Below, piece after piece: positions 1-64,000 of a stretch of 64,000 bases of DNA. How positions within the stretch are numbered: the stretch's first letter is position 1; every line of letters begins with the position of its first letter. The notes under the pieces are model-generated. The model searched no databases and was not told the DNA's origin. It saw only the letters and a program-made list of their open reading frames with translations. Both the position numbers and the translations under genes were made by a program. The stretch is from the NCBI RefSeq assembly GCF_000758705.1, contig NZ_CP009287.1:6014001-6078000 (forward strand), in the 5' to 3' direction. The DNA comes from Paenibacillus graminis (GTDB lineage Bacteria > Bacillota > Bacilli > Paenibacillales > Paenibacillaceae).

Positions 1-23
1 GAAACTGCGCTGCATCAACATTT

Positions 24-106
24 AGTGGGAATTAGTATACTTAAATTAGCGATAAACAAGGTCTGGCGTTACTTAGGACTAAATTAAGTATACTTTTTCC
101 CACTCG
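24..106. repeat. Imperfect inverted repeat, about 27-bp arms
   Basis: Arms at about 24-51 and 81-106 are near-complementary: the left contains AGTATACTTAAATTAG and the right contains CTAAATTAAGTATACT. The loop is about 30 bp. It lies downstream of the interrupted lipoprotein gene. It could be a terminator-like hairpin or part of a dispersed intergenic repeat; function unknown. Confidence 0.5.
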
Positions 107-162
107 CGGTGCTAGAGGAGAGAAATTGCTCAATTTAAGTTTCCTTTTTCCACTTAAGTGGC

Positions 163-229
163 GCACAAGTAGTACTCATTCGCAGACTCCAGCTGCTGCA
201 CAAGTAGTAAGCTTTCGCAGATTCACAGC
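163..229. repeat. Two-copy tandem repeat of about 33 bp
   Basis: Two copies (about 163-194 and 197-229) share GCACAAGTAGTA, then a few variable bases, TTCGCAGA and CAGCT. The stretch 1-490 has no convincing gene. It also holds a TTTCCTTTTTCCACTTAA block (about 141-158) that recurs near 52641-52665, and GC-rich repeat-like sequence at 290-390. Confidence 0.5.
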
Positions 230-490
230 TATATAGATTGAACTTGTGATTTTCTATTTTGGGATTTGGACGTGACTCCGGGGAATGTTTGGACTTCCGG
301 CCGCTGTGGACTGCAGATTTCTTAGATTTGTACCGCTGTTCGCGGTGGAAATCCGCAGACAAAGGCGGGTGCTAACGCTCCTACAGTTCCAAACTTACTT
401 CCCCCCACCATTTTATCCCTTTTTCTAATTTTCAAGTTCAATCTATATAACAAGCTTCACAATCGCCAGCCCAAGTGACCCTCGCCGCAA

Positions 491-1315
491 TCACTTCTCG
501 AAACCCTTAGGTTTGAGCGATTTTCTTTTTCTAATGAATAGAGTGACCGCAAGGGCCAAGAGCAGAATAACAGCGCCGCCGGCGATGGCGATATTCCAGA
601 TATTCGGTACATACACCACAAGGCGCAGCGGTTCGGAATCAGCCATCGTAATATGCCAGGTCAGCGTATTCCCGTCCTGTTCAGCAGCATTGTTTGGCCC
701 GTACAGATCATAGGGCAGTGTTAATTTAAAATCCAGCGCCAGATTCTGCATCAGCAGCCGGACCAGCGGCTTCGGTACACTCAGCGTTCCAAGACCGTCT
801 ATAATCTCATCCGAATAGGCATTCAGCTTGGGCTGAACCGCTGCATCATACCGGGTATACAGCCATTTGCCCTCTGTCTTGACTTCAGTGTCGACGAACT
901 CCAGGCTTCCTGCATTCTGCATATCCTGTATGGAGTCATAGGATTTAAGGAATTGGTACACCGTGGATTTGCCGTTTTTTGTTTTGTGCAGTTCGATTCC
1001 GGCGGCCTGCAGCCTGCTGGTAAGCAGTTCCTCTACTTTGCCGCCGGCCAGCGATTCCGCGCGCGAGTCCAACTGGAGGCTGAAGGCAATATCTATGCCT
1101 CCATCCTTCTTCACCGTGACATGCGCTGTCCCATTGGCGCGTTGAGGTTGTAAGTCATGCATTTTCTTTAATGGATTGGGCTCTATGCCCCCTGCAATAT
1201 CGGTTTGCTCATTTTGATAGGGAATCACTTTGAAATTGAAAGCGACCAAACAAATAAGAAAATATACAGAACACTGCTTTATAAAACTCAAAGGAAAATT
1301 AACTGACTTCTCCAT
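491..1315 (-). CDS. DUF3153/LppM-like membrane protein, chimeric after island integration
   Basis: This 274-residue protein has two origins. Residues 60-274 are the body of a DUF3153/LppM-like envelope protein, with a mainly beta domain, a C-terminal membrane helix near residues 243-263 and a basic tail (IRKRKS). Residues 1-59 are encoded by the end of the inserted island. They supply ATG (1315), a ribosome site AGGTG just upstream and a hydrophobic segment at about residues 9-32. The original N-terminus, a classical lipoprotein signal, lies at 16521-16607. The present form lacks a lipobox cysteine, so it should be anchored by transmembrane segments instead of lipid. The frame is intact across the junction at 1122-1138, so the gene may still be expressed. 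The family function is not established. Confidence 0.8.
   Translation of the reverse strand: MEKSVNFPLSFIKQCSVYFLICLVAFNFKVIPYQNEQTDIAGGIEPNPLKKMHDLQPQRANGTAHVTVKKDGGIDIAFSLQLDSRAESLAGGKVEELLTSRLQAAGIELHKTKNGKSTVYQFLKSYDSIQDMQNAGSLEFVDTEVKTEGKWLYTRYDAAVQPKLNAYSDEIIDGLGTLSVPKPLVRLLMQNLALDFKLTLPYDLYGPNNAAEQDGNTLTWHITMADSEPLRLVVYVPNIWNIAIAGGAVILLLALAVTLFIRKRKSLKPKGFEK
1122..1160. other. Left attachment junction of the serine-recombinase island
   Basis: The core TGCGCTGTCCCATTGGC (1122-1138) is repeated exactly at 16525-16541. To its left is host gene sequence. To its right is the island arm GCGTTGAGGTTGTAAGTCAT (1139-1158). Joined to the right island end, this arm forms a palindrome of about 23 bp per side centred on CC (1131-1132), typical of attP for large serine recombinases. 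Confidence 0.8.
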
Positions 1316-1599
1316 TATGCACCTACTTTTTATATGTATTTACGTTATATCATTCAGTATACTATGTAAATCACCCTCTATCACTTGAGGATAACCTTCT
1401 TAAGCTGCTGCTTATTTTAATTTAATATGAGATATGTTATGCCTTGGAAATACTCGTTTTTATCGAGGATTGGAAAATGGATAATCATAACACATTTACA
1501 GGTAAGCCTACAATGACCTCACTGTGATTAAGCTGATCATTAAATTAAATCATTGAAAATCGTGAGTTTGCTTAATATCAAGCCACCCTATCGTTTAGA

Positions 1600-2245
1600 A
1601 GAAACCCTTTCACAGCAAGCTGAGGTACTATTGCCGGAAGCCTCGGTTATCTTTACCTAATCGGTGATGTCGTTTCTGCTTTCTCCACAGAGAACTAGGA
1701 TAGTCTGCTTCGATCACGTTTGATTTCGGTACTAATGGCCCTCTTCACTTGATTCTAGCTTACTGCCTTTTTGAGAACCTTCGCCGTACATGTTACCATC
1801 TACCATGCAAGATTCGGTACAGGCCCGCTAACTAAGCTATGCCCCTTCAACCTTTCAGGTTTATAGAGCGTATCTTTACGGCATTCTAAAATAATTCCTC
1901 CATGCAGAGGATGTTCTCCCCAATCCACTACATTTTCTTTCAATCCATGCCGTTCCCGATACGCTAGAGAGCTCTTGACTAATGCTCCAAGGTATTATTC
2001 AGGTTCCATGGCATTCGTCTAGCCCGCGAGACTTCACTTCCTCTGTCTCCACTTGCCAGGTCTTTTTGACGACGCAGCAGGATTCACTTGATGTTGCAGT
2101 CTGGCTTGTCTCTTACGTAATCACGTTAATGAGCCTTTGCACCACCTTTCACCGCACGCAGCCTCCCAGCTAGGTGCGAACTTGATCCTTCCTGGACCGG
2201 ACTTTCATCGACTAGAAATTATGTGCTTACCGGGGCATGTCAACA
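1600..2245 (-). ncRNA. Possible group II intron 5' part, without reverse transcriptase
   Basis: There is no open frame of note. Read on the minus strand the stretch has the look of intron domain I, including GATGAAAGTCCGGTCCAGG and GTGCGGTGAAAGGTGGTGC. No reverse transcriptase frame follows, so it would be a truncated remnant. The call rests on pattern memory only; covariance modelling would settle it. The neighbouring stretch 1396-1600 holds nothing recognised. Confidence 0.35.
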
Positions 2246-2249
2246 CAAA

Positions 2250-2312
2250 AATACCTTCAAGATTCCTACATATCATTCGATATGTTTTCTGTCTCTTGAA
2301 GGTATTATGTTT
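2250..2312 (-). terminator. Hairpin after the RCC1 pseudogene
   Basis: Arms ATACCTTCAAGA and TCTTGAAGGTAT enclose an inner CATATC/GATATG stem. On the minus strand the stem is followed by a T run, which fits a Rho-independent terminator just after the RCC1 stop at 2342. Confidence 0.5.
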
Positions 2313-2341
2313 CTTCCTTCCAACGGTACAGGAAGACTTTA

Positions 2342-3390
2342 CTATTTAATGATCAAATAACAATTTTCCGACCATTCCGACCATAATGTACCATCAAATA
2401 CTTTAACCTTTACCATTAACAGCTTGTAAGTCGGAAGATTATCTGTGACCGTCCAACCGGCCGTATTGCTGGTCGTATTCTGGACCACGGTCCTCGAATC
2501 CAGCACGACTTCTCCCGCTTCATCTAGAATCTGTACCTGGAATCCGGTAAATATGGTCCCTGCACTGTCGTTTTGTGTCCACCCCATACTTGGGGTGGTT
2601 ATCCCCACCACTGTCGGTACTTCCTGGCTTTCCGACGGTGTGGTCAGGGTCACCTTTGGCGCTCCATTGGTCTGTACCAATACTGGCACCAAACGGTTGG
2701 TCAGGCTTCCGTCTCCCAACTGGCCGTATCCATTGCTCCCCCACGACCATACACTTCCGTCGCTGCCCTTGGCCAGACTGTGGGTTCTTCCTGCCGACAC
2801 TTCCCGGATGCCGCTCAGTCCCGTCACTTGGATCGGTTCCCAACGGTCCGTCTGGGTACCATCTCCCAATTGACCCCCGTTGTTATACCCCCAGGCCCAT
2901 ACGCTTCCATCACTCTTGACGGCCAAACTGTAGGACTCTCCACCTGCCATTCCAATGACTCCATTTATTCCTGGTACCTGCTGCACTCTTTCCGAGTAGC
3001 TTACACTTGTCGTTCCATCCTCCAGTTCTCCATATCTATTGGATTCCCCATGCCCAGAGTGTCCCGTCTTTCTTCAAGGCTAACTGGTGTAATGCTCCGG
3101 AGGCGATCTGTTTGAACGCCCGATAGATTGTCTACTTTGGCAAAGGTTGAATTCACCACTTTCCACACAGTTCCATCGTTTTTCAGCGCCAAAACTTTTG
3201 TTTTAGCTACAATTGCCGTTATTCCGCTCAGACCTACCGCCTTGACCGGCGTTAACCGTTGGGTATTTGTTCCATCCCCCAACTGATTATTGGAGTTATT
3301 TCCCCAGCCCCAAACGGTTCCGTCACTCTTCAAGGCCAGGCTATACCCACTGCCGATGCTATGGCGATGACTCCGCTAAGTCCTTATCAA
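2342..3390 (-). pseudogene. RCC1-repeat surface protein, frameshifted
   Basis: Two frames encode consecutive RCC1 beta-propeller repeats (SDGSVWAWGYNNGGQLGDG, SDGSVWSWGSNGYGQLGDG and similar). The reading frame breaks near 2990-3000, within 3001-3110 and again near 3333. The C-terminal 100 residues form an Fn3/Ig-like module ending WSEWSENCYLIIK. RCC1 repeats in Gram-positive bacteria usually belong to large secreted or surface proteins. No start or signal peptide remains. A related fragment with the same C-terminal module lies at 14640-15115, in the same orientation. I treat both as remnants of one family, duplicated and decayed inside the island. Confidence 0.75.
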
Positions 3391-3442
3391 ATTACAAATC
3401 CTCTTCATATAGTTCCATATCGTCTGATCAAGTTATAATTGA

Positions 3443-4090
3443 TTATTTTATCTCTAATCCTAAATCTCCGCATACTTTATAAGGGTCACAGAAACTAATA
3501 CTTTTATCTATGTCTATTACAAAATCTATCAGTAATCTTTCATTACTTTTATTAAAAACTTTTAACCTGACATCTTCTCCATATGTTAAACCGAGTAACC
3601 CGTCGACATCGTTTTTCTTAATCTCCTCATTAGTAGTTTTATTCAATACAACAACGTTAACATTTCTTATCTCCTTGAACCTTTCCCTACTTTTATCAAT
3701 ATTCACTCGATATGGTAGGTGTTCTTGTTCTATTAAAACATCTACTTTTTCCATAAACTTTTCATGGTTCGAGAAACTAATATTAGAAAGTTTTTGATTT
3801 AATGACGATTTTGATTCAATGAGCCAAGGTGTAAGAAAAAAAAAGAGAATAGTTGTAGCGACACAGATAAGAAGCAAAAGTTGCATTTTTTTTTCTAATA
3901 GGTGTCTTGCAAAAAAAAGATAGATTACGATACACAATAAAAAAATGGTAATATTAAAAAATAAAGAATCATAGTGGGTTACTTTGAATAAATCACCACC
4001 ACCAATAGAAAAGATTATTCCTATAACTAAAAACCACATGCCTACTCCAATTGCTGCGCTTAACGCAATAAAAAATATACTCATTTTCAT
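3443..4090 (-). CDS. Small membrane protein of unknown function
   Basis: This 215-residue protein has three predicted membrane helices in its first 100 residues (about 4-30, 43-60, 70-92), then a soluble domain of about 115 residues. AAAGGAG lies 8 bases before the ATG, supporting the start. It is AT-rich and island-borne. Just upstream lies the tail of a degenerate frame ending DDGEPGT (about 4113-4260). A similar tail sits upstream of the membrane protein at 10653-11096, so the two loci look like diverged copies of one arrangement. An immunity or accessory role would be a guess; no family was recognised. Confidence 0.65.
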   Translation of the reverse strand: MKMSIFFIALSAAIGVGMWFLVIGIIFSIGGGDLFKVTHYDSLFFNITIFLLCIVIYLFFARHLLEKKMQLLLLICVATTILFFFLTPWLIESKSSLNQKLSNISFSNHEKFMEKVDVLIEQEHLPYRVNIDKSRERFKEIRNVNVVVLNKTTNEEIKKNDVDGLLGLTYGEDVRLKVFNKSNERLLIDFVIDIDKSISFCDPYKVCGDLGLEIK

Positions 4091-4112
4091 TTTTTTATTC
4101 TCCTTTGACTAG

Positions 4113-4290
4113 GTGCCAGGTTCCCCATCATCAAAACAATTAGAATAAGTGTACAATTTTATATCTTCCATTCTCTTCATCAGCAGACTAAAAATCGAAA
4201 GTTGTGAACTCAACAATACATCCAAAAACCATTTAACCCCTTTTATGTAATCATCGGTAAGTTAAAGAATAAAATGAATAGTAACCCTAT
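4113..4290 (-). pseudogene. C-terminal fragment of an unknown gene, copy 1
   Basis: Minus-strand translation gives VTIHFIL, a stop, then LTDDYIKGVKWFLDVLL and onward to GEPGT. The DNA at 4236-4290 is similar to 11236-11292. The upstream part is missing. It precedes the membrane protein gene ending at 3443. Confidence 0.4.
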
Positions 4291-4414
4291 GCTTTACAAC
4301 ACTCTATTTCAGTTCACTTTAAGTCGTCTGTGCCTACCTTCAAATCATGGGTAATAGGAGGAAAAAATTAATAATCTATTATAGTGTAGAAAAGTCCAGA
4401 AAAGCTCATTTGAG

Positions 4415-4450
4415 TGCTGTGATTAACCATTGGCGCGTTGAGGTTGTAAG
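4415..4450. other. Second att-like site, left-end type
   Basis: From CC (4427-4428) rightward the sequence matches the left island end (CCATTGGCGCGTTGAGG). Leftward it differs completely (GTGCTGTGATTAA). The switch falls exactly on the central CC of the reconstructed attP, as expected from serine-recombinase strand exchange. Confidence 0.6.
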
Positions 4451-4611
4451 TCATGCATTTTCTTTAATGGATTAGGCTCTATGCCCCCAGCAATATCGGT
4501 TTGCTCGTTTTGATAGGGAATCGCTCTGAAATTGAAAGCGACCAAACAAACAAGAAAATATATAAAACACTGCTTTGCAAAACTCAAAGGATAATTAACT
4601 GACTTCTCCAT
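4423..4611 (-). pseudogene. Second copy of the island-end N-terminal coding segment
   Basis: Sixty-two codons starting MEKSVNYPLSFAKQC match the first 62 residues of the chimeric gene at 491-1315 with a few substitutions, then stop (TAA) right at the att-like site. The start is ATG at 4611, preceded by GAGGTGCATA. Homology to the first copy covers about 4427-4690 against 1131-1395, including upstream non-coding sequence. The frame has stayed open despite sequence divergence, which suggests this end was selected to provide a usable N-terminus. Here it has no target gene to fuse to. Confidence 0.7.
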
Positions 4612-4868
4612 TATGCACCTCACTTTTTATATGTATTTACGTTATATCATTCAGACTAATATGTAAATTCCCCTTCAATACTTGAGCATAGTCTGTTATC
4701 TTCAAGTTTTTCACCCATAGCATAGTAACACCTCCAAATCAATAATACTGCCAGTAATCTGTATTGCTCGGTCCACCTGTCCTCCAGTACCGCTATACGC
4801 CTATCTGTGGGCATCGTTTGATGGGTATCTCTTTCCCAACCCTATAAATGTCCAAAGAAAATAAAGTC

Positions 4869-5763
4869 TTATAAATTTGCGCAGGCCACGAGTGCCACCT
4901 TGTGTGGTTTTCCTTCAGCTCGTTTACGGTCGTAAAACTCTTTGAGCCGAGTGTTACGAGAACGAATCAGCCCGCACTGGACAGCCATAACCAGCGCATA
5001 ACGAAGCTGCCTGGAGCCACGTTTGGTGATTCGATTGCGGGTTGCCGTGAACTTGCCTGAAGCGAAGACAGTGGGGTCGATGCCTGCGAAGGCAACCAGT
5101 TTTTTAGGGTGATCAAATCGCTCGATTTCTCCTAATTCCGATAAAATTGTTGCAGCAATTTTATGGCCAATGCCGGGAATCGACCCGTTTGGAGTACCAT
5201 ATATGAGGTAGGGAACTCATTTAAGAATCGAAGTGGGATGCTTGAATACATGGCCCCAAAGACACCTTTGTACGCAGGGAAAACTTGATCCAGAACAGCT
5301 TGGAACTGCAATTTAGTCTGCACGCACATCTTGGAAAGAGACTCGTACTATCGCGTTAGATAGCGCAGATTAAGTAGTTGCATCCCCTTTTTTTGAAGGG
5401 CTCAAACTCTTCTTTGTAATACAACTCACCCAGAAGATAAGCATCTGCAGCATCCGTCTTCACTTTACGAAGGGTGGACTTCCTAAGCCGATTTGAGATG
5501 AGCGGATTAATGACAATGTACAGAAAGTGATGCTCCTCCAAGAATTGAGCAACGGAGCTTTGGTAATGCCCAGTTGCTTCTAGAATAAGCATAGTTCGTT
5601 GACAAGACACGTGCTCGACATCCTGAATAACTTGAAGCAGCTTCGCCAACCCTTCCCGAGTATGCTCGAAATGGAACGTTCCTCTGTAAGATTTTCCATG
5701 CTCTAAAAAAGCTTGTCCATGACTTTCTTCTTTAGAAATATCTAGGCCGATAACAGGATTCAT
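4869..5763 (-). pseudogene. IS110-family transposase, frameshifted
   Basis: The N-terminal DEDD domain is intact from ATG 5763 (MNPVIGLDISKEESHG) through LEATGHY and TDAADAY to about 5370. The C-terminal transposase_20 part (SIPGIGHKIAATILSELGE, then AFAGIDP and TKRGSRQLRYALVMA) is readable only in other frames, with breaks near 5350 and 5175 and apparent loss of sequence between VLQTG and the SIPGIG region. IS110 enzymes are RuvC-like recombinases guided by a non-coding bridge RNA. This copy should be inactive. It ends at the TAA at 4869. Confidence 0.85.
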
Positions 5764-6290
5764 ATAATTTCTCCTTAATATAGATTTGCCGGCAACCCTA
5801 TGTTCTTCTTTTCGCTCCATAGCATCGCTTGTTATACGGGATCTCACGTCCCAACCAGCCTCAATCATGGTCATGACAAGTAGGGGTGAACATTATAGCG
5901 CTATGGATCTAGTCCCACGGGCAGGTACGTTCGACCGGGCTAACTCAATCTTGAAAGCAAATAAAAAAAAAGGATCAACCAGTAAAAACTGGCTGACCTC
6001 ATAATACGAACGGGCAGGATAGTTACAGCATCGTCTCCCGTTAACATCAATGTCTACGTATTTTGTCTCCGTATTTATTTTAGTTCTAACTCCCATAAAC
6101 ATATCTGCTCTTACATAGGGTAGGGGCTCGATCTGCTCGAAAGGAACGGTGCTTTAATAAAACCGATTTGTAAAGATGAACGGCATTAGGTAGCTGTAGC
6201 TTGGTGCTACTGCCCAAAAAGAGCGATGTTGCGCGAAGCCAGCGTACGGTTAATGGTGGCATGGATGATTTTCCGTCCGTATGAGAAAGT
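5764..6290 (-). other. Upstream region of the IS110 remnant; no gene
   Basis: No convincing coding sequence. In IS110-group elements the bridge RNA is encoded between the left end and the transposase start, so 5764-5950 is where it would lie; I cannot identify its loops by eye. The motif ACGGGCAGG occurs at about 5918 and 6010 and again at about 7982 and 12261. Confidence 0.3.
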
Positions 6291-6294
6291 TGAG

Positions 6295-7143
6295 TTATTC
6301 ATAATATCCTTCAGTAGATTTTCTCAAAGTTTTGAATTGATCCATATCATGCCCGAACCACACTTGGGAATTCGTGCGGGCAGCCAAAGTGCGAATTTTC
6401 TCTACTGCGTTTCGATAGCCGATCAAATCATAAATAATACCAGGCGGCTTGACCGGAGGACCAAAACTTTCCGCAGTATAAATGGCATCGGAAGCTAAAA
6501 TGATTCCGCCGGTTTCTGGCATTTCGATCTGAAGACCTAACATTCCCCATGCATGACCGCTTCCGAAATTCAAGATTTTGATACCATCCACCAGATCCAA
6601 ATTGTCTTCTCCCGTTTTGATCATTTTCCATTGCAGCTGGTTTTTGATCCATGCGTCAATATCAGCCCACACATAGGCTCCTTCTTTTTCATTGCGGGCG
6701 TAGGTCTGCAGTGCTCCATTAAACTCATCCTCATGGACAATAATGGTCGCGTTCGTGAACAATTCGAGGCATCCTGCATGGTCCAGATGCAAGTGGGAGA
6801 CAACAACATACTTGATTTCCTCAGGTCTAACCTTAAGCTGCTCCAATCGGTTATGCAGGTAACATTCCTCGCTTGCCACCCATGGAGACGACAGTTGGGT
6901 CGATTGTGCCCAGCGCCCTTGAGCGCCCATTGAGTTTGGGTTGCAGGCTGTATCAAACAAGATTTTCCCCTCAGGATGGTCAATCAACACCGTATAAATT
7001 GGAAACTCCATGAATTGTGTCTGGGCATTCGGATTATTAATTGTTGCTGGATTATGCATGGAGATGATCCAATTTTTATCCATGCTCATTCGACCGTTAT
7101 CCAATACATATAGCTTGGGATGCATTTTTATAATATTTGTCAT
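6295..7143 (-). CDS. Metallo-beta-lactamase-fold lactonase, AHL-lactonase type
   Basis: This 282-residue protein has the dinuclear-zinc motif HLHLDH (His117, His119, Asp121, His122). Further ligand candidates are the His in GSGHAWG, the Asp in ASDAIY and the His in WFGHD. Length and layout fit the AttM/AhlD-like N-acyl-homoserine lactonase group. It would open the lactone ring of acyl-homoserine lactones or related lactones in the cytoplasm, i.e. quorum quenching or lactone detoxification. The start has GGGTGGG nearby. It is divergent from an HxlR regulator at 7375, with a palindrome between them, so lactone- or quinone-responsive control is plausible. The exact substrate cannot be read from sequence. 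Confidence 0.8.
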   Translation of the reverse strand: MTNIIKMHPKLYVLDNGRMSMDKNWIISMHNPATINNPNAQTQFMEFPIYTVLIDHPEGKILFDTACNPNSMGAQGRWAQSTQLSSPWVASEECYLHNRLEQLKVRPEEIKYVVVSHLHLDHAGCLELFTNATIIVHEDEFNGALQTYARNEKEGAYVWADIDAWIKNQLQWKMIKTGEDNLDLVDGIKILNFGSGHAWGMLGLQIEMPETGGIILASDAIYTAESFGPPVKPPGIIYDLIGYRNAVEKIRTLAARTNSQVWFGHDMDQFKTLRKSTEGYYE

Positions 7144-7324
7144 GTTTATTACCCACCCATCAAAGTAATCCAGTACAAGGTAACCCCTTTTGGGAGCGCA
7201 TCTTCTTGCTCTTGGAACACCCGGATTCGCCCTTAAGCGGTGTCTTTGCTATGGCAGATTTAGCTTAAGCTGCTCAGTACTGGTATAGACATACAGTAAT
7301 GCAAAAAATAAAATGATATAAGTA

Positions 7325-7341
7325 GGCACTTTAAAGTGTCC
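7325..7341. promoter_or_regulatory. Palindromic operator candidate, HxlR
   Basis: GGCACTTTAAAGTGTCC is a near-perfect palindrome in the divergent spacer, about 20 bp before the AGGAGGGG of the HxlR gene. The position fits autoregulation and control of the lactonase. Confidence 0.45.
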
Positions 7342-7374
7342 TGGGAACTTCATAGTGCATAGGAGGGGAACTGT

Positions 7375-7785
7375 TTGGCACATTCATCAACAACTAAACA
7401 ATCTAATATTTCGTTATCCAATTGCGGCTATAGCAAAGTTCTTGATATTATCTCTAACAAGTGGACTGCACTTGTTATATATGCCATGGAAAACGGTAAA
7501 ATCAGATATGGAGAAATGCTACGGAGGGTTGAGGGGATATCTAAAAAAATGTTTACCCAGACGGTACGCAAACTGGAACGTGATGGATTGGTTCAACGAC
7601 ACATTATTCCTACAGTACCTCTAAGTGTCGAGTATTCACTAACAACATTAGGGGAAACATTGCTTCAGCCGATGAAAGAGTTAAGGCAGTGGGGAAGAGA
7701 AAATTACACTCAAGTTGTAGAGGCGCGAGTTAAGTATGACTCTGCTTATACTCCTGGTTCACATGAAGCCGGCAGCATAAATTGA
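7375..7785 (+). CDS. HxlR-family transcription regulator
   Basis: This 136-residue winged-helix protein shows the HxlR pattern: KVLDIISNKWTALVIYAM, then RYGEMLRRVEGISKKMFTQ and VRKLERDGLVQR, with YSLTTLGETLLQP in the wing. The start is TTG at 7375, chosen because AGGAGGGG (7361-7368) sits 6 bases upstream. HxlR proteins bind palindromes as dimers and often respond to aldehydes, quinones or redox state. The divergent lactonase is the obvious target. Confidence 0.85.
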   Translation: MAHSSTTKQSNISLSNCGYSKVLDIISNKWTALVIYAMENGKIRYGEMLRRVEGISKKMFTQTVRKLERDGLVQRHIIPTVPLSVEYSLTTLGETLLQPMKELRQWGRENYTQVVEARVKYDSAYTPGSHEAGSIN

Positions 7786-8075
7786 TGAACTTTACAGTAC
7801 ATGAAATATTACGTCGTAATAGTGCAGTCTTGGATATCCGCTAGGCCTTGGAAGACTCTTTGAAGAGGCTGAAAACGGACTATTTCAATTTGCCTAACGA
7901 GCACCGCTTTATCCGGGAATGCCGACGAATTACCGATTAGATAAGTATCTAACTGGGCTTCCGTGCAATTTCATTAAGTGAACGGGCAGGTTAGTTGAAT
8001 AAATGGTACAGGATCAAAAAAAGTGAAAAAGGTGTAATAAATGAGGTTTGAAGAATTTTATGTTGGACAAATTTA
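7786..8075. other. Gene-poor spacer
   Basis: No supportable gene. It contains ACGGGCAGGTTAGTTGAATA (about 7981-8000), a member of the dispersed ACGGGCAGG motif set seen in this island. Confidence 0.3.
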
Positions 8076-8079
8076 AAAC

Positions 8080-8220
8080 TAGTACCTTGGCCCGTGCTTT
8101 TGCCTCCGGCTTCCTTCAGATCCACCTCACGGTGGACACCCTTGCCCTTGGCTAACGGTAGGCGCTCGCCAGCCCTCGTTCAGGACTTTCACCCTAGAGA
8201 TGACGCCCATGCTGGGCGTA
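8080..8220 (-). ncRNA. Group II intron domain I fragment
   Basis: On the minus strand the stretch reads as typical bacterial group II intron sequence: CTAGGGTGAAAGTCCTGAAC, then GGTGTCCACCGTGAGGTGGA and ATCTGAAGGAAGCCGGAGGC. The rest of the intron and its reverse transcriptase are absent, so it is a truncated remnant. Confidence 0.55.
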
Positions 8221-8226
8221 CTATCA

Positions 8227-8252
8227 GAACACAGTCCCCTGGGGCTGTGTTC
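8227..8252. terminator. Hairpin, terminator-like
   Basis: GAACACAG and CTGTGTTC arms surround CCC/GGG. TTTG follows on the plus strand. It insulates the next promoter. Confidence 0.45.
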
Positions 8253-8267
8253 TTTGTATAATATTCC

Positions 8268-8320
8268 TTGCTATATTAGTCTAATTAGACTATATTATGA
8301 TTCATGGTCTAATTAGACTA
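8268..8320 (+). promoter_or_regulatory. Promoter with two identical palindromic operators
   Basis: TTGCTA (8268-8273) and TATATT (8291-8296) are separated by 17 bp. The palindrome TAGTCTAATTAGACTA (8277-8292) fills the spacer, and a second copy with one change lies at 8305-8320. Both would block RNA polymerase when bound. The PadR-like protein encoded by the second gene of the operon is the likely repressor. Confidence 0.7.
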
Positions 8321-8345
8321 ATTTATTGGAAAAGAGGTCCTTATA

Positions 8346-9188
8346 ATGTTATTTATTACTGGAGCAACTGGAACCGTTGGAAATCGGGTTGTAAATTACC
8401 TCAAGCTTAAGGATGTCAAATTTAAAGCCCTCACCCGAACACCTGAGAGGCTGTTAACAGATCGGACAGATCATATGATTGTTGTCACCGGCGATATCAA
8501 GGATTGCAGCGCCTGGTCAGACAGCCTGCGTGGCGTTGAGACCTTATTCCTGATCCTGCTGGATGATGCCGAAGAGATTCTGCAGGCTGCTCGGGCTAAG
8601 GGCGTCCGGAACATTGTGTTCTTATCCTCAGCTTCCATTAACCGGTCGGATGCCGGTTACAACGAGAATGCCCTTAAACATAAAAAGGTCGAGGATCAAA
8701 TTCAGGCGTATGGCTTTCAGTATGTTTTTATCCGGGCCGAGGCCTTCATGCACAACACCATTTACTGGAGGGACCTTTTTAGATACAATAAGGGAAAGAT
8801 CCGGTTACCGGCCCTTGAGGCTAAGCTGGCCAGTGTGCATGAAACAGATATTGCCGAAGTTATCAGTGTGGTTCTAACCGATTTTGGCAAATTCTCCGGG
8901 CAGGTCTTGACGCTTACAGGGGCGAATATTCTTAGCCAGAGGAACATATTGACAGAAATCTCTAAGCAACTGGGACAATCGCTTGAACTGGAAGAGCAGA
9001 CGATCGGGGACTTCCGTTCGTATATGAAGAACTACATTGCTGAAGAGTATATTAACCTTAGAGTCCAGGATTGGGAGTATACAGTCAAGCATCAGCTCGG
9101 CGTGACCGACACGGTGCTGACGATTCTTGGCCGGGAGCCTTATACGTTCAGAGAATGGATCGCTGAGCATCTCCGTGATTTTCAATAA
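8346..9188 (+). CDS. NmrA-like NAD(P)-binding oxidoreductase
   Basis: This 280-residue protein begins with the Rossmann dinucleotide motif ITGATGTVG. VVTGDIKD, the segment around NIVFLSSAS and FIRAEAFMHN are typical of the NmrA/QOR2-like atypical short-chain dehydrogenases. These reduce quinones or act as NAD(P) redox sensors. GAGGT lies upstream of the ATG at 8346. It is the first gene of a two-gene operon with a PadR regulator, under a doubly operator-bound promoter. Confidence 0.85.
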   Translation: MLFITGATGTVGNRVVNYLKLKDVKFKALTRTPERLLTDRTDHMIVVTGDIKDCSAWSDSLRGVETLFLILLDDAEEILQAARAKGVRNIVFLSSASINRSDAGYNENALKHKKVEDQIQAYGFQYVFIRAEAFMHNTIYWRDLFRYNKGKIRLPALEAKLASVHETDIAEVISVVLTDFGKFSGQVLTLTGANILSQRNILTEISKQLGQSLELEEQTIGDFRSYMKNYIAEEYINLRVQDWEYTVKHQLGVTDTVLTILGREPYTFREWIAEHLRDFQ

Positions 9189-9209
9189 TCGATAGAAAGA
9201 GGAATTATC

Positions 9210-9725
9210 ATTATACCCTTATTAATACTGGGTCTGTTGAAGGATTGCGGACAATCCAGCGCTTATGAATTGTTGAATGTCTTCAAGGAACGGGATTACA
9301 GGTATCTTGTTCATATGACGAAGGGATCGCTGTATTACAACCTGCAGAAGTTAGCGGGGGAAGGCTTGGTCCAGCTGGTTGAAGTCGTTAGCGTTAACAA
9401 CTATCCCGAACAGTACATCTACGAGATTACACCGCAGGGCAACGAGCATTTCACATCGCTGATGGCCAAATATTCGCTGCAGACAGACGATATTACGTTA
9501 GCCTTTTATATGACCACGCTGTTTGCCCACCAATATGATCCTGGGCAATTCAAGTCGGCCGTAGCGGTGCAGATGGAGCAGACACGGCGCAAAATTGCTG
9601 AAATTGATCATGTGCTGGATGCCAAGCAAGACAGGATCTACGATACTGCAAAGTCGATGATGAATAATGTCAGAGCGCACCATGAATTGAACCTGAAATG
9701 GTTTCAGGTGCTGCTGGAACAGTAG
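9210..9725 (+). CDS. PadR-family transcription regulator
   Basis: Winged-helix protein with PadR features: IPLLILGLLKDCGQSSAYEL, then MTKGSLYYNLQKLAGEGLV and ITPQGNEHF, followed by a C-terminal helical dimerisation part. A canonical start (TTG 9237) would remove the first helix. The in-frame codons ATT/ATC at 9204-9212 restore the family N-terminus and sit 7-8 bases after AGAGG (9198-9202), so I place the start at ATT 9210, tentatively. It follows the NmrA-like gene by 21 bp and probably represses the operon through the two TAGTCTAATTAGACTA sites. A hairpin terminator follows. Confidence 0.75.
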   Translation: MIPLLILGLLKDCGQSSAYELLNVFKERDYRYLVHMTKGSLYYNLQKLAGEGLVQLVEVVSVNNYPEQYIYEITPQGNEHFTSLMAKYSLQTDDITLAFYMTTLFAHQYDPGQFKSAVAVQMEQTRRKIAEIDHVLDAKQDRIYDTAKSMMNNVRAHHELNLKWFQVLLEQ

Positions 9726-9775
9726 GGCAGCGCACTCCCGGGGAAGAGGAATTGAATATTGGTATATGAAGCGCA

Positions 9776-9823
9776 AACCCCCTTGTATCTGTTGAATGCC
9801 GCAGATACAAGGGGGTTTTTTGC
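9776..9823 (+). terminator. Rho-independent terminator of the NmrA-PadR operon
   Basis: CCCCCTTGTATCTG and CAGATACAAGGGGG form a 14-bp stem followed by TTTTTT. Confidence 0.9.
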
Positions 9824-9939
9824 GTAAAAAATCTGATATTTTTTTGATACAAATAGATTACTGGAACAATGAAAAGAACTACCGGAAAAAAGACGGCGTT
9901 GAATCGTGCGGTGCTTACGGCTTGGAATGATTGAGTTCG

Positions 9940-10035
9940 CTTGCTTCTCTTCCATGCAGTGCGATAATTTTATCGGTATCGTATTCCCGGTCGGCCATGA
10001 CGTTTTTGCCTTCGGCGTCCATTTTTCTTCAGGAT
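9940..10035 (-). pseudogene. Short transposase fragment
   Basis: Minus-strand translation gives MDAEGKNVMADREYDTDKII, resembling the ADRxYD-containing part of IS5/IS4-type DDE transposases. Both ends are missing. Confidence 0.35.
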
Positions 10036-10046
10036 TTCAAAATTAA

Positions 10047-10562
10047 GTGAACGAACCATGTTTAACGCTTTTCTATGGATCGCTCGAAGTGGTGCTGCTT
10101 GGCGCGAGTTACCGGAGGAACGCTATAGGACACGAAGTGAATCAGCACATCGGCGTCAGTCGTGGCGGAAAGACAACCAAACTTCATACCGTCGTCGATG
10201 GATTAGGAAATCCCCTCGCTTTTCTTCTGACGGGTGGTCAAGTCTACGATTCTGTTCCAGCGATCGATTTACTTCAGAAGCTTGATATTACAGGAAGTCA
10301 TATTCTTGGCGACAAAGCCTATGGCTCCGAAGCGATTCGAAATTGGATTACAGCTAAGCAGGCATCCTACACCATCCCGCCTAAAGCAAATAGTCAAAAC
10401 CCGTGGAAAGTCGATTGGTATCGGTACAAAGAACGCCACTTAGTGGAGTGCTTTTTCAATAAAATCAAACACTTTCGCCGTGTGGCTACTCGTTACGACA
10501 AGTTGGCCAAGTCATTCTTGGCGTTTGTATTCGTAGCTGCCATCTTCAAATTGGCTCAATGA
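10047..10562 (+). pseudogene. IS5-family transposase, internally deleted
   Basis: The 3' part is intact: NAIGHEVNQHIGVSRGGKTT, LHTVVDGLGNPLAFLLTGG, ILGDKAYGSEAIR, VECFFNKIKHFRRVATRYDK. This matches the catalytic C-terminal half of IS5/IS427-type DDE transposases. The upstream MFNAFLWIARSGAAWRELPE is in another frame, and the usual segment between it and the catalytic part is missing. No clear terminal repeats or target duplication were found, so it is a dead fragment. Confidence 0.8.
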
Positions 10563-10652
10563 GGAGTTTTCAGACACGACCTAAATAAAGAAACGAAAAT
10601 TGTAATAATTATACTGATCGAAAAAATCCTTTTCATAGTACTAATCTCCCCT

Positions 10653-11096
10653 CTATACTTTCGAACGATTGACTTCTTTTCTTATTTTTATGAGATAATA
10701 TATAGTCAAAATAAACTGGATTACTAAAATGCTCCCAGGGAGCAGAATAAACATTTCAGCATAATATTTTGGGAAAAATTCAATAGAAACAACAACCCCA
10801 TACTCACTATCTCCAACATCTTGTATTGCTTTGAAAAATAAAATGAGTAAACAGCTTGGGATCGTAGTTACCAAAAACCAGTTGACATGGTATTTTAACC
10901 TCTTAGTCCTTATGAATAAAAAAGAATTAATAAAACATAATAATAGCGGTACAAAGTATACCTTAAATGAGTATTTTAATAACTCTGTTCCCCATCCCTC
11001 TATCCTTATTTTTAAGAAATAGATTAAGATCAGATGTAGTCCAACAGCCAATAGTACATAAAGAATGGCTTGAAGTACTGTCTTTATCGATTTCAT
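10653..11096 (-). CDS. Small polytopic membrane protein of unknown function
   Basis: About 147 residues with four predicted membrane helices (starting MKSIKTVLQAILYVLLAVG, then helices near PLLLCFINSFLFI, FLVTTIPSCLLILFF and MFILLPGSILVIQFI). I chose ATG 11096 because GGGGGGCGAAAG precedes it; an upstream ATG at 11153 is possible. It is AT-rich. Like the gene at 3443-4090, it is preceded by the tail of a degenerate frame containing VTIHF. No family was recognised. Confidence 0.6.
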   Translation of the reverse strand: MKSIKTVLQAILYVLLAVGLHLILIYFLKIRIEGWGTELLKYSFKVYFVPLLLCFINSFLFIRTKRLKYHVNWFLVTTIPSCLLILFFKAIQDVGDSEYGVVVSIEFFPKYYAEMFILLPGSILVIQFILTIYYLIKIRKEVNRSKV

Positions 11097-11159
11097 CTTT
11101 CGCCCCCCCTTTTTTGCTACTCTTTTACTTAATACTCGTTTGATATTCATCATCTTTCA

Positions 11160-11292
11160 CCGAGTTTATTTTCCCTACCTCACAAGCCCTGATACTACGC
11201 TTGAATTTCCATGTAATTTGAACATAAATACTAAATACCCTTTTAATGCAATCATCGGGAATTTGAAGGCGAAAATGAATAGTAACCCCTAT
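11160..11292 (-). pseudogene. C-terminal fragment of an unknown gene, copy 2
   Basis: Minus-strand translation gives VTIHFRLQIPDDCIKRVFSI and onward. The DNA at 11236-11292 resembles 4236-4290. This is the second copy of the fragment-plus-membrane-protein arrangement. Confidence 0.4.
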
Positions 11293-11419
11293 CACCCGAG
11301 TCAAAATTAGAATTTTTTTGAACTGATTTAAAGTTTATGAGCCTAGAACAAAGTAGAACCTCTTTATTGGACCTTTTGAGTTCAGATTACACAAATAAAT
11401 TCCAAGAAATGCTGTACAG

Positions 11420-11661
11420 ATCGTAAAGCTTAAAGTATGACCTCGACCTCCGGATTCAGCGCAGCAAGCGGTTCAAGCAGCTGCTGCGCTTCCGCGCGCG
11501 GTACGGCCACCTGACCTTCCTGAACCGTCCGCTGCGCAATAAATGGACCGTGTACCAGACCTTCTCGGTAGCATATGCCGGAAACCTTGTTATATCAGTC
11601 TTCCGCCAATCTGCACCGGATACTGAAATCCAGTCCGGTCGTCTATGTCAAGCCAGCCAGC
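11420..11661 (+). pseudogene. YheC/YheD-like ATP-grasp gene, 5' fragment
   Basis: Frames encode ARYGHLTFLNRPLRNKWTVY, then after a frameshift PETLLYQSSANLHRILKSSP and VVYVKPAS. This is the middle of a YheC/YheD-type endospore coat-associated ATP-grasp protein. The N-terminus is missing. The sequence stops at CCAGC (11657-11661), where the Tn7-like element begins, and continues at 13384 as GTGGRGILRIERLKEG. It is more GC-rich than its surroundings. Confidence 0.8.
11657..11661. repeat. Target-site duplication CCAGC, left copy
   Basis: Matches 13384-13388. Removing one copy with the element restores the codons AAG CCA GCC AGC GGA ACA of the ATP-grasp gene. Confidence 0.85.
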
Positions 11662-11672
11662 TGTCCTAAAAT

Positions 11673-11735
11673 AATAAAAAAGTGTTAGACTCGGAAAATA
11701 AAGTTGTAGACTGAGAAAATAAAGTATTAGACTGG
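11673..11735 (+). repeat. Three abutting TnsB-like 21-bp sites, outer array
   Basis: Sites at about 11673-11693, 11694-11714 and 11715-11735 share AATAAAG/A, two to three variable bases and TAGACT. The layout matches the contiguous right-end sites of Tn7. Confidence 0.75.
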
Positions 11736-11822
11736 CGGGCGCTTCATTAAGCTTATGGGCAGTTTAGTGAAACCACACAGTTTAACGAACGTAATCATTA
11801 TTAAATTTTCCAATATGCACAT

Positions 11823-12087
11823 CCGGAGGTGAACTTGACTGGAGCATTTTTATGACTTGGTTCAATTGGCATTCTCGATTATTCTCATCTCTTCCTTAGT
11901 GTTACTTCCTTTCACCCACATTTCTTTACAAAAGGTACACCGGGGTCATGAAATTGCTGCAGTCGATTCAACTTGGTTTGTGGCCGTCAGGCTGTCGCAA
12001 CCGAGCAGCATTCAGCGGTGGATAGTGCGTATCGCCAGACGAAGAGAAGCACCTGATGAAGAGGACAATGGTCTTTCCCCACATTGA
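11823..12087 (+). pseudogene. Small membrane protein, probably frameshifted
   Basis: GGAGGTG precedes TTG ACT GGA GCA; the frame is lost in a run of five T about 20 bases on. The following frame (11857-12087) reads LVQLAFSIILISSLVLLPFT and then a polar tail ending DEEDNGLSPH. One helix is expected. It is followed 30 bases later by a ribosome site and another start (12118), suggesting a former operon. No family recognised. Confidence 0.4.
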
Positions 12088-12117
12088 ATTCCATACTTTC
12101 AATTAGGGAGGACTATG

Positions 12118-12175
12118 ATGAAAAGGTTTTTGTTGCTCCAAAAATGGGCCAAGCCCATTCTCGTCTTGTTGATTG
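12118..12175 (+). pseudogene. N-terminal stub interrupted by a second Tn7-like end
   Basis: AGGGAGGACTATG starts a frame MKRFLLLQKWAKPILVLLIV, a signal-peptide-like sequence. It is cut at 12176 by TGTTCTGTGAAAATAAAG, an end of the same family as the outer element. The rest of the gene is absent from the window. Confidence 0.5.
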
Positions 12176-12246
12176 TGTTCTGTGAAAATAAAGTGTTAGA
12201 CTGAAAAATAAAGCATTAGACCTTGAAAATAAAGTTGTAGACTGGA
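12176..12246 (+). repeat. Inner Tn7-like end with three TnsB-like sites
   Basis: TGT (12176) plus 5 nt plus GAAAATAAAG is the same terminal layout as at 13383. Three sites follow (about 12184, 12204, 12226; for example GAAAATAAAGTTGTAGACTGG). It has the same orientation as the outer left array and no partner end of its own. The 5 bp to its left (GATTG) are not found after 13383. Confidence 0.65.
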
Positions 12247-12395
12247 AGCCGGCATTAGCCAACGGGCAGGATAACGCAACCATTAGATGAACTTATGGTT
12301 CTCATATGATAAAATCGAGCGGAGATTCACTTCGCAGACAACTGGTGGCACTACGCGCCGAATGGAACTTGGTACTAAAAGGAGGGGCAGGACAC

Positions 12396-13073
12396 ATGCG
12401 AGATGAACAGGAAATATTCGCGGGCAAAGGATATAACAGGTCGTACGCAATTGCTACGGGTCTGCCGATTTTGAATATTAGGGGTAGTATATCGCATGAA
12501 AGTACCGGCCAACTACCGTTTCCTTGGGTGCCGACGGGCATCAAGATTGATAAAGAACATATGTTGGATACCGTAATGAAGCAGAAGTCACTCGAGGATT
12601 TGTTCAATATGCAATTCAGTAAGGAGGAAATGACCGACCGCAAATTGGTTGTAGGCTGTTATGAATACAAGAATCCGAAGGACAAGGATCAAATAACGCT
12701 ATATGCCCTGGTTGGGTTGAAGGAATTTCTCGCGAGATACGGCGATGAGCGGGCATTGGAGATTCAGATGCGGGTTGGCTGCGCATACGGGAAGATTATG
12801 GAGGAATGCGATGAAGCCATTGAAGAACACTATGCAGTGTTGCGCCATGCACAGCATTTGAAGAATCTGAGGGACAAATATGACGTTGTTTACGAATGGG
12901 TTGAAGAGGAAGGGCAAAATACGTACATTATCAGATACACCAAGTCGGGGTATAAGAAGATTGAAGCTAAATCACTCGTAGAGTTGAACAAACTCTACGA
13001 TGAGCAACGGAAGAAGGATGCAAAGAAGACGTTCTCGACTCTGGAGCCGTTAGAAGCATTCATGCAAGCATAA
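12396..13073 (+). CDS. Unrecognised cargo protein of the Tn7-like element
   Basis: About 225 residues from ATG 12396, chosen because AAGGAGGGG (12379-12387) is well placed; an in-frame ATG at 12306 lacks such a site. The protein appears soluble and charged, with predicted helices around residues 95-165 (FLARYGDERALEIQMRVG, EECDEAIEEHYAVLRHAQH) and a lysine-rich C-terminus. No signal peptide, membrane segment or known catalytic motif was seen. It is the only intact gene in the element, directly behind the inner end array and followed by a strong terminator, so it is the likely cargo. A defence or host-benefit role is typical for such cargo but is inference only. Confidence 0.7.
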   Translation: MRDEQEIFAGKGYNRSYAIATGLPILNIRGSISHESTGQLPFPWVPTGIKIDKEHMLDTVMKQKSLEDLFNMQFSKEEMTDRKLVVGCYEYKNPKDKDQITLYALVGLKEFLARYGDERALEIQMRVGCAYGKIMEECDEAIEEHYAVLRHAQHLKNLRDKYDVVYEWVEEEGQNTYIIRYTKSGYKKIEAKSLVELNKLYDEQRKKDAKKTFSTLEPLEAFMQA

Positions 13074-13075
13074 GA

Positions 13076-13100
13076 AAACCGCCCCTGGGCGGTTTTTCAA
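13076..13100 (+). terminator. Terminator of the cargo gene
   Basis: AACCGCCC and GGGCGGTT flank CTG; a T run follows, immediately after the stop. Confidence 0.85.
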
Positions 13101-13221
13101 CATTTCATCGAACGAAGATTCGAGGAATATCCAGCGATAGAGAGGATTCTCGGCAAGTCGCATCGGAAAGTGCTGACCCGTACGCCAGAGTGGTCGAATT
13201 AACAGAGAACGTTAGTTCAAT

Positions 13222-13383
13222 AAACCAGCGGCAGTCTAGGACTTTATTTTCAGATCCTTGACTGCCGCTGGTTTTATATATTTAGGTCAGTCTAAAACTT
13301 ATTATTCCAAGTCTGACGATTTAGCAATTCAGAATCAGCTTAGGACCAACAAATCCGGTCTAGATCTTTATTTTCATCGGACA
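13222..13383 (-). repeat. Right Tn7-like end: three spaced inverted sites and a hairpin
   Basis: Inverted TnsB-like sites lie at 13232-13251, 13287-13308 and 13357-13375; the terminus is ACA at 13381-13383. A 15-bp stem (AAACCAGCGGCAGTC, 13222-13236, and GACTGCCGCTGGTTT, about 13259-13273) encloses the innermost site. Spaced sites match the left-end layout of Tn7. Confidence 0.7.
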
Positions 13384-14046
13384 CCAGCGGAACAGGCGGG
13401 CGCGGCATCCTACGGATTGAGCGGCTGAAGGAAGGCAAGTCTCTCTACGATATTCAGGGACGCCGCCAGAGCCGGGAGATCATCGCTCCCCGCAAAGTCA
13501 CGCTCACCCGCCTTGAGTCCATTGTGCGCCAGTGGTGCCTCGGCGGACGGTTCCTGGTACAGCAGGCATCCCGCTGCGCCTGCCCAGCGGACACTACCAC
13601 GACTACCGTATGCTTGTGCAAAAAAACGGCCAGGGCGTGTGGGAGCTGACCGGCATGGCCGGCCGCGTAGGCGCCGCCCGCAGCGTCACCTCTAATCTGC
13701 ACGGCGGCGGCCACGCCATCCGCGCTGAGATTCTTCTGAAGCAATGGCTCGGCAGTCAGGAAAAGGCCGAAAAAGCGATGAAGACCGCCGAGAAGCTGGG
13801 CCTCGACGCCGCAGCTTATCTTGAGGACAGCTTCGGTACCCTCTGCGAGCTGGCCCTGGCCCTCGCCATTAACCGCGAGGGCCAGATCTACGTGCTGGAG
13901 GTCAACCCCAAGCCGCCCGCGAGGTCTTCGCCCGCTCCGGCGACAGTAGCACCTACCGCAAGGCGCTGATGCGCCCGCTGGAGTATGCGATGTGGGTGTA
14001 TAAGAACAAGAATACACCGAGTGCTGTGAAGGTGGTTGAGGAGTAG
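13384..14046 (+). pseudogene. YheC/YheD-like ATP-grasp gene, 3' fragment
   Basis: It continues the fragment at 11420-11661 after the Tn7-like element. It reads GTGGRGILRIERLKEGKSL, then frameshifts near 13560 to DYRMLVQKNGQGVWELTGMA and VTSNLHGGGHAIRAEILLKQ, and again near 13920 to REVFARSGDSSTYRKALMRP, ending VKVVEE at 14046. NREGQIYVLEVNPKP is the metal-binding end of the ATP-grasp fold. Several independent frameshifts show the gene is dead regardless of the insertion. Confidence 0.8.
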
Positions 14047-14067
14047 AGAGTTGGTACGCGAAATAAA

Positions 14068-14099
14068 CAACCGCCCCTCTGCATATAGAGGGGCGGTTA
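14068..14099 (+). terminator. Terminator after the ATP-grasp remnant
   Basis: AACCGCCCCTCT and AGAGGGGCGGTT form a 12-bp stem around GCATAT. The plus-strand tail is only weakly T-rich (ATTGCG). Confidence 0.7.
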
Positions 14100-14159
14100 T
14101 TGCGTCGATAGTTTTGCTCGGCGTCAATCTATGACAGCTTTAAAGAAATTTTAAATTAA

Positions 14160-14580
14160 CCATCTTAATAAATGATCATAATGGTAAGCAACCATTTGTA
14201 TAGGTGCTTATAATCGGCGTGTGAAATAATAAAACATCATCAATAGGGAGAACTTCAATCTCTACTGACTTTAAGCTGTTTTTAAGATCAACAATTTCAA
14301 TGGACAACTTCTGTTTACCTGGCACAGTAAAAGTTAATGGAATTTCTGCAATGCCGTCATGAAATTGATCATCAATTACCGTTGTGCCAGTGTAGCTGAG
14401 AGTTCTACATCTCCGAATCTTCCGGAAGATACAGTATCCGATACTCCATACCCGGACAATTTCACTTTTGCAATTCCATTTAGTAAATCATTGTCAACAC
14501 CATCAACGCCATAGACATTACCATAAACGCTTAATTTAACAGTCGTAGGCTCACCGGCTTTAATAGTTGATTGGCTTAAT
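14160..14580 (-). pseudogene. Surface-protein (Big/Ig-like) domain remnant
   Basis: Minus-strand frames read STIKAGEPTTVKLSVYGNVY, KVKLSGYGVSDTVSSGRFGD, then after a frameshift DGIAEIPLTFTVPGKQKLSI. This resembles bacterial Ig-like modules of secreted proteins. No start or signal remains. It may have been part of the same surface protein as the RCC1 fragment that follows at 14640. Confidence 0.5.
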
Positions 14581-14639
14581 CAATAGAATTAGTCAATGAA
14601 CTTTTAAACTTAAACGAAAACATACTAGAAATTTACATC

Positions 14640-15115
14640 AAACCTGTATTTGACCATTCTGACCAAAAACTTTCATCTTTTACCCTTACCTTTACCTGCA
14701 GGGGCTCAAATGTTGGGAGTTTCACACTAGAAAACCATGTTCCTGCTGTTGTTGTTAGACTAGTTTTAACTTCCCTCGAATCAGACACTATGCCCCCGAC
14801 TCATCAAGTACCTGTACTTGGTATGCCGTGAACTTGGTTAGCTCCGCATCCTTCTGATTCCATGAAATCGATGGATTGCTTACATTGGTCTCAGATGGAT
14901 TCTCTTGCGTACCCAGTAGGTAGGTCAGGGTCCACCGGTGCCCGATTCTCTTGCACCTGTACTGGAACCAGTCGCTGTGCTGTGGTTCCATCCCCTAGCT
15001 GTCCCTCATCGTTACCTCCCCATGTCCAAACACTTCCATCGGTTTTCGAGGCTATCCCAACCTTCTCTCCCCCTGCTACAGAACTCGCCCCACTTAACCC
15101 CGTCCAATGTGGGAG
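14640..15115 (-). pseudogene. RCC1-repeat surface protein, second remnant
   Basis: Minus-strand frames encode GLSGASSVAGGEKVGIASKT and TDGSVWTWGGNDEGQLGDGT (RCC1 repeat), then after a frameshift NPSISWNQKDAELTKFTAYQ and VQVLDESGA, matching the C-terminal module of the copy at 2342-3390. It breaks off near 15115, where sequence in the opposite orientation begins. Confidence 0.7.
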
Positions 15116-16497
15116 TAACTGGGTATGACATCTATCTTGGAACTAAGCTAATAGACACTACTACTTTAAATGAATACACGTATACCGGTGCTCGCGGTGA
15201 TACCTTAGATCAAGGATTTGTCGCTCAAGCATTTAAATATAGTGGAACAAGGATTATCACTCCAGTTAAAGTCTATGATCCTGACAATGAATTTGATGAA
15301 GAGTACTTTGAATTCGGCTTATTTATGAGCCGCCGTGAGTATAAAACTATTAATCGCAGGCAACAGGCCGGAAGATTACAGTCAGTTAAAGCAGGGAATT
15401 TCATTGGAAATACTCCTCCTTATGGATACATAAAGATACGCTTGGAGGATCAGTCCTGTAGTCTGAAACCTCACATGGATCAATCTCCTGTCGTTAAAAT
15501 GATTTATGATATGTACACTACTCAAAACTTGGGCATGAAAAGTATTGCAACAAAGCTTAACTTGCTGGGTGTACCTACACAGCAAGGTTCTTTGTGGACT
15601 AGACCGACAATAAGTAACATATTGCAGAATCCTATTTATGTTGGGGATATTGTTTGGAACCGTCGCCCCGTGAAAAAAACTCGTAAAAATGGTAAAATTA
15701 TCAAAACTCGCCCTGGATTATCTGAAGATCAGTGGACTAGAGTCTCTGGAAAGCACGAGGCCCTCATATCTACACAGACCTGGGAAAAAGCGCGACAGAT
15801 TTTAAAAAGAAGATATCATGTCCCGGCACCTTCAGGAATTATAACCAGTTCCTTGGCTGTCCTTGTTAAATGTGGCCAATGTGGCCGGGCAATGATACGA
15901 CGCCCTTATTCTAAAACTGAGCCATTTCTTGTTTGTAATACGCCGATGTGTAAACAAGTCACCTCACAATTCTCCCTTGTAGAAGATCGTATTTTGGAAG
16001 GACTTCGAATATGGATCAACCAGTATAAGGCAAAATGGATTGAGAACATCCCTGTTCGGACTGGAGAGGCTGAAGAAATAATCATGGCAAAGCAACAAAT
16101 GGTCAATGAGCTAACTAAAAAGGTTAGTGAACCGAGGCAACAATCCAGTGCACTTCATGATCTGTTAGAGCGCAGAGTTTATAGTATTGAAGTGTTTTTG
16201 GAACAATCTCAGAATCTGTCTGAACGCATTGCTGAAGCTGAGAGAGGATTACTCTCTGCGCAGCATGATTTAAAAATAGAGGAACATCGTAAAGAGGCAG
16301 AGGTAGGGATAATCCCACAAGTGGAGCATGTGCTTGATGTTTACAACAAAATAGATGATGCAGCGAAACGGAACGCCCTTCTTAAGTCGGTGCTGCAAGT
16401 TGCTGTTTACAATAAAGAGAAGCGTGGCCATTGGACGAAACCAGAAACATTGAAGAAATTCGACCTCAAATTGTATCCAAAATTGCCGGAAGTTTGA
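15100..16497 (+). pseudogene. Large serine recombinase, N-terminal catalytic part lost
   Basis: From about 15188 the frame reads RGDTLDQGFVAQAFKYSG and EEYFEFGLFMSRREYKTINR, the last third of a resolvase catalytic domain. The recombinase domain follows (GNTPPYGYIKIRLED, MKSIATKLNLLGVPTQQG, ISNILQNPIYVGDIVWNRRP), then a zinc ribbon (CGQCGRAM with CNTPMCKQ) and a coiled coil. The first ~105 residues, including the nucleophilic serine, are replaced by an Fn3-domain scrap (VGVTGYDIYLGTKLIDTTTL, 15107-15187). The stop at 16497 lies 28 bp from the right att core, the usual place for an integrase. It is probably inactive. Confidence 0.85.
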
Positions 16498-16504
16498 GGT
16501 AGTA

Positions 16505-16541
16505 ATCATAACTTACAACCTCAATGCGCTGTCCCATTGGC
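16505..16541. other. Right attachment junction of the island
   Basis: Island arm CATAACTTACAACCTCAA (16507-16524) is followed by the core TGCGCTGTCCCATTGGC (16525-16541), then host gene sequence. The arm is the inverted counterpart of TTGAGGTTGTAAGTCATG at 1142-1159. Confidence 0.8.
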
Positions 16542-16607
16542 ACAGCCCGTAACCAGAACAAGCATCAGAATGATAAGTCCCAGGATGCTGAATTGTCTCC
16601 ACTTCAA
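16521..16607 (-). pseudogene. Severed lipoprotein signal peptide of the DUF3153/LppM-like gene
   Basis: A 28-codon frame from TTG 16607 reads MKWRQFSILGLIILMLVLVT then GCANGTAH and stops. It has a hydrophobic stretch and the lipobox LVTGC. ANGTAH continues in the same frame as ANGTAHVTVKKDGG of the gene at 491-1315. The two pieces together would make a lipoprotein of about 237 residues. The island therefore separated the signal peptide from the mature part. Confidence 0.8.
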
Positions 16608-16767
16608 TGCCGTTATCCCATTCTCTAGCACAAAGCTTTTGCTTAAATGCAAGTATTACCTTCACAGATTGATATACCGAGTGTACCATATGCCGACGCT
16701 GTCCGTAATTAAAGGGATGAAATCATAATAACTTAAGGCATCATCCTTTGAAGGGTCCTGCTCAAAA
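16542..16767. other. Spacer after the island; upstream region of the former lipoprotein gene
   Basis: Besides the signal-peptide remnant no gene was seen. On the minus strand this is where the promoter of the original lipoprotein gene should lie; no clear -35/-10 was picked out. Confidence 0.3.
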
Positions 16768-16797
16768 TAAAAACCTACAGATGTAATTATCTGTAGG
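16768..16797 (-). terminator. Terminator of the ABC transporter operon
   Basis: CCTACAGAT and ATCTGTAGG form a 9-bp stem around GTAATT. On the minus strand a T run follows, just after the permease stop. Confidence 0.8.
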
Positions 16798-16830
16798 CGT
16801 CCGTCCTGAGAGAAATGCAATTGACCAGAT

Positions 16831-17631
16831 TTATTTGTTTACCCGCCAGCTGACCAGCCTGTTTACGACAATCAGTGAAATCATGCTGAAGACCAGCATG
16901 ACGGCACAATCCAGCATAACCCCTTTGGACCAGCCGACCGTCAGAATGGAACGCATGGCATCCGCAGCGTAGGTTGTCGGCAGCACATAAGATATCCATT
17001 GCAGCGGCACAGGAAGCTGATCAATGCTCACCATGACCGGAGACAGAAAAGAGATGATCATCATCAAGGCCTGGCAGAGCATGTTGGTGAATTGGAATGT
17101 GGGCGACCAGAATCCAAGAAGTATTCCAATGCCTACAACACTGGTCAGGCTTAGGATGACGACGACGGGTAGCCCCGGCGAATAATGAAGCTGAACACCG
17201 TACATCCACTGGCCGAGCGATCCCAAAATAAGAAAGGAGGGTAGTGTGTTCATAAGCCCCCGCAGCATGTTGGCGAGTACAAAGTTATTTTTGGATATGG
17301 GGAGAGACGCATAAAAGGTAAAATGATCCTGATGCTTCTGCAAGGCAATTTCCTGCCCCAGTCCATTCATCCCCATCACGATAATTCCGAACACCAGATT
17401 TCCTGCAATAATCTGCACAACCATTTCATCAGTCGGGTTTACCGTATAAAACCGCATGAAAAGCAGGGTCGTAAGCGGGTACAGCGTCGCCATCAGGATG
17501 ACCCATGCCCAACTGTCCCTGACAATCGCGAACTGAATCCGGAACAAAATGGAGATTTCCGTCCACCAGCGTTCCCATCGGCCCCTCTTTCTCAGCGGCT
17601 GCAGCCCGATCGGATTCATAAAGGTGCTCAT
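16831..17631 (-). CDS. ABC-2 type transporter permease
   Basis: This 266-residue integral membrane protein has about six helices and the ABC-2 layout, including a conserved re-entrant region near LPISKNNFVLANMLRG and a last-third PVMVSIDQLPVPLQWISYVL. Its ATG overlaps the end of the ATPase gene by 4 bases, so the two are translationally coupled. The pair would export a substrate across the membrane. Position next to the lipopeptide locus suggests export of, or resistance to, the product, but this is inference. A terminator follows. Confidence 0.85.
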   Translation of the reverse strand: MSTFMNPIGLQPLRKRGRWERWWTEISILFRIQFAIVRDSWAWVILMATLYPLTTLLFMRFYTVNPTDEMVVQIIAGNLVFGIIVMGMNGLGQEIALQKHQDHFTFYASLPISKNNFVLANMLRGLMNTLPSFLILGSLGQWMYGVQLHYSPGLPVVVILSLTSVVGIGILLGFWSPTFQFTNMLCQALMMIISFLSPVMVSIDQLPVPLQWISYVLPTTYAADAMRSILTVGWSKGVMLDCAVMLVFSMISLIVVNRLVSWRVNK

Positions 17632-18578
17632 GCCCCCATCACCTCTTTGGCCGCTTGATCGATATGGAAATATACATCCTCCAGACTTGGAGGCAGGACG
17701 GCATATTCCTCTATTTTCAGGTCGCGGCGTGAGATGATTCTGTCCAGAACATTGCCCGCCTGGGCTTTGTCCACCAGCAGGCAGATCCGGTTTTCACCGC
17801 TTCTCTGGAGAATCCCCCATTCAGCCAATTCCTTTTCAACCTCTTCCCTCTGGCCGAATGCCGTCTGGATTTCAAATTTCAGCCGCTGATCCACGCGCTG
17901 CTTCAGATTAACCACACTATCAATCGCCAGCAGCTTTCCGTGATTGATCACCGCGACCCGGTCAACCACATGCTCTGCTTCGAGAACATTATGGGTAACC
18001 AGGATGACAGTAGCGCCATTACGGTTATGCTCCTGGATGAGATCCCACACCAATCTCCGCTTTGTCGGATCAAGCTCATTGGTGGGTTCATCCAGGATCA
18101 GCACCGGCGAGTGGCCGATCAGCGCCGTGCCGATGCCAACCATCCGCTTCTGTCCGCCGGAGAGCCGTTTTAGTGATTTGTTCCGGAGTTCTGTCATTTC
18201 GAACCGCTCCAACAATTCCGCAGCTTCCCGCTCTGCCGATTTCTTCTGCATCCCGCGAAGCTGCCCTGTAAATACAAGCGCTTCCATCGCAGTTAATGCA
18301 GATAACGCATGAGGCTCCTGCGCGTAGTAAGACACCTCGCTTGCTACCACACGTGTTTGTTTGTACACATCTAGCCCATTGTATAACACTTGCCCTTCGG
18401 TCGGCTTCAGATGTCCCACCAATTGTTTAATCAATGTCGATTTGCCCGCTCCGTTTGGTCCCAGCACCCCTAGGATTTCTCCCCTTTGAATGAGAAAAGA
18501 AATATCATCGTTGGCTTTGATTTTGCCCTTTTTGTAGACCATATTGACGCACTCCACCTCGTAGATCCAGCTATCCAT
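17628..18578 (-). CDS. ABC transporter ATP-binding protein
   Basis: This 316-residue ATPase has Walker A GPNGAGKST, a Q-loop region (YYAQEPHALS), the signature LSGGQKRMVGIG, Walker B VLILDEPTNELDP and the switch His in VTHN. About 90 residues follow the core domain, as in exporters of the drug/antibiotic (CcmA-like) group. It pairs with the overlapping ABC-2 permease downstream and lies 19 bp after the regulator gene. Confidence 0.9.
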   Translation of the reverse strand: MDSWIYEVECVNMVYKKGKIKANDDISFLIQRGEILGVLGPNGAGKSTLIKQLVGHLKPTEGQVLYNGLDVYKQTRVVASEVSYYAQEPHALSALTAMEALVFTGQLRGMQKKSAEREAAELLERFEMTELRNKSLKRLSGGQKRMVGIGTALIGHSPVLILDEPTNELDPTKRRLVWDLIQEHNRNGATVILVTHNVLEAEHVVDRVAVINHGKLLAIDSVVNLKQRVDQRLKFEIQTAFGQREEVEKELAEWGILQRSGENRICLLVDKAQAGNVLDRIISRRDLKIEEYAVLPPSLEDVYFHIDQAAKEVMGA

Positions 18579-18597
18579 TTCTCCCCATCTCCTTCAC

Positions 18598-19689
18598 TTA
18601 TCGCAAAAGCAAGCTTTTGGTCTGATCCATCAACGCAGCCAGCCGCTCAGTGTCGAGCACATAGTAGATCCGGCTGTCCATTCTGGTGATTCGGATTAAA
18701 TTCAGGTCAATCAGCAGGTTCGTATGGTAGTTGATCGCTGCCGGTGTCAGCATTAATAGCTGCGCCAACTCGCCCGCATACCGATTGCTCTGTTTCAGCA
18801 GCTCGATAATTTCCAGCCTCCGTTTGTCGGAGATTACCTTCAGGAACTGTTCAATCGCTTCCTTCTCTTCACGCTGACTGGCCAAAGCATCATTTCGGTA
18901 TCCGAGAACCATCCAATCCAGCCGGGACACACCCTCAAAATGCCGGAAATCCACGCGGACCTGTGAGATATAACTGATGTGAACCCGGGTGTCCTTAACG
19001 ATTAGCTCTTTACCGGAATTGGCAATCTCTCCAAAAGCCTTCTCCGGATGTTCGTGAAAATAGACGTCATAACGCGCCGCCCCTTCCTCTCCAAGCTCCC
19101 TTAACCGCTTCCTCAGGACTAGAAATCCGTGACGAAAAAAAGAATCGAGCAACATCTGAGTTCGCTGCTTGAACTCCCCGGGAAACCTTGCATGGTCCAT
19201 AAGTTCAGCGTGAAGCTCTCCATCCGGCAACGGAACAGCGGCAACCAGCCGGTACAGTAGAGCGGAATCCTGACAAACCTCCTCAAAAGAAAAGCCGCCT
19301 CGCCAATCCGGGCCGGAGCTTGCATACACAGCCTCAACCAGCATCGCTGCCAGTTCCCCGGGTTGACGCTTGTTATAGCATTCCATCCAGGCCTCTACGG
19401 TCTCCACTTTGTCATCGTCGTAAAACACCTGGGAAAGAACGGCATCCAGACGGTCATACGTCAGGGTTCTTCCGAAAAAACGGGCCAGTTCCTCTTTGAC
19501 ATGCCGGGATAGCCGGCTTATGACGTCTTCCAGCATCTCTGTGAATTGAGGCTCTGGTGGAAACTTTAGCTCCTGCGCAAGCTCGTTCATGGACTCAACC
19601 TTGGCGGCCATCGTCAGTGCGGCAATGAATTCCAGCGGCTCACAATAGTCAAACTTCATCAGTTTCACAATTTTATCCGGGTTAATCAT
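18598..19689 (-). CDS. ArsR-like winged-helix regulator with long N-terminal domain
   Basis: This 363-residue protein has a C-terminal ArsR-type HTH at about 280-360 (FLKVISDKRRLEIIELLKQS, YAGELAQLLMLTPAAINYHT, IYYVLDTERL). The N-terminal ~270 residues are helical and unlike classic ArsR, perhaps a ligand-sensing domain. No cysteine pair for metal sensing is obvious. It is first in an operon with the ABC exporter, so it probably controls export in response to a ligand. A promoter with GTTAAAC-type repeats lies just upstream. Confidence 0.75.
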   Translation of the reverse strand: MINPDKIVKLMKFDYCEPLEFIAALTMAAKVESMNELAQELKFPPEPQFTEMLEDVISRLSRHVKEELARFFGRTLTYDRLDAVLSQVFYDDDKVETVEAWMECYNKRQPGELAAMLVEAVYASSGPDWRGGFSFEEVCQDSALLYRLVAAVPLPDGELHAELMDHARFPGEFKQRTQMLLDSFFRHGFLVLRKRLRELGEEGAARYDVYFHEHPEKAFGEIANSGKELIVKDTRVHISYISQVRVDFRHFEGVSRLDWMVLGYRNDALASQREEKEAIEQFLKVISDKRRLEIIELLKQSNRYAGELAQLLMLTPAAINYHTNLLIDLNLIRITRMDSRIYYVLDTERLAALMDQTKSLLLR

Positions 19690-19724
19690 TCCTTCCCCCT
19701 TTGATTTAAGTTTTCACTTAACTA

Positions 19725-19754
19725 ATATTACTTTTTGTTAAACGTTCATTAAAC
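19725..19754 (-). promoter_or_regulatory. Promoter of the regulator-exporter operon with repeat
   Basis: On the minus strand TTTAAT and TAATAT are 17 bp apart. GTTAAACGTTCATTAAAC (19737-19754) contains two GTTAAAC-like units overlapping the -35 and spacer, a likely operator. Confidence 0.5.
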
Positions 19755-19925
19755 AAATCATAACAAGCTAATTCTTCCATGTCAATATTCCTTAACTTAT
19801 ATAAAAAAAGTAAATACATTTGCCTGTCCTGCTTGGAGGAAAATCCTTTTTATGTGTCGAAATGTAAATTGATTTGTTTTTTTGCTCTGCATGTCCAAAT
19901 CCATATGATGAAGGCAGGTAATTCG

Positions 19926-20999
19926 ATGAGAATCTCCATTGTTTGCAGGGAACTGTCCGGCAGAGGCGGGATGGAAACGGTATTTAAAAATGTAATCACA
20001 CACTTGATTCAGAAGGGGGATGAGGTTGAACTCATTATATTTGGGGGATCGCATGATAAAAAGTGGCTGGAGTCTATTCCGCATCACATTATTGAAATGC
20101 CCCGATCCAATCTGATAAAAATTTATTATAATTCGCTGGTTGTATATTCCAGGCTGCTGCGCAATTTCAATCCTGAGGTCATCCTGGTGACTGATCCCTA
20201 CTTTATCTATCAAACAAAATTGGTGACTTCCCGGATGAAAAGAAAACCAGCCATTGGGTCCTGGGTTCACTTTGAGCTGTCTGCGTTAATAAAGGTCCAG
20301 CAGCTGGCCTCGGCCCACTTCCATTTGGCCATTAGCAAAGGAATTGGCAGGCAAATTGAGGAAGTGAACGGGGGCAGAAGCGATAATATCCATATCATCT
20401 ATAATCCTGTGGCCATTTCTGAAATGACCGTGCCTCGACCGGATATCGCTACTTTTTTGTATGTAGGCCGGCTGGAGGATGAGTATAAAAAAATAAGTGA
20501 TTTCTTAAAGGCCCTCTCTCAATTAAAGGGAGAGTTCAAAACCATTATGATTGGCGACGGGCCGGATCATGAACCATTAGTTGCCTTGTCCCGGCAATTG
20601 GGGATCAATGACAGGGTTGAATGGAGAGGCTGGCAATATAACCCCTGGGATCAAATCCCTCCCGTTTCCTGTTTAGTATTAACATCACGGCTGGAAGGAT
20701 TTGGGCTGGTGCTTGTTGAGGCTATGTCCAAAGGCATACCATGCATCAGCACAGATTGCCCATCAGGTCCATCCGAGATTATCCGCGGAGGCGAGAACGG
20801 ATGGTTAGTCCCCCCCGGTGATGTCGGGGCCATTTCCTCCATGCTGCAAAATGTCATTGATCAACCGGAAATACTGCCGTCACAGGAGGCGGTTCGGGAA
20901 TCTGTAAAGCATTTTGATACCAGCCTCCTGATGAATAAGCTGCGGGATGTGCTTCAGACGGAAATTAACAAAACAGATAAAAATATCCTTTCTGTTTGA
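19926..20999 (+). CDS. GT4-family glycosyltransferase
   Basis: About 357 residues, GT-B fold. The N-terminal RISIVCRELSGRGGMETVF is the GGxE loop of GT4 enzymes, and EGFGLVLVEAMSKGIPCI carries the C-terminal donor-binding E-x7-E. FLYVGRLEDEYKKISDFLKA is also typical. I chose ATG 19926 because AAGGCAGG lies 7 bases upstream and it matches family starts; upstream in-frame ATGs (19779, 19905, 19908) would add a non-homologous leader. It converges on the two MGT genes. It could add a sugar to the lipopeptide or be a wall/polysaccharide enzyme; I cannot decide. Confidence 0.8.
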   Translation: MRISIVCRELSGRGGMETVFKNVITHLIQKGDEVELIIFGGSHDKKWLESIPHHIIEMPRSNLIKIYYNSLVVYSRLLRNFNPEVILVTDPYFIYQTKLVTSRMKRKPAIGSWVHFELSALIKVQQLASAHFHLAISKGIGRQIEEVNGGRSDNIHIIYNPVAISEMTVPRPDIATFLYVGRLEDEYKKISDFLKALSQLKGEFKTIMIGDGPDHEPLVALSRQLGINDRVEWRGWQYNPWDQIPPVSCLVLTSRLEGFGLVLVEAMSKGIPCISTDCPSGPSEIIRGGENGWLVPPGDVGAISSMLQNVIDQPEILPSQEAVRESVKHFDTSLLMNKLRDVLQTEINKTDKNILSV

Positions 21000-21026
21000 T
21001 TGCTTATATTAACAAGCGCTGTTCTG

Positions 21027-22280
21027 CTAAATTCCTTTTTGTCTTAGGAATGAGAATATAGAATCGACCGCAAGCCTGACTCCTCCGGACATTTGGAACG
21101 AGCGGTTCAGCTTGTCTCCGTTCTCTTTGTACTTTTTATCCTGATAAATTTTGTAAGCCGTTTCACGCAGCTCCCTAGGGCTAATCTCAGAATTCCTTAC
21201 ATAAATCCCAGCCTCCATGTCATCCAAATGGCTGGATATGGTGAACTGGTCGGCTCCCTGTGGAAACATGATCATGGGTACATTATTGTAAACAGCCTCG
21301 CACACACTATTATATCCCCCATGTGTGATGAAGACGTCTGCTCTTTCCAAGACATCCATCTGGGGGTGAAAGGCACTCAAATAAAAATTATCAGGGACGG
21401 GGATATCGCCAATATCCACAAGACTGCCAATGGACATTACAATTTGCCATTCGGTATCCCTGAACGCATCAAAGCACTTTTGATAAAAGCCGGGGCGGTT
21501 CGTATAGATTGAGCCTAACGAAATATAGATAAACGGCTTGCCGGACATCTCTTCGATACGGGAATCTACACCTGTCCGATCCTGACGGATGTTAGGTCCG
21601 ATGAATGCATAGCTTTCATCAAAGGTATCCGCAAACGGCTGAAACTCTTTTGTGGTGTATACAATATTAAGCTCCTCCCGTCCTGTAAATGCATCAAGCG
21701 CATCAAAGTCCTTGATTCCATGAGCCATAGCGATTTGCTTGGACATTACGTCCAATTCTTCGCTTAAACGGCTCTTCCAGATGGAATCCAGGTACTCCTG
21801 TCCTTTGTCAGGGGGAATGCGAAATACATTTTCCAGGAAGTACAATGGAGCAGCATCGATCATGGTTTTGTTAATGGCAAAGGTAAGCACGTAGCACAAG
21901 ACCGGGACATCAAGGACACTGGCTAGTTGTTTTCCCCAAAAGGCATCACAGTCCCGGATGATATAATCCGGGTTATCGGCCATAACCTCCGGCAAGATGG
22001 CGTTGATGATCTTTTTGCTTTTTTCGATGACCCCCGGCACGAGATAGTTTAGCAGTACTTTGGGATGTTCGACCTCAATAGTAGTGGCGCTGTTGTCGAA
22101 CATCCCTCTTGCGTGCCCATAGCTTCGGAACGTCACCCCCATTGCCTCAATGGTTTCCCTGAAACTCTCGTTGGAATAATAAATAACCTCTTCGCCCCGT
22201 GACACCAACTCCCTCACCAAAGTAAGGGTTGGCATCACGTGGCTGTAAAAAGGAAAGCTCAAAAACACGATTTTGGACAC
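21027..22280 (-). CDS. MGT-family UDP-glycosyltransferase
   Basis: About 417 residues, GT1 family of the macrolide-glycosyltransferase (YjiC/OleD) type. SKIVFLSFPFYSHVMPTLTL is the acceptor-side start with the catalytic-type His, and HGGYNSVCEAVYNNVPMIMF with PQGADQ is the nucleotide-sugar motif. I chose GTG 22280: AAAGGAT precedes it and the length then matches the paralogue upstream. It would transfer a sugar from a UDP donor to a small molecule in the cytoplasm. Tandem with the next gene and at the end of the synthetase operon, it suggests product glycosylation or reversible self-protection. Confidence 0.85.
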   Translation of the reverse strand: MSKIVFLSFPFYSHVMPTLTLVRELVSRGEEVIYYSNESFRETIEAMGVTFRSYGHARGMFDNSATTIEVEHPKVLLNYLVPGVIEKSKKIINAILPEVMADNPDYIIRDCDAFWGKQLASVLDVPVLCYVLTFAINKTMIDAAPLYFLENVFRIPPDKGQEYLDSIWKSRLSEELDVMSKQIAMAHGIKDFDALDAFTGREELNIVYTTKEFQPFADTFDESYAFIGPNIRQDRTGVDSRIEEMSGKPFIYISLGSIYTNRPGFYQKCFDAFRDTEWQIVMSIGSLVDIGDIPVPDNFYLSAFHPQMDVLERADVFITHGGYNSVCEAVYNNVPMIMFPQGADQFTISSHLDDMEAGIYVRNSEISPRELRETAYKIYQDKKYKENGDKLNRSFQMSGGVRLAVDSIFSFLRQKGI

Positions 22281-22326
22281 TGTATGACATCCTTTCGCCC
22301 AGAAAATAACCGCCTGCACAGAGGAG

Positions 22327-23583
22327 CTAAACGACTATGGCTTCTGAGATAAAAGCCAGAATAGCGTCTGCCCCCAGCTTTGCTCCGCCGGATAACCGGA
22401 AGGAGTCTGCCAATTGCCTACAATTATGTCGATATTCACTATTCTGATAAACACCCTCCACGATTTCCAGCAATTCCACAGGAGATATCTCCCGGTTTCT
22501 CACATAAACACCTGCACCGGTTTCTTCTATACGGCTGGAGGTAGCCACTTGGTCGGCACCCTGCGGAAACAAGACCAGCGGCACATGATTATCGATCGCT
22601 TCACTTAAACTGTTGTAGCCCCCGTGTGACAGGAACACATCTACCTGCGGCATCAACTCTACCTGCGGAACCTGATTTACCACTACAAAGTTTGCCGGAA
22701 CATCGCCCAGCAATGAAATATCCACCTTCTTTCCAACGGACATAATGACTGAAAATCCGGTGTCTCTGAACGCTTCCATGCATCTTTTATAAAGCTCCAG
22801 CGTGTTATTAAAAATATTCCCGAAGGCGATGAGCAGCACGGGCCTATCCGCCTCTTTTTGAAACGGAAAATCCGTTTTTTCTTTGCTTGCCCGCACGCTC
22901 GGACCGATAAAAACGTAGTTGTCGCCAAATGTTTCCGCGTAGGGCTGAAACTCCCTGGAGGTATACACAATGTTGAATTCATCACCGCCTGCCAGCGCGT
23001 CCAGTACAGTATATCCCTCTACACCTTGTTCCTTGGCGATCCCTGCTGTAATATGATCCAGAACCTGGCTGACACTTTCCTTCTCCGCAACCGGCAGCGA
23101 ATCCGCGGACATGCTGAATACAGATTCCATAAAACCTTCCTTGTTGATATCCATCATCCTGTTATTTAATGCAATGGTAGTGATATAACAAACGACCGGC
23201 ACATCCAATATATTACCGAGCAGCCTTCCCCAATAAGCCTCGCAATCTCTTACGATATAATCAGGGTTATCGGCCAGTACACGGTTGACTATTCTTTGCA
23301 CCACTTTTTTGGACTTCAAAATTTTACTTGGCACGAGCGAGTATAAAATATCAACGGGTGTCGGATACCCGGCATAATTAATCTGATCGGTCGCCGCTTC
23401 CAGTAGCCTAATGATGTCTCCATAATCTCTGAAGACCGCTCCTGACTCTTCTACGGCATCCTTGTACGCCTCAACCGAGTAGTAAATCACCTCCTCTCCC
23501 CGGTCAAGCAGTTCACGAACTAACGCCAAGGATGGAATGACGTGGCTAAAGAAAGGGTAGCTCAGAAAAATCACCTTTGACAT
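22327..23583 (-). CDS. MGT-family UDP-glycosyltransferase, paralogue
   Basis: This 418-residue GT1 enzyme is closely similar to the following gene. It starts SKVIFLSYPFFSHVIPSLAL and has HGGYNSLSEAIDNHVPLVLF with PQGADQ. It lies 15 bp after the last NRPS gene, so it is very probably co-transcribed with the synthetases. The two enzymes differ most in the N-terminal, acceptor-binding half, which suggests different positions or sequential addition of sugars. Confidence 0.85.
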   Translation of the reverse strand: MSKVIFLSYPFFSHVIPSLALVRELLDRGEEVIYYSVEAYKDAVEESGAVFRDYGDIIRLLEAATDQINYAGYPTPVDILYSLVPSKILKSKKVVQRIVNRVLADNPDYIVRDCEAYWGRLLGNILDVPVVCYITTIALNNRMMDINKEGFMESVFSMSADSLPVAEKESVSQVLDHITAGIAKEQGVEGYTVLDALAGGDEFNIVYTSREFQPYAETFGDNYVFIGPSVRASKEKTDFPFQKEADRPVLLIAFGNIFNNTLELYKRCMEAFRDTGFSVIMSVGKKVDISLLGDVPANFVVVNQVPQVELMPQVDVFLSHGGYNSLSEAIDNHVPLVLFPQGADQVATSSRIEETGAGVYVRNREISPVELLEIVEGVYQNSEYRHNCRQLADSFRLSGGAKLGADAILAFISEAIVV

Positions 23584-23598
23584 GTTTGCACATTCCTC

Positions 23599-26500
23599 CT
23601 AATCTCGTTGCGTAACAATGGGCTGGATGTTTCCTGCGGCCTCCTGCAGGACAAATAAAAGGTCATCTCTATCTTCTTCAAATGGCAGGATGATTTTTAG
23701 CTTCAAATAGTCTTCCCCCTGCCAGACATAGAACCCGATCTTCCCGTTGCTGTCTTCCGCCCGCTCACCATATTCTGCGCTGACCGCAATTTCTTGCAAT
23801 GTGAGATCCTTGCTGCAGGATTGTAAGACACCATAGTAGTTGAACATGATCGACGCACCTGAATATAGCTTTTCAAGAAGCCTGGAGGTCTCCGCAAAAG
23901 GATAAGCCGTCCCTCCATTCAGCATCAGATTGACAAAGCTGATGTTGCCCTTGACACATTCATTAACCTGATGCTGAATCCATTTTTCGAGGGAATCCGT
24001 TTGGTTATTTCCCGCCAGCACTGGTATAACATCTGCAAAGTCTCCGACGATATCGTAATAGAGATTCTCTTCATAACGTCTTCCGTTATTCACCAGCCAA
24101 AAGGGTACCTCGCGGATTCCAAACATTTTGCCGCAAAGGGGAATCATTACCTCTAAAGCGAGCTGCCAATGCGATTTCTCCTTGTTCCCCAGCCTCAGGG
24201 GGATAACCAGATCTAGCATTGTAGATTTATGCCTGTTTTTGGAGTTGATGTACTTCTCCAATTCTCTGGCCTGCGCTGCAAATTCGGCCAACCGGAACAT
24301 CTCGCACAATTTCTGCTCGCTTAGATTTTGGGGTCCCTTTTGCATTTGGTCCGCATAATCCCAATAGTTCTGATGATGCTTTAGGGAGTGAACAGGCAGT
24401 GAAGAGTCGCCGGCAAAGTAAGCAGCCAATTGATCCGTGATAATCCCCAGGCTTAATCCATCAGAAACGGCGTGATCGGCAGAATACAGCAGCATATAAT
24501 CTTCAGGAGCGGTTTGGACCAGAACTAAACGGTATAATAATCCATTGTCCCGTTCAAATGGAAGTTTGTTGAAATGATCTTGCAAATAAGCCAGACATTC
24601 ACTTCTCCGTGCTGCATCAAAACCGGACAGATCAATCAATATAAACGGAAGATTATATACAGAGCCATGTTCGTAAAAATACGTATTTTCTCCATCATTT
24701 ACGATTACAGATCTCAACAGCACCTGTTCGTTTACGAGCCGCAAAATAGCTTTTTGAATCTTGCCAATATCGCCGCAGCTCCGAAATGGAATGGAAGTAT
24801 GAACCTTTTCGGCATTCATCAGATGGTATTTCTGAACAGCCGCCGGCAAATGTTTCCCAACCAACGGGGCATTTCGGATACTTTCCGTATGCTTTAGCTC
24901 TTGATCCTTTATCTCAGCCAGCCATATGCTGCATAATACTTCTATAGAAGCATCCCCTTCAGTGCCAGATGAATCGATTCTTCCAACAGGGTTCTCCAGG
25001 ATTGGATTATTCCGCAGATCCCGGACACATTCTGAGAGCTCGGCAATCTTCTGGCGATGAAACAGATCCTTGATTTCCATATGCAGCCGGTGCTTACCCA
25101 GTATTGCAGCCACTTGCATTGCCTTCAGAGAATCTCCGCCAACCTCAAAGAAATTATCTTCGATTCCCACCTTTTCCAGCCGCAGCACTTCTTCCCAGAC
25201 TTCCGTCAGCATCAGCTCGATTTCGTTCCTAGGGGCGATGTATCCGGAATGGCGCTGCATATTATTCTCCGGCACAGGCAATAATTTCTGATCAATCTTG
25301 CCGTTAGAGGTCAACGGGAAGGCCTCCATTCGGACAAAATACGCAGGAATCATAAATTCAGGCAATTTGCTCAGGAGCTGCTTCCTTAATTCGGTCACTG
25401 AATAATCCATTGCGGAAATGTAGTAAGCACAAATGCTGGCATGCTGAAGCTGATTTTTCCGGTGTGTTACGATTACATCTTTAATGCCTTCGATCTTAAG
25501 CAATTCCGCTTTAATTTCTTGAGGCTCAACCCTGAAGCCCCTTATTTTGACCTGCTCGTCCATCCGGCCCAAATACTCCAGATTCCCATCCGGCAGCCAT
25601 CTAGCCAAGTCGCCTGTCCGGTACACTTTTCCGATTCTGGAATCGGCAGCAGTAATTATTTTATCCGCGGTCATCTCAGGCCGCTTCCAGTACCCCCTGG
25701 TCAAGCCTATACCGCCAATACACAATTCTCCCGGAATTCCCACCGGTTGAAGATTGCGATATTTATCCAGGATATACATTTGAGTATTCAGTATCGGCTT
25801 GCCTATCGGAACGGGGTCATCCATTTCACCTTGCTCATTGGCGATCCAAACCGAAGAATATACGGTCGTTTCCGTCGGTCCATAGGCATTGATGTACTCG
25901 CATTTCTTTTTCCATTCATTGACCAGTCCGGATGAAATCGCTGAGCCGATCGTAATCATCTTGTCAACCGTATGAATGTTATTCGGATTCAAATTGGCCA
26001 AATAAGTCGGCGGCAGGATTGCTGCCGTAATCCTGTTGGAATTTAGAAATGCTTCGAAGCAGCTGTTGTCATTCAGGATCTCCTTGGTCGTGAGACATAA
26101 AGTACCGCCCAGCAAGATGGACATGGAAATATCCATTAATGATACGTCAAAGGAAATGCTGGAAAATTGAACAACCCGCTCGCGGTCCTGAATTTTAAGC
26201 TGCTCCTTGTTGGAGGCGGTCAGGTTCACGATCCCTTTGTGCTCCAGTAAAGTTCCCTTAGGCTTTCCGGTTGTGCCGGAAGTATAGATCATATAAGCCA
26301 AGTCGCTTGACCGGTTTATTACAGTGAGGTTAGAGCCATCCACATTGTTCAGTCCGGCGCTATTCAGATCTATAACTTCCCCGTCGAAATCCAGCCAGTT
26401 ATAAGGAATGTTCTGGGTCAGCACTAATTGTATGCCGCTGTCTTCAATCATGAATTTGATTCTTTCATCCGGATAGGCCGGGTCGATAGGTAAATACGCG

Positions 26501-29500
26501 CCTCCAGACTTAAGAATGCCCAGCCAACCGATCATCATTTCAAAAGAACGCTCAAACATGAGGCCCACTACTGAACCGGCGGTGACGCCTTTCTCTCTCA
26601 GCAATCGCGCCAACTGATTTGCTCTCTTATTCAGCTCACCGTAGCTCATGGTTTGATCAAGAAACTCCAGGGCAGGCTCATCACCGCGGCGTTTCGCCTG
26701 TTCTTCGAACAATCCATGAATGGTTTGACCGGCCGGCAAGTCGAACGAAGTCTGGTTGAAAGCCAATATCTGCTGGACAGCATTCTCTGAAACCATGCAG
26801 ATATCGGATATTCTAATCTCCCGGTCCACAATGACCTGGCTGACTATTGCTTTGAGATAATCGATCATGGTCTCCACGGTTTCGCGTTTGAATAATCTGG
26901 TGCAGTATTCGAAGCTGCAGTGCAGCAATCCATCCAGTCCTTCCAGACAATGAAGGGTAATATCGAACCTTGAAATGTTGTGCTCGTGTTCATAGAAAGA
27001 TACCTTCATCTCTCCGAACTGAAACTGATTGACGGCGATATTCTGCAGAATAAGCATGGCATCAAAAAGAGGATTCCGTCCCGTGTCCCTCACGATGTCC
27101 AGTTTTGAAATTATTTCTTCAAATTGATAATCCTGGTTGTCAAAGGCACTCAGTGCACTGCTTTTGACCTCATTTAAGAAATCCTTGAATCGTTTATTCC
27201 CTGCGGGGAAATTTCTCATCGCCAAAGTGTTCGAGAACATGCCCATGACACTTTCCAGTTCAACCTGCCTTCTGCGTGTGACAGGGGAACCCACTATAAT
27301 GTCTTCCTGGTTCGTGATTTTGGACAGCATAATATTAAAAAGGGCTAAAAGAAGCATATACAGCGTCGCGCCATTGTCGCCCGCAAGCTCTTTGAGCTCG
27401 CAAGTAGTTTCTTTATCGAGAGTAAAAGGAATTTTGCTTCCTTCATAACTCTTGTGAACCGGTCTCTTGTAATCAACGGGCAATTCCAGCAGCGGAACTT
27501 CGCCCTTGAACATATTCAGCCAGAACTCTTCCTGCTGCTTGAAATCTCCGTTCTCAGCGGATTCCTTCTCCCATACAGAAAAATCCTTAAACTGAATTTC
27601 CGGCTCCGGCAGTACGGCATTCCCATAAAGCAGGGCCAGTTCTTTAATGAACAACCCAATCGAAATCCCGTCAGATATAATATGATGCATATCGAACATA
27701 AAAAGATAACGGCGGCTGGCGATTTTGATGACCTTCACCCTGAACAGCGGGGATGTGTCTAAATCAAAAGGCTGAATGAACCTGTCTGCCTCTAAGCGGA
27801 TATCGTCTATTTTCTCTTCTGTATAATCGATTGAAAAATCAATAGTGTCATGCACAACCTGAACCGGCTCATGATGTATCATATGGAATGAGGTTCTTAA
27901 TATTTCATGGCGGGAGATCATTTGCCTAAGGACGCTTTCCACCTGACCAACATCCAGTTCTCCCTCCATCACCATCACTTCCGGCATATTATAGCTCGTA
28001 GATTCCCCTTCCATATGGTATAGGGCGTACATTCTTTTTTGTGCTGAGGACATGGGGTAATAATCCCGTTTTTCTGTTGGCAGAATAGAAGAGTACGTGC
28101 CGGGACGTTTACTTTTAATCAAGGCCGCGAGGTTGCATATCGTTTGCTTTTCAAATATTTCATCCAATTCGATTTCCACCTGGAATTCCTTATGAAGCCT
28201 AGACAAAAGCATGGTTGCCTTCAGAGAATGGCCGCCCAGCATAAAAAAATTATCATGAATCGAGACTTTGTCGACCTCCAGTACATTTTTCCAGATTTCC
28301 ACCAGTCTGCTTTCAATTTCATTCGTCGGATGCTGGAACCGGGCCCCAAGTTCCTTAAGGTCCTGATTCCGCAAGGCATTCCTGTCCATTTTTCCTGTCG
28401 GCGTCATGGGGAACTGTTCCAGTTGAAAAAAGTGGGTTGGCAGCATATACTCCGGCAGAGACTTCGACAACGATTCCCTTAGCTCCAGCGCCGATAACAC
28501 TCTGTCGCACACAATATAAGCATAAATTCTGGAGTTATCGTTTTGATCCTCCCATAGTGCAACTGCCGCTTCCGTGATTCCGTTATATTCCAGCAAACGG
28601 TTTTCGATTTCTCCCAGCTCAATCCGGTAGCCTCTGAGCTTAACCTGTGTATCTGCCCTTCCGATAATTTCTATTTCCCCGCCCGTTGTCCAACGTGCAA
28701 GGTCTCCTGTCCGGTACATTCTTTCGTTGGCCTCAAATGGATTGCTGACGAACTTATCACGGGTAAGCTCTTCATTATGCAAATATCCTCTCGCCAGACC
28801 GGCGCCTGAAATGCACAGCTCCCCGACCATACCCGCCGCTTTTAATTCCAGATTGTCGCCTACGATATAAACTCTGGTATTTCCGATAGGTTTTCCGATC
28901 GTCAGCTCTGTGTCATCCGATTTCAGATCCCTTTTGAGGGTTGCCAGCACACTGCTTTCTGTTGGTCCGTATTCATTCACGATTTCCAATCCGGGATGCA
29001 GTTGCTTGCTAGCCATGAGTAAATTGGGCGTTACTTTCTCACCTGCTAAGGTAACGATGCGGAGGCTTTGGGCCTCCTCGGGCTTCATGTTCCGCAACAA
29101 TGCGCTGTATAAGGTGGGTACGGCGATAAAATGAGTGATTTTATTCAATGTGATCAATCGAATAATGGCTAAAGGATCTCTCGCTTCCGTTTCGTCCAAA
29201 AATACTACCGTGGCACCGGATACGATAGGCGTAAAAAAGCTGGTAAGGAATCCGTCGAAAATATAGGAAAACAACTGAAGCATACGGTCATTTGCATCAA
29301 AGCTGTATTCGCTTTTTCTCCACTGGATAGTGTTCGAAATGCTGCGGTGTTCGATAATAACACCTTTAGGCAGTCCCGTAGTACCCGATGTATAAATAAC
29401 ATAGGCGGGATGATCTAAAGCTCTGCTTAGAATTAAGTCCAGATCGCTTTCGTTCTCCAATAAGACATCATCATCCAGCCGAATGACTGTCAAACCGTCC

Positions 29501-30651
29501 CGCTTCAGCTTCTCTTCGGTCTGCTTGTTAGAGACGGCAACTTCGATCCCAGCATCTTCGATTAGAAATTGCAGTCTTTCCTCTGGGCTTTTTATATCCA
29601 GCGGCAAATAAGCCGCACCTGACTTCAAGATTCCCAATATGCCCACAGCCATATCGATTGACCGCTCGACAAGCAGCCCCACGATCTGGTTGGCCCCGAC
29701 GCCTTGATTTCTGAGCACTCTGGCGAGCTTGTTGGCTTTGGCATTCAAATCTCTGTACGTTATGGATTGGTCGTTGAACTTGACTGCCACGTGATCCGGA
29801 GTCTGGCGAACCTGTTCCTCGAACAGTTCATAGAGCGTCATGTCTTCCATGTTCTGATAGGTTCGCGTTTGCTCCTTTAAAAGCTCCAGCGATTCCTCCG
29901 CCGACAGCAAACTCATAGAACCAAGCTTGATGCTTACATTCTCCGCTGTCCCCTTAAGAATTTGGAAATATTGTTCGGCTAGCTGCATTACAAAATTTCC
30001 GGTGAAATATTTGAGGTTATATATTAAGTTCAGACTAATTCCAGCGTCATCCCGGGTAAAGCCAAAGACAATATTGCTGCTTACATCGGGAATGACCGCA
30101 TCATTATGGATATTGGTCAGCAAACAAAGCACATGACGGACAAAAGAAAAATCACGATCGCTGATTGCCTGTACATCTTCGATGATTTTATCGAACGGAT
30201 AATCCTGATGATCGTACGCTCCCAAGGCGGTTTCCCTGACTTGAAGCAGGCTTTCCCTGAACGTCATGCCGGCGGTAAACGTGTCAATAATCGGGACATA
30301 ATGATTGTACGCCTCGCTGGTGCTGTTCTCGTCTATATGTACAGGTGATGCGACAGTGATTATGCTGCTTTCGGTATGCTTTACAATCAGCCACTTCAAC
30401 GCCGTCAGAAGTATATAGTAAAGAGAATCGTCGGACCGGTTGCTTAAATGCTGAAGCTGCTGGAACAGTCCATCAGGAATATCCATCCGCAGGCTTTCTT
30501 TGCCCTCTATGCCGAGAGCAGATTTGTGAGGGTCAGCCAGAATCCGGCTGTCTGTCTCGCTTCCAACAACCCTGTTTAACCAGTACTTTTTCTTCTTTTT
30601 CATTTCGGAAGTCGATAACAGAACGTTTATATTGGCATTTTGAATGGACAT
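23599..30651 (-). CDS. NRPS: half C-A-T-C-A-T-terminal C-like, no thioesterase
   Basis: About 2350 residues from ATG 30651 (AGGGG upstream; TTG 30663 has no spacing to it). Domains: C-terminal half of a condensation domain (about 15-250, no HHxxxDG); A1 (about 265-755; TSGTTGLPKG, NEYGPTE); T1 (Ser809 in GGHSL); C (about 850-1270; HHIISDG at 989); A2 (about 1300-1790; TSGTTGKPKG, NAYGPTE); T2 (Ser1841 in GGDSL); terminal condensation-like domain (about 1900-2345) with DHAVSDG in place of HHxxxDG, so the second His is kept. By-eye specificity residues for A1 (D-G-T-A-T-A-E-V-L) are closest to tyrosine-type codes I recall; A2 is unassigned. It should add two residues and release the chain by an unusual route. 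Confidence 0.9.
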   Translation of the reverse strand: MSIQNANINVLLSTSEMKKKKKYWLNRVVGSETDSRILADPHKSALGIEGKESLRMDIPDGLFQQLQHLSNRSDDSLYYILLTALKWLIVKHTESSIITVASPVHIDENSTSEAYNHYVPIIDTFTAGMTFRESLLQVRETALGAYDHQDYPFDKIIEDVQAISDRDFSFVRHVLCLLTNIHNDAVIPDVSSNIVFGFTRDDAGISLNLIYNLKYFTGNFVMQLAEQYFQILKGTAENVSIKLGSMSLLSAEESLELLKEQTRTYQNMEDMTLYELFEEQVRQTPDHVAVKFNDQSITYRDLNAKANKLARVLRNQGVGANQIVGLLVERSIDMAVGILGILKSGAAYLPLDIKSPEERLQFLIEDAGIEVAVSNKQTEEKLKRDGLTVIRLDDDVLLENESDLDLILSRALDHPAYVIYTSGTTGLPKGVIIEHRSISNTIQWRKSEYSFDANDRMLQLFSYIFDGFLTSFFTPIVSGATVVFLDETEARDPLAIIRLITLNKITHFIAVPTLYSALLRNMKPEEAQSLRIVTLAGEKVTPNLLMASKQLHPGLEIVNEYGPTESSVLATLKRDLKSDDTELTIGKPIGNTRVYIVGDNLELKAAGMVGELCISGAGLARGYLHNEELTRDKFVSNPFEANERMYRTGDLARWTTGGEIEIIGRADTQVKLRGYRIELGEIENRLLEYNGITEAAVALWEDQNDNSRIYAYIVCDRVLSALELRESLSKSLPEYMLPTHFFQLEQFPMTPTGKMDRNALRNQDLKELGARFQHPTNEIESRLVEIWKNVLEVDKVSIHDNFFMLGGHSLKATMLLSRLHKEFQVEIELDEIFEKQTICNLAALIKSKRPGTYSSILPTEKRDYYPMSSAQKRMYALYHMEGESTSYNMPEVMVMEGELDVGQVESVLRQMISRHEILRTSFHMIHHEPVQVVHDTIDFSIDYTEEKIDDIRLEADRFIQPFDLDTSPLFRVKVIKIASRRYLFMFDMHHIISDGISIGLFIKELALLYGNAVLPEPEIQFKDFSVWEKESAENGDFKQQEEFWLNMFKGEVPLLELPVDYKRPVHKSYEGSKIPFTLDKETTCELKELAGDNGATLYMLLLALFNIMLSKITNQEDIIVGSPVTRRRQVELESVMGMFSNTLAMRNFPAGNKRFKDFLNEVKSSALSAFDNQDYQFEEIISKLDIVRDTGRNPLFDAMLILQNIAVNQFQFGEMKVSFYEHEHNISRFDITLHCLEGLDGLLHCSFEYCTRLFKRETVETMIDYLKAIVSQVIVDREIRISDICMVSENAVQQILAFNQTSFDLPAGQTIHGLFEEQAKRRGDEPALEFLDQTMSYGELNKRANQLARLLREKGVTAGSVVGLMFERSFEMMIGWLGILKSGGAYLPIDPAYPDERIKFMIEDSGIQLVLTQNIPYNWLDFDGEVIDLNSAGLNNVDGSNLTVINRSSDLAYMIYTSGTTGKPKGTLLEHKGIVNLTASNKEQLKIQDRERVVQFSSISFDVSLMDISMSILLGGTLCLTTKEILNDNSCFEAFLNSNRITAAILPPTYLANLNPNNIHTVDKMITIGSAISSGLVNEWKKKCEYINAYGPTETTVYSSVWIANEQGEMDDPVPIGKPILNTQMYILDKYRNLQPVGIPGELCIGGIGLTRGYWKRPEMTADKIITAADSRIGKVYRTGDLARWLPDGNLEYLGRMDEQVKIRGFRVEPQEIKAELLKIEGIKDVIVTHRKNQLQHASICAYYISAMDYSVTELRKQLLSKLPEFMIPAYFVRMEAFPLTSNGKIDQKLLPVPENNMQRHSGYIAPRNEIELMLTEVWEEVLRLEKVGIEDNFFEVGGDSLKAMQVAAILGKHRLHMEIKDLFHRQKIAELSECVRDLRNNPILENPVGRIDSSGTEGDASIEVLCSIWLAEIKDQELKHTESIRNAPLVGKHLPAAVQKYHLMNAEKVHTSIPFRSCGDIGKIQKAILRLVNEQVLLRSVIVNDGENTYFYEHGSVYNLPFILIDLSGFDAARRSECLAYLQDHFNKLPFERDNGLLYRLVLVQTAPEDYMLLYSADHAVSDGLSLGIITDQLAAYFAGDSSLPVHSLKHHQNYWDYADQMQKGPQNLSEQKLCEMFRLAEFAAQARELEKYINSKNRHKSTMLDLVIPLRLGNKEKSHWQLALEVMIPLCGKMFGIREVPFWLVNNGRRYEENLYYDIVGDFADVIPVLAGNNQTDSLEKWIQHQVNECVKGNISFVNLMLNGGTAYPFAETSRLLEKLYSGASIMFNYYGVLQSCSKDLTLQEIAVSAEYGERAEDSNGKIGFYVWQGEDYLKLKIILPFEEDRDDLLFVLQEAAGNIQPIVTQRD

Positions 30652-30689
30652 AATCTCGTTCAACCCCTATTCACATGCAGGATGATAGA

Positions 30690-33600
30690 TCAAAAATTGA
30701 AATCGGCGGCTTCTCTTCTGTTCGGCTTATTAAAGACATTCATCAGCTTCAGCTTCTCTTCTTGGCTTAATACTTCAACATCCCCGGCCTCAATTTGCGG
30801 GCACGCTGTTACTTGGCCGATTATAGCCAGCAGATAACTTTCCAGAATGCTGATCGTCTCCTTGTCATAAGCCAGCGCATTATACACAATGCGTATAATA
30901 AAATCCTCCCCCGGCTCGATGATGATACTGAAGTCATAATTGGTATGCTCAAGGATTTCGCACCCGGCAATTTGAAATCCGTATTCCATCTGCTGCCCGT
31001 CCATGTCCCTTATTTCCCGGTCCAGAGGATAATTCTCGAACACCATCACATGATTGATCAAATCCCGGTGCGACCAAGCCTGGATATCGGATAAAGGAAC
31101 ATAACCATATTGCTCAGACGAGATGAAGCTGCTCTGAATTTCGCCAGCAAGCTCGTGGAATGTCTTGCCGCTTAATCTGACACGTACAGGAATGGTATTT
31201 ATAAACAGGCCTACCATCCTTTCGATGCCTTCAATTTCCGGAGACCTGCCTGAAATGACTGCTCCAAAGACTACATCCTCCGCATTGTCGTATTTAGACA
31301 ATAAAATCCCCCACACAGCTTGGAAGAAGCTGTTTATCGTGATCCCGCTGCTGGAGGCAACATGGGTGACGGCTATCCTGACTTTCTCCTCCAGCTTGAT
31401 ATCCAGTACTGCCAAGCGGAATTCTTTGGACGTCCCTTCCTTGGGTAACAATTCTTTATATTTATAGTCCTCAAGGTACCGCATCCAGTAAACTTTGGCT
31501 TCTTCCTTGTTCTTGCCCGCCAACCAATCCAGATACAAACGGTACTGATGAGTTTCCAAGCTGGGCCGAGACCCGGCGTTGAGCTGTTTGTAATGCTCCA
31601 ACATATCTTTCAATACAATCCCGATACACCATCCATCCATCAGAATATGATGAAAGCTCCATAGCATTTGATAAACACTGTCACCGGTCTTCAGCAAGAT
31701 GGCTCTCATCAGCGGGCCTTGTACCAAATCAAACCTTTTCTCCCGGTCCAGCGCCTTTAATCTCTCCACGTGTTCCATCTTTTCACTGGACTCCATGTGC
31801 GTGATATCCTCGAATTCGAGGCGGAAATCGCTACTCCCCAGAACAATCTGCAGGGGTCTATGAAGTTTTTTGTAGACAAAGCGGGTTCGCAAAATATCAT
31901 ACTTACCCACGATCAGTTTGAAGCTTTCGTTCAATAACTCCGTAATAATGTCACCCTTTAGATCTAAGATACATTGTTCGTAATAAGCGCCGGAGCGCTT
32001 GTTCTTAAGCGCATGAAACAGCATGCTTTCCTGCATCGGAGTCATGGTGTATACATCCGTTATGCCTCCGGGATAAAGCCGGTTTAAATCATCCAGCTCC
32101 TCAAAGGTCAACTTCTTGTAAGTCAGATCGGAGGGTGAGCGCTGAATCCGTTCTTGCCCGGTACAATGCGAGATAATTAGCTTCAGAGAATTCAACAGCA
32201 ATTCCGCAAACCGTGACATCGTTGTCTCATTGAACTGTCCGGGATTGTAATCAACCCTAATTTCGACACGATTTCCCACGATCATAGCGTTAATGTCTAT
32301 GGCATAAGGCCTGTGGGATTCCGGGCTTTCCGTTGACTCCATGAAAGTGTTATAAATCTCAAACGTACCATACGATGCCTCATTTCCAAATTGGCCCAGG
32401 TAGTTAAAGCTAATCTCCGGCATCACATTAAAGTCCACCGCTGCTCTGAGCTCGGGAGAGGTCAAATATTTGAGAACCTGATACCCCATGCCCTTATTCG
32501 GCGTTTGCCTGATCGTTTCTTTTGTGGTCTTAATATGAAGAGGCAGCTCATGGGAATTAGCAAGCTCTAATACAAGCGGGTAGGTCGAAGTGAACCAGCC
32601 CACCGTTCTAGTAATGTCCAGATCCTGAATCAGTGTTTCCCTTCCGTGCCCTTCCATATTGATGCGGACACGATCGACATTCGCCCACCCCTTTATGGCG
32701 GCCCCCAAAGCTGCAAGCAGCAAATCAAGCGTTTCTGTTTGGTAGGCATCACCCGCATGCCGCAACAAATTCGTCGTTTCTTTCTCCGAAAGAACGATCT
32801 TTGTCTGATAGCGGTCCTTTATTTTTCCGTTGCCGGCTTCAGAATCTTTGGGCAGTGCCGGAACGGCAATCCGGTTGACGTCCGTCCAATAGGCTAATTC
32901 CTGCAGCAGCATTGGTGAGTTGGCATAAACCTCAAGCGCTTCGGCCCACTTCTGATAGGAGTCCGCTTTTTCAATTAGTCCGGCTTCCTCACCGTTATCC
33001 AAGCTCAGGTAGCAGCTCGCAAAATCATCCAGAATAATTCTCCATGACACGCCATCAACAACAAGATGATGAATAACAATTGCCAAATAATCACCGTTTG
33101 TGGTTTGATATAGCCCCAGCTTGAGCAGCGGTCCTTTTTCCAGGTCGATACCCTCTTGAATCGTTTTTATGCCGGCATGCATCAGATCCGTATGATCATC
33201 GCACGCAGTCAAATCCGTGACCTCCAATGAGAAGAGTTCCCCTGCCAGCCCCCTGTTGCTTTGTTCAACTCCAGCCTGGCCTGTATGCCTGTAAACCATT
33301 CTAAGAGCGTCATGATGCTCTGTGATCCTTTCGAAGGCCTGCCTGATAAACTGCGCGTCAAACCTTTCATTGTGCAATAAAATGGATTGATTCCAATGAT
33401 GCATTTCCGCAAAATTTTGCTCAAAAAACCATTTTTGAATGGCGGTCAGCTTCACGGGGCCTTCAATGGTTCCCTGATTATGGCGCTTAATATTTTGCTT
33501 TACGAACGGGCTGATCCCCTTGATATTCTGATGCAGAAAGAGCTCTTTCACCTCAAGGCTTAACCCGTACTTCTTCAGCCGTGACACGATCTGGATGGCT

Positions 33601-36600
33601 TTAATGGAGTCCCCGCCCAATTTAATAAAACTGTTGCCGGTGCCCACCCTATTTATCCCAAGCACCTCTTCCCACACCAACGCCAGCTTTTCTTCAATGA
33701 AATTCTGCGGAGCTGAATACGCTTCTTCCATCTGGAACGACTCGAATGAATCGGGAAGCTTTTTTCGGTCTACTTTGCCGCTCGCCGTTAAAGGAATGCT
33801 CTCCATCTGCACAAAAAATGAAGGTACCATATGCCTGGGCAGCAGTCTAGAGAGGCTTTCCCTTAATAATTCGGAATTCATTGGAAAGTCCGCGGTATAG
33901 TAGGCACATAGATATCGGCTGTCCGTTGGGCCTGTTCTAATAATGACTGCCGCTTTATTGACGCCTGGCTGCTTTACCAGTTGGTTTTCGATTTCACCAA
34001 GCTCAATCCGGTGGCCTCTAATTTTCACCTGATCGTCCATTCTGCCCAGGAATTCAACATTTCCATCCTGCAGCATCCGTACTAAGTCACCCGTTCTATA
34101 CATCATTCCGCTTGTCCGGAACGGATCGGGAACAAATTTTTCACGCGTCAGTTCCTCACGGTTCAAATAGCCGCGGGAGACGCCGTCCCCTGCTATGCAC
34201 AGCTCGCCTGGAATACCAATCCCCTGTAATTTTCCATTCTGATCCACGACATACAAATGGACATTGAAGATTGGCCTCCCTATGGGTACCGGATTTCGCA
34301 GATCTTTATCCGGGTAGTAACGGTAAAATGTGCAGGCAACCGTTGTTTCGGTCGGGCCGTAAACATTGTAAACTTCCACATCCTCCGCCAGCCGGGAGAA
34401 GAACTTTTTGGCGTAAAATGGATCAAACGCTTCTCCGCCAATGATAAATTTTCTGATTTTAAGCCGGCTCAGGTCATATTCACCCAGAATTTTTAAATGT
34501 GAAGGGGTCAGCATAATAAAATCGACCTGATTATCGATTACTACAGCTTCAAGCAGCGATTCATAACTTACACCGGAATAAATAAATACCTTGTTGCCGG
34601 AGATAAGCGGGATATAGATCAGGGTAACTGACAGATCAAAGGCAATGGAGGAATAGAGCGGAAAATCAACCGCTTCCCCGTGTACATACGTTTTGTCTCC
34701 CCACCATACATAGTTCGTCAGGCCCTGGTGTCTGGTCATGACCCCCTTCGGGAAGCCGGTTGATCCGGATGTATAGATGATATAAGCCAGATCATCCGGT
34801 GAATTCACAGATACTGGATTGCTGTCGTCCCCGCAATACCATTTACTGGATGCAGCATCGATGACCACCCCCTGAAATTGGCATTTTTCCGCCAATCCCT
34901 TATGGGTCAGCATGATTTCCAGATTGCTGTCCTTGATGATAAAGTTAATTCTCTCCGATGGATAAGTCGGATCAATGGGGACATAAGCGCCCCCCGCTTT
35001 CATAACCGCGAACAAGGAAATAATCAGCTCAAACGAATGCTCCATTAGAATTCCTACTGTCGTATCGGGTTTTACTCCATTACTTCTTAACATCCAGGCC
35101 ATTTGATTCGCCTTGCGGTTAAAGTGTTCGTAGGTGATGCTTTCGCCTTGGTGAACAAGCGCCACAGCACCGGGTGTTCTTGCCGCTTGCTCTTCGAACA
35201 ACTGATACACAGTTTTGCCGCCGGGGTAAGCTGTTGCTGTATCGTTAAATGTATAGATGAGCCGGTCAGTTTCCTCCTTCGGAAGTAAATCGATGTCGGA
35301 CAGCAGAACATTGCAATTCTCCACAACCGTTGTCAAAATACGGAGGAATCTTTCCGACATCCTGATGATCGTGGATTCCTCAAACAATTTGGCGCAATAT
35401 TCAAAATTAAGCGTCAAATTCTCACTGTTCTCTATTACCTCTAGAATGAGATCGAACTTTGCAACATCGTTTTTGAATTCGTAACCATTCAGCCTGATAT
35501 CATCCAGATGTACATCCGGAACAGCTAAATCCAGGCTCTGCAGAACAAACATGACATCGAACACGGGATTTCTGCTTATGTCTCTTTCGATGCCCAATTT
35601 GGATATGAGTTCCTCAAAAGGATAGTCCTGATTCTCAAAAGCCTTTAACGTATTTTCCTTTACCTCCAATAAAAACTCCTGAAAGGTCTTGTGCTTGGCC
35701 GGTTGATTTCTCATCGCCAGTGTATTTACAAACATCCCTACCATGTTATTGGTCGAATAGTTAAATCTGCCGGCAACGGGTGACCCGATAACGATATCTT
35801 CCTGGTTGGAGTACTTGGACAGCAAAATGTTATATGAAGCCAGCAGCAAGGTATATAGCGTCGTTTTCAACCGGTTCGAGAGCACTTTTAAACGCCGGGT
35901 TAAGTCCGAATCCAATGTAACTGAATAACAAGCTCCATCAAAGCTTTGCACGGCAGGGCGGGGAAAATCCAGAGGCAGGGTTAAAGACGGGACATCGTCC
36001 GATAACAGCTGCTGCCAGTATTCCCCTTGCAGCCTAATCCTTTCATTGTTCAGCATTTCGTTGTGCAGTGCCGTATAATCCTTGTATTGAACCTCTAGTC
36101 CAGGAAGATTCTCCCCGCTATACAAGGAAATTAAGTCATTACATAGAATATTGGCCGATATTCCATCGGCAATAATATGGTGCATATCCATAATGACAAT
36201 ATGTTCATGATCAGATCTGGATACAATATGGACTCTGAACAGAGGTGCTTGATTTAATGAAAAGGGCAATATAAACTGCTTAACCAATTCCGGTTCATCC
36301 TCATCCTCCGCAATACCGTAGGAGATGCTGAACGGGATATCATCATGAATGACCTGAACAGGCTCATCATGCACAAGCTCGAACGATGTCCTTAGCGGCT
36401 CATGCCTTGTAACAAGCCGTTGAAAGGCTTCCTCCATCCGTCCAGGATCAAGCTTCCCCTCTACATGTAGGACGCCAGTAATGTTGTATGCAATCCCGGT
36501 CTCTCCCATTTGTTCAATCGCAAACAACCTTTTCTGGGAAGAGGATTGCGGATACCAATCCTTTTTCCCAAGTGGCGTGATCTCAGGGAGACATGATTTC

Positions 36601-39600
36601 CCCGCACCGTTAATCGCTTTCGCAAGTCCTTTCACGGTCGGATGCTCAAACAACATTCTCAGCGAAATGTCAGTACTAAATTCCTTCTGTATGCTGAAAG
36701 CCAGCAGAGAGGCTTTTAACGAATTCCCCCCAAGCTCGAAAAAATCGTCATTGGTGTTGACCGGTTCAACGTCAAGCACATTTCGCCAGATTTCCGCCAG
36801 CCTTTTTTCGGTCTCATTTTCAGGAAGCATGATCTCTTCCCGCAAGGCCTTATTCTCATCAAAAGCCGGCAGCAGCCTTTCGTTGATTCCCCCCTCTGAA
36901 TTCAGCGGCATTTCATCTAAGACCATGAAAGCGGTAGGAATGAAATTCCCCGGGATTCTGGAGAGCAAAAACTTCTTCATTTCCCTAACCTTCGGAATGG
37001 AAGTCCCCCGTGGTGTGATGTAGGCCAGTATTTTTTGGTCCTGCTGAAAAGTACCGGAAGGTTTAACCGTTACTGCAGCATGTCCGATTAGTGGATGAAG
37101 CCCCAATTGTTCCTGTATGGTATCCAAATTAATCATCCGGCCATTTTGGGACATGAGGCGGGAATGATGCCCGATGACCTTTATTTCAAAATCTGCTGTA
37201 TACATAGCCATAATCCCTGTACTCGTGCATGGTTGCTCCGCAAGAAGCGACGGTTCGGTTAGCCTTGCCAAATACACCTCACCCGGCACGCCTACAGGCG
37301 AAGGGTGCATATCCTTATCCAAGATTGCGAAGAAATCAGCCTTATCCCATGCAACCCCATATTTATCCAGATCAGCCCGCAATGCCGCCGCTTGTTCAGT
37401 TCCCCTTGTCCGAAGAATCTTCTCTTCTTCCAATGAAAGCAGAGAGATTTCCTGTAATTTCTGGTCAGGTTGGAGAACCGCCAGCAGAATTCGGTTGAAA
37501 TAATTAGCCCAACCCGTGATTATCTGTGTATCGAACAAATTTGGGTCATATTCAAAATCAATCATAAGCTCATGATCAAGCTCGACAATATTCATACTCA
37601 GGTCATATTTCGAGTAACTAACAGGCGATTGAAGAAGCTCGACGTCCATCCCCGTGAAATCAGGCGTTTCTAACGACTTATCCATATTAAACATCGTATT
37701 GATCTGCGGAGGATGAACGGAGCCGTCCATGGAATGCAATTCCTTCATAAGTGATGCATAAGAGTAATCCTGATACTCATAGAGTTCCAATAATTCTTCC
37801 ATCATGTAGGAAAGATACTCCCGGAAGGTCATTTCAGGATTGATTGTAGTAGAGAAAGGAAGAATATTCAGGCAATAGCCGACTAAGTGCTTTTGCCCCA
37901 TTTGCATCTGCCCTGCAGTAGGAATCCCGACAACCAGTTCCTTATGATTGGAAATCCGATACAACAGCACCTTGTATGCGCTCAATAAGACTGTAAAAAG
38001 TGACACTTTCATGCTTTGGCTAACCGCCTTCAGCTTTGCGGTCAACGGGATATCAAGTACATACCGGTGTCTGCTGCCTTTTCGTACTCCGGCGGCATCC
38101 CTGATCCTGAATGAATGCAGCTCAAATGCGGGGGTTTGTACAGAAAACTTGTTTTTCCAATAGGCTGCTGCCTTTTCTTTTGGTTGGGACTCCAACATTC
38201 GCTTTTGCCAAATGGCGTAATCGGAGAAGGGTGTGGGAGTCGGCAGCAGAGAGCGCGTGCCCGTACATTCGGTTGAGTACAATGCAGCAAGCTCCTGCAA
38301 GAAAACAATCAATGACCAGCCGTCTGCGATGATATGATGGGCGGACAGCGCCAGCAAATACTCATGTCTGGCTGTAGCCAGCACCCGAAGCCTGATTAAC
38401 GGCCCCATTACAGAATCAAAAGCAGCTGCGTTTTCCTTCAAAAGCGCTTGATTAATCGCTTCATCACCCAAGGCGCTATAGTCTGCCAAAATGTCAGCAA
38501 AAAAAATGTCTGCATTTGCATGACTTGCAACTATTTGCTCATTCCCGTCTGCGCTTATGGTTGAGCGCAAGCTTTCGTGACGGTTCAACACTTTATGATA
38601 GGCAGTTTCAAGCGCAGCCTTATTCAGCTCTCCCCGCAAATATAAACCAACGGTCTCATGGTGTACGACACCATGGGTGTCATTTGAATGAATGACCAGG
38701 CTGATTTGCTGCTGCTCTTCGGTTAATTTGAGAACTTGGGGTGCCCTGGTCAAGCTCTCCCGGGGAGGTCCGGAGGGCAGCGGCTTTGGCTGATACCCGC
38801 CCCTTGGCCGGTTATCCGGACCCGGGAGGAAACCCGCCGCCTGCATTTCCCCGATGCTTTGCTTAACGGCATCAACGATATATTGAATATCCTCGTCCGT
38901 GTGGGCTGTGGAGATAAAGCAATTTCTTCCTTCCCAGATGTAAAGGCCTTTGTTAAGCAATAAATAATAAAAGAGCTCCAGATCCCCGCGCAATACGAAC
39001 CTGAACAGCGATCCAAAATGAACAACATCCACAGGTACATTCTGCTCCCTGAAATAGGTGTTCAATTGATCGGCAAGCCGGGCAGTACGAAAATTGAGAT
39101 TGGCCTGCAGCTCCGGCCCCATTCTTTCGAGATGGGTCAGCACAGCCAATGCTGCGTTCATGGCAAGGGGATGCTGGCAGAAGGTTCCCGCAACAAACGT
39201 TCTGCGTTCTTCATGAGCCGGCTGTGAATCATCGTAAAATTTCCAGGCACCTCCATCAATACCATTCATAAACCGGTCTGTTCCGGCAACTACACCGATT
39301 GGCAGCCCGCCGCCGATGACTTTGCCATAGGTAGCCAGATCAGCCTTAATATCAAACAGAGCCTGTGCTCCTCCAGGGTGCATCCGAAACCCTGTAATGA
39401 CTTCGTCAAAAATGAGCGCAGTTCCTGACATAGAGGTTATTTCTCTGATCTTTTTCAGAAATTCTACCGGCTGAAGATCAGGTCTGCGGCTCTGCACAGG
39501 TTCCACCAAGACTGCCGCCAGCTCATTTGCATGAGCTTTAATGATTTCTAATGCCACAGCGGTTCCATAATTAAGCACTATGATGTCTTCGACCATGTTG

Positions 39601-42600
39601 TGATTGATACCGGGAGCAATAGGCTGTGCACCTGCATTCACAGATCCTCCCATTGCCAACACGCCGTCGAATGTACCATGATACGACCCGGAGAACAGGA
39701 CCACCTTGGAACGTCCTGTCGCAGCGCGGGCCAGCCTTAGTGCCACCATAACGGCTTCAGTTCCCGAGTTGAAGAATGCGGTTCTGTCTGTCCCTGTAAA
39801 TTTACAAATCAGAGCAGCGACCTCTCCGGCAGTTTGGGATATGGGACCAACAGCCATGCCTCTTTCCAATTCCCGTTGAATCCCATCATTGATAAAAGGC
39901 ACATTATGCCCGAACAGATTCACTCCGAATCCCATTGTCAGATCAACATATTCGTTCCCGTCAATGTCCCAAATCCTTGATCCGGAAGAATGATCCACAA
40001 CTATTTGGTAGACGATATCTTTCCAGTATGGACGAAATCCCGCTACATTTCGATTATTGGCCAGAACATATCGGTAATCATCGGTATGCTTCTGAGAACC
40101 TGCTGTTTTGTGAGTATAAGCGGATATAAAGGAATCCAAGAACTGCTGCTGTATTGCCGAAAAGTTAGTGGAGGCCTTCAACGGGATGTGCTGGTAAGGA
40201 ACAAACGCTCTTTTAGTCTCATTAGCAGCTTCCGGATCGGGGCTATGGCCTTTGCTTCCAGTGCCGGCCTGAAGTGGTTGTACTGCCTTTAGTCTGCCTG
40301 CCGGCCCCACAGTGGACGGCTCCTCTTCCGGAGTTCCTAATGCGTGTAAAAGCTCCAGTTGCTGGGACATCACCTGCAACTGCTTCTCCATTACGCTTTC
40401 TACAGCAGACAAATTAGCAGGACTCTTATAGCTGGACTCTTCACGTTGGCTTGCCTGCCTGTCCATAAGTGGCATTTGAATTGCCGCTGCTTGCTCTTGA
40501 AGACCAACGGCTGCCGCCGCCTCCTGATAACCGGATGGTTCCGGCCCGGCATTTAGGGGAATCAGACTTACAAGATAATCCCCAATAGAATCGATGGAGG
40601 ACAACTCTTCAAAAAACATTCTCATCGGCACATCAATATCAAACTGCTCTTTAATGGCATGCCTGGAGCTGGTCAGCAGGATGGAATCAAGCCCCATCTC
40701 CAGCAGATTTGTATGTATGTTAATATCGCCCGGCTCCAGTCCGGACACCTCACTAAATATATTCTTTAAACTATTAATCACATGGCGTTTATTCTCGTTA
40801 TGATACATGTCGGCCAGGGTCTCCTTTCGATTGAAATTGAGAGCCATTGCGGGTTCTTCATGGTGTTTTTGACGTGTATCCGGGAGCCTGATCCAGCAGC
40901 GCTTTCTCTCAAAGGGATAGGTGGGAAGCGGTACGATCCGTCTTCGTTCGCCCGTGTACACAACAGTCCAATCAGTGCCTTCCCCGTTGGCATATGAGCT
41001 GCACAATGAATGCAGGAATTCCGAACCCGGTTCCGGCATCCCGGAACCGGATTGTTCCCAGGCTCCTGAATTCGCCAAAGAAGAGTGGGAGTAGATTCCA
41101 CCTTTACCGATTTCGAAATTGTCCGGTGAAAGACTCACTCTGTTAAGTTTAGTGATCAAATCTTCCAGATTCTCGGCAATTATCGCCAAACGGTAACTGT
41201 AATGCCCCCTTCCAATATTGGATGTATAGCAAATATCCCGAAATTCCGCCGCATCAGCACCGGCCAAATAATTGATATAGTCCCCGATTATTTTCTCCAG
41301 AGATAGAGGGTTCTGGGCTGAGAGGGTAAGTGCAGCCGGACGCTGGTCTGCCTTAATCGGACTATCTTTCCGCAACGGCGCTTCCTCCAGCACCACATGG
41401 CAGTTCGTTCCGCTCATCCCAAAAGAGCTGACACCACATCTTCTTGCAAAACCTGCCGGATTCCAGTCGGCCAACCCGGTATTGGGGTATACGGGAGAAT
41501 CTATAAAGTTAATATTTTGGTTGGGTTTCTCAAAATGAAGGGTCCCGGGTATTTTTTTGTTGTGCAGGGATAATGCCGCTTTGATCAAACTGATAATTCC
41601 TGCTGCGTAGTAGAGGTGTCCAATATTTGTTTTTACCGAGCCAATTGCACAAAATTGCTTTTTATCCGTATATCTGGAAAAAGCCCGCTGAATTCCGTCA
41701 ACCTCGATCGGGTCGCCAATTTTGGTCCCTGTACCGTGGGTTTCAATATAGGTGATGGATTCCGGTTCAATCCGGGCCTGTTTCCACGCATTCAAAATCA
41801 GGGATTCCTGTGCAATGACATTCGGCGATGTAATGCCAATCGATTTCCCATCTTGGTTGGCAGAGCTTCCCTTAATTGTGGCATAGATATGATCGCCGTC
41901 CTGCAGCGCTTTCGCAAGAGGCTTCAGCACAACGGCACCAACACCTTCTCCCTTGACCGTCCCATCTGCGCGGTCATCAAATGTCTTTACTTTGAAAGTT
42001 GGTGATTCAATTCCTACTTTTGGCTGATCCTGCAAGGGGAACAGGTCCAATTGTATGCCCCCGGCTATTGCCATTTCACAATCATTATTCATAATGGATT
42101 GACACGCCAAATGAACGGCAACCAATGAAGAGGAACACGCCGTATCCACCATGAGACTCGGACCTTTAAGATCAAGCATATAGGATATTCTGCTGGCGGT
42201 GACGGGGGACAAATTCCCGGCGACCGAGGGAACGAAAGAATCGGGATCGGCTTTTTCAATCATTTGCCGGTATTCATGCTCGCCGCCGGAGCCTACGTAG
42301 ACTCCCGTCCTGCTACCGGTCAGACGCTCTCCGCCATATCCGGAATTTTCAATCGCAGTCCATGCGGTTTCAAGAAAAAGCCTCTGGTAAGGGTCCATCA
42401 GGCTTGCTTCCTTTGGAGTAATCCGGAAAAACGAGTAATCGAACTTATCGATTTCCTCCAAATAGCCGCCTTGTATAAATCCCGGACTTTCTGCAGCACC
42501 ACAAAATTTCAGGTATTGCTCAACGTCGCTTCTTCTTTTTTCCGGAAACTCTGAAATATGGTCTCTTCCGGCGCAAAGGTTGTCCCAAAACTGATCTATA

Positions 42601-42725
42601 TTTTCAGCTGAAGGCAGCTTTACCGCAATTCCAATAATAGCGATATCATTATTGCAAGCGCTTTCCACTTGTACCAAAAGATTTATCGCCTTCTCCTCAG
42701 GGATATCCAGCAATTTTTTGATCAC
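30690..42725 (-). CDS. Hybrid PKS-aminotransferase-NRPS megasynthase
   Basis: 4011 residues from GTG 42725 (AAGGAGG 9 bases upstream). Domains: KS (about 25-440; DTACSSS with Cys197, ETHGTGT, NIGHLYYAAG); linker without AT; ACP (Ser681); Ala/Gln-rich linker; class III aminotransferase (about 880-1300; PLP Lys1135 in YGKVIGGG); C1 (HHIIADG 1463-1469); adenylation remnant (about 1772-1947) lacking core motifs; T (Ser2002); C2 (HHIIADG at 2182); A (about 2500-2990; TSGSTGFPKG); T (Ser3040); E (HHLVVDG at 3219; SFNYLGQF); C3 (HHILMDG at 3692). KS-ACP-AMT resembles iturin/mycosubtilin-type enzymes that make beta-amino fatty acids. C3 after E should accept a D-residue. Confidence 0.92.
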   Translation of the reverse strand: MIKKLLDIPEEKAINLLVQVESACNNDIAIIGIAVKLPSAENIDQFWDNLCAGRDHISEFPEKRRSDVEQYLKFCGAAESPGFIQGGYLEEIDKFDYSFFRITPKEASLMDPYQRLFLETAWTAIENSGYGGERLTGSRTGVYVGSGGEHEYRQMIEKADPDSFVPSVAGNLSPVTASRISYMLDLKGPSLMVDTACSSSLVAVHLACQSIMNNDCEMAIAGGIQLDLFPLQDQPKVGIESPTFKVKTFDDRADGTVKGEGVGAVVLKPLAKALQDGDHIYATIKGSSANQDGKSIGITSPNVIAQESLILNAWKQARIEPESITYIETHGTGTKIGDPIEVDGIQRAFSRYTDKKQFCAIGSVKTNIGHLYYAAGIISLIKAALSLHNKKIPGTLHFEKPNQNINFIDSPVYPNTGLADWNPAGFARRCGVSSFGMSGTNCHVVLEEAPLRKDSPIKADQRPAALTLSAQNPLSLEKIIGDYINYLAGADAAEFRDICYTSNIGRGHYSYRLAIIAENLEDLITKLNRVSLSPDNFEIGKGGIYSHSSLANSGAWEQSGSGMPEPGSEFLHSLCSSYANGEGTDWTVVYTGERRRIVPLPTYPFERKRCWIRLPDTRQKHHEEPAMALNFNRKETLADMYHNENKRHVINSLKNIFSEVSGLEPGDINIHTNLLEMGLDSILLTSSRHAIKEQFDIDVPMRMFFEELSSIDSIGDYLVSLIPLNAGPEPSGYQEAAAAVGLQEQAAAIQMPLMDRQASQREESSYKSPANLSAVESVMEKQLQVMSQQLELLHALGTPEEEPSTVGPAGRLKAVQPLQAGTGSKGHSPDPEAANETKRAFVPYQHIPLKASTNFSAIQQQFLDSFISAYTHKTAGSQKHTDDYRYVLANNRNVAGFRPYWKDIVYQIVVDHSSGSRIWDIDGNEYVDLTMGFGVNLFGHNVPFINDGIQRELERGMAVGPISQTAGEVAALICKFTGTDRTAFFNSGTEAVMVALRLARAATGRSKVVLFSGSYHGTFDGVLAMGGSVNAGAQPIAPGINHNMVEDIIVLNYGTAVALEIIKAHANELAAVLVEPVQSRRPDLQPVEFLKKIREITSMSGTALIFDEVITGFRMHPGGAQALFDIKADLATYGKVIGGGLPIGVVAGTDRFMNGIDGGAWKFYDDSQPAHEERRTFVAGTFCQHPLAMNAALAVLTHLERMGPELQANLNFRTARLADQLNTYFREQNVPVDVVHFGSLFRFVLRGDLELFYYLLLNKGLYIWEGRNCFISTAHTDEDIQYIVDAVKQSIGEMQAAGFLPGPDNRPRGGYQPKPLPSGPPRESLTRAPQVLKLTEEQQQISLVIHSNDTHGVVHHETVGLYLRGELNKAALETAYHKVLNRHESLRSTISADGNEQIVASHANADIFFADILADYSALGDEAINQALLKENAAAFDSVMGPLIRLRVLATARHEYLLALSAHHIIADGWSLIVFLQELAALYSTECTGTRSLLPTPTPFSDYAIWQKRMLESQPKEKAAAYWKNKFSVQTPAFELHSFRIRDAAGVRKGSRHRYVLDIPLTAKLKAVSQSMKVSLFTVLLSAYKVLLYRISNHKELVVGIPTAGQMQMGQKHLVGYCLNILPFSTTINPEMTFREYLSYMMEELLELYEYQDYSYASLMKELHSMDGSVHPPQINTMFNMDKSLETPDFTGMDVELLQSPVSYSKYDLSMNIVELDHELMIDFEYDPNLFDTQIITGWANYFNRILLAVLQPDQKLQEISLLSLEEEKILRTRGTEQAAALRADLDKYGVAWDKADFFAILDKDMHPSPVGVPGEVYLARLTEPSLLAEQPCTSTGIMAMYTADFEIKVIGHHSRLMSQNGRMINLDTIQEQLGLHPLIGHAAVTVKPSGTFQQDQKILAYITPRGTSIPKVREMKKFLLSRIPGNFIPTAFMVLDEMPLNSEGGINERLLPAFDENKALREEIMLPENETEKRLAEIWRNVLDVEPVNTNDDFFELGGNSLKASLLAFSIQKEFSTDISLRMLFEHPTVKGLAKAINGAGKSCLPEITPLGKKDWYPQSSSQKRLFAIEQMGETGIAYNITGVLHVEGKLDPGRMEEAFQRLVTRHEPLRTSFELVHDEPVQVIHDDIPFSISYGIAEDEDEPELVKQFILPFSLNQAPLFRVHIVSRSDHEHIVIMDMHHIIADGISANILCNDLISLYSGENLPGLEVQYKDYTALHNEMLNNERIRLQGEYWQQLLSDDVPSLTLPLDFPRPAVQSFDGACYSVTLDSDLTRRLKVLSNRLKTTLYTLLLASYNILLSKYSNQEDIVIGSPVAGRFNYSTNNMVGMFVNTLAMRNQPAKHKTFQEFLLEVKENTLKAFENQDYPFEELISKLGIERDISRNPVFDVMFVLQSLDLAVPDVHLDDIRLNGYEFKNDVAKFDLILEVIENSENLTLNFEYCAKLFEESTIIRMSERFLRILTTVVENCNVLLSDIDLLPKEETDRLIYTFNDTATAYPGGKTVYQLFEEQAARTPGAVALVHQGESITYEHFNRKANQMAWMLRSNGVKPDTTVGILMEHSFELIISLFAVMKAGGAYVPIDPTYPSERINFIIKDSNLEIMLTHKGLAEKCQFQGVVIDAASSKWYCGDDSNPVSVNSPDDLAYIIYTSGSTGFPKGVMTRHQGLTNYVWWGDKTYVHGEAVDFPLYSSIAFDLSVTLIYIPLISGNKVFIYSGVSYESLLEAVVIDNQVDFIMLTPSHLKILGEYDLSRLKIRKFIIGGEAFDPFYAKKFFSRLAEDVEVYNVYGPTETTVACTFYRYYPDKDLRNPVPIGRPIFNVHLYVVDQNGKLQGIGIPGELCIAGDGVSRGYLNREELTREKFVPDPFRTSGMMYRTGDLVRMLQDGNVEFLGRMDDQVKIRGHRIELGEIENQLVKQPGVNKAAVIIRTGPTDSRYLCAYYTADFPMNSELLRESLSRLLPRHMVPSFFVQMESIPLTASGKVDRKKLPDSFESFQMEEAYSAPQNFIEEKLALVWEEVLGINRVGTGNSFIKLGGDSIKAIQIVSRLKKYGLSLEVKELFLHQNIKGISPFVKQNIKRHNQGTIEGPVKLTAIQKWFFEQNFAEMHHWNQSILLHNERFDAQFIRQAFERITEHHDALRMVYRHTGQAGVEQSNRGLAGELFSLEVTDLTACDDHTDLMHAGIKTIQEGIDLEKGPLLKLGLYQTTNGDYLAIVIHHLVVDGVSWRIILDDFASCYLSLDNGEEAGLIEKADSYQKWAEALEVYANSPMLLQELAYWTDVNRIAVPALPKDSEAGNGKIKDRYQTKIVLSEKETTNLLRHAGDAYQTETLDLLLAALGAAIKGWANVDRVRINMEGHGRETLIQDLDITRTVGWFTSTYPLVLELANSHELPLHIKTTKETIRQTPNKGMGYQVLKYLTSPELRAAVDFNVMPEISFNYLGQFGNEASYGTFEIYNTFMESTESPESHRPYAIDINAMIVGNRVEIRVDYNPGQFNETTMSRFAELLLNSLKLIISHCTGQERIQRSPSDLTYKKLTFEELDDLNRLYPGGITDVYTMTPMQESMLFHALKNKRSGAYYEQCILDLKGDIITELLNESFKLIVGKYDILRTRFVYKKLHRPLQIVLGSSDFRLEFEDITHMESSEKMEHVERLKALDREKRFDLVQGPLMRAILLKTGDSVYQMLWSFHHILMDGWCIGIVLKDMLEHYKQLNAGSRPSLETHQYRLYLDWLAGKNKEEAKVYWMRYLEDYKYKELLPKEGTSKEFRLAVLDIKLEEKVRIAVTHVASSSGITINSFFQAVWGILLSKYDNAEDVVFGAVISGRSPEIEGIERMVGLFINTIPVRVRLSGKTFHELAGEIQSSFISSEQYGYVPLSDIQAWSHRDLINHVMVFENYPLDREIRDMDGQQMEYGFQIAGCEILEHTNYDFSIIIEPGEDFIIRIVYNALAYDKETISILESYLLAIIGQVTACPQIEAGDVEVLSQEEKLKLMNVFNKPNRREAADFNF

Positions 42726-42752
42726 AACAGGGTCCTCCTTAAGCTGTCTTTC

Positions 42753-45371
42753 TTACATAACACCCAGTGGTTTATGATCCTTCGCAAACCGGTTAACAAC
42801 TCCATACAACGCTTGAGCGTACCGCTGGATAAAGTTAAGCATGGGCTCGCTGCGAACCTCATTTGAATTGAATTCGCACACAAAATGAATTCCGTTATGA
42901 TCCTCATTGAATTTCAGTACTAAATCATACACGTCAAGCAAATTTCCGGCCGATAGATTCAAGTGCTCCTTACAGATAAAAGGAACTACGCTGTTCTTTT
43001 TATGGATAAAAAATCTGCTTACATCCTGGATATGATAGATTTCCCTAGTTCCGGGTTTGACGGTTTCGTTAGCCAATGTAAATAAGTCCTCCAACCGGTC
43101 GATTTGAGCGAAGTCAGCCGTAAACGGCACTACCCAGCCGCTTCCATCCATCATTGTTTGAACCTCTATCCGGGCAGACGGAGACAGCTCATACAACAGA
43201 TAAACGAACATCGACAGAAGAATCGATTCGTGTTTCAGATGCTCCGCAGCAGCGATGTGCTTCAACTGACTAGTGAATTCATGATCAACTGAAAAGCTGA
43301 GTGTCCTGCTCAAACCGTCTTCCTCTTCCGCATGAGAGCCGTTCTTGAAAAATTCCTCCGGCAATTCCAAGGCTCTGATGTGAACGCTTGCATTAATGTC
43401 ACTGCCGTCCTGCAGGATCAATCCGGCCAATTTACTGATGGAAGGATATCCGAATAAGTCAGTTAAAGTGATCTTGCCAGGATATTCACGATCAACCTGT
43501 TCAAACATTTGAGCCAGCAAAGTCGAAGTTCCGCCAATTTCAAAAAAGTTATCTTTAACACCAAGCCTGTCATTGCCGAGTACGTTAGCCCATATGCTCA
43601 GCAGTGTCGCTTCCACCGTATCCTTCGGCTGATCTGCATCGATTCTGGAGGTTATTGTATTCGTGACCTTCTCCATTTCAGCCAGCAATCCTGTAAATTG
43701 TCCCTCCAGGAACAAGCTTTTCATTTTATATCTCTGCACTTTTCCGCTGGTCGTTTTTAGTATCTTTTTGACAGGGATGATATGCCGGACATGTATGCCG
43801 ACTTTAAGATTCAGCTGTTTTCTCAATTCTATCGCCAGAGGTACAAAAGTTTCTGGTTTGTCTTTATAGTTCACAAACAGAATCACTTCCTCCGTTGCCA
43901 GCTGCTCGTTATAAACACCGCACGCTGCAGTAACCCCGATTCTGGTTCCGGTAAATTCCTCTGCCACCCTTTCAATATCCTGCGGATAAAAATTCTGGCC
44001 ATTAATAAAAATAATGTCCTTCTCTCTGCCGGTTACAATAAGGCTGCCGTCCTTCATAAATCCCAGATCGCCTGTCCTGAGCCACCCATCCTTGGTAAAT
44101 ACCTTCCGGGTAGCTTCCTCGTTATTGTAATAACCGTTCGTGACATTGTTGCCCTTGATTTGGACATGCCCTACCACGCATTCATCCAATACCCGGTCTT
44201 CTTCATCACACACCCTTACGAAGCAATTCTCAATAGGGTTACCCAAATCTACCAAGGAGACAATATATTCCTTATCCTTGTGGTTTTCTTCAACAATTTG
44301 GACACGGCTACCTGTATTGATAGAGCTTCTTACGATGTTATAAGACGTAAATTCATGTCCGGGCTTGTAAAGAGTTACAGCAGCCGTCGCTTCCGCCAAG
44401 CCGTATCCGGGAAGGAGCGATGTTCTAGGCAGGCTGAACTTATCCATAACCTCAAGAAACTCGTTGCATAGCTTGGCGTCAATGGGTTCGGCTGCGTCAA
44501 GCAACACCCGGACATTTGATAAATCCCATTCGTAGCTGCATTGTGAACGGTAGAAAAAGGTCAAAAAGTACTTCATTCCAAAATTGGGGGACGCGATGAC
44601 CGTGGATTTTAAATCACTCGCTTTTTTGATCCAAAGTGTCGGCCGTCTGATAAAGACCCATGTTGGCAATAAGGATTGTCTGCCTCCGCAAGTCAGCGGG
44701 AGCAGGTGGAAAACGATCATCCCCATATCATGGGTAAGCGGCATCCAGCTTAAGAACGAGTCGTTTGCCGAGTAATTTCTGCTCTTCTTGAGATCATAGA
44801 GATTTGTAAGCAAATTATCATGGGTCAATGTGACCCCTTTGGGGTCTCCCGTTGTTCCGGAAGAAAATTGGATAAATGCAATATCATGAGATTCAGGGCT
44901 GCAGAGTACGACATCTTCCGCCCCGGAATATTCGAGGGTTTCCGTATGTATTGTGCGATTGGCAATGGACGAGGCGAAACGGTAAAAATCCGTTTGGTGT
45001 GCGGTTAAATCCGGTTTGAGCAATGATTTTGAATCCGTTATCAAAAATGGGCGATGAAGAACATTCCAAATTTTTATCAGCTTATGCTTATGCTCGTCAT
45101 TATTCCCCACATTGACAGGTACAGGGATCATGCCTCCCAATATACACGCCCAAAACGCGAGAATAAAGGTTTCATTATTTTCAATTTGAAAGATGACTTC
45201 ATCTCCGGACTGAATCCCTTTGCTTCTCAAGAATCGTAAAGCTCCGGTGGCTCTTGTATACATCTCCTTGTACGAATAATAGTTGTGTTCGTTATCCCCA
45301 TTGATGAAAGTAATCCCTTTGTGAGCATCCTTTGACCGGGCTATAAGCATTTCAACTAAACTCTTATACAT
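42753..45371 (-). CDS. Fatty-acyl-AMP ligase with ACP and half C domain
   Basis: About 872 residues from ATG 45371 (AGGAGG 7 bases upstream). Residues 1-590 are an acyl-AMP ligase of the FAAL type: SSGTTGDPKGVTLTHDN, SWMPLTHDMGMI, GYGLAEATAAV and GREKDIIFINGQNFYPQDIE. An ACP follows, with Ser616 in EIGGTST. The last ~200 residues (about 670-865) resemble the C-terminal lobe of a condensation domain without its active site. It should activate a free fatty acid and load it on its own ACP for the KS of the next protein. It is the first gene of the synthetase operon, 27 bp before the PKS/NRPS gene. Confidence 0.9.
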   Translation of the reverse strand: MYKSLVEMLIARSKDAHKGITFINGDNEHNYYSYKEMYTRATGALRFLRSKGIQSGDEVIFQIENNETFILAFWACILGGMIPVPVNVGNNDEHKHKLIKIWNVLHRPFLITDSKSLLKPDLTAHQTDFYRFASSIANRTIHTETLEYSGAEDVVLCSPESHDIAFIQFSSGTTGDPKGVTLTHDNLLTNLYDLKKSRNYSANDSFLSWMPLTHDMGMIVFHLLPLTCGGRQSLLPTWVFIRRPTLWIKKASDLKSTVIASPNFGMKYFLTFFYRSQCSYEWDLSNVRVLLDAAEPIDAKLCNEFLEVMDKFSLPRTSLLPGYGLAEATAAVTLYKPGHEFTSYNIVRSSINTGSRVQIVEENHKDKEYIVSLVDLGNPIENCFVRVCDEEDRVLDECVVGHVQIKGNNVTNGYYNNEEATRKVFTKDGWLRTGDLGFMKDGSLIVTGREKDIIFINGQNFYPQDIERVAEEFTGTRIGVTAACGVYNEQLATEEVILFVNYKDKPETFVPLAIELRKQLNLKVGIHVRHIIPVKKILKTTSGKVQRYKMKSLFLEGQFTGLLAEMEKVTNTITSRIDADQPKDTVEATLLSIWANVLGNDRLGVKDNFFEIGGTSTLLAQMFEQVDREYPGKITLTDLFGYPSISKLAGLILQDGSDINASVHIRALELPEEFFKNGSHAEEEDGLSRTLSFSVDHEFTSQLKHIAAAEHLKHESILLSMFVYLLYELSPSARIEVQTMMDGSGWVVPFTADFAQIDRLEDLFTLANETVKPGTREIYHIQDVSRFFIHKKNSVVPFICKEHLNLSAGNLLDVYDLVLKFNEDHNGIHFVCEFNSNEVRSEPMLNFIQRYAQALYGVVNRFAKDHKPLGVM

Positions 45372-45426
45372 TACTAGCCTCCTAATAATTATCATTTATG
45401 TAAGAGATCAAATGTATGTGTTGAAT

Positions 45427-45455
45427 AATTTATCACATGAGTTGTATTTGTTCAA
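45427..45455 (-). promoter_or_regulatory. Promoter of the synthetase operon
   Basis: On the minus strand TTGAAC (45455-45450) and TAAATT (45432-45427) are 17 bp apart, about 55 bp before the FAAL start. A further TATAAT lies just upstream. The AT-rich region suits control by a transition-state regulator, which is inference. Confidence 0.55.
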
Positions 45456-45539
45456 CAGAATTATACAAAATAATACATCCATTTGATATATTTGTGAAAT
45501 CGGCATTTTAGGTGCAAGATTACAGCAAATCAAATTGTA

Positions 45540-45856
45540 TATTTAAACAGCAAGTGTTAACATATCTTTAATCATCGGAACGAACAGAGCCGCAGAAGCA
45601 AGGGAGGCGTCCCAGTTGCAAACATAAACACAACGGATCAAATCGTTATTTCCGGACATGCTCAAGCTCGGGAACAGGCATGCCAAAATTTGACACCAAA
45701 AAAATGATAACGTATTCATAATCATGTTAAAGGTCAGTGGAACCTTTCTCAGCCCGCTAATGGATAATGCAAATACTCAGACAGCATTTGGTGAAACCCA
45801 TATTCCATCCTTACAATTAAACCAACGTCCCCCGTTAACTCAACAATTTTTCACAA
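45540..45856. other. Spacer without supportable gene
   Basis: A 60-codon frame on the minus strand and a 70-codon frame on the plus strand lack ribosome sites and family resemblance. Nothing else was recognised. Confidence 0.3.
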
Positions 45857-45885
45857 AAAAAAAATGGCGCCCAATCCGGTCGCCA
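45857..45885 (-). terminator. Terminator of the TolB-like gene
   Basis: TGGCG and CGCCA arms; on the minus strand ten T follow. Confidence 0.75.
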
Positions 45886-45904
45886 CTTCAAAATGATATT
45901 CATT

Positions 45905-46912
45905 TTAAGTGCAGATGTTCTCCGGAATCCTTCTGACGCGAGGTGACCATTGCAGGGCGGTAATCCGGCCGCCGCTGAGGACGTTCACCGGAACCGGCTC
46001 CCTGATATCGGCAATCCAGAGCTGGCTTGCGCTTTCTGCACCTGCACATCCCGATAAATACGCGATTTGGTCACCTTCCGGCGACCAGCTGACAGGAGTG
46101 GCGAAACAGCCGGAAGCCGCCAATGTCCTTTGATTCTGACCGGTTCGGCTGTCGGTTTGGATGAGAGAATAGTAATCCGGCTCTTTATAGACGGTCGCGC
46201 TGTAGGCGATGCTCCGGGAGTCAGGGGCCCATGCCGGAAAATAATTTTTGGCAAGGGGGCCGCCCTCCAGTGTATAGATGGTGCCGGTGGCCAAATCCAC
46301 CGTCGAAATGATAGAAATGCTCGCACCGGGGAACGTATACAGCGCGAACGTTCCGTCCGGGGAAATCCGCACGTCATGGAGCGGTCCGTCCGTATTGTGC
46401 GTGATTTGCCTCCGGTCTGTGCCATCGGCCCGGATGCGGAAGAGCTGAGTGAGGCCGGTGGAATCCGGAGCCGCGAACAGAAGTTCCTTGCCAGAAGGGA
46501 ACCACTGGACATCGCTGGCTCCCGGCTCCGGGATGGCATAGCTGCGATGTGAGAACGTATCATAGACGACAATTCGCCCGTTTTTGACGTACGTTAGAAA
46601 CCGGCTGTCCGGGGACCAGTCCAGCAGCGTGTAAGGTTCGATTTGGTCGATCCTGGCCACGGCGAGTGTGGCAGTATCCAGCAGATAGACCACATTGCCA
46701 ATGCCGATGAAGGTGATTCTCCTGCTGTCCGGCGACCAATAGGGAATGGAAAATTCCGCACCAAGCCCCTTTGTAAGTTGAAAATTAAGACCTTCTTGCG
46801 GCCGGTACAGCCAAATATCGAACGCTCCTCCGCGGTCCGAAGTGTAGGCAATCCACCCTCGATTGTGATCATAAGGAACAGCTTGCACGGCCAACATCCT
46901 CTCCTGAATCAT
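45905..46912 (-). CDS. TolB-like beta-propeller protein (PD40/WD40-type repeats)
   Basis: This 335-residue protein is made of repeated propeller blades with the PD40 pattern: FSIPYWSPDSRRITFIG, YTLLDWSPDSRFLTYV, DVRISPDGTFALYTFPG, YFPAWAPDSRSIAYSA and ATPVSWSPEGDQIAYLSG. No signal peptide is evident, so it may act in the cytoplasm. Such proteins serve as scaffolds or peptidase-like propellers; a specific role is not readable. It is monocistronic, with a terminator at 45857-45885. Confidence 0.75.
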   Translation of the reverse strand: MIQERMLAVQAVPYDHNRGWIAYTSDRGGAFDIWLYRPQEGLNFQLTKGLGAEFSIPYWSPDSRRITFIGIGNVVYLLDTATLAVARIDQIEPYTLLDWSPDSRFLTYVKNGRIVVYDTFSHRSYAIPEPGASDVQWFPSGKELLFAAPDSTGLTQLFRIRADGTDRRQITHNTDGPLHDVRISPDGTFALYTFPGASISIISTVDLATGTIYTLEGGPLAKNYFPAWAPDSRSIAYSATVYKEPDYYSLIQTDSRTGQNQRTLAASGCFATPVSWSPEGDQIAYLSGCAGAESASQLWIADIREPVPVNVLSGGRITALQWSPRVRRIPENICT

Positions 46913-47046
46913 CTTATATATCAGAAGTATTCAGCGGAGGGCGGTCAGGCGACAGTCCCGGACTTCCATTATCCAATGTACTTGTACAATAAAGGCTTCC
47001 TGAAGATTTGCCCTATCTGACGGCTAGACCACCGGCATATTTAGCG

Positions 47047-47451
47047 TTAATAGCAATCTTGCTCCAGCGCCGTATCGTCATTGCCAATCGTCAATTCCGA
47101 GCTCCCGGATACCGACTCCGTATATCCACAGACGATAACTTCCTTCGTCTCCTTCCGGGAATCGGTATATTTCAGATAGATGGCCCCTTCGCCAATGAAG
47201 CTCAAATCGGGGGTGATTTTTACCGTCTTCCCGCTGGGGATCTCTTGGGTAAACGTATCCCTGGTGTCCCCGCTTCGAATCCCCGTTTCTACCGAAACAA
47301 TATCATAGTCGGACTGATTATGTACCGTTACTGTGAAGCTGCTCATAAAATTGAACAGGTCTGGCAGTGCCTTTAGCACAGGCCAGCCCGCCCAAATACC
47401 GGTCAGCAACGTACAGGCGGCGGCCAGCGGAATCACGGTCCGTTTGTTCAT
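47047..47451 (-). CDS. Small secreted or membrane-anchored protein, unknown
   Basis: About 134 residues from ATG 47451. It has an N-terminal signal/anchor (TVIPLAAACTLLTGIWAGW) and an extracellular, probably beta-sandwich domain (FTVTVHNQSDYDIVSVETG, EIPSGKTVKITPDLSFIGE, IYLKYTDS). The start lies 12 bases after the stop of the AAA ATPase gene, so the two probably form an operon. No function assigned. Confidence 0.65.
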   Translation of the reverse strand: MNKRTVIPLAAACTLLTGIWAGWPVLKALPDLFNFMSSFTVTVHNQSDYDIVSVETGIRSGDTRDTFTQEIPSGKTVKITPDLSFIGEGAIYLKYTDSRKETKEVIVCGYTESVSGSSELTIGNDDTALEQDCY

Positions 47452-47463
47452 TTTTATAACCAC

Positions 47464-48186
47464 CTAATCGATTAGTTCTCTCAGTATTCCTTGCGGATTG
47501 TTCAAAAAAGCTTTCGTCAGCAAATAATGCTCGGTAGATTCATAAGGTGTTTGGGTCAGCCCCTCTTCACTGAGCACATAAATGTCTGCTCCCGGATAGG
47601 CAAGAAGAATCGGTGAATGGGTGGCAATAATGAACTGGGAATTTTGTTTGACCAGCTGATCCATTCTTGCAATCAGGGAAAATTGCCTGGAGGGAGACAA
47701 GGCCGCTTCGGGTTCATCCAGAATATAAAATCCATCCCCCCAAAAGCGGTGCAGCAGCAGCGACATAAAGCTCTCGCCATGCGACTGCGCATGCAGCGAC
47801 TTCCCCCCATAGCTCTGCGCTGCAGCCAGCTGATCCACTTCGGTAGCAACATTATAGAAGCTCTCTGCCCGTAGGAAAAATCCGTCCTTTGGACGCCTTG
47901 CTCCCTTAACCAACGTCATATATTCATAGAGTTCGGAGTGGGACGCCTGTGTAGAAAAGTTGAAATTTCTGGAACCGCCTTCCAGATTGAAGCCGAAGTT
48001 TGCAGCAATCGCTTCCAGCAGGGTGGACTTGCCTGTTCCGTTTTCCCCCACAAAAAAAGTAACCTTGCTCTTAAAATCAATCTGATGAATATGGCGGATG
48101 ACGGGCAGGCTGAACGGATAACGGCGGGGCTTCGGGATGCTGCTTTGATTGATTCTGGCTTGCCTTACATACAGATCGGAGATCAT
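47464..48186 (-). CDS. AAA-family ATPase, RecF/ABC-like
   Basis: About 240 residues. Walker A is GENGTGKST, the signature-like region is QSHGESFMSLL, and Walker B FYILDEPEAALSP is followed by FIIATHSPILLAY. It belongs to the small single-domain ATPases related to RecF/SMC heads (YbaR/predicted ATPase group) whose roles are mostly unknown. I chose ATG 48186 because AAGGGAGTGG precedes it; TTG 48204 is possible. Confidence 0.8.
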   Translation of the reverse strand: MISDLYVRQARINQSSIPKPRRYPFSLPVIRHIHQIDFKSKVTFFVGENGTGKSTLLEAIAANFGFNLEGGSRNFNFSTQASHSELYEYMTLVKGARRPKDGFFLRAESFYNVATEVDQLAAAQSYGGKSLHAQSHGESFMSLLLHRFWGDGFYILDEPEAALSPSRQFSLIARMDQLVKQNSQFIIATHSPILLAYPGADIYVLSEEGLTQTPYESTEHYLLTKAFLNNPQGILRELID

Positions 48187-48281
48187 GTGTTCCACTCCCT
48201 TCAATCAAACATCCCCTTTATCATACCGGGTTCGCCCCGCCTTATCAATTTTAGATGCAATCCGGAAGGATCTTGAAATTA

Positions 48282-48335
48282 GGATAAAAAAAAGAGCAGC
48301 CCAGCGGCCGTTTCATTCACGGCTGTAGGATACCC
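48282..48335 (-). terminator. Probable terminator region after kimA
   Basis: On the minus strand a GC-rich imperfect hairpin (AGCCG/CGGCC with CAGC/GCTG) is followed by TTTTTTTT, right after the kimA stop. Confidence 0.4.
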
Positions 48336-48359
48336 TTTTTCCCGGTTATGCGGAACAAG

Positions 48360-50186
48360 CTATTTCTTCAGGTGATAAGGCACCGTAGTAATAATCACAT
48401 TCCGCCGGTACAGCAGATGTGCACGGAGCAGCAGACTGGATTGGTTATGCAGAATATTGTGCCAGCCTTTCTTCGGAATGAACTGCGGCACGACCACGGT
48501 TACCTGGTAATCGGATTCCCCCGCCTTGCGCTGGACCGTATCGATGAACTTGGTCAGCGGTTGAATGATGCTGCGGTATGGCGAATACAGCGTCACCAGC
48601 CGGATTTCAGGGTGGAAGTTTTTCCATTTTTCTTCGAATATGGCATCGTCCTCTCGCTCGAACGGGACATGCACGGCAATAATCTGCTCGGCGCCGAGCG
48701 ATTTGGCATAACGGAGTGAATTTTCCACCACATGGGTAATCCCTGCAACCGGCAGAATGATGATATTCCCCTCAATCGCCAGCGGCGGCTCCTCACAGGT
48801 GGAGATCCGGAGCTGATCCGCAACAGCCTCATAATGCTTGTGAATCCGGTAGAACAACAGAATGATGAGCGGTAAAAAGACCAGTACCGGCCAGACCTGC
48901 GGAAATTTGGTCAAGAAGAACATCATTGTAACGATGAAACTGATCAGCGCACCCGCAGTGTTGATAATGAACTTGGTGATCCACCCTTGAGGCTTCTGTC
49001 TGATCCATTTGACCATCATCCCGCTCTGGGAGAGGGTGAACGGAATGAACACGCCAACCGCATACAGCGGAATCAAGTGCTCAGTCCGGCCTTCAAAAGC
49101 AATAATCAGGAGAATCGACAGCAGTCCCAGGATAAGAATCCCGTTGGAATAGCCCAGCCTGTCCCCCCGGACCGTGAACATGCGCGGAATGAACTTATCC
49201 TTGGCCAGATTCACCGCCAGCAGCGGAAATGCGGAATAGCCGGTATTGGCCGCCAGCACCAGAATCAGCGCAGTCGTTCCCTGTACAAAGTAATACATGA
49301 AATTCCGGCCAAACACCTGCTCGGCAATAATGGAAACCACCGTGGCATCTTCCCGGGGAGTAACCCCATAGTAATAAGCCATAAATACAATACCGGTGAA
49401 TAACACGGCCAGCAGTGTACCCATAGCCGCCAGTGTTTTGGCAGCGTTATTCGGTGCGGGCGCCTTGAAGTTAGGAATCGCATTGGATATGGCCTCCACC
49501 CCTGTCAGCGCCGAGCTGCCCGAGGAAAATGCCTTCAGCAGCAGGAACAGGCTGATGCCCGCGACCGGTGTACCGATCGGCGTATGCAAATCGGCAGGAA
49601 CGCTGCCGGTAAGGACCCGGAACACGCCGACACCAATCAGGACAAATAAAGCGAGCACAAATAAATAGACCGGATAAGCGAGGAATGACGCCGATTCCGT
49701 TACCCCGCGCAAATTCAGGGTTGTAATAATCAGAACAAAGAGAATGGCAATAAACACATTATACGGATGCAGGCTTGGAAAAGCCGATGTAATCGCGTCC
49801 GTCCCGGCCGAGACACTAACTGCTACCGTTAATATATAGTCCACCAACAGTGAACCGCCGGCCACAAGTCCCGGATACTTCCCAAGATTTTCTTTCGATA
49901 CCACATAGGCTCCGCCGCCGTGGGGATAGGCAAATATAATTTGCCGGTAGGATAAAATCAAGGCCAGCAGCAGAACCAGCACCCCTGCAGCAATAGGGAT
50001 AGAATACCAGAACGCTGCAGCGCTGAGCGTAACCAGCACCAGCAGGATTTGCTCAGGACCATATGCGACCGAGGATAAAGCATCTGAGGAAAGAATCGCC
50101 AGAGCTTTGGTTTTGTTCAGTTTCTGCTCGCCAAGCTGATCTGATTTCAGCGGCCGCCCAATTAAAAATCTTTTTACCGAAGACAT
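48360..50186 (-). CDS. kimA: KimA-type high-affinity potassium importer (APC family)
   Basis: About 608 residues with twelve membrane helices and a cytosolic C-terminal domain. The N-terminal VKRFLIGRPLKSDQLGEQKL and SSDALSSVAYGPEQILLVLV, the inner PHGGGAYVVSKENLGKYPGL and GTPVAGISLFLLLKAFSSGS, and the end HNQSSLLLRAHLLYRR...PYHLKK follow Bacillus KimA closely. It is a proton-coupled potassium symporter that c-di-AMP inhibits. ATG 50186 sits behind GGGTGAGG. In B. subtilis the gene has a c-di-AMP (ydaO) riboswitch; the 150-base spacer here is too short for a full one and I see no sign of it. Confidence 0.9.
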   Translation of the reverse strand: MSSVKRFLIGRPLKSDQLGEQKLNKTKALAILSSDALSSVAYGPEQILLVLVTLSAAAFWYSIPIAAGVLVLLLALILSYRQIIFAYPHGGGAYVVSKENLGKYPGLVAGGSLLVDYILTVAVSVSAGTDAITSAFPSLHPYNVFIAILFVLIITTLNLRGVTESASFLAYPVYLFVLALFVLIGVGVFRVLTGSVPADLHTPIGTPVAGISLFLLLKAFSSGSSALTGVEAISNAIPNFKAPAPNNAAKTLAAMGTLLAVLFTGIVFMAYYYGVTPREDATVVSIIAEQVFGRNFMYYFVQGTTALILVLAANTGYSAFPLLAVNLAKDKFIPRMFTVRGDRLGYSNGILILGLLSILLIIAFEGRTEHLIPLYAVGVFIPFTLSQSGMMVKWIRQKPQGWITKFIINTAGALISFIVTMMFFLTKFPQVWPVLVFLPLIILLFYRIHKHYEAVADQLRISTCEEPPLAIEGNIIILPVAGITHVVENSLRYAKSLGAEQIIAVHVPFEREDDAIFEEKWKNFHPEIRLVTLYSPYRSIIQPLTKFIDTVQRKAGESDYQVTVVVPQFIPKKGWHNILHNQSSLLLRAHLLYRRNVIITTVPYHLKK

Positions 50187-50198
50187 CATCAGCCTCAC

Positions 50199-50336
50199 CC
50201 GTCACTTTTTTAAAGTTATATTACCCTTTGAATTAAATAATAATCTCAGTTCCTTATTATACACTTCCCGGGCAATTACGGCTGATCTTCTTTTCTGTTC
50301 ATATTTCTCCAAAAAGCGGCGTTTGGGGCCGTTGCA
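50199..50336 (-). promoter_or_regulatory. kimA upstream region
   Basis: TATAAT lies on the minus strand near 50255-50265 (GTGTATAATAAGG). A good -35 is not clear. No riboswitch-like structure was seen. Confidence 0.3.
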
Positions 50337-51818
50337 TCAAAATCCAAGCCCGCTTTTGTCCTGGAGCTTAAAATTCCTTTTGCCGTCTCTCGGAATCACG
50401 CTCTGCCGGACAAAAAATCCGGCAATAAGGCCAATCAGAGTAATGGCTGCCGCCAGAATAAATGCATTATGCACGCCGGCCGACAGACTGTTTGCTGCAA
50501 GCTCCTGAGCTGCGGCGCCAGTGTGAGTACGCAGATACTCTTTCTGCCCAGAGGTCATCACACTTACAATCAGGGCTGTACCAACTGCACTGGCGAGCTG
50601 CTGGAGCGTGTTCATAATGGCCGTTCCATGCGGATGAAGCTCCCGCGGCAGCTGGTTCAGACCATTGGTCTGGGCCGGCATCAGGGTGAGTGCAATCCCC
50701 ACGGTCATGCAGCAATGCAGCAGCACAATCCGGTAGACAGGAGTATCCATACTGATTCCTGTGAACATCCACATCGCTGCAGCCAGGATAATCACACCGG
50801 GGATGACAAGTACCCGCGGCCCTGCTTTATCAAAGCTGCGCCCGATAATTGGGGATAAGATCGCATTGATCAACCCCGCAGGCAGCATCAGCAGACCCGC
50901 ATACAGTGCAGACAATGCCAGTGAACCCTGCATAAAGATCGGCAGCAGATACGAGGTGGAGAAGATGGTAAGGAAGCCGATAACAATAAATAATGTGCCT
51001 GCCGTAAACATCGGATACTTGAAGGCACGCAGATTCATGACCGGCTGCTTCATCGTCAGCTGGCGCAAAATAAAAAATACAAGTGCAACGATCCCGGCAC
51101 TGAGCGACAGCACAACTACCGGGCTGCCCCAGCCTCCTTCACCTTCACCCACACTGCTCAGCCCGTATACGATCCCCCCAAAAGCAATCGTCGACAGAAG
51201 GAGCGACAGGATATCAATTTTGGGCTTGGTGATCTGGCCGACATTCTCGATATTGAGCAGTCCGACCGTCAGATCGATAATCAGAAACGGAATGAGTCCC
51301 CAGAACATCCATTGCCAGCTCAGCTTATCTACAATCAGTCCTGACACAGTAGGGCCAAGCGCAGGCGCGACCATCATGACAAGTCCCACCATCCCCATGG
51401 CAGTCCCTCTTTTGGCTGGCGGGATGATCGTTAATACAGTATTGAAAATCACCGGCATCAGGATCGCGGTCCCCGCTGCCTGGATCAGACGGCCCGCCAG
51501 CAGAATCTCAAATCCAGGCGCAAAACCAGCGGCCAGTGTCCCTGCAATGAACAGCGTAATCGCTGTCGTGAACAGCTGGCGGGTCGTAAACCACTGCAGC
51601 AGCAGTGCCGAGACCGGCATAATAATGCTGACCACCAGGATATAGCCTGTCGTGATCCACTGAGCGGTAGATGCTGTCAGATCCCATTTCTCCATCAGCA
51701 CCGGCAGTGCCACGTTCATCATCGTCTCACTGAGCAGACCTATGAATCCCCCCAGCAGCAGCGATACGAGCACGGGGATAATTTTGTATTTGACCTTAAT
51801 TTGTGATGCTTCATTCAT
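50337..51818 (-). CDS. MFS drug exporter, DHA2 (EmrB/LmrB-like) family
   Basis: About 493 residues with fourteen predicted helices. Motif-A-like region QWFTTRQLFTTAITLF and motif C APALGPTVSGLIVD mark a DHA2 proton antiporter. ATG 51818 follows GAGAGGAGCCC. The divergent-side spacer carries direct repeats over a TATAAT box, and a MarR regulator gene lies upstream on the same strand, so drug- or phenol-inducible control is likely. Confidence 0.88.
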   Translation of the reverse strand: MNEASQIKVKYKIIPVLVSLLLGGFIGLLSETMMNVALPVLMEKWDLTASTAQWITTGYILVVSIIMPVSALLLQWFTTRQLFTTAITLFIAGTLAAGFAPGFEILLAGRLIQAAGTAILMPVIFNTVLTIIPPAKRGTAMGMVGLVMMVAPALGPTVSGLIVDKLSWQWMFWGLIPFLIIDLTVGLLNIENVGQITKPKIDILSLLLSTIAFGGIVYGLSSVGEGEGGWGSPVVVLSLSAGIVALVFFILRQLTMKQPVMNLRAFKYPMFTAGTLFIVIGFLTIFSTSYLLPIFMQGSLALSALYAGLLMLPAGLINAILSPIIGRSFDKAGPRVLVIPGVIILAAAMWMFTGISMDTPVYRIVLLHCCMTVGIALTLMPAQTNGLNQLPRELHPHGTAIMNTLQQLASAVGTALIVSVMTSGQKEYLRTHTGAAAQELAANSLSAGVHNAFILAAAITLIGLIAGFFVRQSVIPRDGKRNFKLQDKSGLGF

Positions 51819-51867
51819 GAATAAACGGGCTCCTCTCAATTTCCTAATCCATATTTCTTTTATTTAA

Positions 51868-51900
51868 TACGTTCACTTATTATATGTTCACTTACTGAAT
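51868..51900 (-). promoter_or_regulatory. MFS promoter with direct repeats
   Basis: GTTCACTTA occurs twice (about 51871-51879 and 51884-51892) and flanks TATAAT (minus strand). MarR binding here would block the exporter promoter. Confidence 0.55.
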
Positions 51901-51956
51901 GGAGTCAAGCCATTCCGCTTGGCTTCTATCATCATTCCCTCCTGTATTTGCAGGAA

Positions 51957-52385
51957 TCATCGCATCAGCAGCCTCAATTGTTTGATGAATCCTTCCAGCT
52001 CCGGCTCCAGCTTCGAAAAAAACGTTTTGTCCGCCTCCAGCACGATTTGGTTTGCCCGTTCCATCACATTTGCCCCCGACTCCGTAAGGCGGATCAGCTT
52101 CGCCCGGGTATCCTGAGGATGCGGCACACGGTTGACATACCCCTTCTTCTCCAGTGTCCGCAGGACTTCCGAGGCCATCATCGGGTCCATGAACGAATCG
52201 TGGGCAATCTGAATCTGTGTGGCTCCAGGGGAACCGCCCCGTTCGTTAAGGGAATGGCAGGAGCGCAGCAAAGCAAACTGAACATGCGTCAGATCCACCT
52301 CCTGAAGCTCCTGCTTCATCAGCTTTTGCCAATTATTTGTCACTCTCCACATAATATAGCCTAATTCCTCATTATAGATATCCAT
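51957..52385 (-). CDS. MarR-family transcription regulator
   Basis: This 142-residue winged-helix protein has LTHVQFALLRSCHSL, DPMMASEVLRTLEKKGYVNR and the wing VPHPQDTRAKLIRLTESG, all typical of MarR. It lies upstream of the MFS exporter on the same strand, with the repeat-containing promoter between them, and is probably its repressor. Confidence 0.88.
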   Translation of the reverse strand: MDIYNEELGYIMWRVTNNWQKLMKQELQEVDLTHVQFALLRSCHSLNERGGSPGATQIQIAHDSFMDPMMASEVLRTLEKKGYVNRVPHPQDTRAKLIRLTESGANVMERANQIVLEADKTFFSKLEPELEGFIKQLRLLMR

Positions 52386-52439
52386 TTATAGCCCCCTTGT
52401 CCGCTCTGCTGATCTAGGCCTTAATTATAAACAGCCCGT

Positions 52440-52720
52440 AAAGCTTCGTCAAAAATAGGGGACTTTATCCATAGGGTATGAACCTGCTCCTGTCTTCCTG
52501 GAGGACCTTTCATGACTCCAGCGGCAATTCGAGGTGGAAAAAGGATCACTAATTGGCCCCAGCACACGGATCTCCGAGCCTAAGTTGGAAAAAGGATCAC
52601 TAATTCAGCCCATTTCGCCCCTGAGTAATAAAATCAGCCAATTAAGTTTCCCTTTTTCCACTTAAATCTCCCATTTGTTGATTTGCAGGGGAAATAAGTT
52701 CCCTTTTTCCAACTATTGAT
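52440..52720. repeat. Four-copy GGAAAAAGG intergenic repeat
   Basis: Two direct copies (GTGGAAAAAGGATCACTAAT at 52534 and TTGGAAAAAGGATCACTAAT at 52585) and two inverted relatives (TTTCCCTTTTTCCACTT near 52646-52662, GTTCCCTTTTTCCAACTA near 52698-52715). A relative occurs at 141-158. They can fold on each other. No gene is present from 52440 to 52930. Confidence 0.6.
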
Positions 52721-52935
52721 TATTCACCTGCTTCTTCGCCAGCTAACCGGAACAACTATCGGATCGGGCTGGCGTCGTTTCCGGGCAACCCCGCCTTCGG
52801 CGCTTAATAACGGAACTTCTGCCGTTGCTTCCAGGCAACCGCTATGCTCTAGATGAACCAACCAGACCAAAGCTCCTTTTATCTCCTTACACTTATCCAC
52901 GGCTGAAAAAACACATAATTTCCTGTACAATAAAT

Positions 52936-52975
52936 AAGCCTCCAGAGTTATTCATAGCTCTGGAGGCTTTTCTTA
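52936..52975. terminator. Bidirectional terminator
   Basis: AGCCTCCAGAG and CTCTGGAGGCT form an 11-bp stem; TTTTCTT follows on the plus strand. It ends the Cse60-like gene on the minus strand. Confidence 0.8.
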
Positions 52976-52984
52976 GGATACCGC

Positions 52985-53188
52985 TTATTTTGTAAAGATA
53001 ACCATTGCTGTGTATTTGGTATCAGAGGGACCCTTGTGTGCTGTATTTGTTGATACAGTGGTAGGAACAGCCTGATATTTGATATCTATAAGCTGTCCTT
53101 GCTTCATTGCCGATATGAGTTCATCTATCATATCACTAAGCTCCGTGATGTCGTGAGCTTCAAATGTTTCAACCGCATAATATGCCAT
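52985..53188 (-). CDS. Cse60-like small sporulation protein
   Basis: About 67 residues: MAYYAVETFEAHDITELSDM, then ELISAMKQGQLIDIKYQAVP and YTAMVIF at the end. The DIKY core and closing beta-strand fit the Cse60 family of small proteins made under the mother-cell sigma factor SigE in Bacillus. GGAGGTGATTGAA directly precedes ATG 53188. No clear SigE promoter was picked out. Confidence 0.6.
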   Translation of the reverse strand: MAYYAVETFEAHDITELSDMIDELISAMKQGQLIDIKYQAVPTTVSTNTAHKGPSDTKYTAMVIFTK

Positions 53189-53451
53189 TTCAATCACCTC
53201 CTGAATATCAAAATTCGACGCCAGGAATTATTTTCCTCCTTTTACTTTATTATTTTTTCATTATAAGGAACGCAATCCTTCATATTACATCAAATTCTAT
53301 TTTGTGGGATTGGCTGTGAACTACCGGCGGGAGTATAGTGGAGGGTAACTGTTTTGGGAGGGATGCCTTGAATCCTTTACCGTTTTGATACTACTTTGCG
53401 GATCGACCTGGGATATACTAGCCACAGACCTAACAAAGGAGATTATACTTT

Positions 53452-54921
53452 ATGAATAAATCAGCGCTAAGCGCTCTTCTTGGATTAACTGTCCTCGTGA
53501 CAGGCTGCAGTACGATGAAAACCCCCAGCGATTTGCTTAAGGCTCCGTCTCAGGGAAGCGCGGATGGAACGATAACAAGCATTGTTCAGCCTTTCCTGTC
53601 TGCAGGTGCCCACCTGACGGTGCCTGTACAATCGGAGTCCAGCAGTGCCATCCAATTGCAGGATCTTGATAAGGACGGGCAGGATGAAATCCTGGCCTTC
53701 TATAAAACAGATAAAACCGACTATGAAATCAATGCGCTTGTACTGTCCAAAACCGGCGGTGAATGGAAAAAGCTGATCAACATTACCGGAGTCGGCAGTG
53801 AGCTGGACTATGTAAAGTATGCTGATGTCACTGGGGATGGAGCGGCGGATGTGCTGCTGGGATTCAGCGGCGGTGAAGGCCTGGGCAGGGAGCTGTCAGT
53901 ATACAGCCTCAGCGGCGGCCAATTATCGGAGATTCTGAAGCAGCCTTATGATTATCTGGCGGTCGGGGATATGACGAACGAAGGAAAAACAGACATCGCT
54001 TTGATCCATTCAACAGTCGATGGCGATAACCAGCCTGAGTCCCACCTCCAGCTGCTGAGGCTTCACGGCGGCAAGCTGCAGAGCTTATCCGACCAGAACA
54101 TTAGCGGCATGGTCATGCAAGCGATGTATGCCAAGGTGGCCCCAGCGAAAAGCGCACTGATTATCGACGCAGCCATTGGCGCGCATTCTTCCTATACCTC
54201 ACTGCTGACCTGGGCTAAGGGTTCTTTTACTGATATACTTGCAGCAGAGGATTATCAGCATCCGGCGCTGGCAGAGAGCAAGAATCTGGTGCTAAAGCCG
54301 CTTGCTCCTGAACCGGACGGCTTGCTGGGCGAACACAGCTTGGCAATTAAGGACTATCCGCTGTACAGCGAGGACGTGAATGGAGATGGAATCGTTGAGA
54401 TCGGCTTTCTTGTTCCTCCTGCCGGTTCACAGAGCTTCGCGCCTCTGGCCACCCCTTTTATTACTAAATATTATCAATGGGACGGCCAGACAGGACTGAA
54501 GCTGGTGCAGGAGCAGTTCGACCGGTGGGGATTCAATTTTCATATCCCGGCGTCCTGGATAGGCAAATACCAATTGGATCTTACAGGGGAATCCCCTGCT
54601 CCATGGGAGCATATAAGCTTCAGCTACAAGGATGCAAATTCCGGTGAAAAAGCCCAGCTGCTGGAACTGCGCCTGCTGACAAAAAAAGATTGGCAGGCAG
54701 TTGAAGCACAGCTGATTGCAGCTAAGGTTTCCTACAAACTGCTCTACGAATTGCAGAACACAAGTGATGAAACGGCGCCAACCGTGCTCGTTGCCGCGCT
54801 GCCCGCCGCAAATGCCGGCAGCAAGCTCACGGGGTCCGCAGCCCGGGAGTATGAGCAGCTGAAGCTGACGCTGGAGGAAGTCCAGCAGCTGGCCGGCACA
54901 CCGCAGAAGCCCCGGCCATAA
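53452..54921 (+). CDS. Lipoprotein with FG-GAP/VCBS-like repeats
   Basis: This 489-residue lipoprotein has the signal peptide NKSALSALLGLTVLVTGC (lipobox LVTGC). Repeated calcium-type loops follow: DLDKDGQDEILAFYKTDKTD, YADVTGDGAADVLLGFSGGE, VGDMTNEGKTDIALIHS and EDVNGDGIVEIGFLVPP. These are FG-GAP-like propeller blades. AAAGGAG precedes the ATG. It lies 15 bp before a response regulator and histidine kinase, so the three may form an operon in which this surface protein feeds the sensor. Confidence 0.75.
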   Translation: MNKSALSALLGLTVLVTGCSTMKTPSDLLKAPSQGSADGTITSIVQPFLSAGAHLTVPVQSESSSAIQLQDLDKDGQDEILAFYKTDKTDYEINALVLSKTGGEWKKLINITGVGSELDYVKYADVTGDGAADVLLGFSGGEGLGRELSVYSLSGGQLSEILKQPYDYLAVGDMTNEGKTDIALIHSTVDGDNQPESHLQLLRLHGGKLQSLSDQNISGMVMQAMYAKVAPAKSALIIDAAIGAHSSYTSLLTWAKGSFTDILAAEDYQHPALAESKNLVLKPLAPEPDGLLGEHSLAIKDYPLYSEDVNGDGIVEIGFLVPPAGSQSFAPLATPFITKYYQWDGQTGLKLVQEQFDRWGFNFHIPASWIGKYQLDLTGESPAPWEHISFSYKDANSGEKAQLLELRLLTKKDWQAVEAQLIAAKVSYKLLYELQNTSDETAPTVLVAALPAANAGSKLTGSAAREYEQLKLTLEEVQQLAGTPQKPRP

Positions 54922-54936
54922 CAAGGAGTTGGAATC

Positions 54937-55632
54937 ATGAAGGTGCTGATACTGGAAGATGAAAAGCCCATACGCGATCTTCTGCGCATTAATCTGAAGC
55001 GTGCAGGCTTTGACGTTGTCGAAGCCGCCACGGGAGAAAGTGCCCTGGCCATTGCCGGGAAGGATAGGGATTTCGATATTGCAATTATAGACCTGATGCT
55101 TCCCGGAATCAGCGGTTTTCAGGTATGCGCTGAGCTGCGCAGACAGTACCCCCGGCTTGGCATCATCATGCTGACTGCCAAAAGTCAGGAGGTCGACAAA
55201 GTCATGGGACTGGAATCCGGGGCAGATGACTATGTCGTGAAGCCGTTCAGTCCTGTGGAACTCACAGCCAGGGTTAGAGCCCTGTACCGGCGGATGTATC
55301 CGGAGGAGGCTCCCCCGCCCCAGAACAGCATCCAGTTGGCCCCGTTCACGCTCCTGCTGGATGAACGCAAATTATTGAAGAACACCATCGATGTCCCCCT
55401 CACCCCGACGGAATACTCAATTGTGAAGCTGCTCATGGAGCAGCCGGGCAAAGCGGTTAGCCGTGATGACATACTGACCTCCGTCTGGGGTCAGTATTTT
55501 ATGGGTGAGCTTAAGATTGTAGACGTCAATGTCAGCCGGATCCGGCAAAAAATCGGACAGGAATCTTCCGGACCCCAATACCTGGAAACGGTATGGGGAT
55601 TCGGCTATTTATGGAGGACGCAATCGTGCTGA
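54937..55632 (+). CDS. OmpR-family response regulator
   Basis: This 231-residue protein has a receiver domain with acidic pocket EDEKP, phospho-acceptor Asp in IIDLMLPG, the Thr in MLTAKSQ and Lys in VVKPFSP. The C-terminal winged helix includes LTPTEYSIVKLLMEQPGKAV and VNVSRIRQKIGQ. AAGGAGTTGG precedes the ATG. Its stop overlaps the start of the kinase gene. Confidence 0.92.
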   Translation: MKVLILEDEKPIRDLLRINLKRAGFDVVEAATGESALAIAGKDRDFDIAIIDLMLPGISGFQVCAELRRQYPRLGIIMLTAKSQEVDKVMGLESGADDYVVKPFSPVELTARVRALYRRMYPEEAPPPQNSIQLAPFTLLLDERKLLKNTIDVPLTPTEYSIVKLLMEQPGKAVSRDDILTSVWGQYFMGELKIVDVNVSRIRQKIGQESSGPQYLETVWGFGYLWRTQSC

Positions 55633-57023
55633 AGGGAATCAGAGCCCGGCTCATTGTCTATATTACCCTTGTTCTGCTCCTGATTGTCCTGCTGCTGGAG
55701 GGGGTATTTATTACAGCTGTCCATTACTACTATCTGGGCAGCGCCATGGAGACGCTGACCTCGCGGGCCGCGACGTCTGCTACCTTTTTCAATAAATATC
55801 TGGAGGGTTACTCCATCAATGAACGGGCCAGATATATACTGGAGAACCTCTCCCCTGACGAGAGCAGCAAAGTGGAGGTGCTGAGTCCGGAGGGAAAAGT
55901 GATTATCAACTCCTTCGGCTTCGCAAGCTCTGAGCGGATTGATACTCCCGATGTCAAGGCAGCTCTGTCCAGCGGCAAAGGGACTTATCAGAGCCTTACG
56001 CCCGGTAAAGAGGAACGGATTCTGGCTGTATCCATTGCCTTGAAAGAATCCGGGACAAGTATAGGTGTGCTGCGCTATTCCGTCTCGGCAGAACCTTTAT
56101 ACAGCGTGATTGTAAAAATCCTCATTAACGCTGCCTGGGTAGGACTGCTGGTCATTGCCTTCGGATTCCTGCTGAGTGTTATTATCGCCAAACGGATTGT
56201 AGAGCCGATCCAGCAGCTCACCGGTGTTGCCAAAGAAATGGCCACCGGTAATTTTGCCGTCAGAGCCAAGAAGCGGCACGACGATGAAGTCGGCACCCTG
56301 GCCGTCACACTCAATTACATGGCAGAGGAAATGGTTAAAAGTGAAAAAATCAAATATGACTTCATTTCCTCCGTCACGCATGAGCTGCGCACCCCGCTTA
56401 CCTCCATCAAAGGCTGGGGTGAAACGCTGCTTGTGGGTGATTTGTCGGATACAGAAGAGACACTGATGGGGCTTGAGGTCATGACCGGCGAAACGGACCG
56501 CCTGATTGGATTAGTGGAGGACCTGCTGGATTTCTCCAAATTTCAGGCGGGTGAGCTGACGCTTGAACTGGAGCCTTATGATCTGCGGGGACTGCTTGAG
56601 GATTTGCTGCTGCAGTTCAGGTACCGGGGGTCCACCAAGCAGATCCGCCTGTATGCCGATATCCCGGATGAGCCCCTGCCTGTGGACGGGGATTTCAACC
56701 GCTTGAAGCAGGTTTTTGTCAACCTGCTGGACAATGCCTTCAAATTCACCCCGGCCCAGGGGGAGATCAGGCTCTCGGCAGTTTTGGGCGATACCCAAAT
56801 AAGCATTACCGTTGCGGATAACGGAGAGGGTATTGAAGAAAGCGATCTGGAGAAGCTGGGCACCAAATTTTTCAAAGGCAAGTCCCGCCAATCCGGCAGT
56901 GGGCTTGGCCTTGCCATCTGCAAAGAAATTGTCGAGATGCATGGCGGAAGACTGCGGGTCGAGAGCGAGTTCACCAAAGGCACTTCAGTCATTGTAGAGC
57001 TGCCGCGTTACCGGATACAGTAA
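55626..57023 (+). CDS. Sensor histidine kinase
   Basis: About 465 residues from GTG 55626, chosen because GGAGG lies upstream and it overlaps the regulator stop by the usual few bases. It has two membrane helices (about 7-33 and 160-182) around an extracytoplasmic sensor domain, then HAMP (KRIVEPIQQLTGVAKEMATG), HisKA with the phospho-His in SSVTHELRTPLTSIKG, and HATPase with N box VNLLDNAFKFTP, G1 VADNGEGI and G2 SGSGLGLAICKE. It pairs with the OmpR-type regulator. Confidence 0.92.
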   Translation: MLKGIRARLIVYITLVLLLIVLLLEGVFITAVHYYYLGSAMETLTSRAATSATFFNKYLEGYSINERARYILENLSPDESSKVEVLSPEGKVIINSFGFASSERIDTPDVKAALSSGKGTYQSLTPGKEERILAVSIALKESGTSIGVLRYSVSAEPLYSVIVKILINAAWVGLLVIAFGFLLSVIIAKRIVEPIQQLTGVAKEMATGNFAVRAKKRHDDEVGTLAVTLNYMAEEMVKSEKIKYDFISSVTHELRTPLTSIKGWGETLLVGDLSDTEETLMGLEVMTGETDRLIGLVEDLLDFSKFQAGELTLELEPYDLRGLLEDLLLQFRYRGSTKQIRLYADIPDEPLPVDGDFNRLKQVFVNLLDNAFKFTPAQGEIRLSAVLGDTQISITVADNGEGIEESDLEKLGTKFFKGKSRQSGSGLGLAICKEIVEMHGGRLRVESEFTKGTSVIVELPRYRIQ

Positions 57024-57075
57024 ATATCCGGTACGCGTGCGGCTCATTTTGGCTAAAGCACTCCGCAGCAAATTC

Positions 57076-57125
57076 AAAAAGGGCACTATCCCAAAGTCAT
57101 CCTAACTAGACTTAAGGATAGCGCC
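57076..57125 (-). terminator. Terminator of the siderophore uptake operon
   Basis: On the minus strand GGCGCTATCC and GGATAGTGCC pair (one G-U) and TTTTTG follows. Confidence 0.7.
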
Positions 57126-57150
57126 TGAATTACATTCAAACACCCTGCAT

Positions 57151-59220
57151 TTACGCCCCGCGCACAAGCGAGCGGTACATCAGAAACAGGAAATATGGCG
57201 CTCCCAGCAGCATAATGATCAGGCCTGACGGAATCTCTGTCGGCGCTATGACCGTTCTTCCGGCCGTATCGGCAATGACAAGCAGCAGGCCGCCAAGCAG
57301 ACCTGACAAGATAATGGAGCGTCTTGTGTGATGCCCGATCATCATCCGCACCGCATGCGGAGCCATGAGCCCGAGAAAACCAATCGTCCCCACGCTTGCA
57401 ACAGCCCCCGCCGCAAGCACAACGCCGATAATCATCGCCCATAACCTCGTTCCGCGGACCGGCAGGCCAAAACCTGTTGAGCTTTCGTCGCCAAATGCCA
57501 GCAAATCAAATCTTCTGCCCAAATAGTACGCCACTGGGAGAAGCACCAGCAGAAATGCAAACAGGCTGTAAAATTGCTCCCAGCTCCGCCCATACGTCGA
57601 ACCTGTCAGCCAAATAAATGCCGTGCTGTTCCAAAGACTTGCTTTGACGATCATGGCCTGGATGCCAGCCGAGCCGATGGCCGAAACCGCGATTCCGAGC
57701 AGGATCAGGACAGACGGATTCAAAGCTCTGCGCCAGGCCAGCGTAAATACAAAAGCCGCCGCGATCACTCCACCCACTATGGCGGCAGCCGGAAGGGCTA
57801 ATACCGGCAATCCCGGCCACACGACCAGCACGGCCAGTGCTCCAAACCCGGCGCCTGAGGTTACGCCGATAATAGAGGCGTCTGCGAGCGGGTTTCGCAC
57901 AGCGCTTTGAATCAACACACCGCTGATGGCCAGCGCAATACCGCCGCAAGCTGCTACAAGCGTACGCGGAAGCCGTAAATTCAGCAGAACTGAATACGCC
58001 CCATCTCCCCCGCCGGCCAGACTTTCCAACAAATCGGCTATCGGGATTCTTGTTCCCCCAAGCGACATACTTACAAGAATGACCCCAATCAGGAGAACGG
58101 TCATGAATATCGCTGTCGGAGCAAAACGCATACGCAGCATCGCTCCCCCTATACTCATTGAGGACTGTCCCGTGCCTGAACCGGAGATATTTTTCATCTT
58201 GGTGAGCACAAGCCAAATCAGCCAAGGCGCTCCAATTATCGCCATCACCGCTCCGACAGGCATTTCCCCCAGATTGCTCCGCACCATACGGGCAAGCGTA
58301 TCTGCCAATGTAATCAGCAGTGCTCCCCAAAGCGCGCTTGCGGGTATGAGCAGACGATGCTTGCGGATTCCGCTAAGCCGGACCAGATGGGGAGCGACCA
58401 GACCGACGAAGCCAATGGGTCCAACCACGCTGACCACAATCGCAGCCATAAGCACCGATATGCCGAGTCCCGCCGCCCGGGTTAAACCCACGCGCTGTCC
58501 AAGGGAGCGGGCAGTCGACTCATCCAGCTCCAGCGCATCAAACTGCCTGCCTCCGAGCAGCGAAATTCCCAGCAGGACTATGACAAAAGGCCAGGCATAC
58601 TGAACACCGCTCCAGTCCAGTTGAATCAAAGAACCTGAACCCCACAAAAACAGATTTTGTGTTTCAGTTTGAAAAAAAATATGAAGGGCTGAAGTGAACG
58701 CTCCGAGCACCATGGATACGATCATACCCGATAAAGCCAGGCGGACAGGTGTAGCCTTCCGTCCTCCGCTCAGGACATAGGCCGCAAGGGCCGCAAGCAA
58801 TCCCCCGGCCGCAGCCAGCACTAAGGGATACTGCTGCTGCATAGCCGGAAAAGCGACCATCCCCAGAACAACCATAAAGTAAGCTCCGGCATTGATCCCC
58901 AGCGTATCTGAGGAAGCGAGCGGATTTTTCGTTATCGTCTGCAATAAAGCGCCTGCCGCAGCAAGAGCGGCCCCGGCCAAAATGCCAATCACTGTACGCG
59001 GCATCCGGATATCCCAGAGCAGATTATGCTCCATCACATCCTGGCGGTGCAATAGTCCGTTCCATACCGCAGCAGCCGGAATTTGGGCCTCCCCAAAGCA
59101 GAGGCTTAGCAGGGATACAACGAAAAGGGCGGCCAGGCCGCCCCCAAATATTCCTATCAGCCGCCAGGTCATCCCGGGTGAGGTTTCTTTGCCCGTGTTG
59201 ATGTTCATATAGGTGCTCAT
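57151..59220 (-). CDS. Fused double FecCD permease (FhuB-like) for iron-siderophore uptake
   Basis: This 689-residue protein consists of two FecCD/BtuC units in tandem, each about 330 residues with the pattern RMPRT...GAALAAAGALLQTITKNPLA (first) and RLPRTLVAACGGIALAISGV then LIQSAVRNPLADASIIGVTS (second). GFVGLVAPHLVR and GFLGLMAPHAVR are the coupling regions that contact the ATPase. The fusion resembles E. coli FhuB. Its ATG overlaps the end of the binding protein gene by 4 bases. No ATPase gene is present nearby, so one must be encoded elsewhere. Confidence 0.9.
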   Translation of the reverse strand: MSTYMNINTGKETSPGMTWRLIGIFGGGLAALFVVSLLSLCFGEAQIPAAAVWNGLLHRQDVMEHNLLWDIRMPRTVIGILAGAALAAAGALLQTITKNPLASSDTLGINAGAYFMVVLGMVAFPAMQQQYPLVLAAAGGLLAALAAYVLSGGRKATPVRLALSGMIVSMVLGAFTSALHIFFQTETQNLFLWGSGSLIQLDWSGVQYAWPFVIVLLGISLLGGRQFDALELDESTARSLGQRVGLTRAAGLGISVLMAAIVVSVVGPIGFVGLVAPHLVRLSGIRKHRLLIPASALWGALLITLADTLARMVRSNLGEMPVGAVMAIIGAPWLIWLVLTKMKNISGSGTGQSSMSIGGAMLRMRFAPTAIFMTVLLIGVILVSMSLGGTRIPIADLLESLAGGGDGAYSVLLNLRLPRTLVAACGGIALAISGVLIQSAVRNPLADASIIGVTSGAGFGALAVLVVWPGLPVLALPAAAIVGGVIAAAFVFTLAWRRALNPSVLILLGIAVSAIGSAGIQAMIVKASLWNSTAFIWLTGSTYGRSWEQFYSLFAFLLVLLPVAYYLGRRFDLLAFGDESSTGFGLPVRGTRLWAMIIGVVLAAGAVASVGTIGFLGLMAPHAVRMMIGHHTRRSIILSGLLGGLLLVIADTAGRTVIAPTEIPSGLIIMLLGAPYFLFLMYRSLVRGA

Positions 59221-60254
59221 TTCGTTAATGTATTTACAACTTCATCAACGAGGACTTTGGAGGAAACCGGGCCGCCAAATACCCAAGTTGTGCTGGCCAG
59301 TCCGAAGGTACGCTTCTCTTTTACAAAGGTAAGGCCGTTCCATACGGAATTGTCCTTCAGTTCATTTGAGAAAATATCATCATCTTTTTGGACGATATAG
59401 AGCAGATTCGTGTCCTTAACGGCAGGCAAGGCTTCAACTGTGGAGGTGGTGAACCCGTACATCTCGAATTTCTCCGGCTTCCAGTCGTTCTTCAGACCAA
59501 TCCGATCCAGCGTTTGTACGGCCAGCGAGTTGTCCGTAAATAGACGCATGGTCGCTGCATTCTGATAGCTGTAGGCCTGCGTCAGCACATAATTCAGGCC
59601 TTCCTTGCCTGCTGCAGCCAGCTTAGTCTTGGCATCCGCATAATGTGCATCCAGATCAGCAAGGACCTTGTCACCTTCTGCTGTTTTGCCGACAGCCGCT
59701 GCAATGGTTTTGAAGATATTCTCCATCTCCGTATACTGGTCGCCTTGCCCCTCAGGCGGATACAGGCCCAAAATCAGTGTTGGCGCAATCGCCTTCAATT
59801 GATCATAAATTGCTTCATGATTGTCGGTATTGGCAATAATCAGATCCGGCTTCAAGGAGGCAATCGTCTCCAGATTCGGCTCGGAGCGGGTTCCCACATC
59901 CGTCACACCTGCATCGAGTGGTGCTTCAGACGTTACATACAGCTTATAATTTTCGTTATCCGCATTCCCCACCGGCTGCACACCAAGCGCAATAACATCT
60001 TCTGTAAAAGTCCACTCCAGGACTACGACCTTTTGCGCAGGTTTGTCCAGCTTCACTTCGCCTTTAGCGTCTTTTAATACAATAGGACCAGTAGCGGTTT
60101 CATCGCCCTTGCTCGTAGCAGCTGCGTTTGTAGCGGCTGCATTGTTAGTTGCGCCTCCGTCCGCTGCTGAATTATTTGTGTTCTTAGATCCACATCCTGC
60201 TGCAACCAATACGACAATGATAAGCATCGTTAAGCTCAATAACCTTTTGTTCAC
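59217..60254 (-). CDS. Iron-siderophore binding lipoprotein
   Basis: This 345-residue lipoprotein has a lipobox (VLVAAGC), an Asn/Ala-rich linker and a class III solute-binding domain: PIVLKDAKGEVKLDKPAQKV, VALGVQPVG, IASLKPDLIIANTDNHEAIY. It would deliver ferric siderophore to the fused permease. The start is GTG 60254 with AGGGGG 9 bases upstream. Two Fur boxes lie in its promoter, so it should be induced by iron shortage. Confidence 0.9.
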   Translation of the reverse strand: MNKRLLSLTMLIIVVLVAAGCGSKNTNNSAADGGATNNAAATNAAATSKGDETATGPIVLKDAKGEVKLDKPAQKVVVLEWTFTEDVIALGVQPVGNADNENYKLYVTSEAPLDAGVTDVGTRSEPNLETIASLKPDLIIANTDNHEAIYDQLKAIAPTLILGLYPPEGQGDQYTEMENIFKTIAAAVGKTAEGDKVLADLDAHYADAKTKLAAAGKEGLNYVLTQAYSYQNAATMRLFTDNSLAVQTLDRIGLKNDWKPEKFEMYGFTTSTVEALPAVKDTNLLYIVQKDDDIFSNELKDNSVWNGLTFVKEKRTFGLASTTWVFGGPVSSKVLVDEVVNTLTK

Positions 60255-60296
60255 TTTGCAAATCCCCCTGTATGTATAAAATTAAATTACGTTCCG

Positions 60297-60332
60297 TGAT
60301 AATTGTTATCATTTCATTGATAATGATTATCA
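60297..60332 (-). promoter_or_regulatory. Two Fur boxes
   Basis: TGATAATTGTTATCA (60297-60311) and TGATAATGATTATCA (60318-60332) are near-perfect 7-1-7 Fur palindromes upstream of the siderophore uptake genes. Confidence 0.9.
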
Positions 60333-60396
60333 TTTATTAGTTATATTATATGGGATTCCGATGAAAGTCAAAGTTAAAATTAAAAATAAAATTAAA

Positions 60397-60445
60397 TAGC
60401 CCCGCCTTGTATTCAATATTCCGAATACAAGGCGGGGCTATAAAA
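60397..60445 (-). terminator. Terminator of the NlpC/P60 gene
   Basis: AGCCCCGCCTTGTATTC and GAATACAAGGCGGGGCT form a 17-bp stem; on the minus strand an AT-rich, T-rich tail follows. Confidence 0.85.
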
Positions 60446-60480
60446 ATAGAATCTGTTAACAATCTTCTATCTTAGAAGCT

Positions 60481-60951
60481 TTATTCACCGGTCATCTGAC
60501 GATAGCTGGTATCGCTTACTACACGGCGGGCTGTAACGTAACGGTCACGGTAATAGGATTCCGAGAGCTTGCTTATTCTTACGCCTCTACTGCTTGAGGA
60601 ATGTGCAAACTGGCCATCACCGATATAAATGCCTGCATGGGAGACACCGGTACCCAAAGTATTAAAAAAGACCAAATCCCCCAGCCGCAAATCATCCTTG
60701 GACACCGCTGTGCCAGCCTTGGCTTGAGACCCTGTGGTACGGGGCAGATCTCCTGCATTAAACTTCTCCATAATATATAAAATGAAACCTGAACAATCAA
60801 AACCAGCTGAAGTAGTTCCTCCCCATACATAAGGAGTCCCCAAAACCCCGTTCACTTCATTCTCAAGACTTATTTCACTTGCGTATGTACTCGCTGGCAT
60901 AGCTGTGAATAATAGCGCAGATCCTATAATCGATATAATAAACTTTTTCAG
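60481..60951 (-). CDS. NlpC/P60 cell-wall endopeptidase, secreted
   Basis: About 156 residues. The catalytic NlpC/P60 domain has Cys in GGTTSAGFDCSGFILY, His in GVSHAGIYIGDG and the third His in FAHSSSSRGV. From the first ATG (60900) the signal peptide would be missing its start. The in-frame extension to CTG 60951 gives KKFIISIIGSALLFTAMPA with a cleavage site near TYA-SE, and GAAGGGAG sits about 9 bases upstream, so a CTG start is proposed. It would cut D-Glu-diamino-acid bonds in peptidoglycan. Confidence 0.8.
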   Translation of the reverse strand: MKKFIISIIGSALLFTAMPASTYASEISLENEVNGVLGTPYVWGGTTSAGFDCSGFILYIMEKFNAGDLPRTTGSQAKAGTAVSKDDLRLGDLVFFNTLGTGVSHAGIYIGDGQFAHSSSSRGVRISKLSESYYRDRYVTARRVVSDTSYRQMTGE

Positions 60952-61025
60952 AACCTTTTGCTCCCTTCAATGCCTACGGAGTTTGAAATCCGGCAACAAA
61001 TAATTAATTTTTTGTAACTATTTCT

Positions 61026-61055
61026 ATAGTATTTTATCTAGTATCAATCTGTCAA
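61026..61055 (-). promoter_or_regulatory. Promoter of the NlpC/P60 gene
   Basis: On the minus strand TTGACA (61055-61050) and TACTAT (61031-61026) are 18 bp apart, about 75 bp before the CTG start. Confidence 0.6.
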
Positions 61056-61185
61056 TCCTATTGCTATTTTTAGCGTATTAATTGTCCAATCAGATTCGGT
61101 AAACAAATTGTATTGTATTTTAGAGACATTTTGTTTACATGTTGATCAAACTTTAGCCACATGTGCCCTAGAGTGGAAAACAATA

Positions 61186-61214
61186 ACAAAAAAAGAGCAG
61201 ACCTACTCTGCTCT
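61186..61214 (+). terminator. Hairpin AGAGCAG/CTGCTCT
   Basis: AAGAGCAG and CTGCTCTT form a short stem around ACCTACT. It could be a terminator or an attenuator; neither neighbouring gene clearly needs it. Confidence 0.35.
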
Positions 61215-61600
61215 TAAGAGGAGGAATACCCTATTGTCAATCATTCACCCGCCACAAAACGATTCCAGCCATGTCAAGAATGGACCAGGTAATTTGCGAA
61301 CCGCACTTTCGCTCGCGGGCAGCGGACTTGTCATGGTCGTCACCGGAAAAATAAACTGGTTTTCGGTCCCCATCTGTACATTTTTTGTGTTTTTAAAGAG
61401 GGAAATCCGTATTCCGCTTAAACAGCGGAGAGGACGGACTGATTGTGGAAAAGCGACAGCGTTCGCCTTGGTCTCCGGATTTTCTCCGCTATGGGGAATG
61501 AAAAAAATCTGGAGAGCACAGCGATTGGAACAACGGTCCGTTCACGCAGCGTCGATCAGAAGGAACCTACTGAACTATAGACGAATCAAATTTACCCTCT
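61215..61600. repeat. Repeat-like intergenic sequence
   Basis: No convincing gene. The stretch from about 61400 to 61560 (AGCGGAGAGGACGGACTG, GAAAAGCGACAGCGTTCGCC) looks like an intergenic repeat I associate with Paenibacillus genomes; this is from memory. A 168-codon plus-strand frame spans it but looks spurious. Confidence 0.35.
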
Positions 61601-61608
61601 TCTTTCAG

Positions 61609-62745
61609 TTATGAAATATTGCTGGACTGGACTGGCACTGGGCCAGCAGCTGGTTGAAATCCGCTAAATAACCGGTCGAAGCGCCGCATCATTGTCTCAA
61701 GCGGACTAATCGAGAAGCGCACAAGCAGCCCACCTGCAATAAGTGTTATCAGTACGACAATAACGCCACCAAATGGAATTTCTCCAATATTATAGTTCAT
61801 GCCAGCAATTATGAGCACCCACGCAAGAACAAACTGAGCAGCATATAGCGTCAACGCTACTTGTCCGACTGCGGCAAAAGGTTTAAGTATAGCAGCTCCC
61901 TTCTTCGCTATAAGACATGTCAGTCCCAGCACTAGAAGAGAAGTACCCAGCCCAATCAGGAGTTGAAATGTTGACCCGCTCTGCGGACCTGAGGTCAGAA
62001 GCATTTGCCACAGGGGCGGTGCTACATTGTGTGGCCAGATTGCATATGGATCCGGTTGAGTAGTGGCGATATTCGTATAGTCTAAAAGCCACTTCTCAAA
62101 AGACTGGCTCAGCCCAGGAAGTACCGAGGTGGAAAATAGCTTAGAGATGACAAGCATAATTATACCGGTGACTGTAAGCCACGTTGCATTACGCATACTA
62201 TGAAGGTTAAGCCGCCCGATCACCATGCCAGCAACGAAAACCGGAGCGACCCCAAGCGCAGATAATGGACCGCCAGCTATGTCTCCTAGGAAGTAGGCTT
62301 CTGACAACACACTGCCACCTACAATCATCAGTGGAGGTCCAGCCACAAGCAGTACTACTGATATTGTAAAAAGTGTACGCCTAGAGCAACGAACCAACAC
62401 TAAAGCCAATACGAATAATGTAGCATAGGCAGGTAAAATAACCGAAAAAGGACCATTTAACATAATAAGAAGATAACCAATAAGATCAATGAATATTGCC
62501 CGTGCCAGCATCTGTGCCCTGAATGCAGCCATCTCCTCTCCTTTTTCAATCATGCGCTGTGTCATGATCGAGTAGGAGATGCCGGAACAAAGTATGAATA
62601 GTATCATTGTGTTCCCTGAGACAATAGAAGCAATAACATTGTTTGAAGTAAAGTGCTGCAAAAACATTCCTATTACTGCTAGCCCACGTGCTGCGTCGAG
62701 TGCAACTAGACGCCGTGTACCCTGCGAATTTATACGGCTTGACAA
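61609..62745 (-). CDS. Polytopic membrane protein, DUF418/DUF1624-like acyltransferase type
   Basis: This 378-residue protein has about ten helices and starts RRLVALDAARGLAVIGMFLQ followed by H, the hallmark of the DUF1624/heparan-glucosaminide N-acetyltransferase-like and DUF418 families. The C-terminal part (AAVGQVALTLYAAQFVLAW) is DUF418-like. It may move acyl groups across the membrane to a wall glycan; this is family inference. The start is TTG 62745 with AGGGGG 7 bases upstream. Confidence 0.7.
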   Translation of the reverse strand: MSSRINSQGTRRLVALDAARGLAVIGMFLQHFTSNNVIASIVSGNTMILFILCSGISYSIMTQRMIEKGEEMAAFRAQMLARAIFIDLIGYLLIMLNGPFSVILPAYATLFVLALVLVRCSRRTLFTISVVLLVAGPPLMIVGGSVLSEAYFLGDIAGGPLSALGVAPVFVAGMVIGRLNLHSMRNATWLTVTGIIMLVISKLFSTSVLPGLSQSFEKWLLDYTNIATTQPDPYAIWPHNVAPPLWQMLLTSGPQSGSTFQLLIGLGTSLLVLGLTCLIAKKGAAILKPFAAVGQVALTLYAAQFVLAWVLIIAGMNYNIGEIPFGGVIVVLITLIAGGLLVRFSISPLETMMRRFDRLFSGFQPAAGPVPVQSSNIS

Positions 62746-62793
62746 CTAAATTCCCCCTAAAAGATATTAAATCAGCTATAGAACTATGTTTGG

Positions 62794-64000
62794 TTAATAG
62801 GTTTCAACCGGCCGCCCGGCAGCTGCACTGAATATGGAATTCGCCAGCAAACGGTATTGATGCTGTGAATGAGCGTTATTTGTCAAGTCGTTAGCGAATA
62901 CCATAAGATTTTTATTGTTTTCTTTGTATGTGAAGGCCATGATCTGGCCCTTGGCGGCAGCGTGTCCCGGCCACCAGCCCGCTTTGTAAAAATCGTTTTC
63001 ATTGCTTATGTTAGCAAGTACTTTTGCCGTTTTCGGCACAGCTGTAATATATGAACCCGTGACAGTATAAAAATTCTCCTGTTCTTTGTAAGGTGCAGTG
63101 ATGACGTTATCTTGGCTAACATCTGCCCTGAATACCCCTTCATAACGCTCCCACTCCGGCCCGGCAAAGGTGAACCCGGGAATAAAGTCCTGGATATTCT
63201 TCATCCCCATATTTCCGTATGCGATATAAGGTATTCCGTTCTTTACCAGCTCAGCAGAATCAAACGTATTTACGAGGATATCAGCCTTTTTCTGGTCTGC
63301 TGTCACAGCAAAGCCCAAATTCTCCAACACAAACTCAGGTTCACCCAGCGCGGCTACAGTCAGGCGTTTAAGTTGTTGTCCAACTGGCTTATTTTCCCCA
63401 AATGCATCCACGTCAAGAACATATTTCGAGGCCAGCGGTTTCAGGTCTGTATTGGAAACTACAAAATCTCCTGCTTCGTACCCCTCTTTACTTGCTGTAA
63501 GCATCGTCACTGCTTTTCCTGATGAAAGCAGCTTATTGACTGCTTTAATTGCATCGTTATTCGTGTTGCGAATGAGAATATAACCGGCGTTGTCCGGCAG
63601 CGTCGTTTCTGGGACTACTATGGATGTTACAGTCTTCGTTTTGCCCGCAAATACGCGTGGCTCCCGGATCACATAACGATCGAACCCGCGCAGATCAGGG
63701 AAATTCTGAACAATCTCTCCGGCAACCGATTTATAGTCCGATACATCAATTCCGTCATACAACACAAGATTAGCCATGCCTCTCATCGCCTGGTGCATAT
63801 TCACAACATATGATCCTGCAGGGTATGTCTTACCGTCCACGGATACTGATTCTGTTGAACACTCAACCTGAACCCCGTTACGCAGGAAATATTCAACCAT
63901 ACGATAAACTTCAAGCGCATTTTTTTGAACGCTTTTATCGATTGGCAGTACGTAATACTCCGGAAAGAAATTTGCATTTCCTTGACGCGGGCGGCCGATT
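62794..64000 (-). CDS. M14 zinc carboxypeptidase, C-terminal part (truncated by window end)
   Basis: The frame is open to the window edge; no start is seen. It reads FFPEYYVLPIDKSVQKNALE, RMVEYFLRNGVQVECSTESV, GSYVVNMHQAMRGMANLVLY and ends GRPVETY. This is the region after the catalytic domain of large M14-type peptidases, with a late domain containing FTFAGPEWERYEGVFRADVS. The zinc ligands would lie outside the window. Probably secreted. Confidence 0.7.
   Translation of the reverse strand, partial: IGRPRQGNANFFPEYYVLPIDKSVQKNALEVYRMVEYFLRNGVQVECSTESVSVDGKTYPAGSYVVNMHQAMRGMANLVLYDGIDVSDYKSVAGEIVQNFPDLRGFDRYVIREPRVFAGKTKTVTSIVVPETTLPDNAGYILIRNTNNDAIKAVNKLLSSGKAVTMLTASKEGYEAGDFVVSNTDLKPLASKYVLDVDAFGENKPVGQQLKRLTVAALGEPEFVLENLGFAVTADQKKADILVNTFDSAELVKNGIPYIAYGNMGMKNIQDFIPGFTFAGPEWERYEGVFRADVSQDNVITAPYKEQENFYTVTGSYITAVPKTAKVLANISNENDFYKAGWWPGHAAAKGQIMAFTYKENNKNLMVFANDLTNNAHSQHQYRLLANSIFSAAAGRPVETY

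Follow-up and report, generated by a model that had tools for sequence, protein, structure and literature searches.

To our knowledge, few glycosylated lipopeptides have been described. The synthetases of iturin-type lipopeptides have seven A domains and end in a thioesterase. The paenilipoheptins of Paenibacillus polymyxa, with seven residues, are made by the three synthetases PhnC-E (PMC11959601). According to passages of PMC9581180, the cystomanamides of Cystobacter fuscus are linear 3-amino fatty acyl peptides, cystomanamide A containing Asn-(OH-Asn)-(OH-Phe), and cystomanamides C and D carry fructose; a table in this review gives their assembly line five modules, with FkbH and a thioesterase. 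The mycobacterial glycopeptidolipids, as described in parts of PMC3537567 and PMC1885439, combine a 3-substituted acyl chain with a short tripeptide core and are decorated by the dedicated glycosyltransferases gtf1/gtf2. Here we describe a locus in Paenibacillus graminis which, judged from its genes, is likely to direct the biosynthesis of a short beta-amino lipopeptide with attached sugars. The literature that we searched yielded neither a glycosylated lipopeptide from Paenibacillus nor a description of such a cluster.

Gene layout and domain order

Pfam and NCBIfam scans of the window (the whole stretch of 64,000 nucleotides that was analysed) revealed five tightly spaced minus-strand genes, coding for three NRPS-type proteins and then two MGT-family glycosyltransferases. 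They are protein 1 (880 aa, 42753-45395), protein 2 (4011 aa, 30690-42725), protein 3 (2354 aa, 23599-30663; Pfam and blastp) and, by TIGR01426, MGT1 (418 aa, 22327-23583) and MGT2 (430 aa as listed, 21027-22319). The nominal gaps were 27, 26, 15 and 7 nt, in agreement with the earlier note, which had placed the MGTs in the same transcription unit. The genes and most of the domains that it had proposed were confirmed. Its count of about four peptide modules was corrected to three complete A domains, because just an A remnant is left in the first C-PCP downstream of the aminotransferase.

Protein 1 reads FAAL-ACP-half C, and its FAAL (43686-45365, minus strand, as are all domains below) and ACP (43410-43631) had been recognized before. 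Its best family was the fatty acyl-AMP ligase PRK09192 (325 bits, under the cut-off of 600). The half condensation domain at its end (42756-43409) comprises the C-lobe only; it was conserved across 13 aligned sequences and matched the C-lobe of solved C/E domains weakly (best E 1.2e-4). The upper end given previously, 45371, corresponds to residue 9 (Met) of the ORF starting at 45395. Since five of eight related FAAL ORFs open with the corresponding Met, in the context MYNT or MFST, this start is at least as good as that of the longest ORF, and the true start is possibly at 45371.

Protein 2 reads KS-ACP-AMT-C-(remnant A)-PCP-C-A-PCP-E-C. The KS-ACP-aminotransferase proposed earlier was found at its start: a KS without AT (40887-42650) with intact DTACSS, HGTGT and NIGH motifs, an ACP (40581-40805) and a class-III aminotransferase (AMT, 38814-40175) that matches the solved mycosubtilin synthase subunit A (6kfm/6kfu). 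These are followed by C1 (37356-38705), a remnant A domain (36840-37355; blastp and alignment), a PCP (36600-36830), C2 (35250-36575), A1 (33741-35240) and its PCP (33510-33731), an epimerization domain E (32136-33491) after the A1 module, and C3 (30726-32075). The remnant is 172 aa long. It retains motif A6 onward, A7 is degenerate in the alignment and the catalytic Lys of A10 has been replaced. Judged from the alignment, the A domain of the module that comes first behind the aminotransferase has been lost. An A-less C-T follows the AMT in all 34 AMT-bearing loci among the 80 loci kept, and A domains in graded states of decay hint at the origin of the A-less module in iturin synthetases. C1 formed one clade with C1 of an iturin-type synthetase of Bacillus inaquosorum (SH-aLRT 99). 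Together with the domain order, this bears out the iturin/mycosubtilin-like start that had been suggested. C3, which lies behind E, grouped with those C domains of bacillomycin synthetase that follow an E domain (99). In all nine clusters of this type (see below) the E motif HHxxxD is conserved, and each of the six carrier domains retains its serine. The earlier note did not mention the E domain after A1, the half C domains that close protein 1 and open protein 3, the terminal C-like domain or the absence of a thioesterase.

Protein 3 reads half C-A-PCP-C-A-PCP-CT, with the half C domain at 29854-30609, A2 at 28354-29847, its PCP at 28108-28335, C4 at 26749-28083, A3 at 25243-26709, its PCP at 25003-25242 and the terminal C-like domain CT, which ends the assembly line, at 23602-24987. 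The structure predicted for CT is a complete C-domain fold (a model), and it stands at the end of the last NRPS without a thioesterase. Pfam scans found no thioesterase in protein 3 or in the final proteins, five in all, of related lines, for two of which the scan covered the C-terminal part only. We propose that CT acts as a release domain ending the assembly line. In the window its motif has lost the first His (ADHAVSDG). It is conceivable, though less likely than not, that CT closes a 13-membered macrolactam on the beta-amine, which would give a small cyclic glycolipopeptide like a shortened iturin.

Glycosyltransferases and distribution of the cluster

Among 394 Paenibacillaceae genomes, at least 9, spread over three genera according to the taxonomy of the genome set, carry these five genes in identical order. 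The cluster is not a chance arrangement, as its five-gene order recurs in nine genomes. Tandem MGT pairs occur in 9 of the 394 genomes, in each case directly behind the NRPS ending in CT. Both enzymes exceed the TIGR01426 cut-off of 260 bits (MGT1 321 bits, MGT2 320 bits), and MGT1, a macrolide-family enzyme of the YjiC/OleI-like kind, has YjiC and an oleandomycin glycosyltransferase among its solved relatives. When MGT2 was aligned with its relatives, the ORF of the closely related cluster in genome G028 began at the equivalent of 22280, and the true start of MGT2 is probably near this position. When 48 MGTs were placed in a tree, the 18 from the clusters grouped in a single clade (100), which also took in 3 of the 30 further rows; the remaining 27 rows fell outside it. 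Pairwise distances of MGT1 and MGT2 correlated with those of the three synthetases at 0.98-0.99 over 36 genome pairs, which are not independent and mostly reflect the separation of the window and G028 from the other genomes. The position of all nine tandem pairs behind the NRPS and their own clade argue that the MGTs belong to the cluster. With the divergence in step with the synthetases, this sustains the link to glycosyltransferases that had been drawn earlier.

The nearby GT4 gene is indeed present, convergent with MGT2 on the plus strand (19779-20999; Pfam PF00534/PF13692). Its association with the cluster is weak: it was seen only in the window and G028 (a 98% relative) and was absent from the stretches fetched for the other seven clusters, although in G035 and G236 the contigs end 0.6 and 1.7 kb past MGT2. 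The GT4 gene may thus lie outside the cluster. Three further minus-strand genes, all present in G028 too, are likewise doubtful members: an ArsR-type HTH protein (18598-19689; PF01022), a possible local regulator, and an ABC transporter ATPase (17628-18578; PF00005) with an ABC-2 type permease (16831-17631; PF01061), together a possible exporter.

MGT enzymes may also serve self-protection or detoxification, which counts against reading the product as glycosylated. A toxic lipopeptide might be glycosylated inside the cell and stripped of its sugar on export, so that the released product is sugar-free. MGT1 matches the oleandomycin self-immunity family OleI (139.8 bits, under its cut-off of 700) and also 2iya, and a transporter adjoins the cluster in the window and in relatives. 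However, two co-diverging MGTs are kept in all nine clusters, and the window ORFs that were searched with Pfam yielded no glycosidase. We consider this explanation unlikely.

Adenylation codes and state of the cluster in the window

The A1 code is DLTKIGEVGK in seven of the nine clusters, identical to that of the annotated BamA and of the B. inaquosorum iturin-type locus; we take it to specify Asn. The A2 code is of the DGTITAE type in all nine, presumably Tyr according to the tyrocidine code. The BamB domain that presumably adds Tyr carries a different code, DALSVGEVVK, which counts against Tyr at A2. The A3 code is of the DAWT type in seven of nine, presumably Phe. The codes would thus read Asn, Tyr, Phe in 7/9 clusters, and the window keeps Tyr only. 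In the window and G028, A1 reads DLTMIGVVAK, so the Asn code of the iturin-type first A domain was not found there. Positions 1 and 3 of the window have changed toward less polar pockets, and we know of no code that matches its A1 or A3.

A malonyl-acyltransferase-type gene lies directly before FAAL in 7/9 clusters, the same place that fenF/ituD has in the iturin operon according to a section of PMC3039948. This FenF-type malonyl transacylase gene is absent beside FAAL in the window and G028, and the best acyltransferase candidates in the window genome, located elsewhere, are 36-37% identical. Together with the changed A1 and A3 codes and the altered CT motif, the lack of an orthologous acyltransferase speaks against the reading proposed below, and could mean that the cluster is silent or decayed in this strain. 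Against decay, none of the five ORFs is interrupted, their identity to those of G028 is 97-99%, and the motifs of the KS, carrier, C and E domains that were inspected in the window are all kept, which favours a maintained function; other free-standing acyltransferases are also present in the genome. Decay therefore appears improbable. Repeated use of modules, as in locillomycin, which has a similar split T-C-T-C-A-T-C start (in part of PMC8949500), would yield a longer peptide and break the three-residue count, but three A domains are kept in 9/9 clusters and analyses not aimed at iteration gave no sequence sign of it, so that we regard it as very improbable.

Proposed product and known systems

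From gene and domain order, motifs, conservation and co-divergence, which are sequence-based, we infer every chemical step, residue identity, sugar, linkage and ring closure considered here. FAAL would activate a free fatty acid and load it onto the ACP behind it in protein 1. The KS of protein 2 would add one malonyl unit, loaded in trans by a free-standing acyltransferase, and the aminotransferase would convert the 3-keto group to a 3-amine. C1 would then transfer the beta-aminoacyl chain to the PCP of the A-less module, after which three modules would add three residues, E turning the first to the D form. The common form of the cluster would make D-Asn-Tyr-Phe, and the window version would keep Tyr with positions 1 and 3 altered. 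CT would free the chain as a linear peptide or as a 13-membered ring closed onto the beta-amine. MGT1 and MGT2 would then attach sugars, most likely at the hydroxyl of Tyr; the predicted Asn-Tyr-Phe core has no other. The product is thus probably a beta-amino-fatty-acyl tripeptide, O-glycosylated on Tyr. The short beta-amino-fatty-acyl glycolipopeptide envisaged in the earlier note is still the best reading, with glycosylation inferred from the genes.

The closest synthetases are those of iturin, mycosubtilin and bacillomycin (MycA-MycC, BamA-BamC). They share the order FAAL-ACP-KS-ACP-AMT-C-PCP-C-A-PCP and the C1 clade and, in 7/9 clusters, the first A-domain code of BamA and the adjacent acyltransferase gene. 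In contrast, the start is split over two proteins after the first ACP in the window, with half-C domains at the break, and an A remnant is kept. Instead of seven A domains and a terminal thioesterase, the cluster has three A domains, E after the first residue, a CT end and two MGTs, and no thioesterase was found. Longer relatives share the FAAL-to-PCP start with the A remnant and the same CT, a domain common to them and this family. G020, G124 and G109 have seven A domains, and four were seen in G003, which is cut by contig ends. No thioesterase was found in the end of G020 scanned, and the stretches retrieved for these relatives contained no MGT homologue.

The suggestion that the architecture matches no known Paenibacillus lipopeptide holds against paenilipoheptin and paenidepsin, the two compared. 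Paenilipoheptin has another sequence, and the three A domains of the window do not fit seven residues from PhnC-E; the stem 'glycos' is absent from the main text on paenilipoheptins. Compared with the cystomanamide line of a myxobacterium, the window has three A domains, and a Pfam scan of the cluster proteins found no FkbH domain. The likeness to the glycopeptidolipids lies in the short tripeptide core with dedicated glycosyltransferases. Their differences are a 3-hydroxy or methoxy acyl chain, an amino-alcohol end, and deoxytalose and rhamnose with sugar-tailoring genes. Their pathway ends in reductive release to the amino alcohol, whereas Pfam found no reductase domain in protein 3, and we know of no aminotransferase step in it.

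A bolder reading, which we consider unlikely, sees in the product the Gram-positive equivalent of the mycobacterial glycopeptidolipids. It would be a beta-amino-fatty-acyl tripeptide with an O-glycosylated Tyr, possibly closed to a 13-membered ring, made by an iturin-type starter shortened to three residues and freed by a terminal C-like domain of a new clade. Its role would be at the cell surface (spreading, biofilm, competition) and not that of a classical antibiotic. The related clusters, at least nine and each with glycosyltransferases of its own, offer a ready set of test strains. Among described compounds, the nearest product types are the cystomanamides and the mycobacterial glycopeptidolipids.

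Domain organization of the cluster

Five genes are packed on the minus strand of the window (G000:C1:6014001-6078000, on a single 7.17-Mb contig), running from 45395 down to 21027 with spacers of 27, 26, 15 and 7 nt. Domains were assigned by Pfam, NCBIfam and domain-by-domain comparison. Protein 1 reads FAAL-ACP-half C, where FAAL is a fatty acyl-AMP ligase. Protein 2 reads KS-ACP-AMT-C1-remnant A-PCP-C2-A1-PCP-E-C3, with a ketosynthase (KS) and a class-III aminotransferase (AMT). Protein 3 reads half C-A2-PCP-C4-A3-PCP-CT, ending in a C-like domain (CT). The macrolide-family glycosyltransferase genes MGT1 and MGT2 come last, in that order. The window sequence preserves the KS motifs, the HHxxxDG motif of E and of each of C1 to C4, and the serines of all six carrier domains. 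The FAAL-ACP and KS-ACP-AMT start claimed by the earlier note was borne out, and its likeness to iturin and mycosubtilin synthesis was supported; the AMT stretch matches solved structures of mycosubtilin synthase subunit A (6kfm, 6kfu).

The same note had counted about four peptide modules. Between C1 and its PCP, the segment 36840-37355 corresponds to no more than the final portion of an A domain: it lacks motifs A1-A5, and another residue takes the place of the Lys of A10. The assembly line is therefore predicted to add three residues, not four. Among the matches listed, 34 of 80 loci had an AMT match, and in all 34 an A-less C-T step follows the AMT. The gap at this step ranged from 23 to 196 residues (23-37 in 14 loci, 103-128 in five and 162-196 in 15); a second short AMT-like ORF was left out of the count in L028 and L064, and L035 was read from a split ORF. 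Thus, an A-less C-T is the usual first step of AMT-bearing synthetases, and in the window the remnant of the A domain is still visible. The graded decay of the A domain across these synthetases is likely a record of the origin of the A-less iturin module.

Protein 1 ends in a C-lobe (42756-43409) that stands without the rest of the domain. This lobe aligns with the C-lobes of seven cluster relatives, with the FAAL-ACP proteins L003, L006 and L010 and with the NRPS protein ends L046 and L059. Searched against solved C and E domains, the half-C profile weakly matched C-lobe parts (best E 1.2e-4). A second, similar half C (29854-30609) lies ahead of A2, following a protein whose last domain is a complete C. 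The half C domains may act as docking or spacer elements at split points. Such C-lobe-only half condensation domains occur at protein boundaries in several Bacillota assembly lines.

Distribution of the family and its glycosyltransferases

We searched the window's own genome together with 99 relatives, and also 100 genomes from its genus, its own among them. FAAL, CT and AMT homologues were present in these searches, with CT in 15 of 100 genomes (E<=1e-12) and AMT-C1 in 11 of 100 (E<=1e-100). Among 394 Paenibacillaceae genomes, own included and with at most four candidates scored per genome, 74 had CT homologues (E<=1e-15) and 27 had MGT1 homologues (E<=1e-70). MGT matches stood side by side in at least nine: G000 (the window's genome), its close relative G028, and G018, G035, G115, G236, G246, G286 and G333. 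All nine have the five genes in unchanged order; the remaining 18 MGT1-positive genomes had a single, weaker match each. These clusters were found through their paired MGTs. Longer lipopeptide clusters with the same FAAL-AMT start and CT were seen in G020, G124 and G109 (L157-L165, seven A domains) and in G003 (L166-L168, cut by contig ends, four A domains seen); no MGT was found in the stretches fetched around them.

All five proteins are 97-99% identical to those of the window in G028 and 36-47% identical in the seven distant genomes. MGT and synthetase distances correlated at 0.98 or above over 36 genome pairs, a value that is only descriptive, since the pairs are related by descent and most of the weight lies with two groups. 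A tree was built from the 18 MGTs of the nine clusters together with 30 of 98 homologues (48 in all). The 18 cluster MGTs and P0007, P0010 and P0011 formed one clade (SH-aLRT 100), divided into MGT1 (85) and MGT2 (98, including these three homologues). This division reflects an old duplication, which most simply took place inside the cluster. Since P0007, named Paenibacillus amylolyticus, is nested in the clade, more clusters may exist. The MGT2 of G018 (Paenibacillus monticola) is identical to the homologue P0006, and the window was assigned to the same genus. Judged by gene order, parallel divergence and phylogeny, the two glycosyltransferases belong to the cluster, as the earlier note had proposed in linking them to the synthetase.

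Predicted residues, sugar site and malonyl supply

A-domain codes were read from positions aligned to the GrsA code and its numbering. A1 carries DLTKIGEVGK, presumably for Asn, in seven of the nine clusters; annotated BamA and L037, an iturin-type locus of B. inaquosorum, share this string. A2 carries DGTITAE(V/I)(V/L)K in all nine, presumably for Tyr by the tyrocidine code; the BamB domain for Tyr carries a different code, DALSVGEVVK. A3 carries DAWT(I/V)AA(V/I)CK in seven, presumably for Phe. The window and G028 have DLTMIGVVAK at A1 and DVMIIIAVYK at A3, so the A2 code alone is universal. In the predicted Asn-Tyr-Phe core, Tyr would provide the sole hydroxyl. On these two grounds we infer O-glycosylation of Tyr. 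Glycosylation at the beta-amine or another site instead is possible. The E domain keeps HHxxxD throughout the nine clusters; the next residue is A in the seven distant ones, and G in G028 and the window.

A Pfam scan of 33 ORF products from the window turned up no acyltransferase domain. The seven distant clusters have a PF00698-type gene directly before FAAL (assigned by Pfam for G333 and G246), and GHSLG is present in all four upstream genes of G333, G286, G236 and G246. TetR and MFS genes lie divergent to these seven clusters (called by Pfam for G018 and G246, and by eye from similar sequence for the other five). The window and G028 have no PF00698-type gene before FAAL, their best homologues (36-40% identical) being located elsewhere, and are flanked instead by an ArsR-type gene, an ABC transporter and a GT4 gene. 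Within the stretches fetched around the nine clusters, the nearby GT4 of the earlier note was seen in these two genomes only, and it may not belong to the cluster. The missing neighbour and the different flanks indicate that the window lineage is a divergent branch. Large further regions with NRPS-like matches were seen in the same genome (G000:C1:1790000-1930000 and 787000-809000), and free-standing acyltransferases there could serve the cluster in trans.

Elsewhere in the window, a plus-strand ORF (14938-16497) has Recombinase and zinc-ribbon matches of a large serine recombinase; its N-terminal catalytic resolvase domain was not matched in the domain scan, and it looks like a remnant. Fragments of an IS110-type transposase (5356-5874) and of a DDE-type transposase (10047-10562) were also seen, as was a two-component system at 54937-57023 (plus strand). 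At 57151-60254 on the minus strand, genes for a periplasmic binding protein and for a permease of FecCD type (689 aa, with two FecCD stretches) suggest iron-siderophore uptake.

Relation to known lipopeptide lines

The comparators were taken from reports on the iturin operon (PMC3039948), cystomanamides (PMC9581180), glycopeptidolipids (PMC1885439, PMC3537567) and paenilipoheptin (PMC11959601). Such a cluster was not described in the portions covered of the open literature on Paenibacillus glycolipopeptides, paenilipoheptin, cystomanamide, Paenibacillus monticola and lipotripeptides (subscription journals, preprints and MIBiG lay outside this scope). The cluster family is real and conserved, and it is undescribed as far as that literature extends. 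It represents a new variant within the iturin-type line of beta-amino lipopeptides, with a predicted chemistry. Compared with that line, the cluster is shortened to three residues, ends in another terminal domain and carries dedicated glycosyltransferases.
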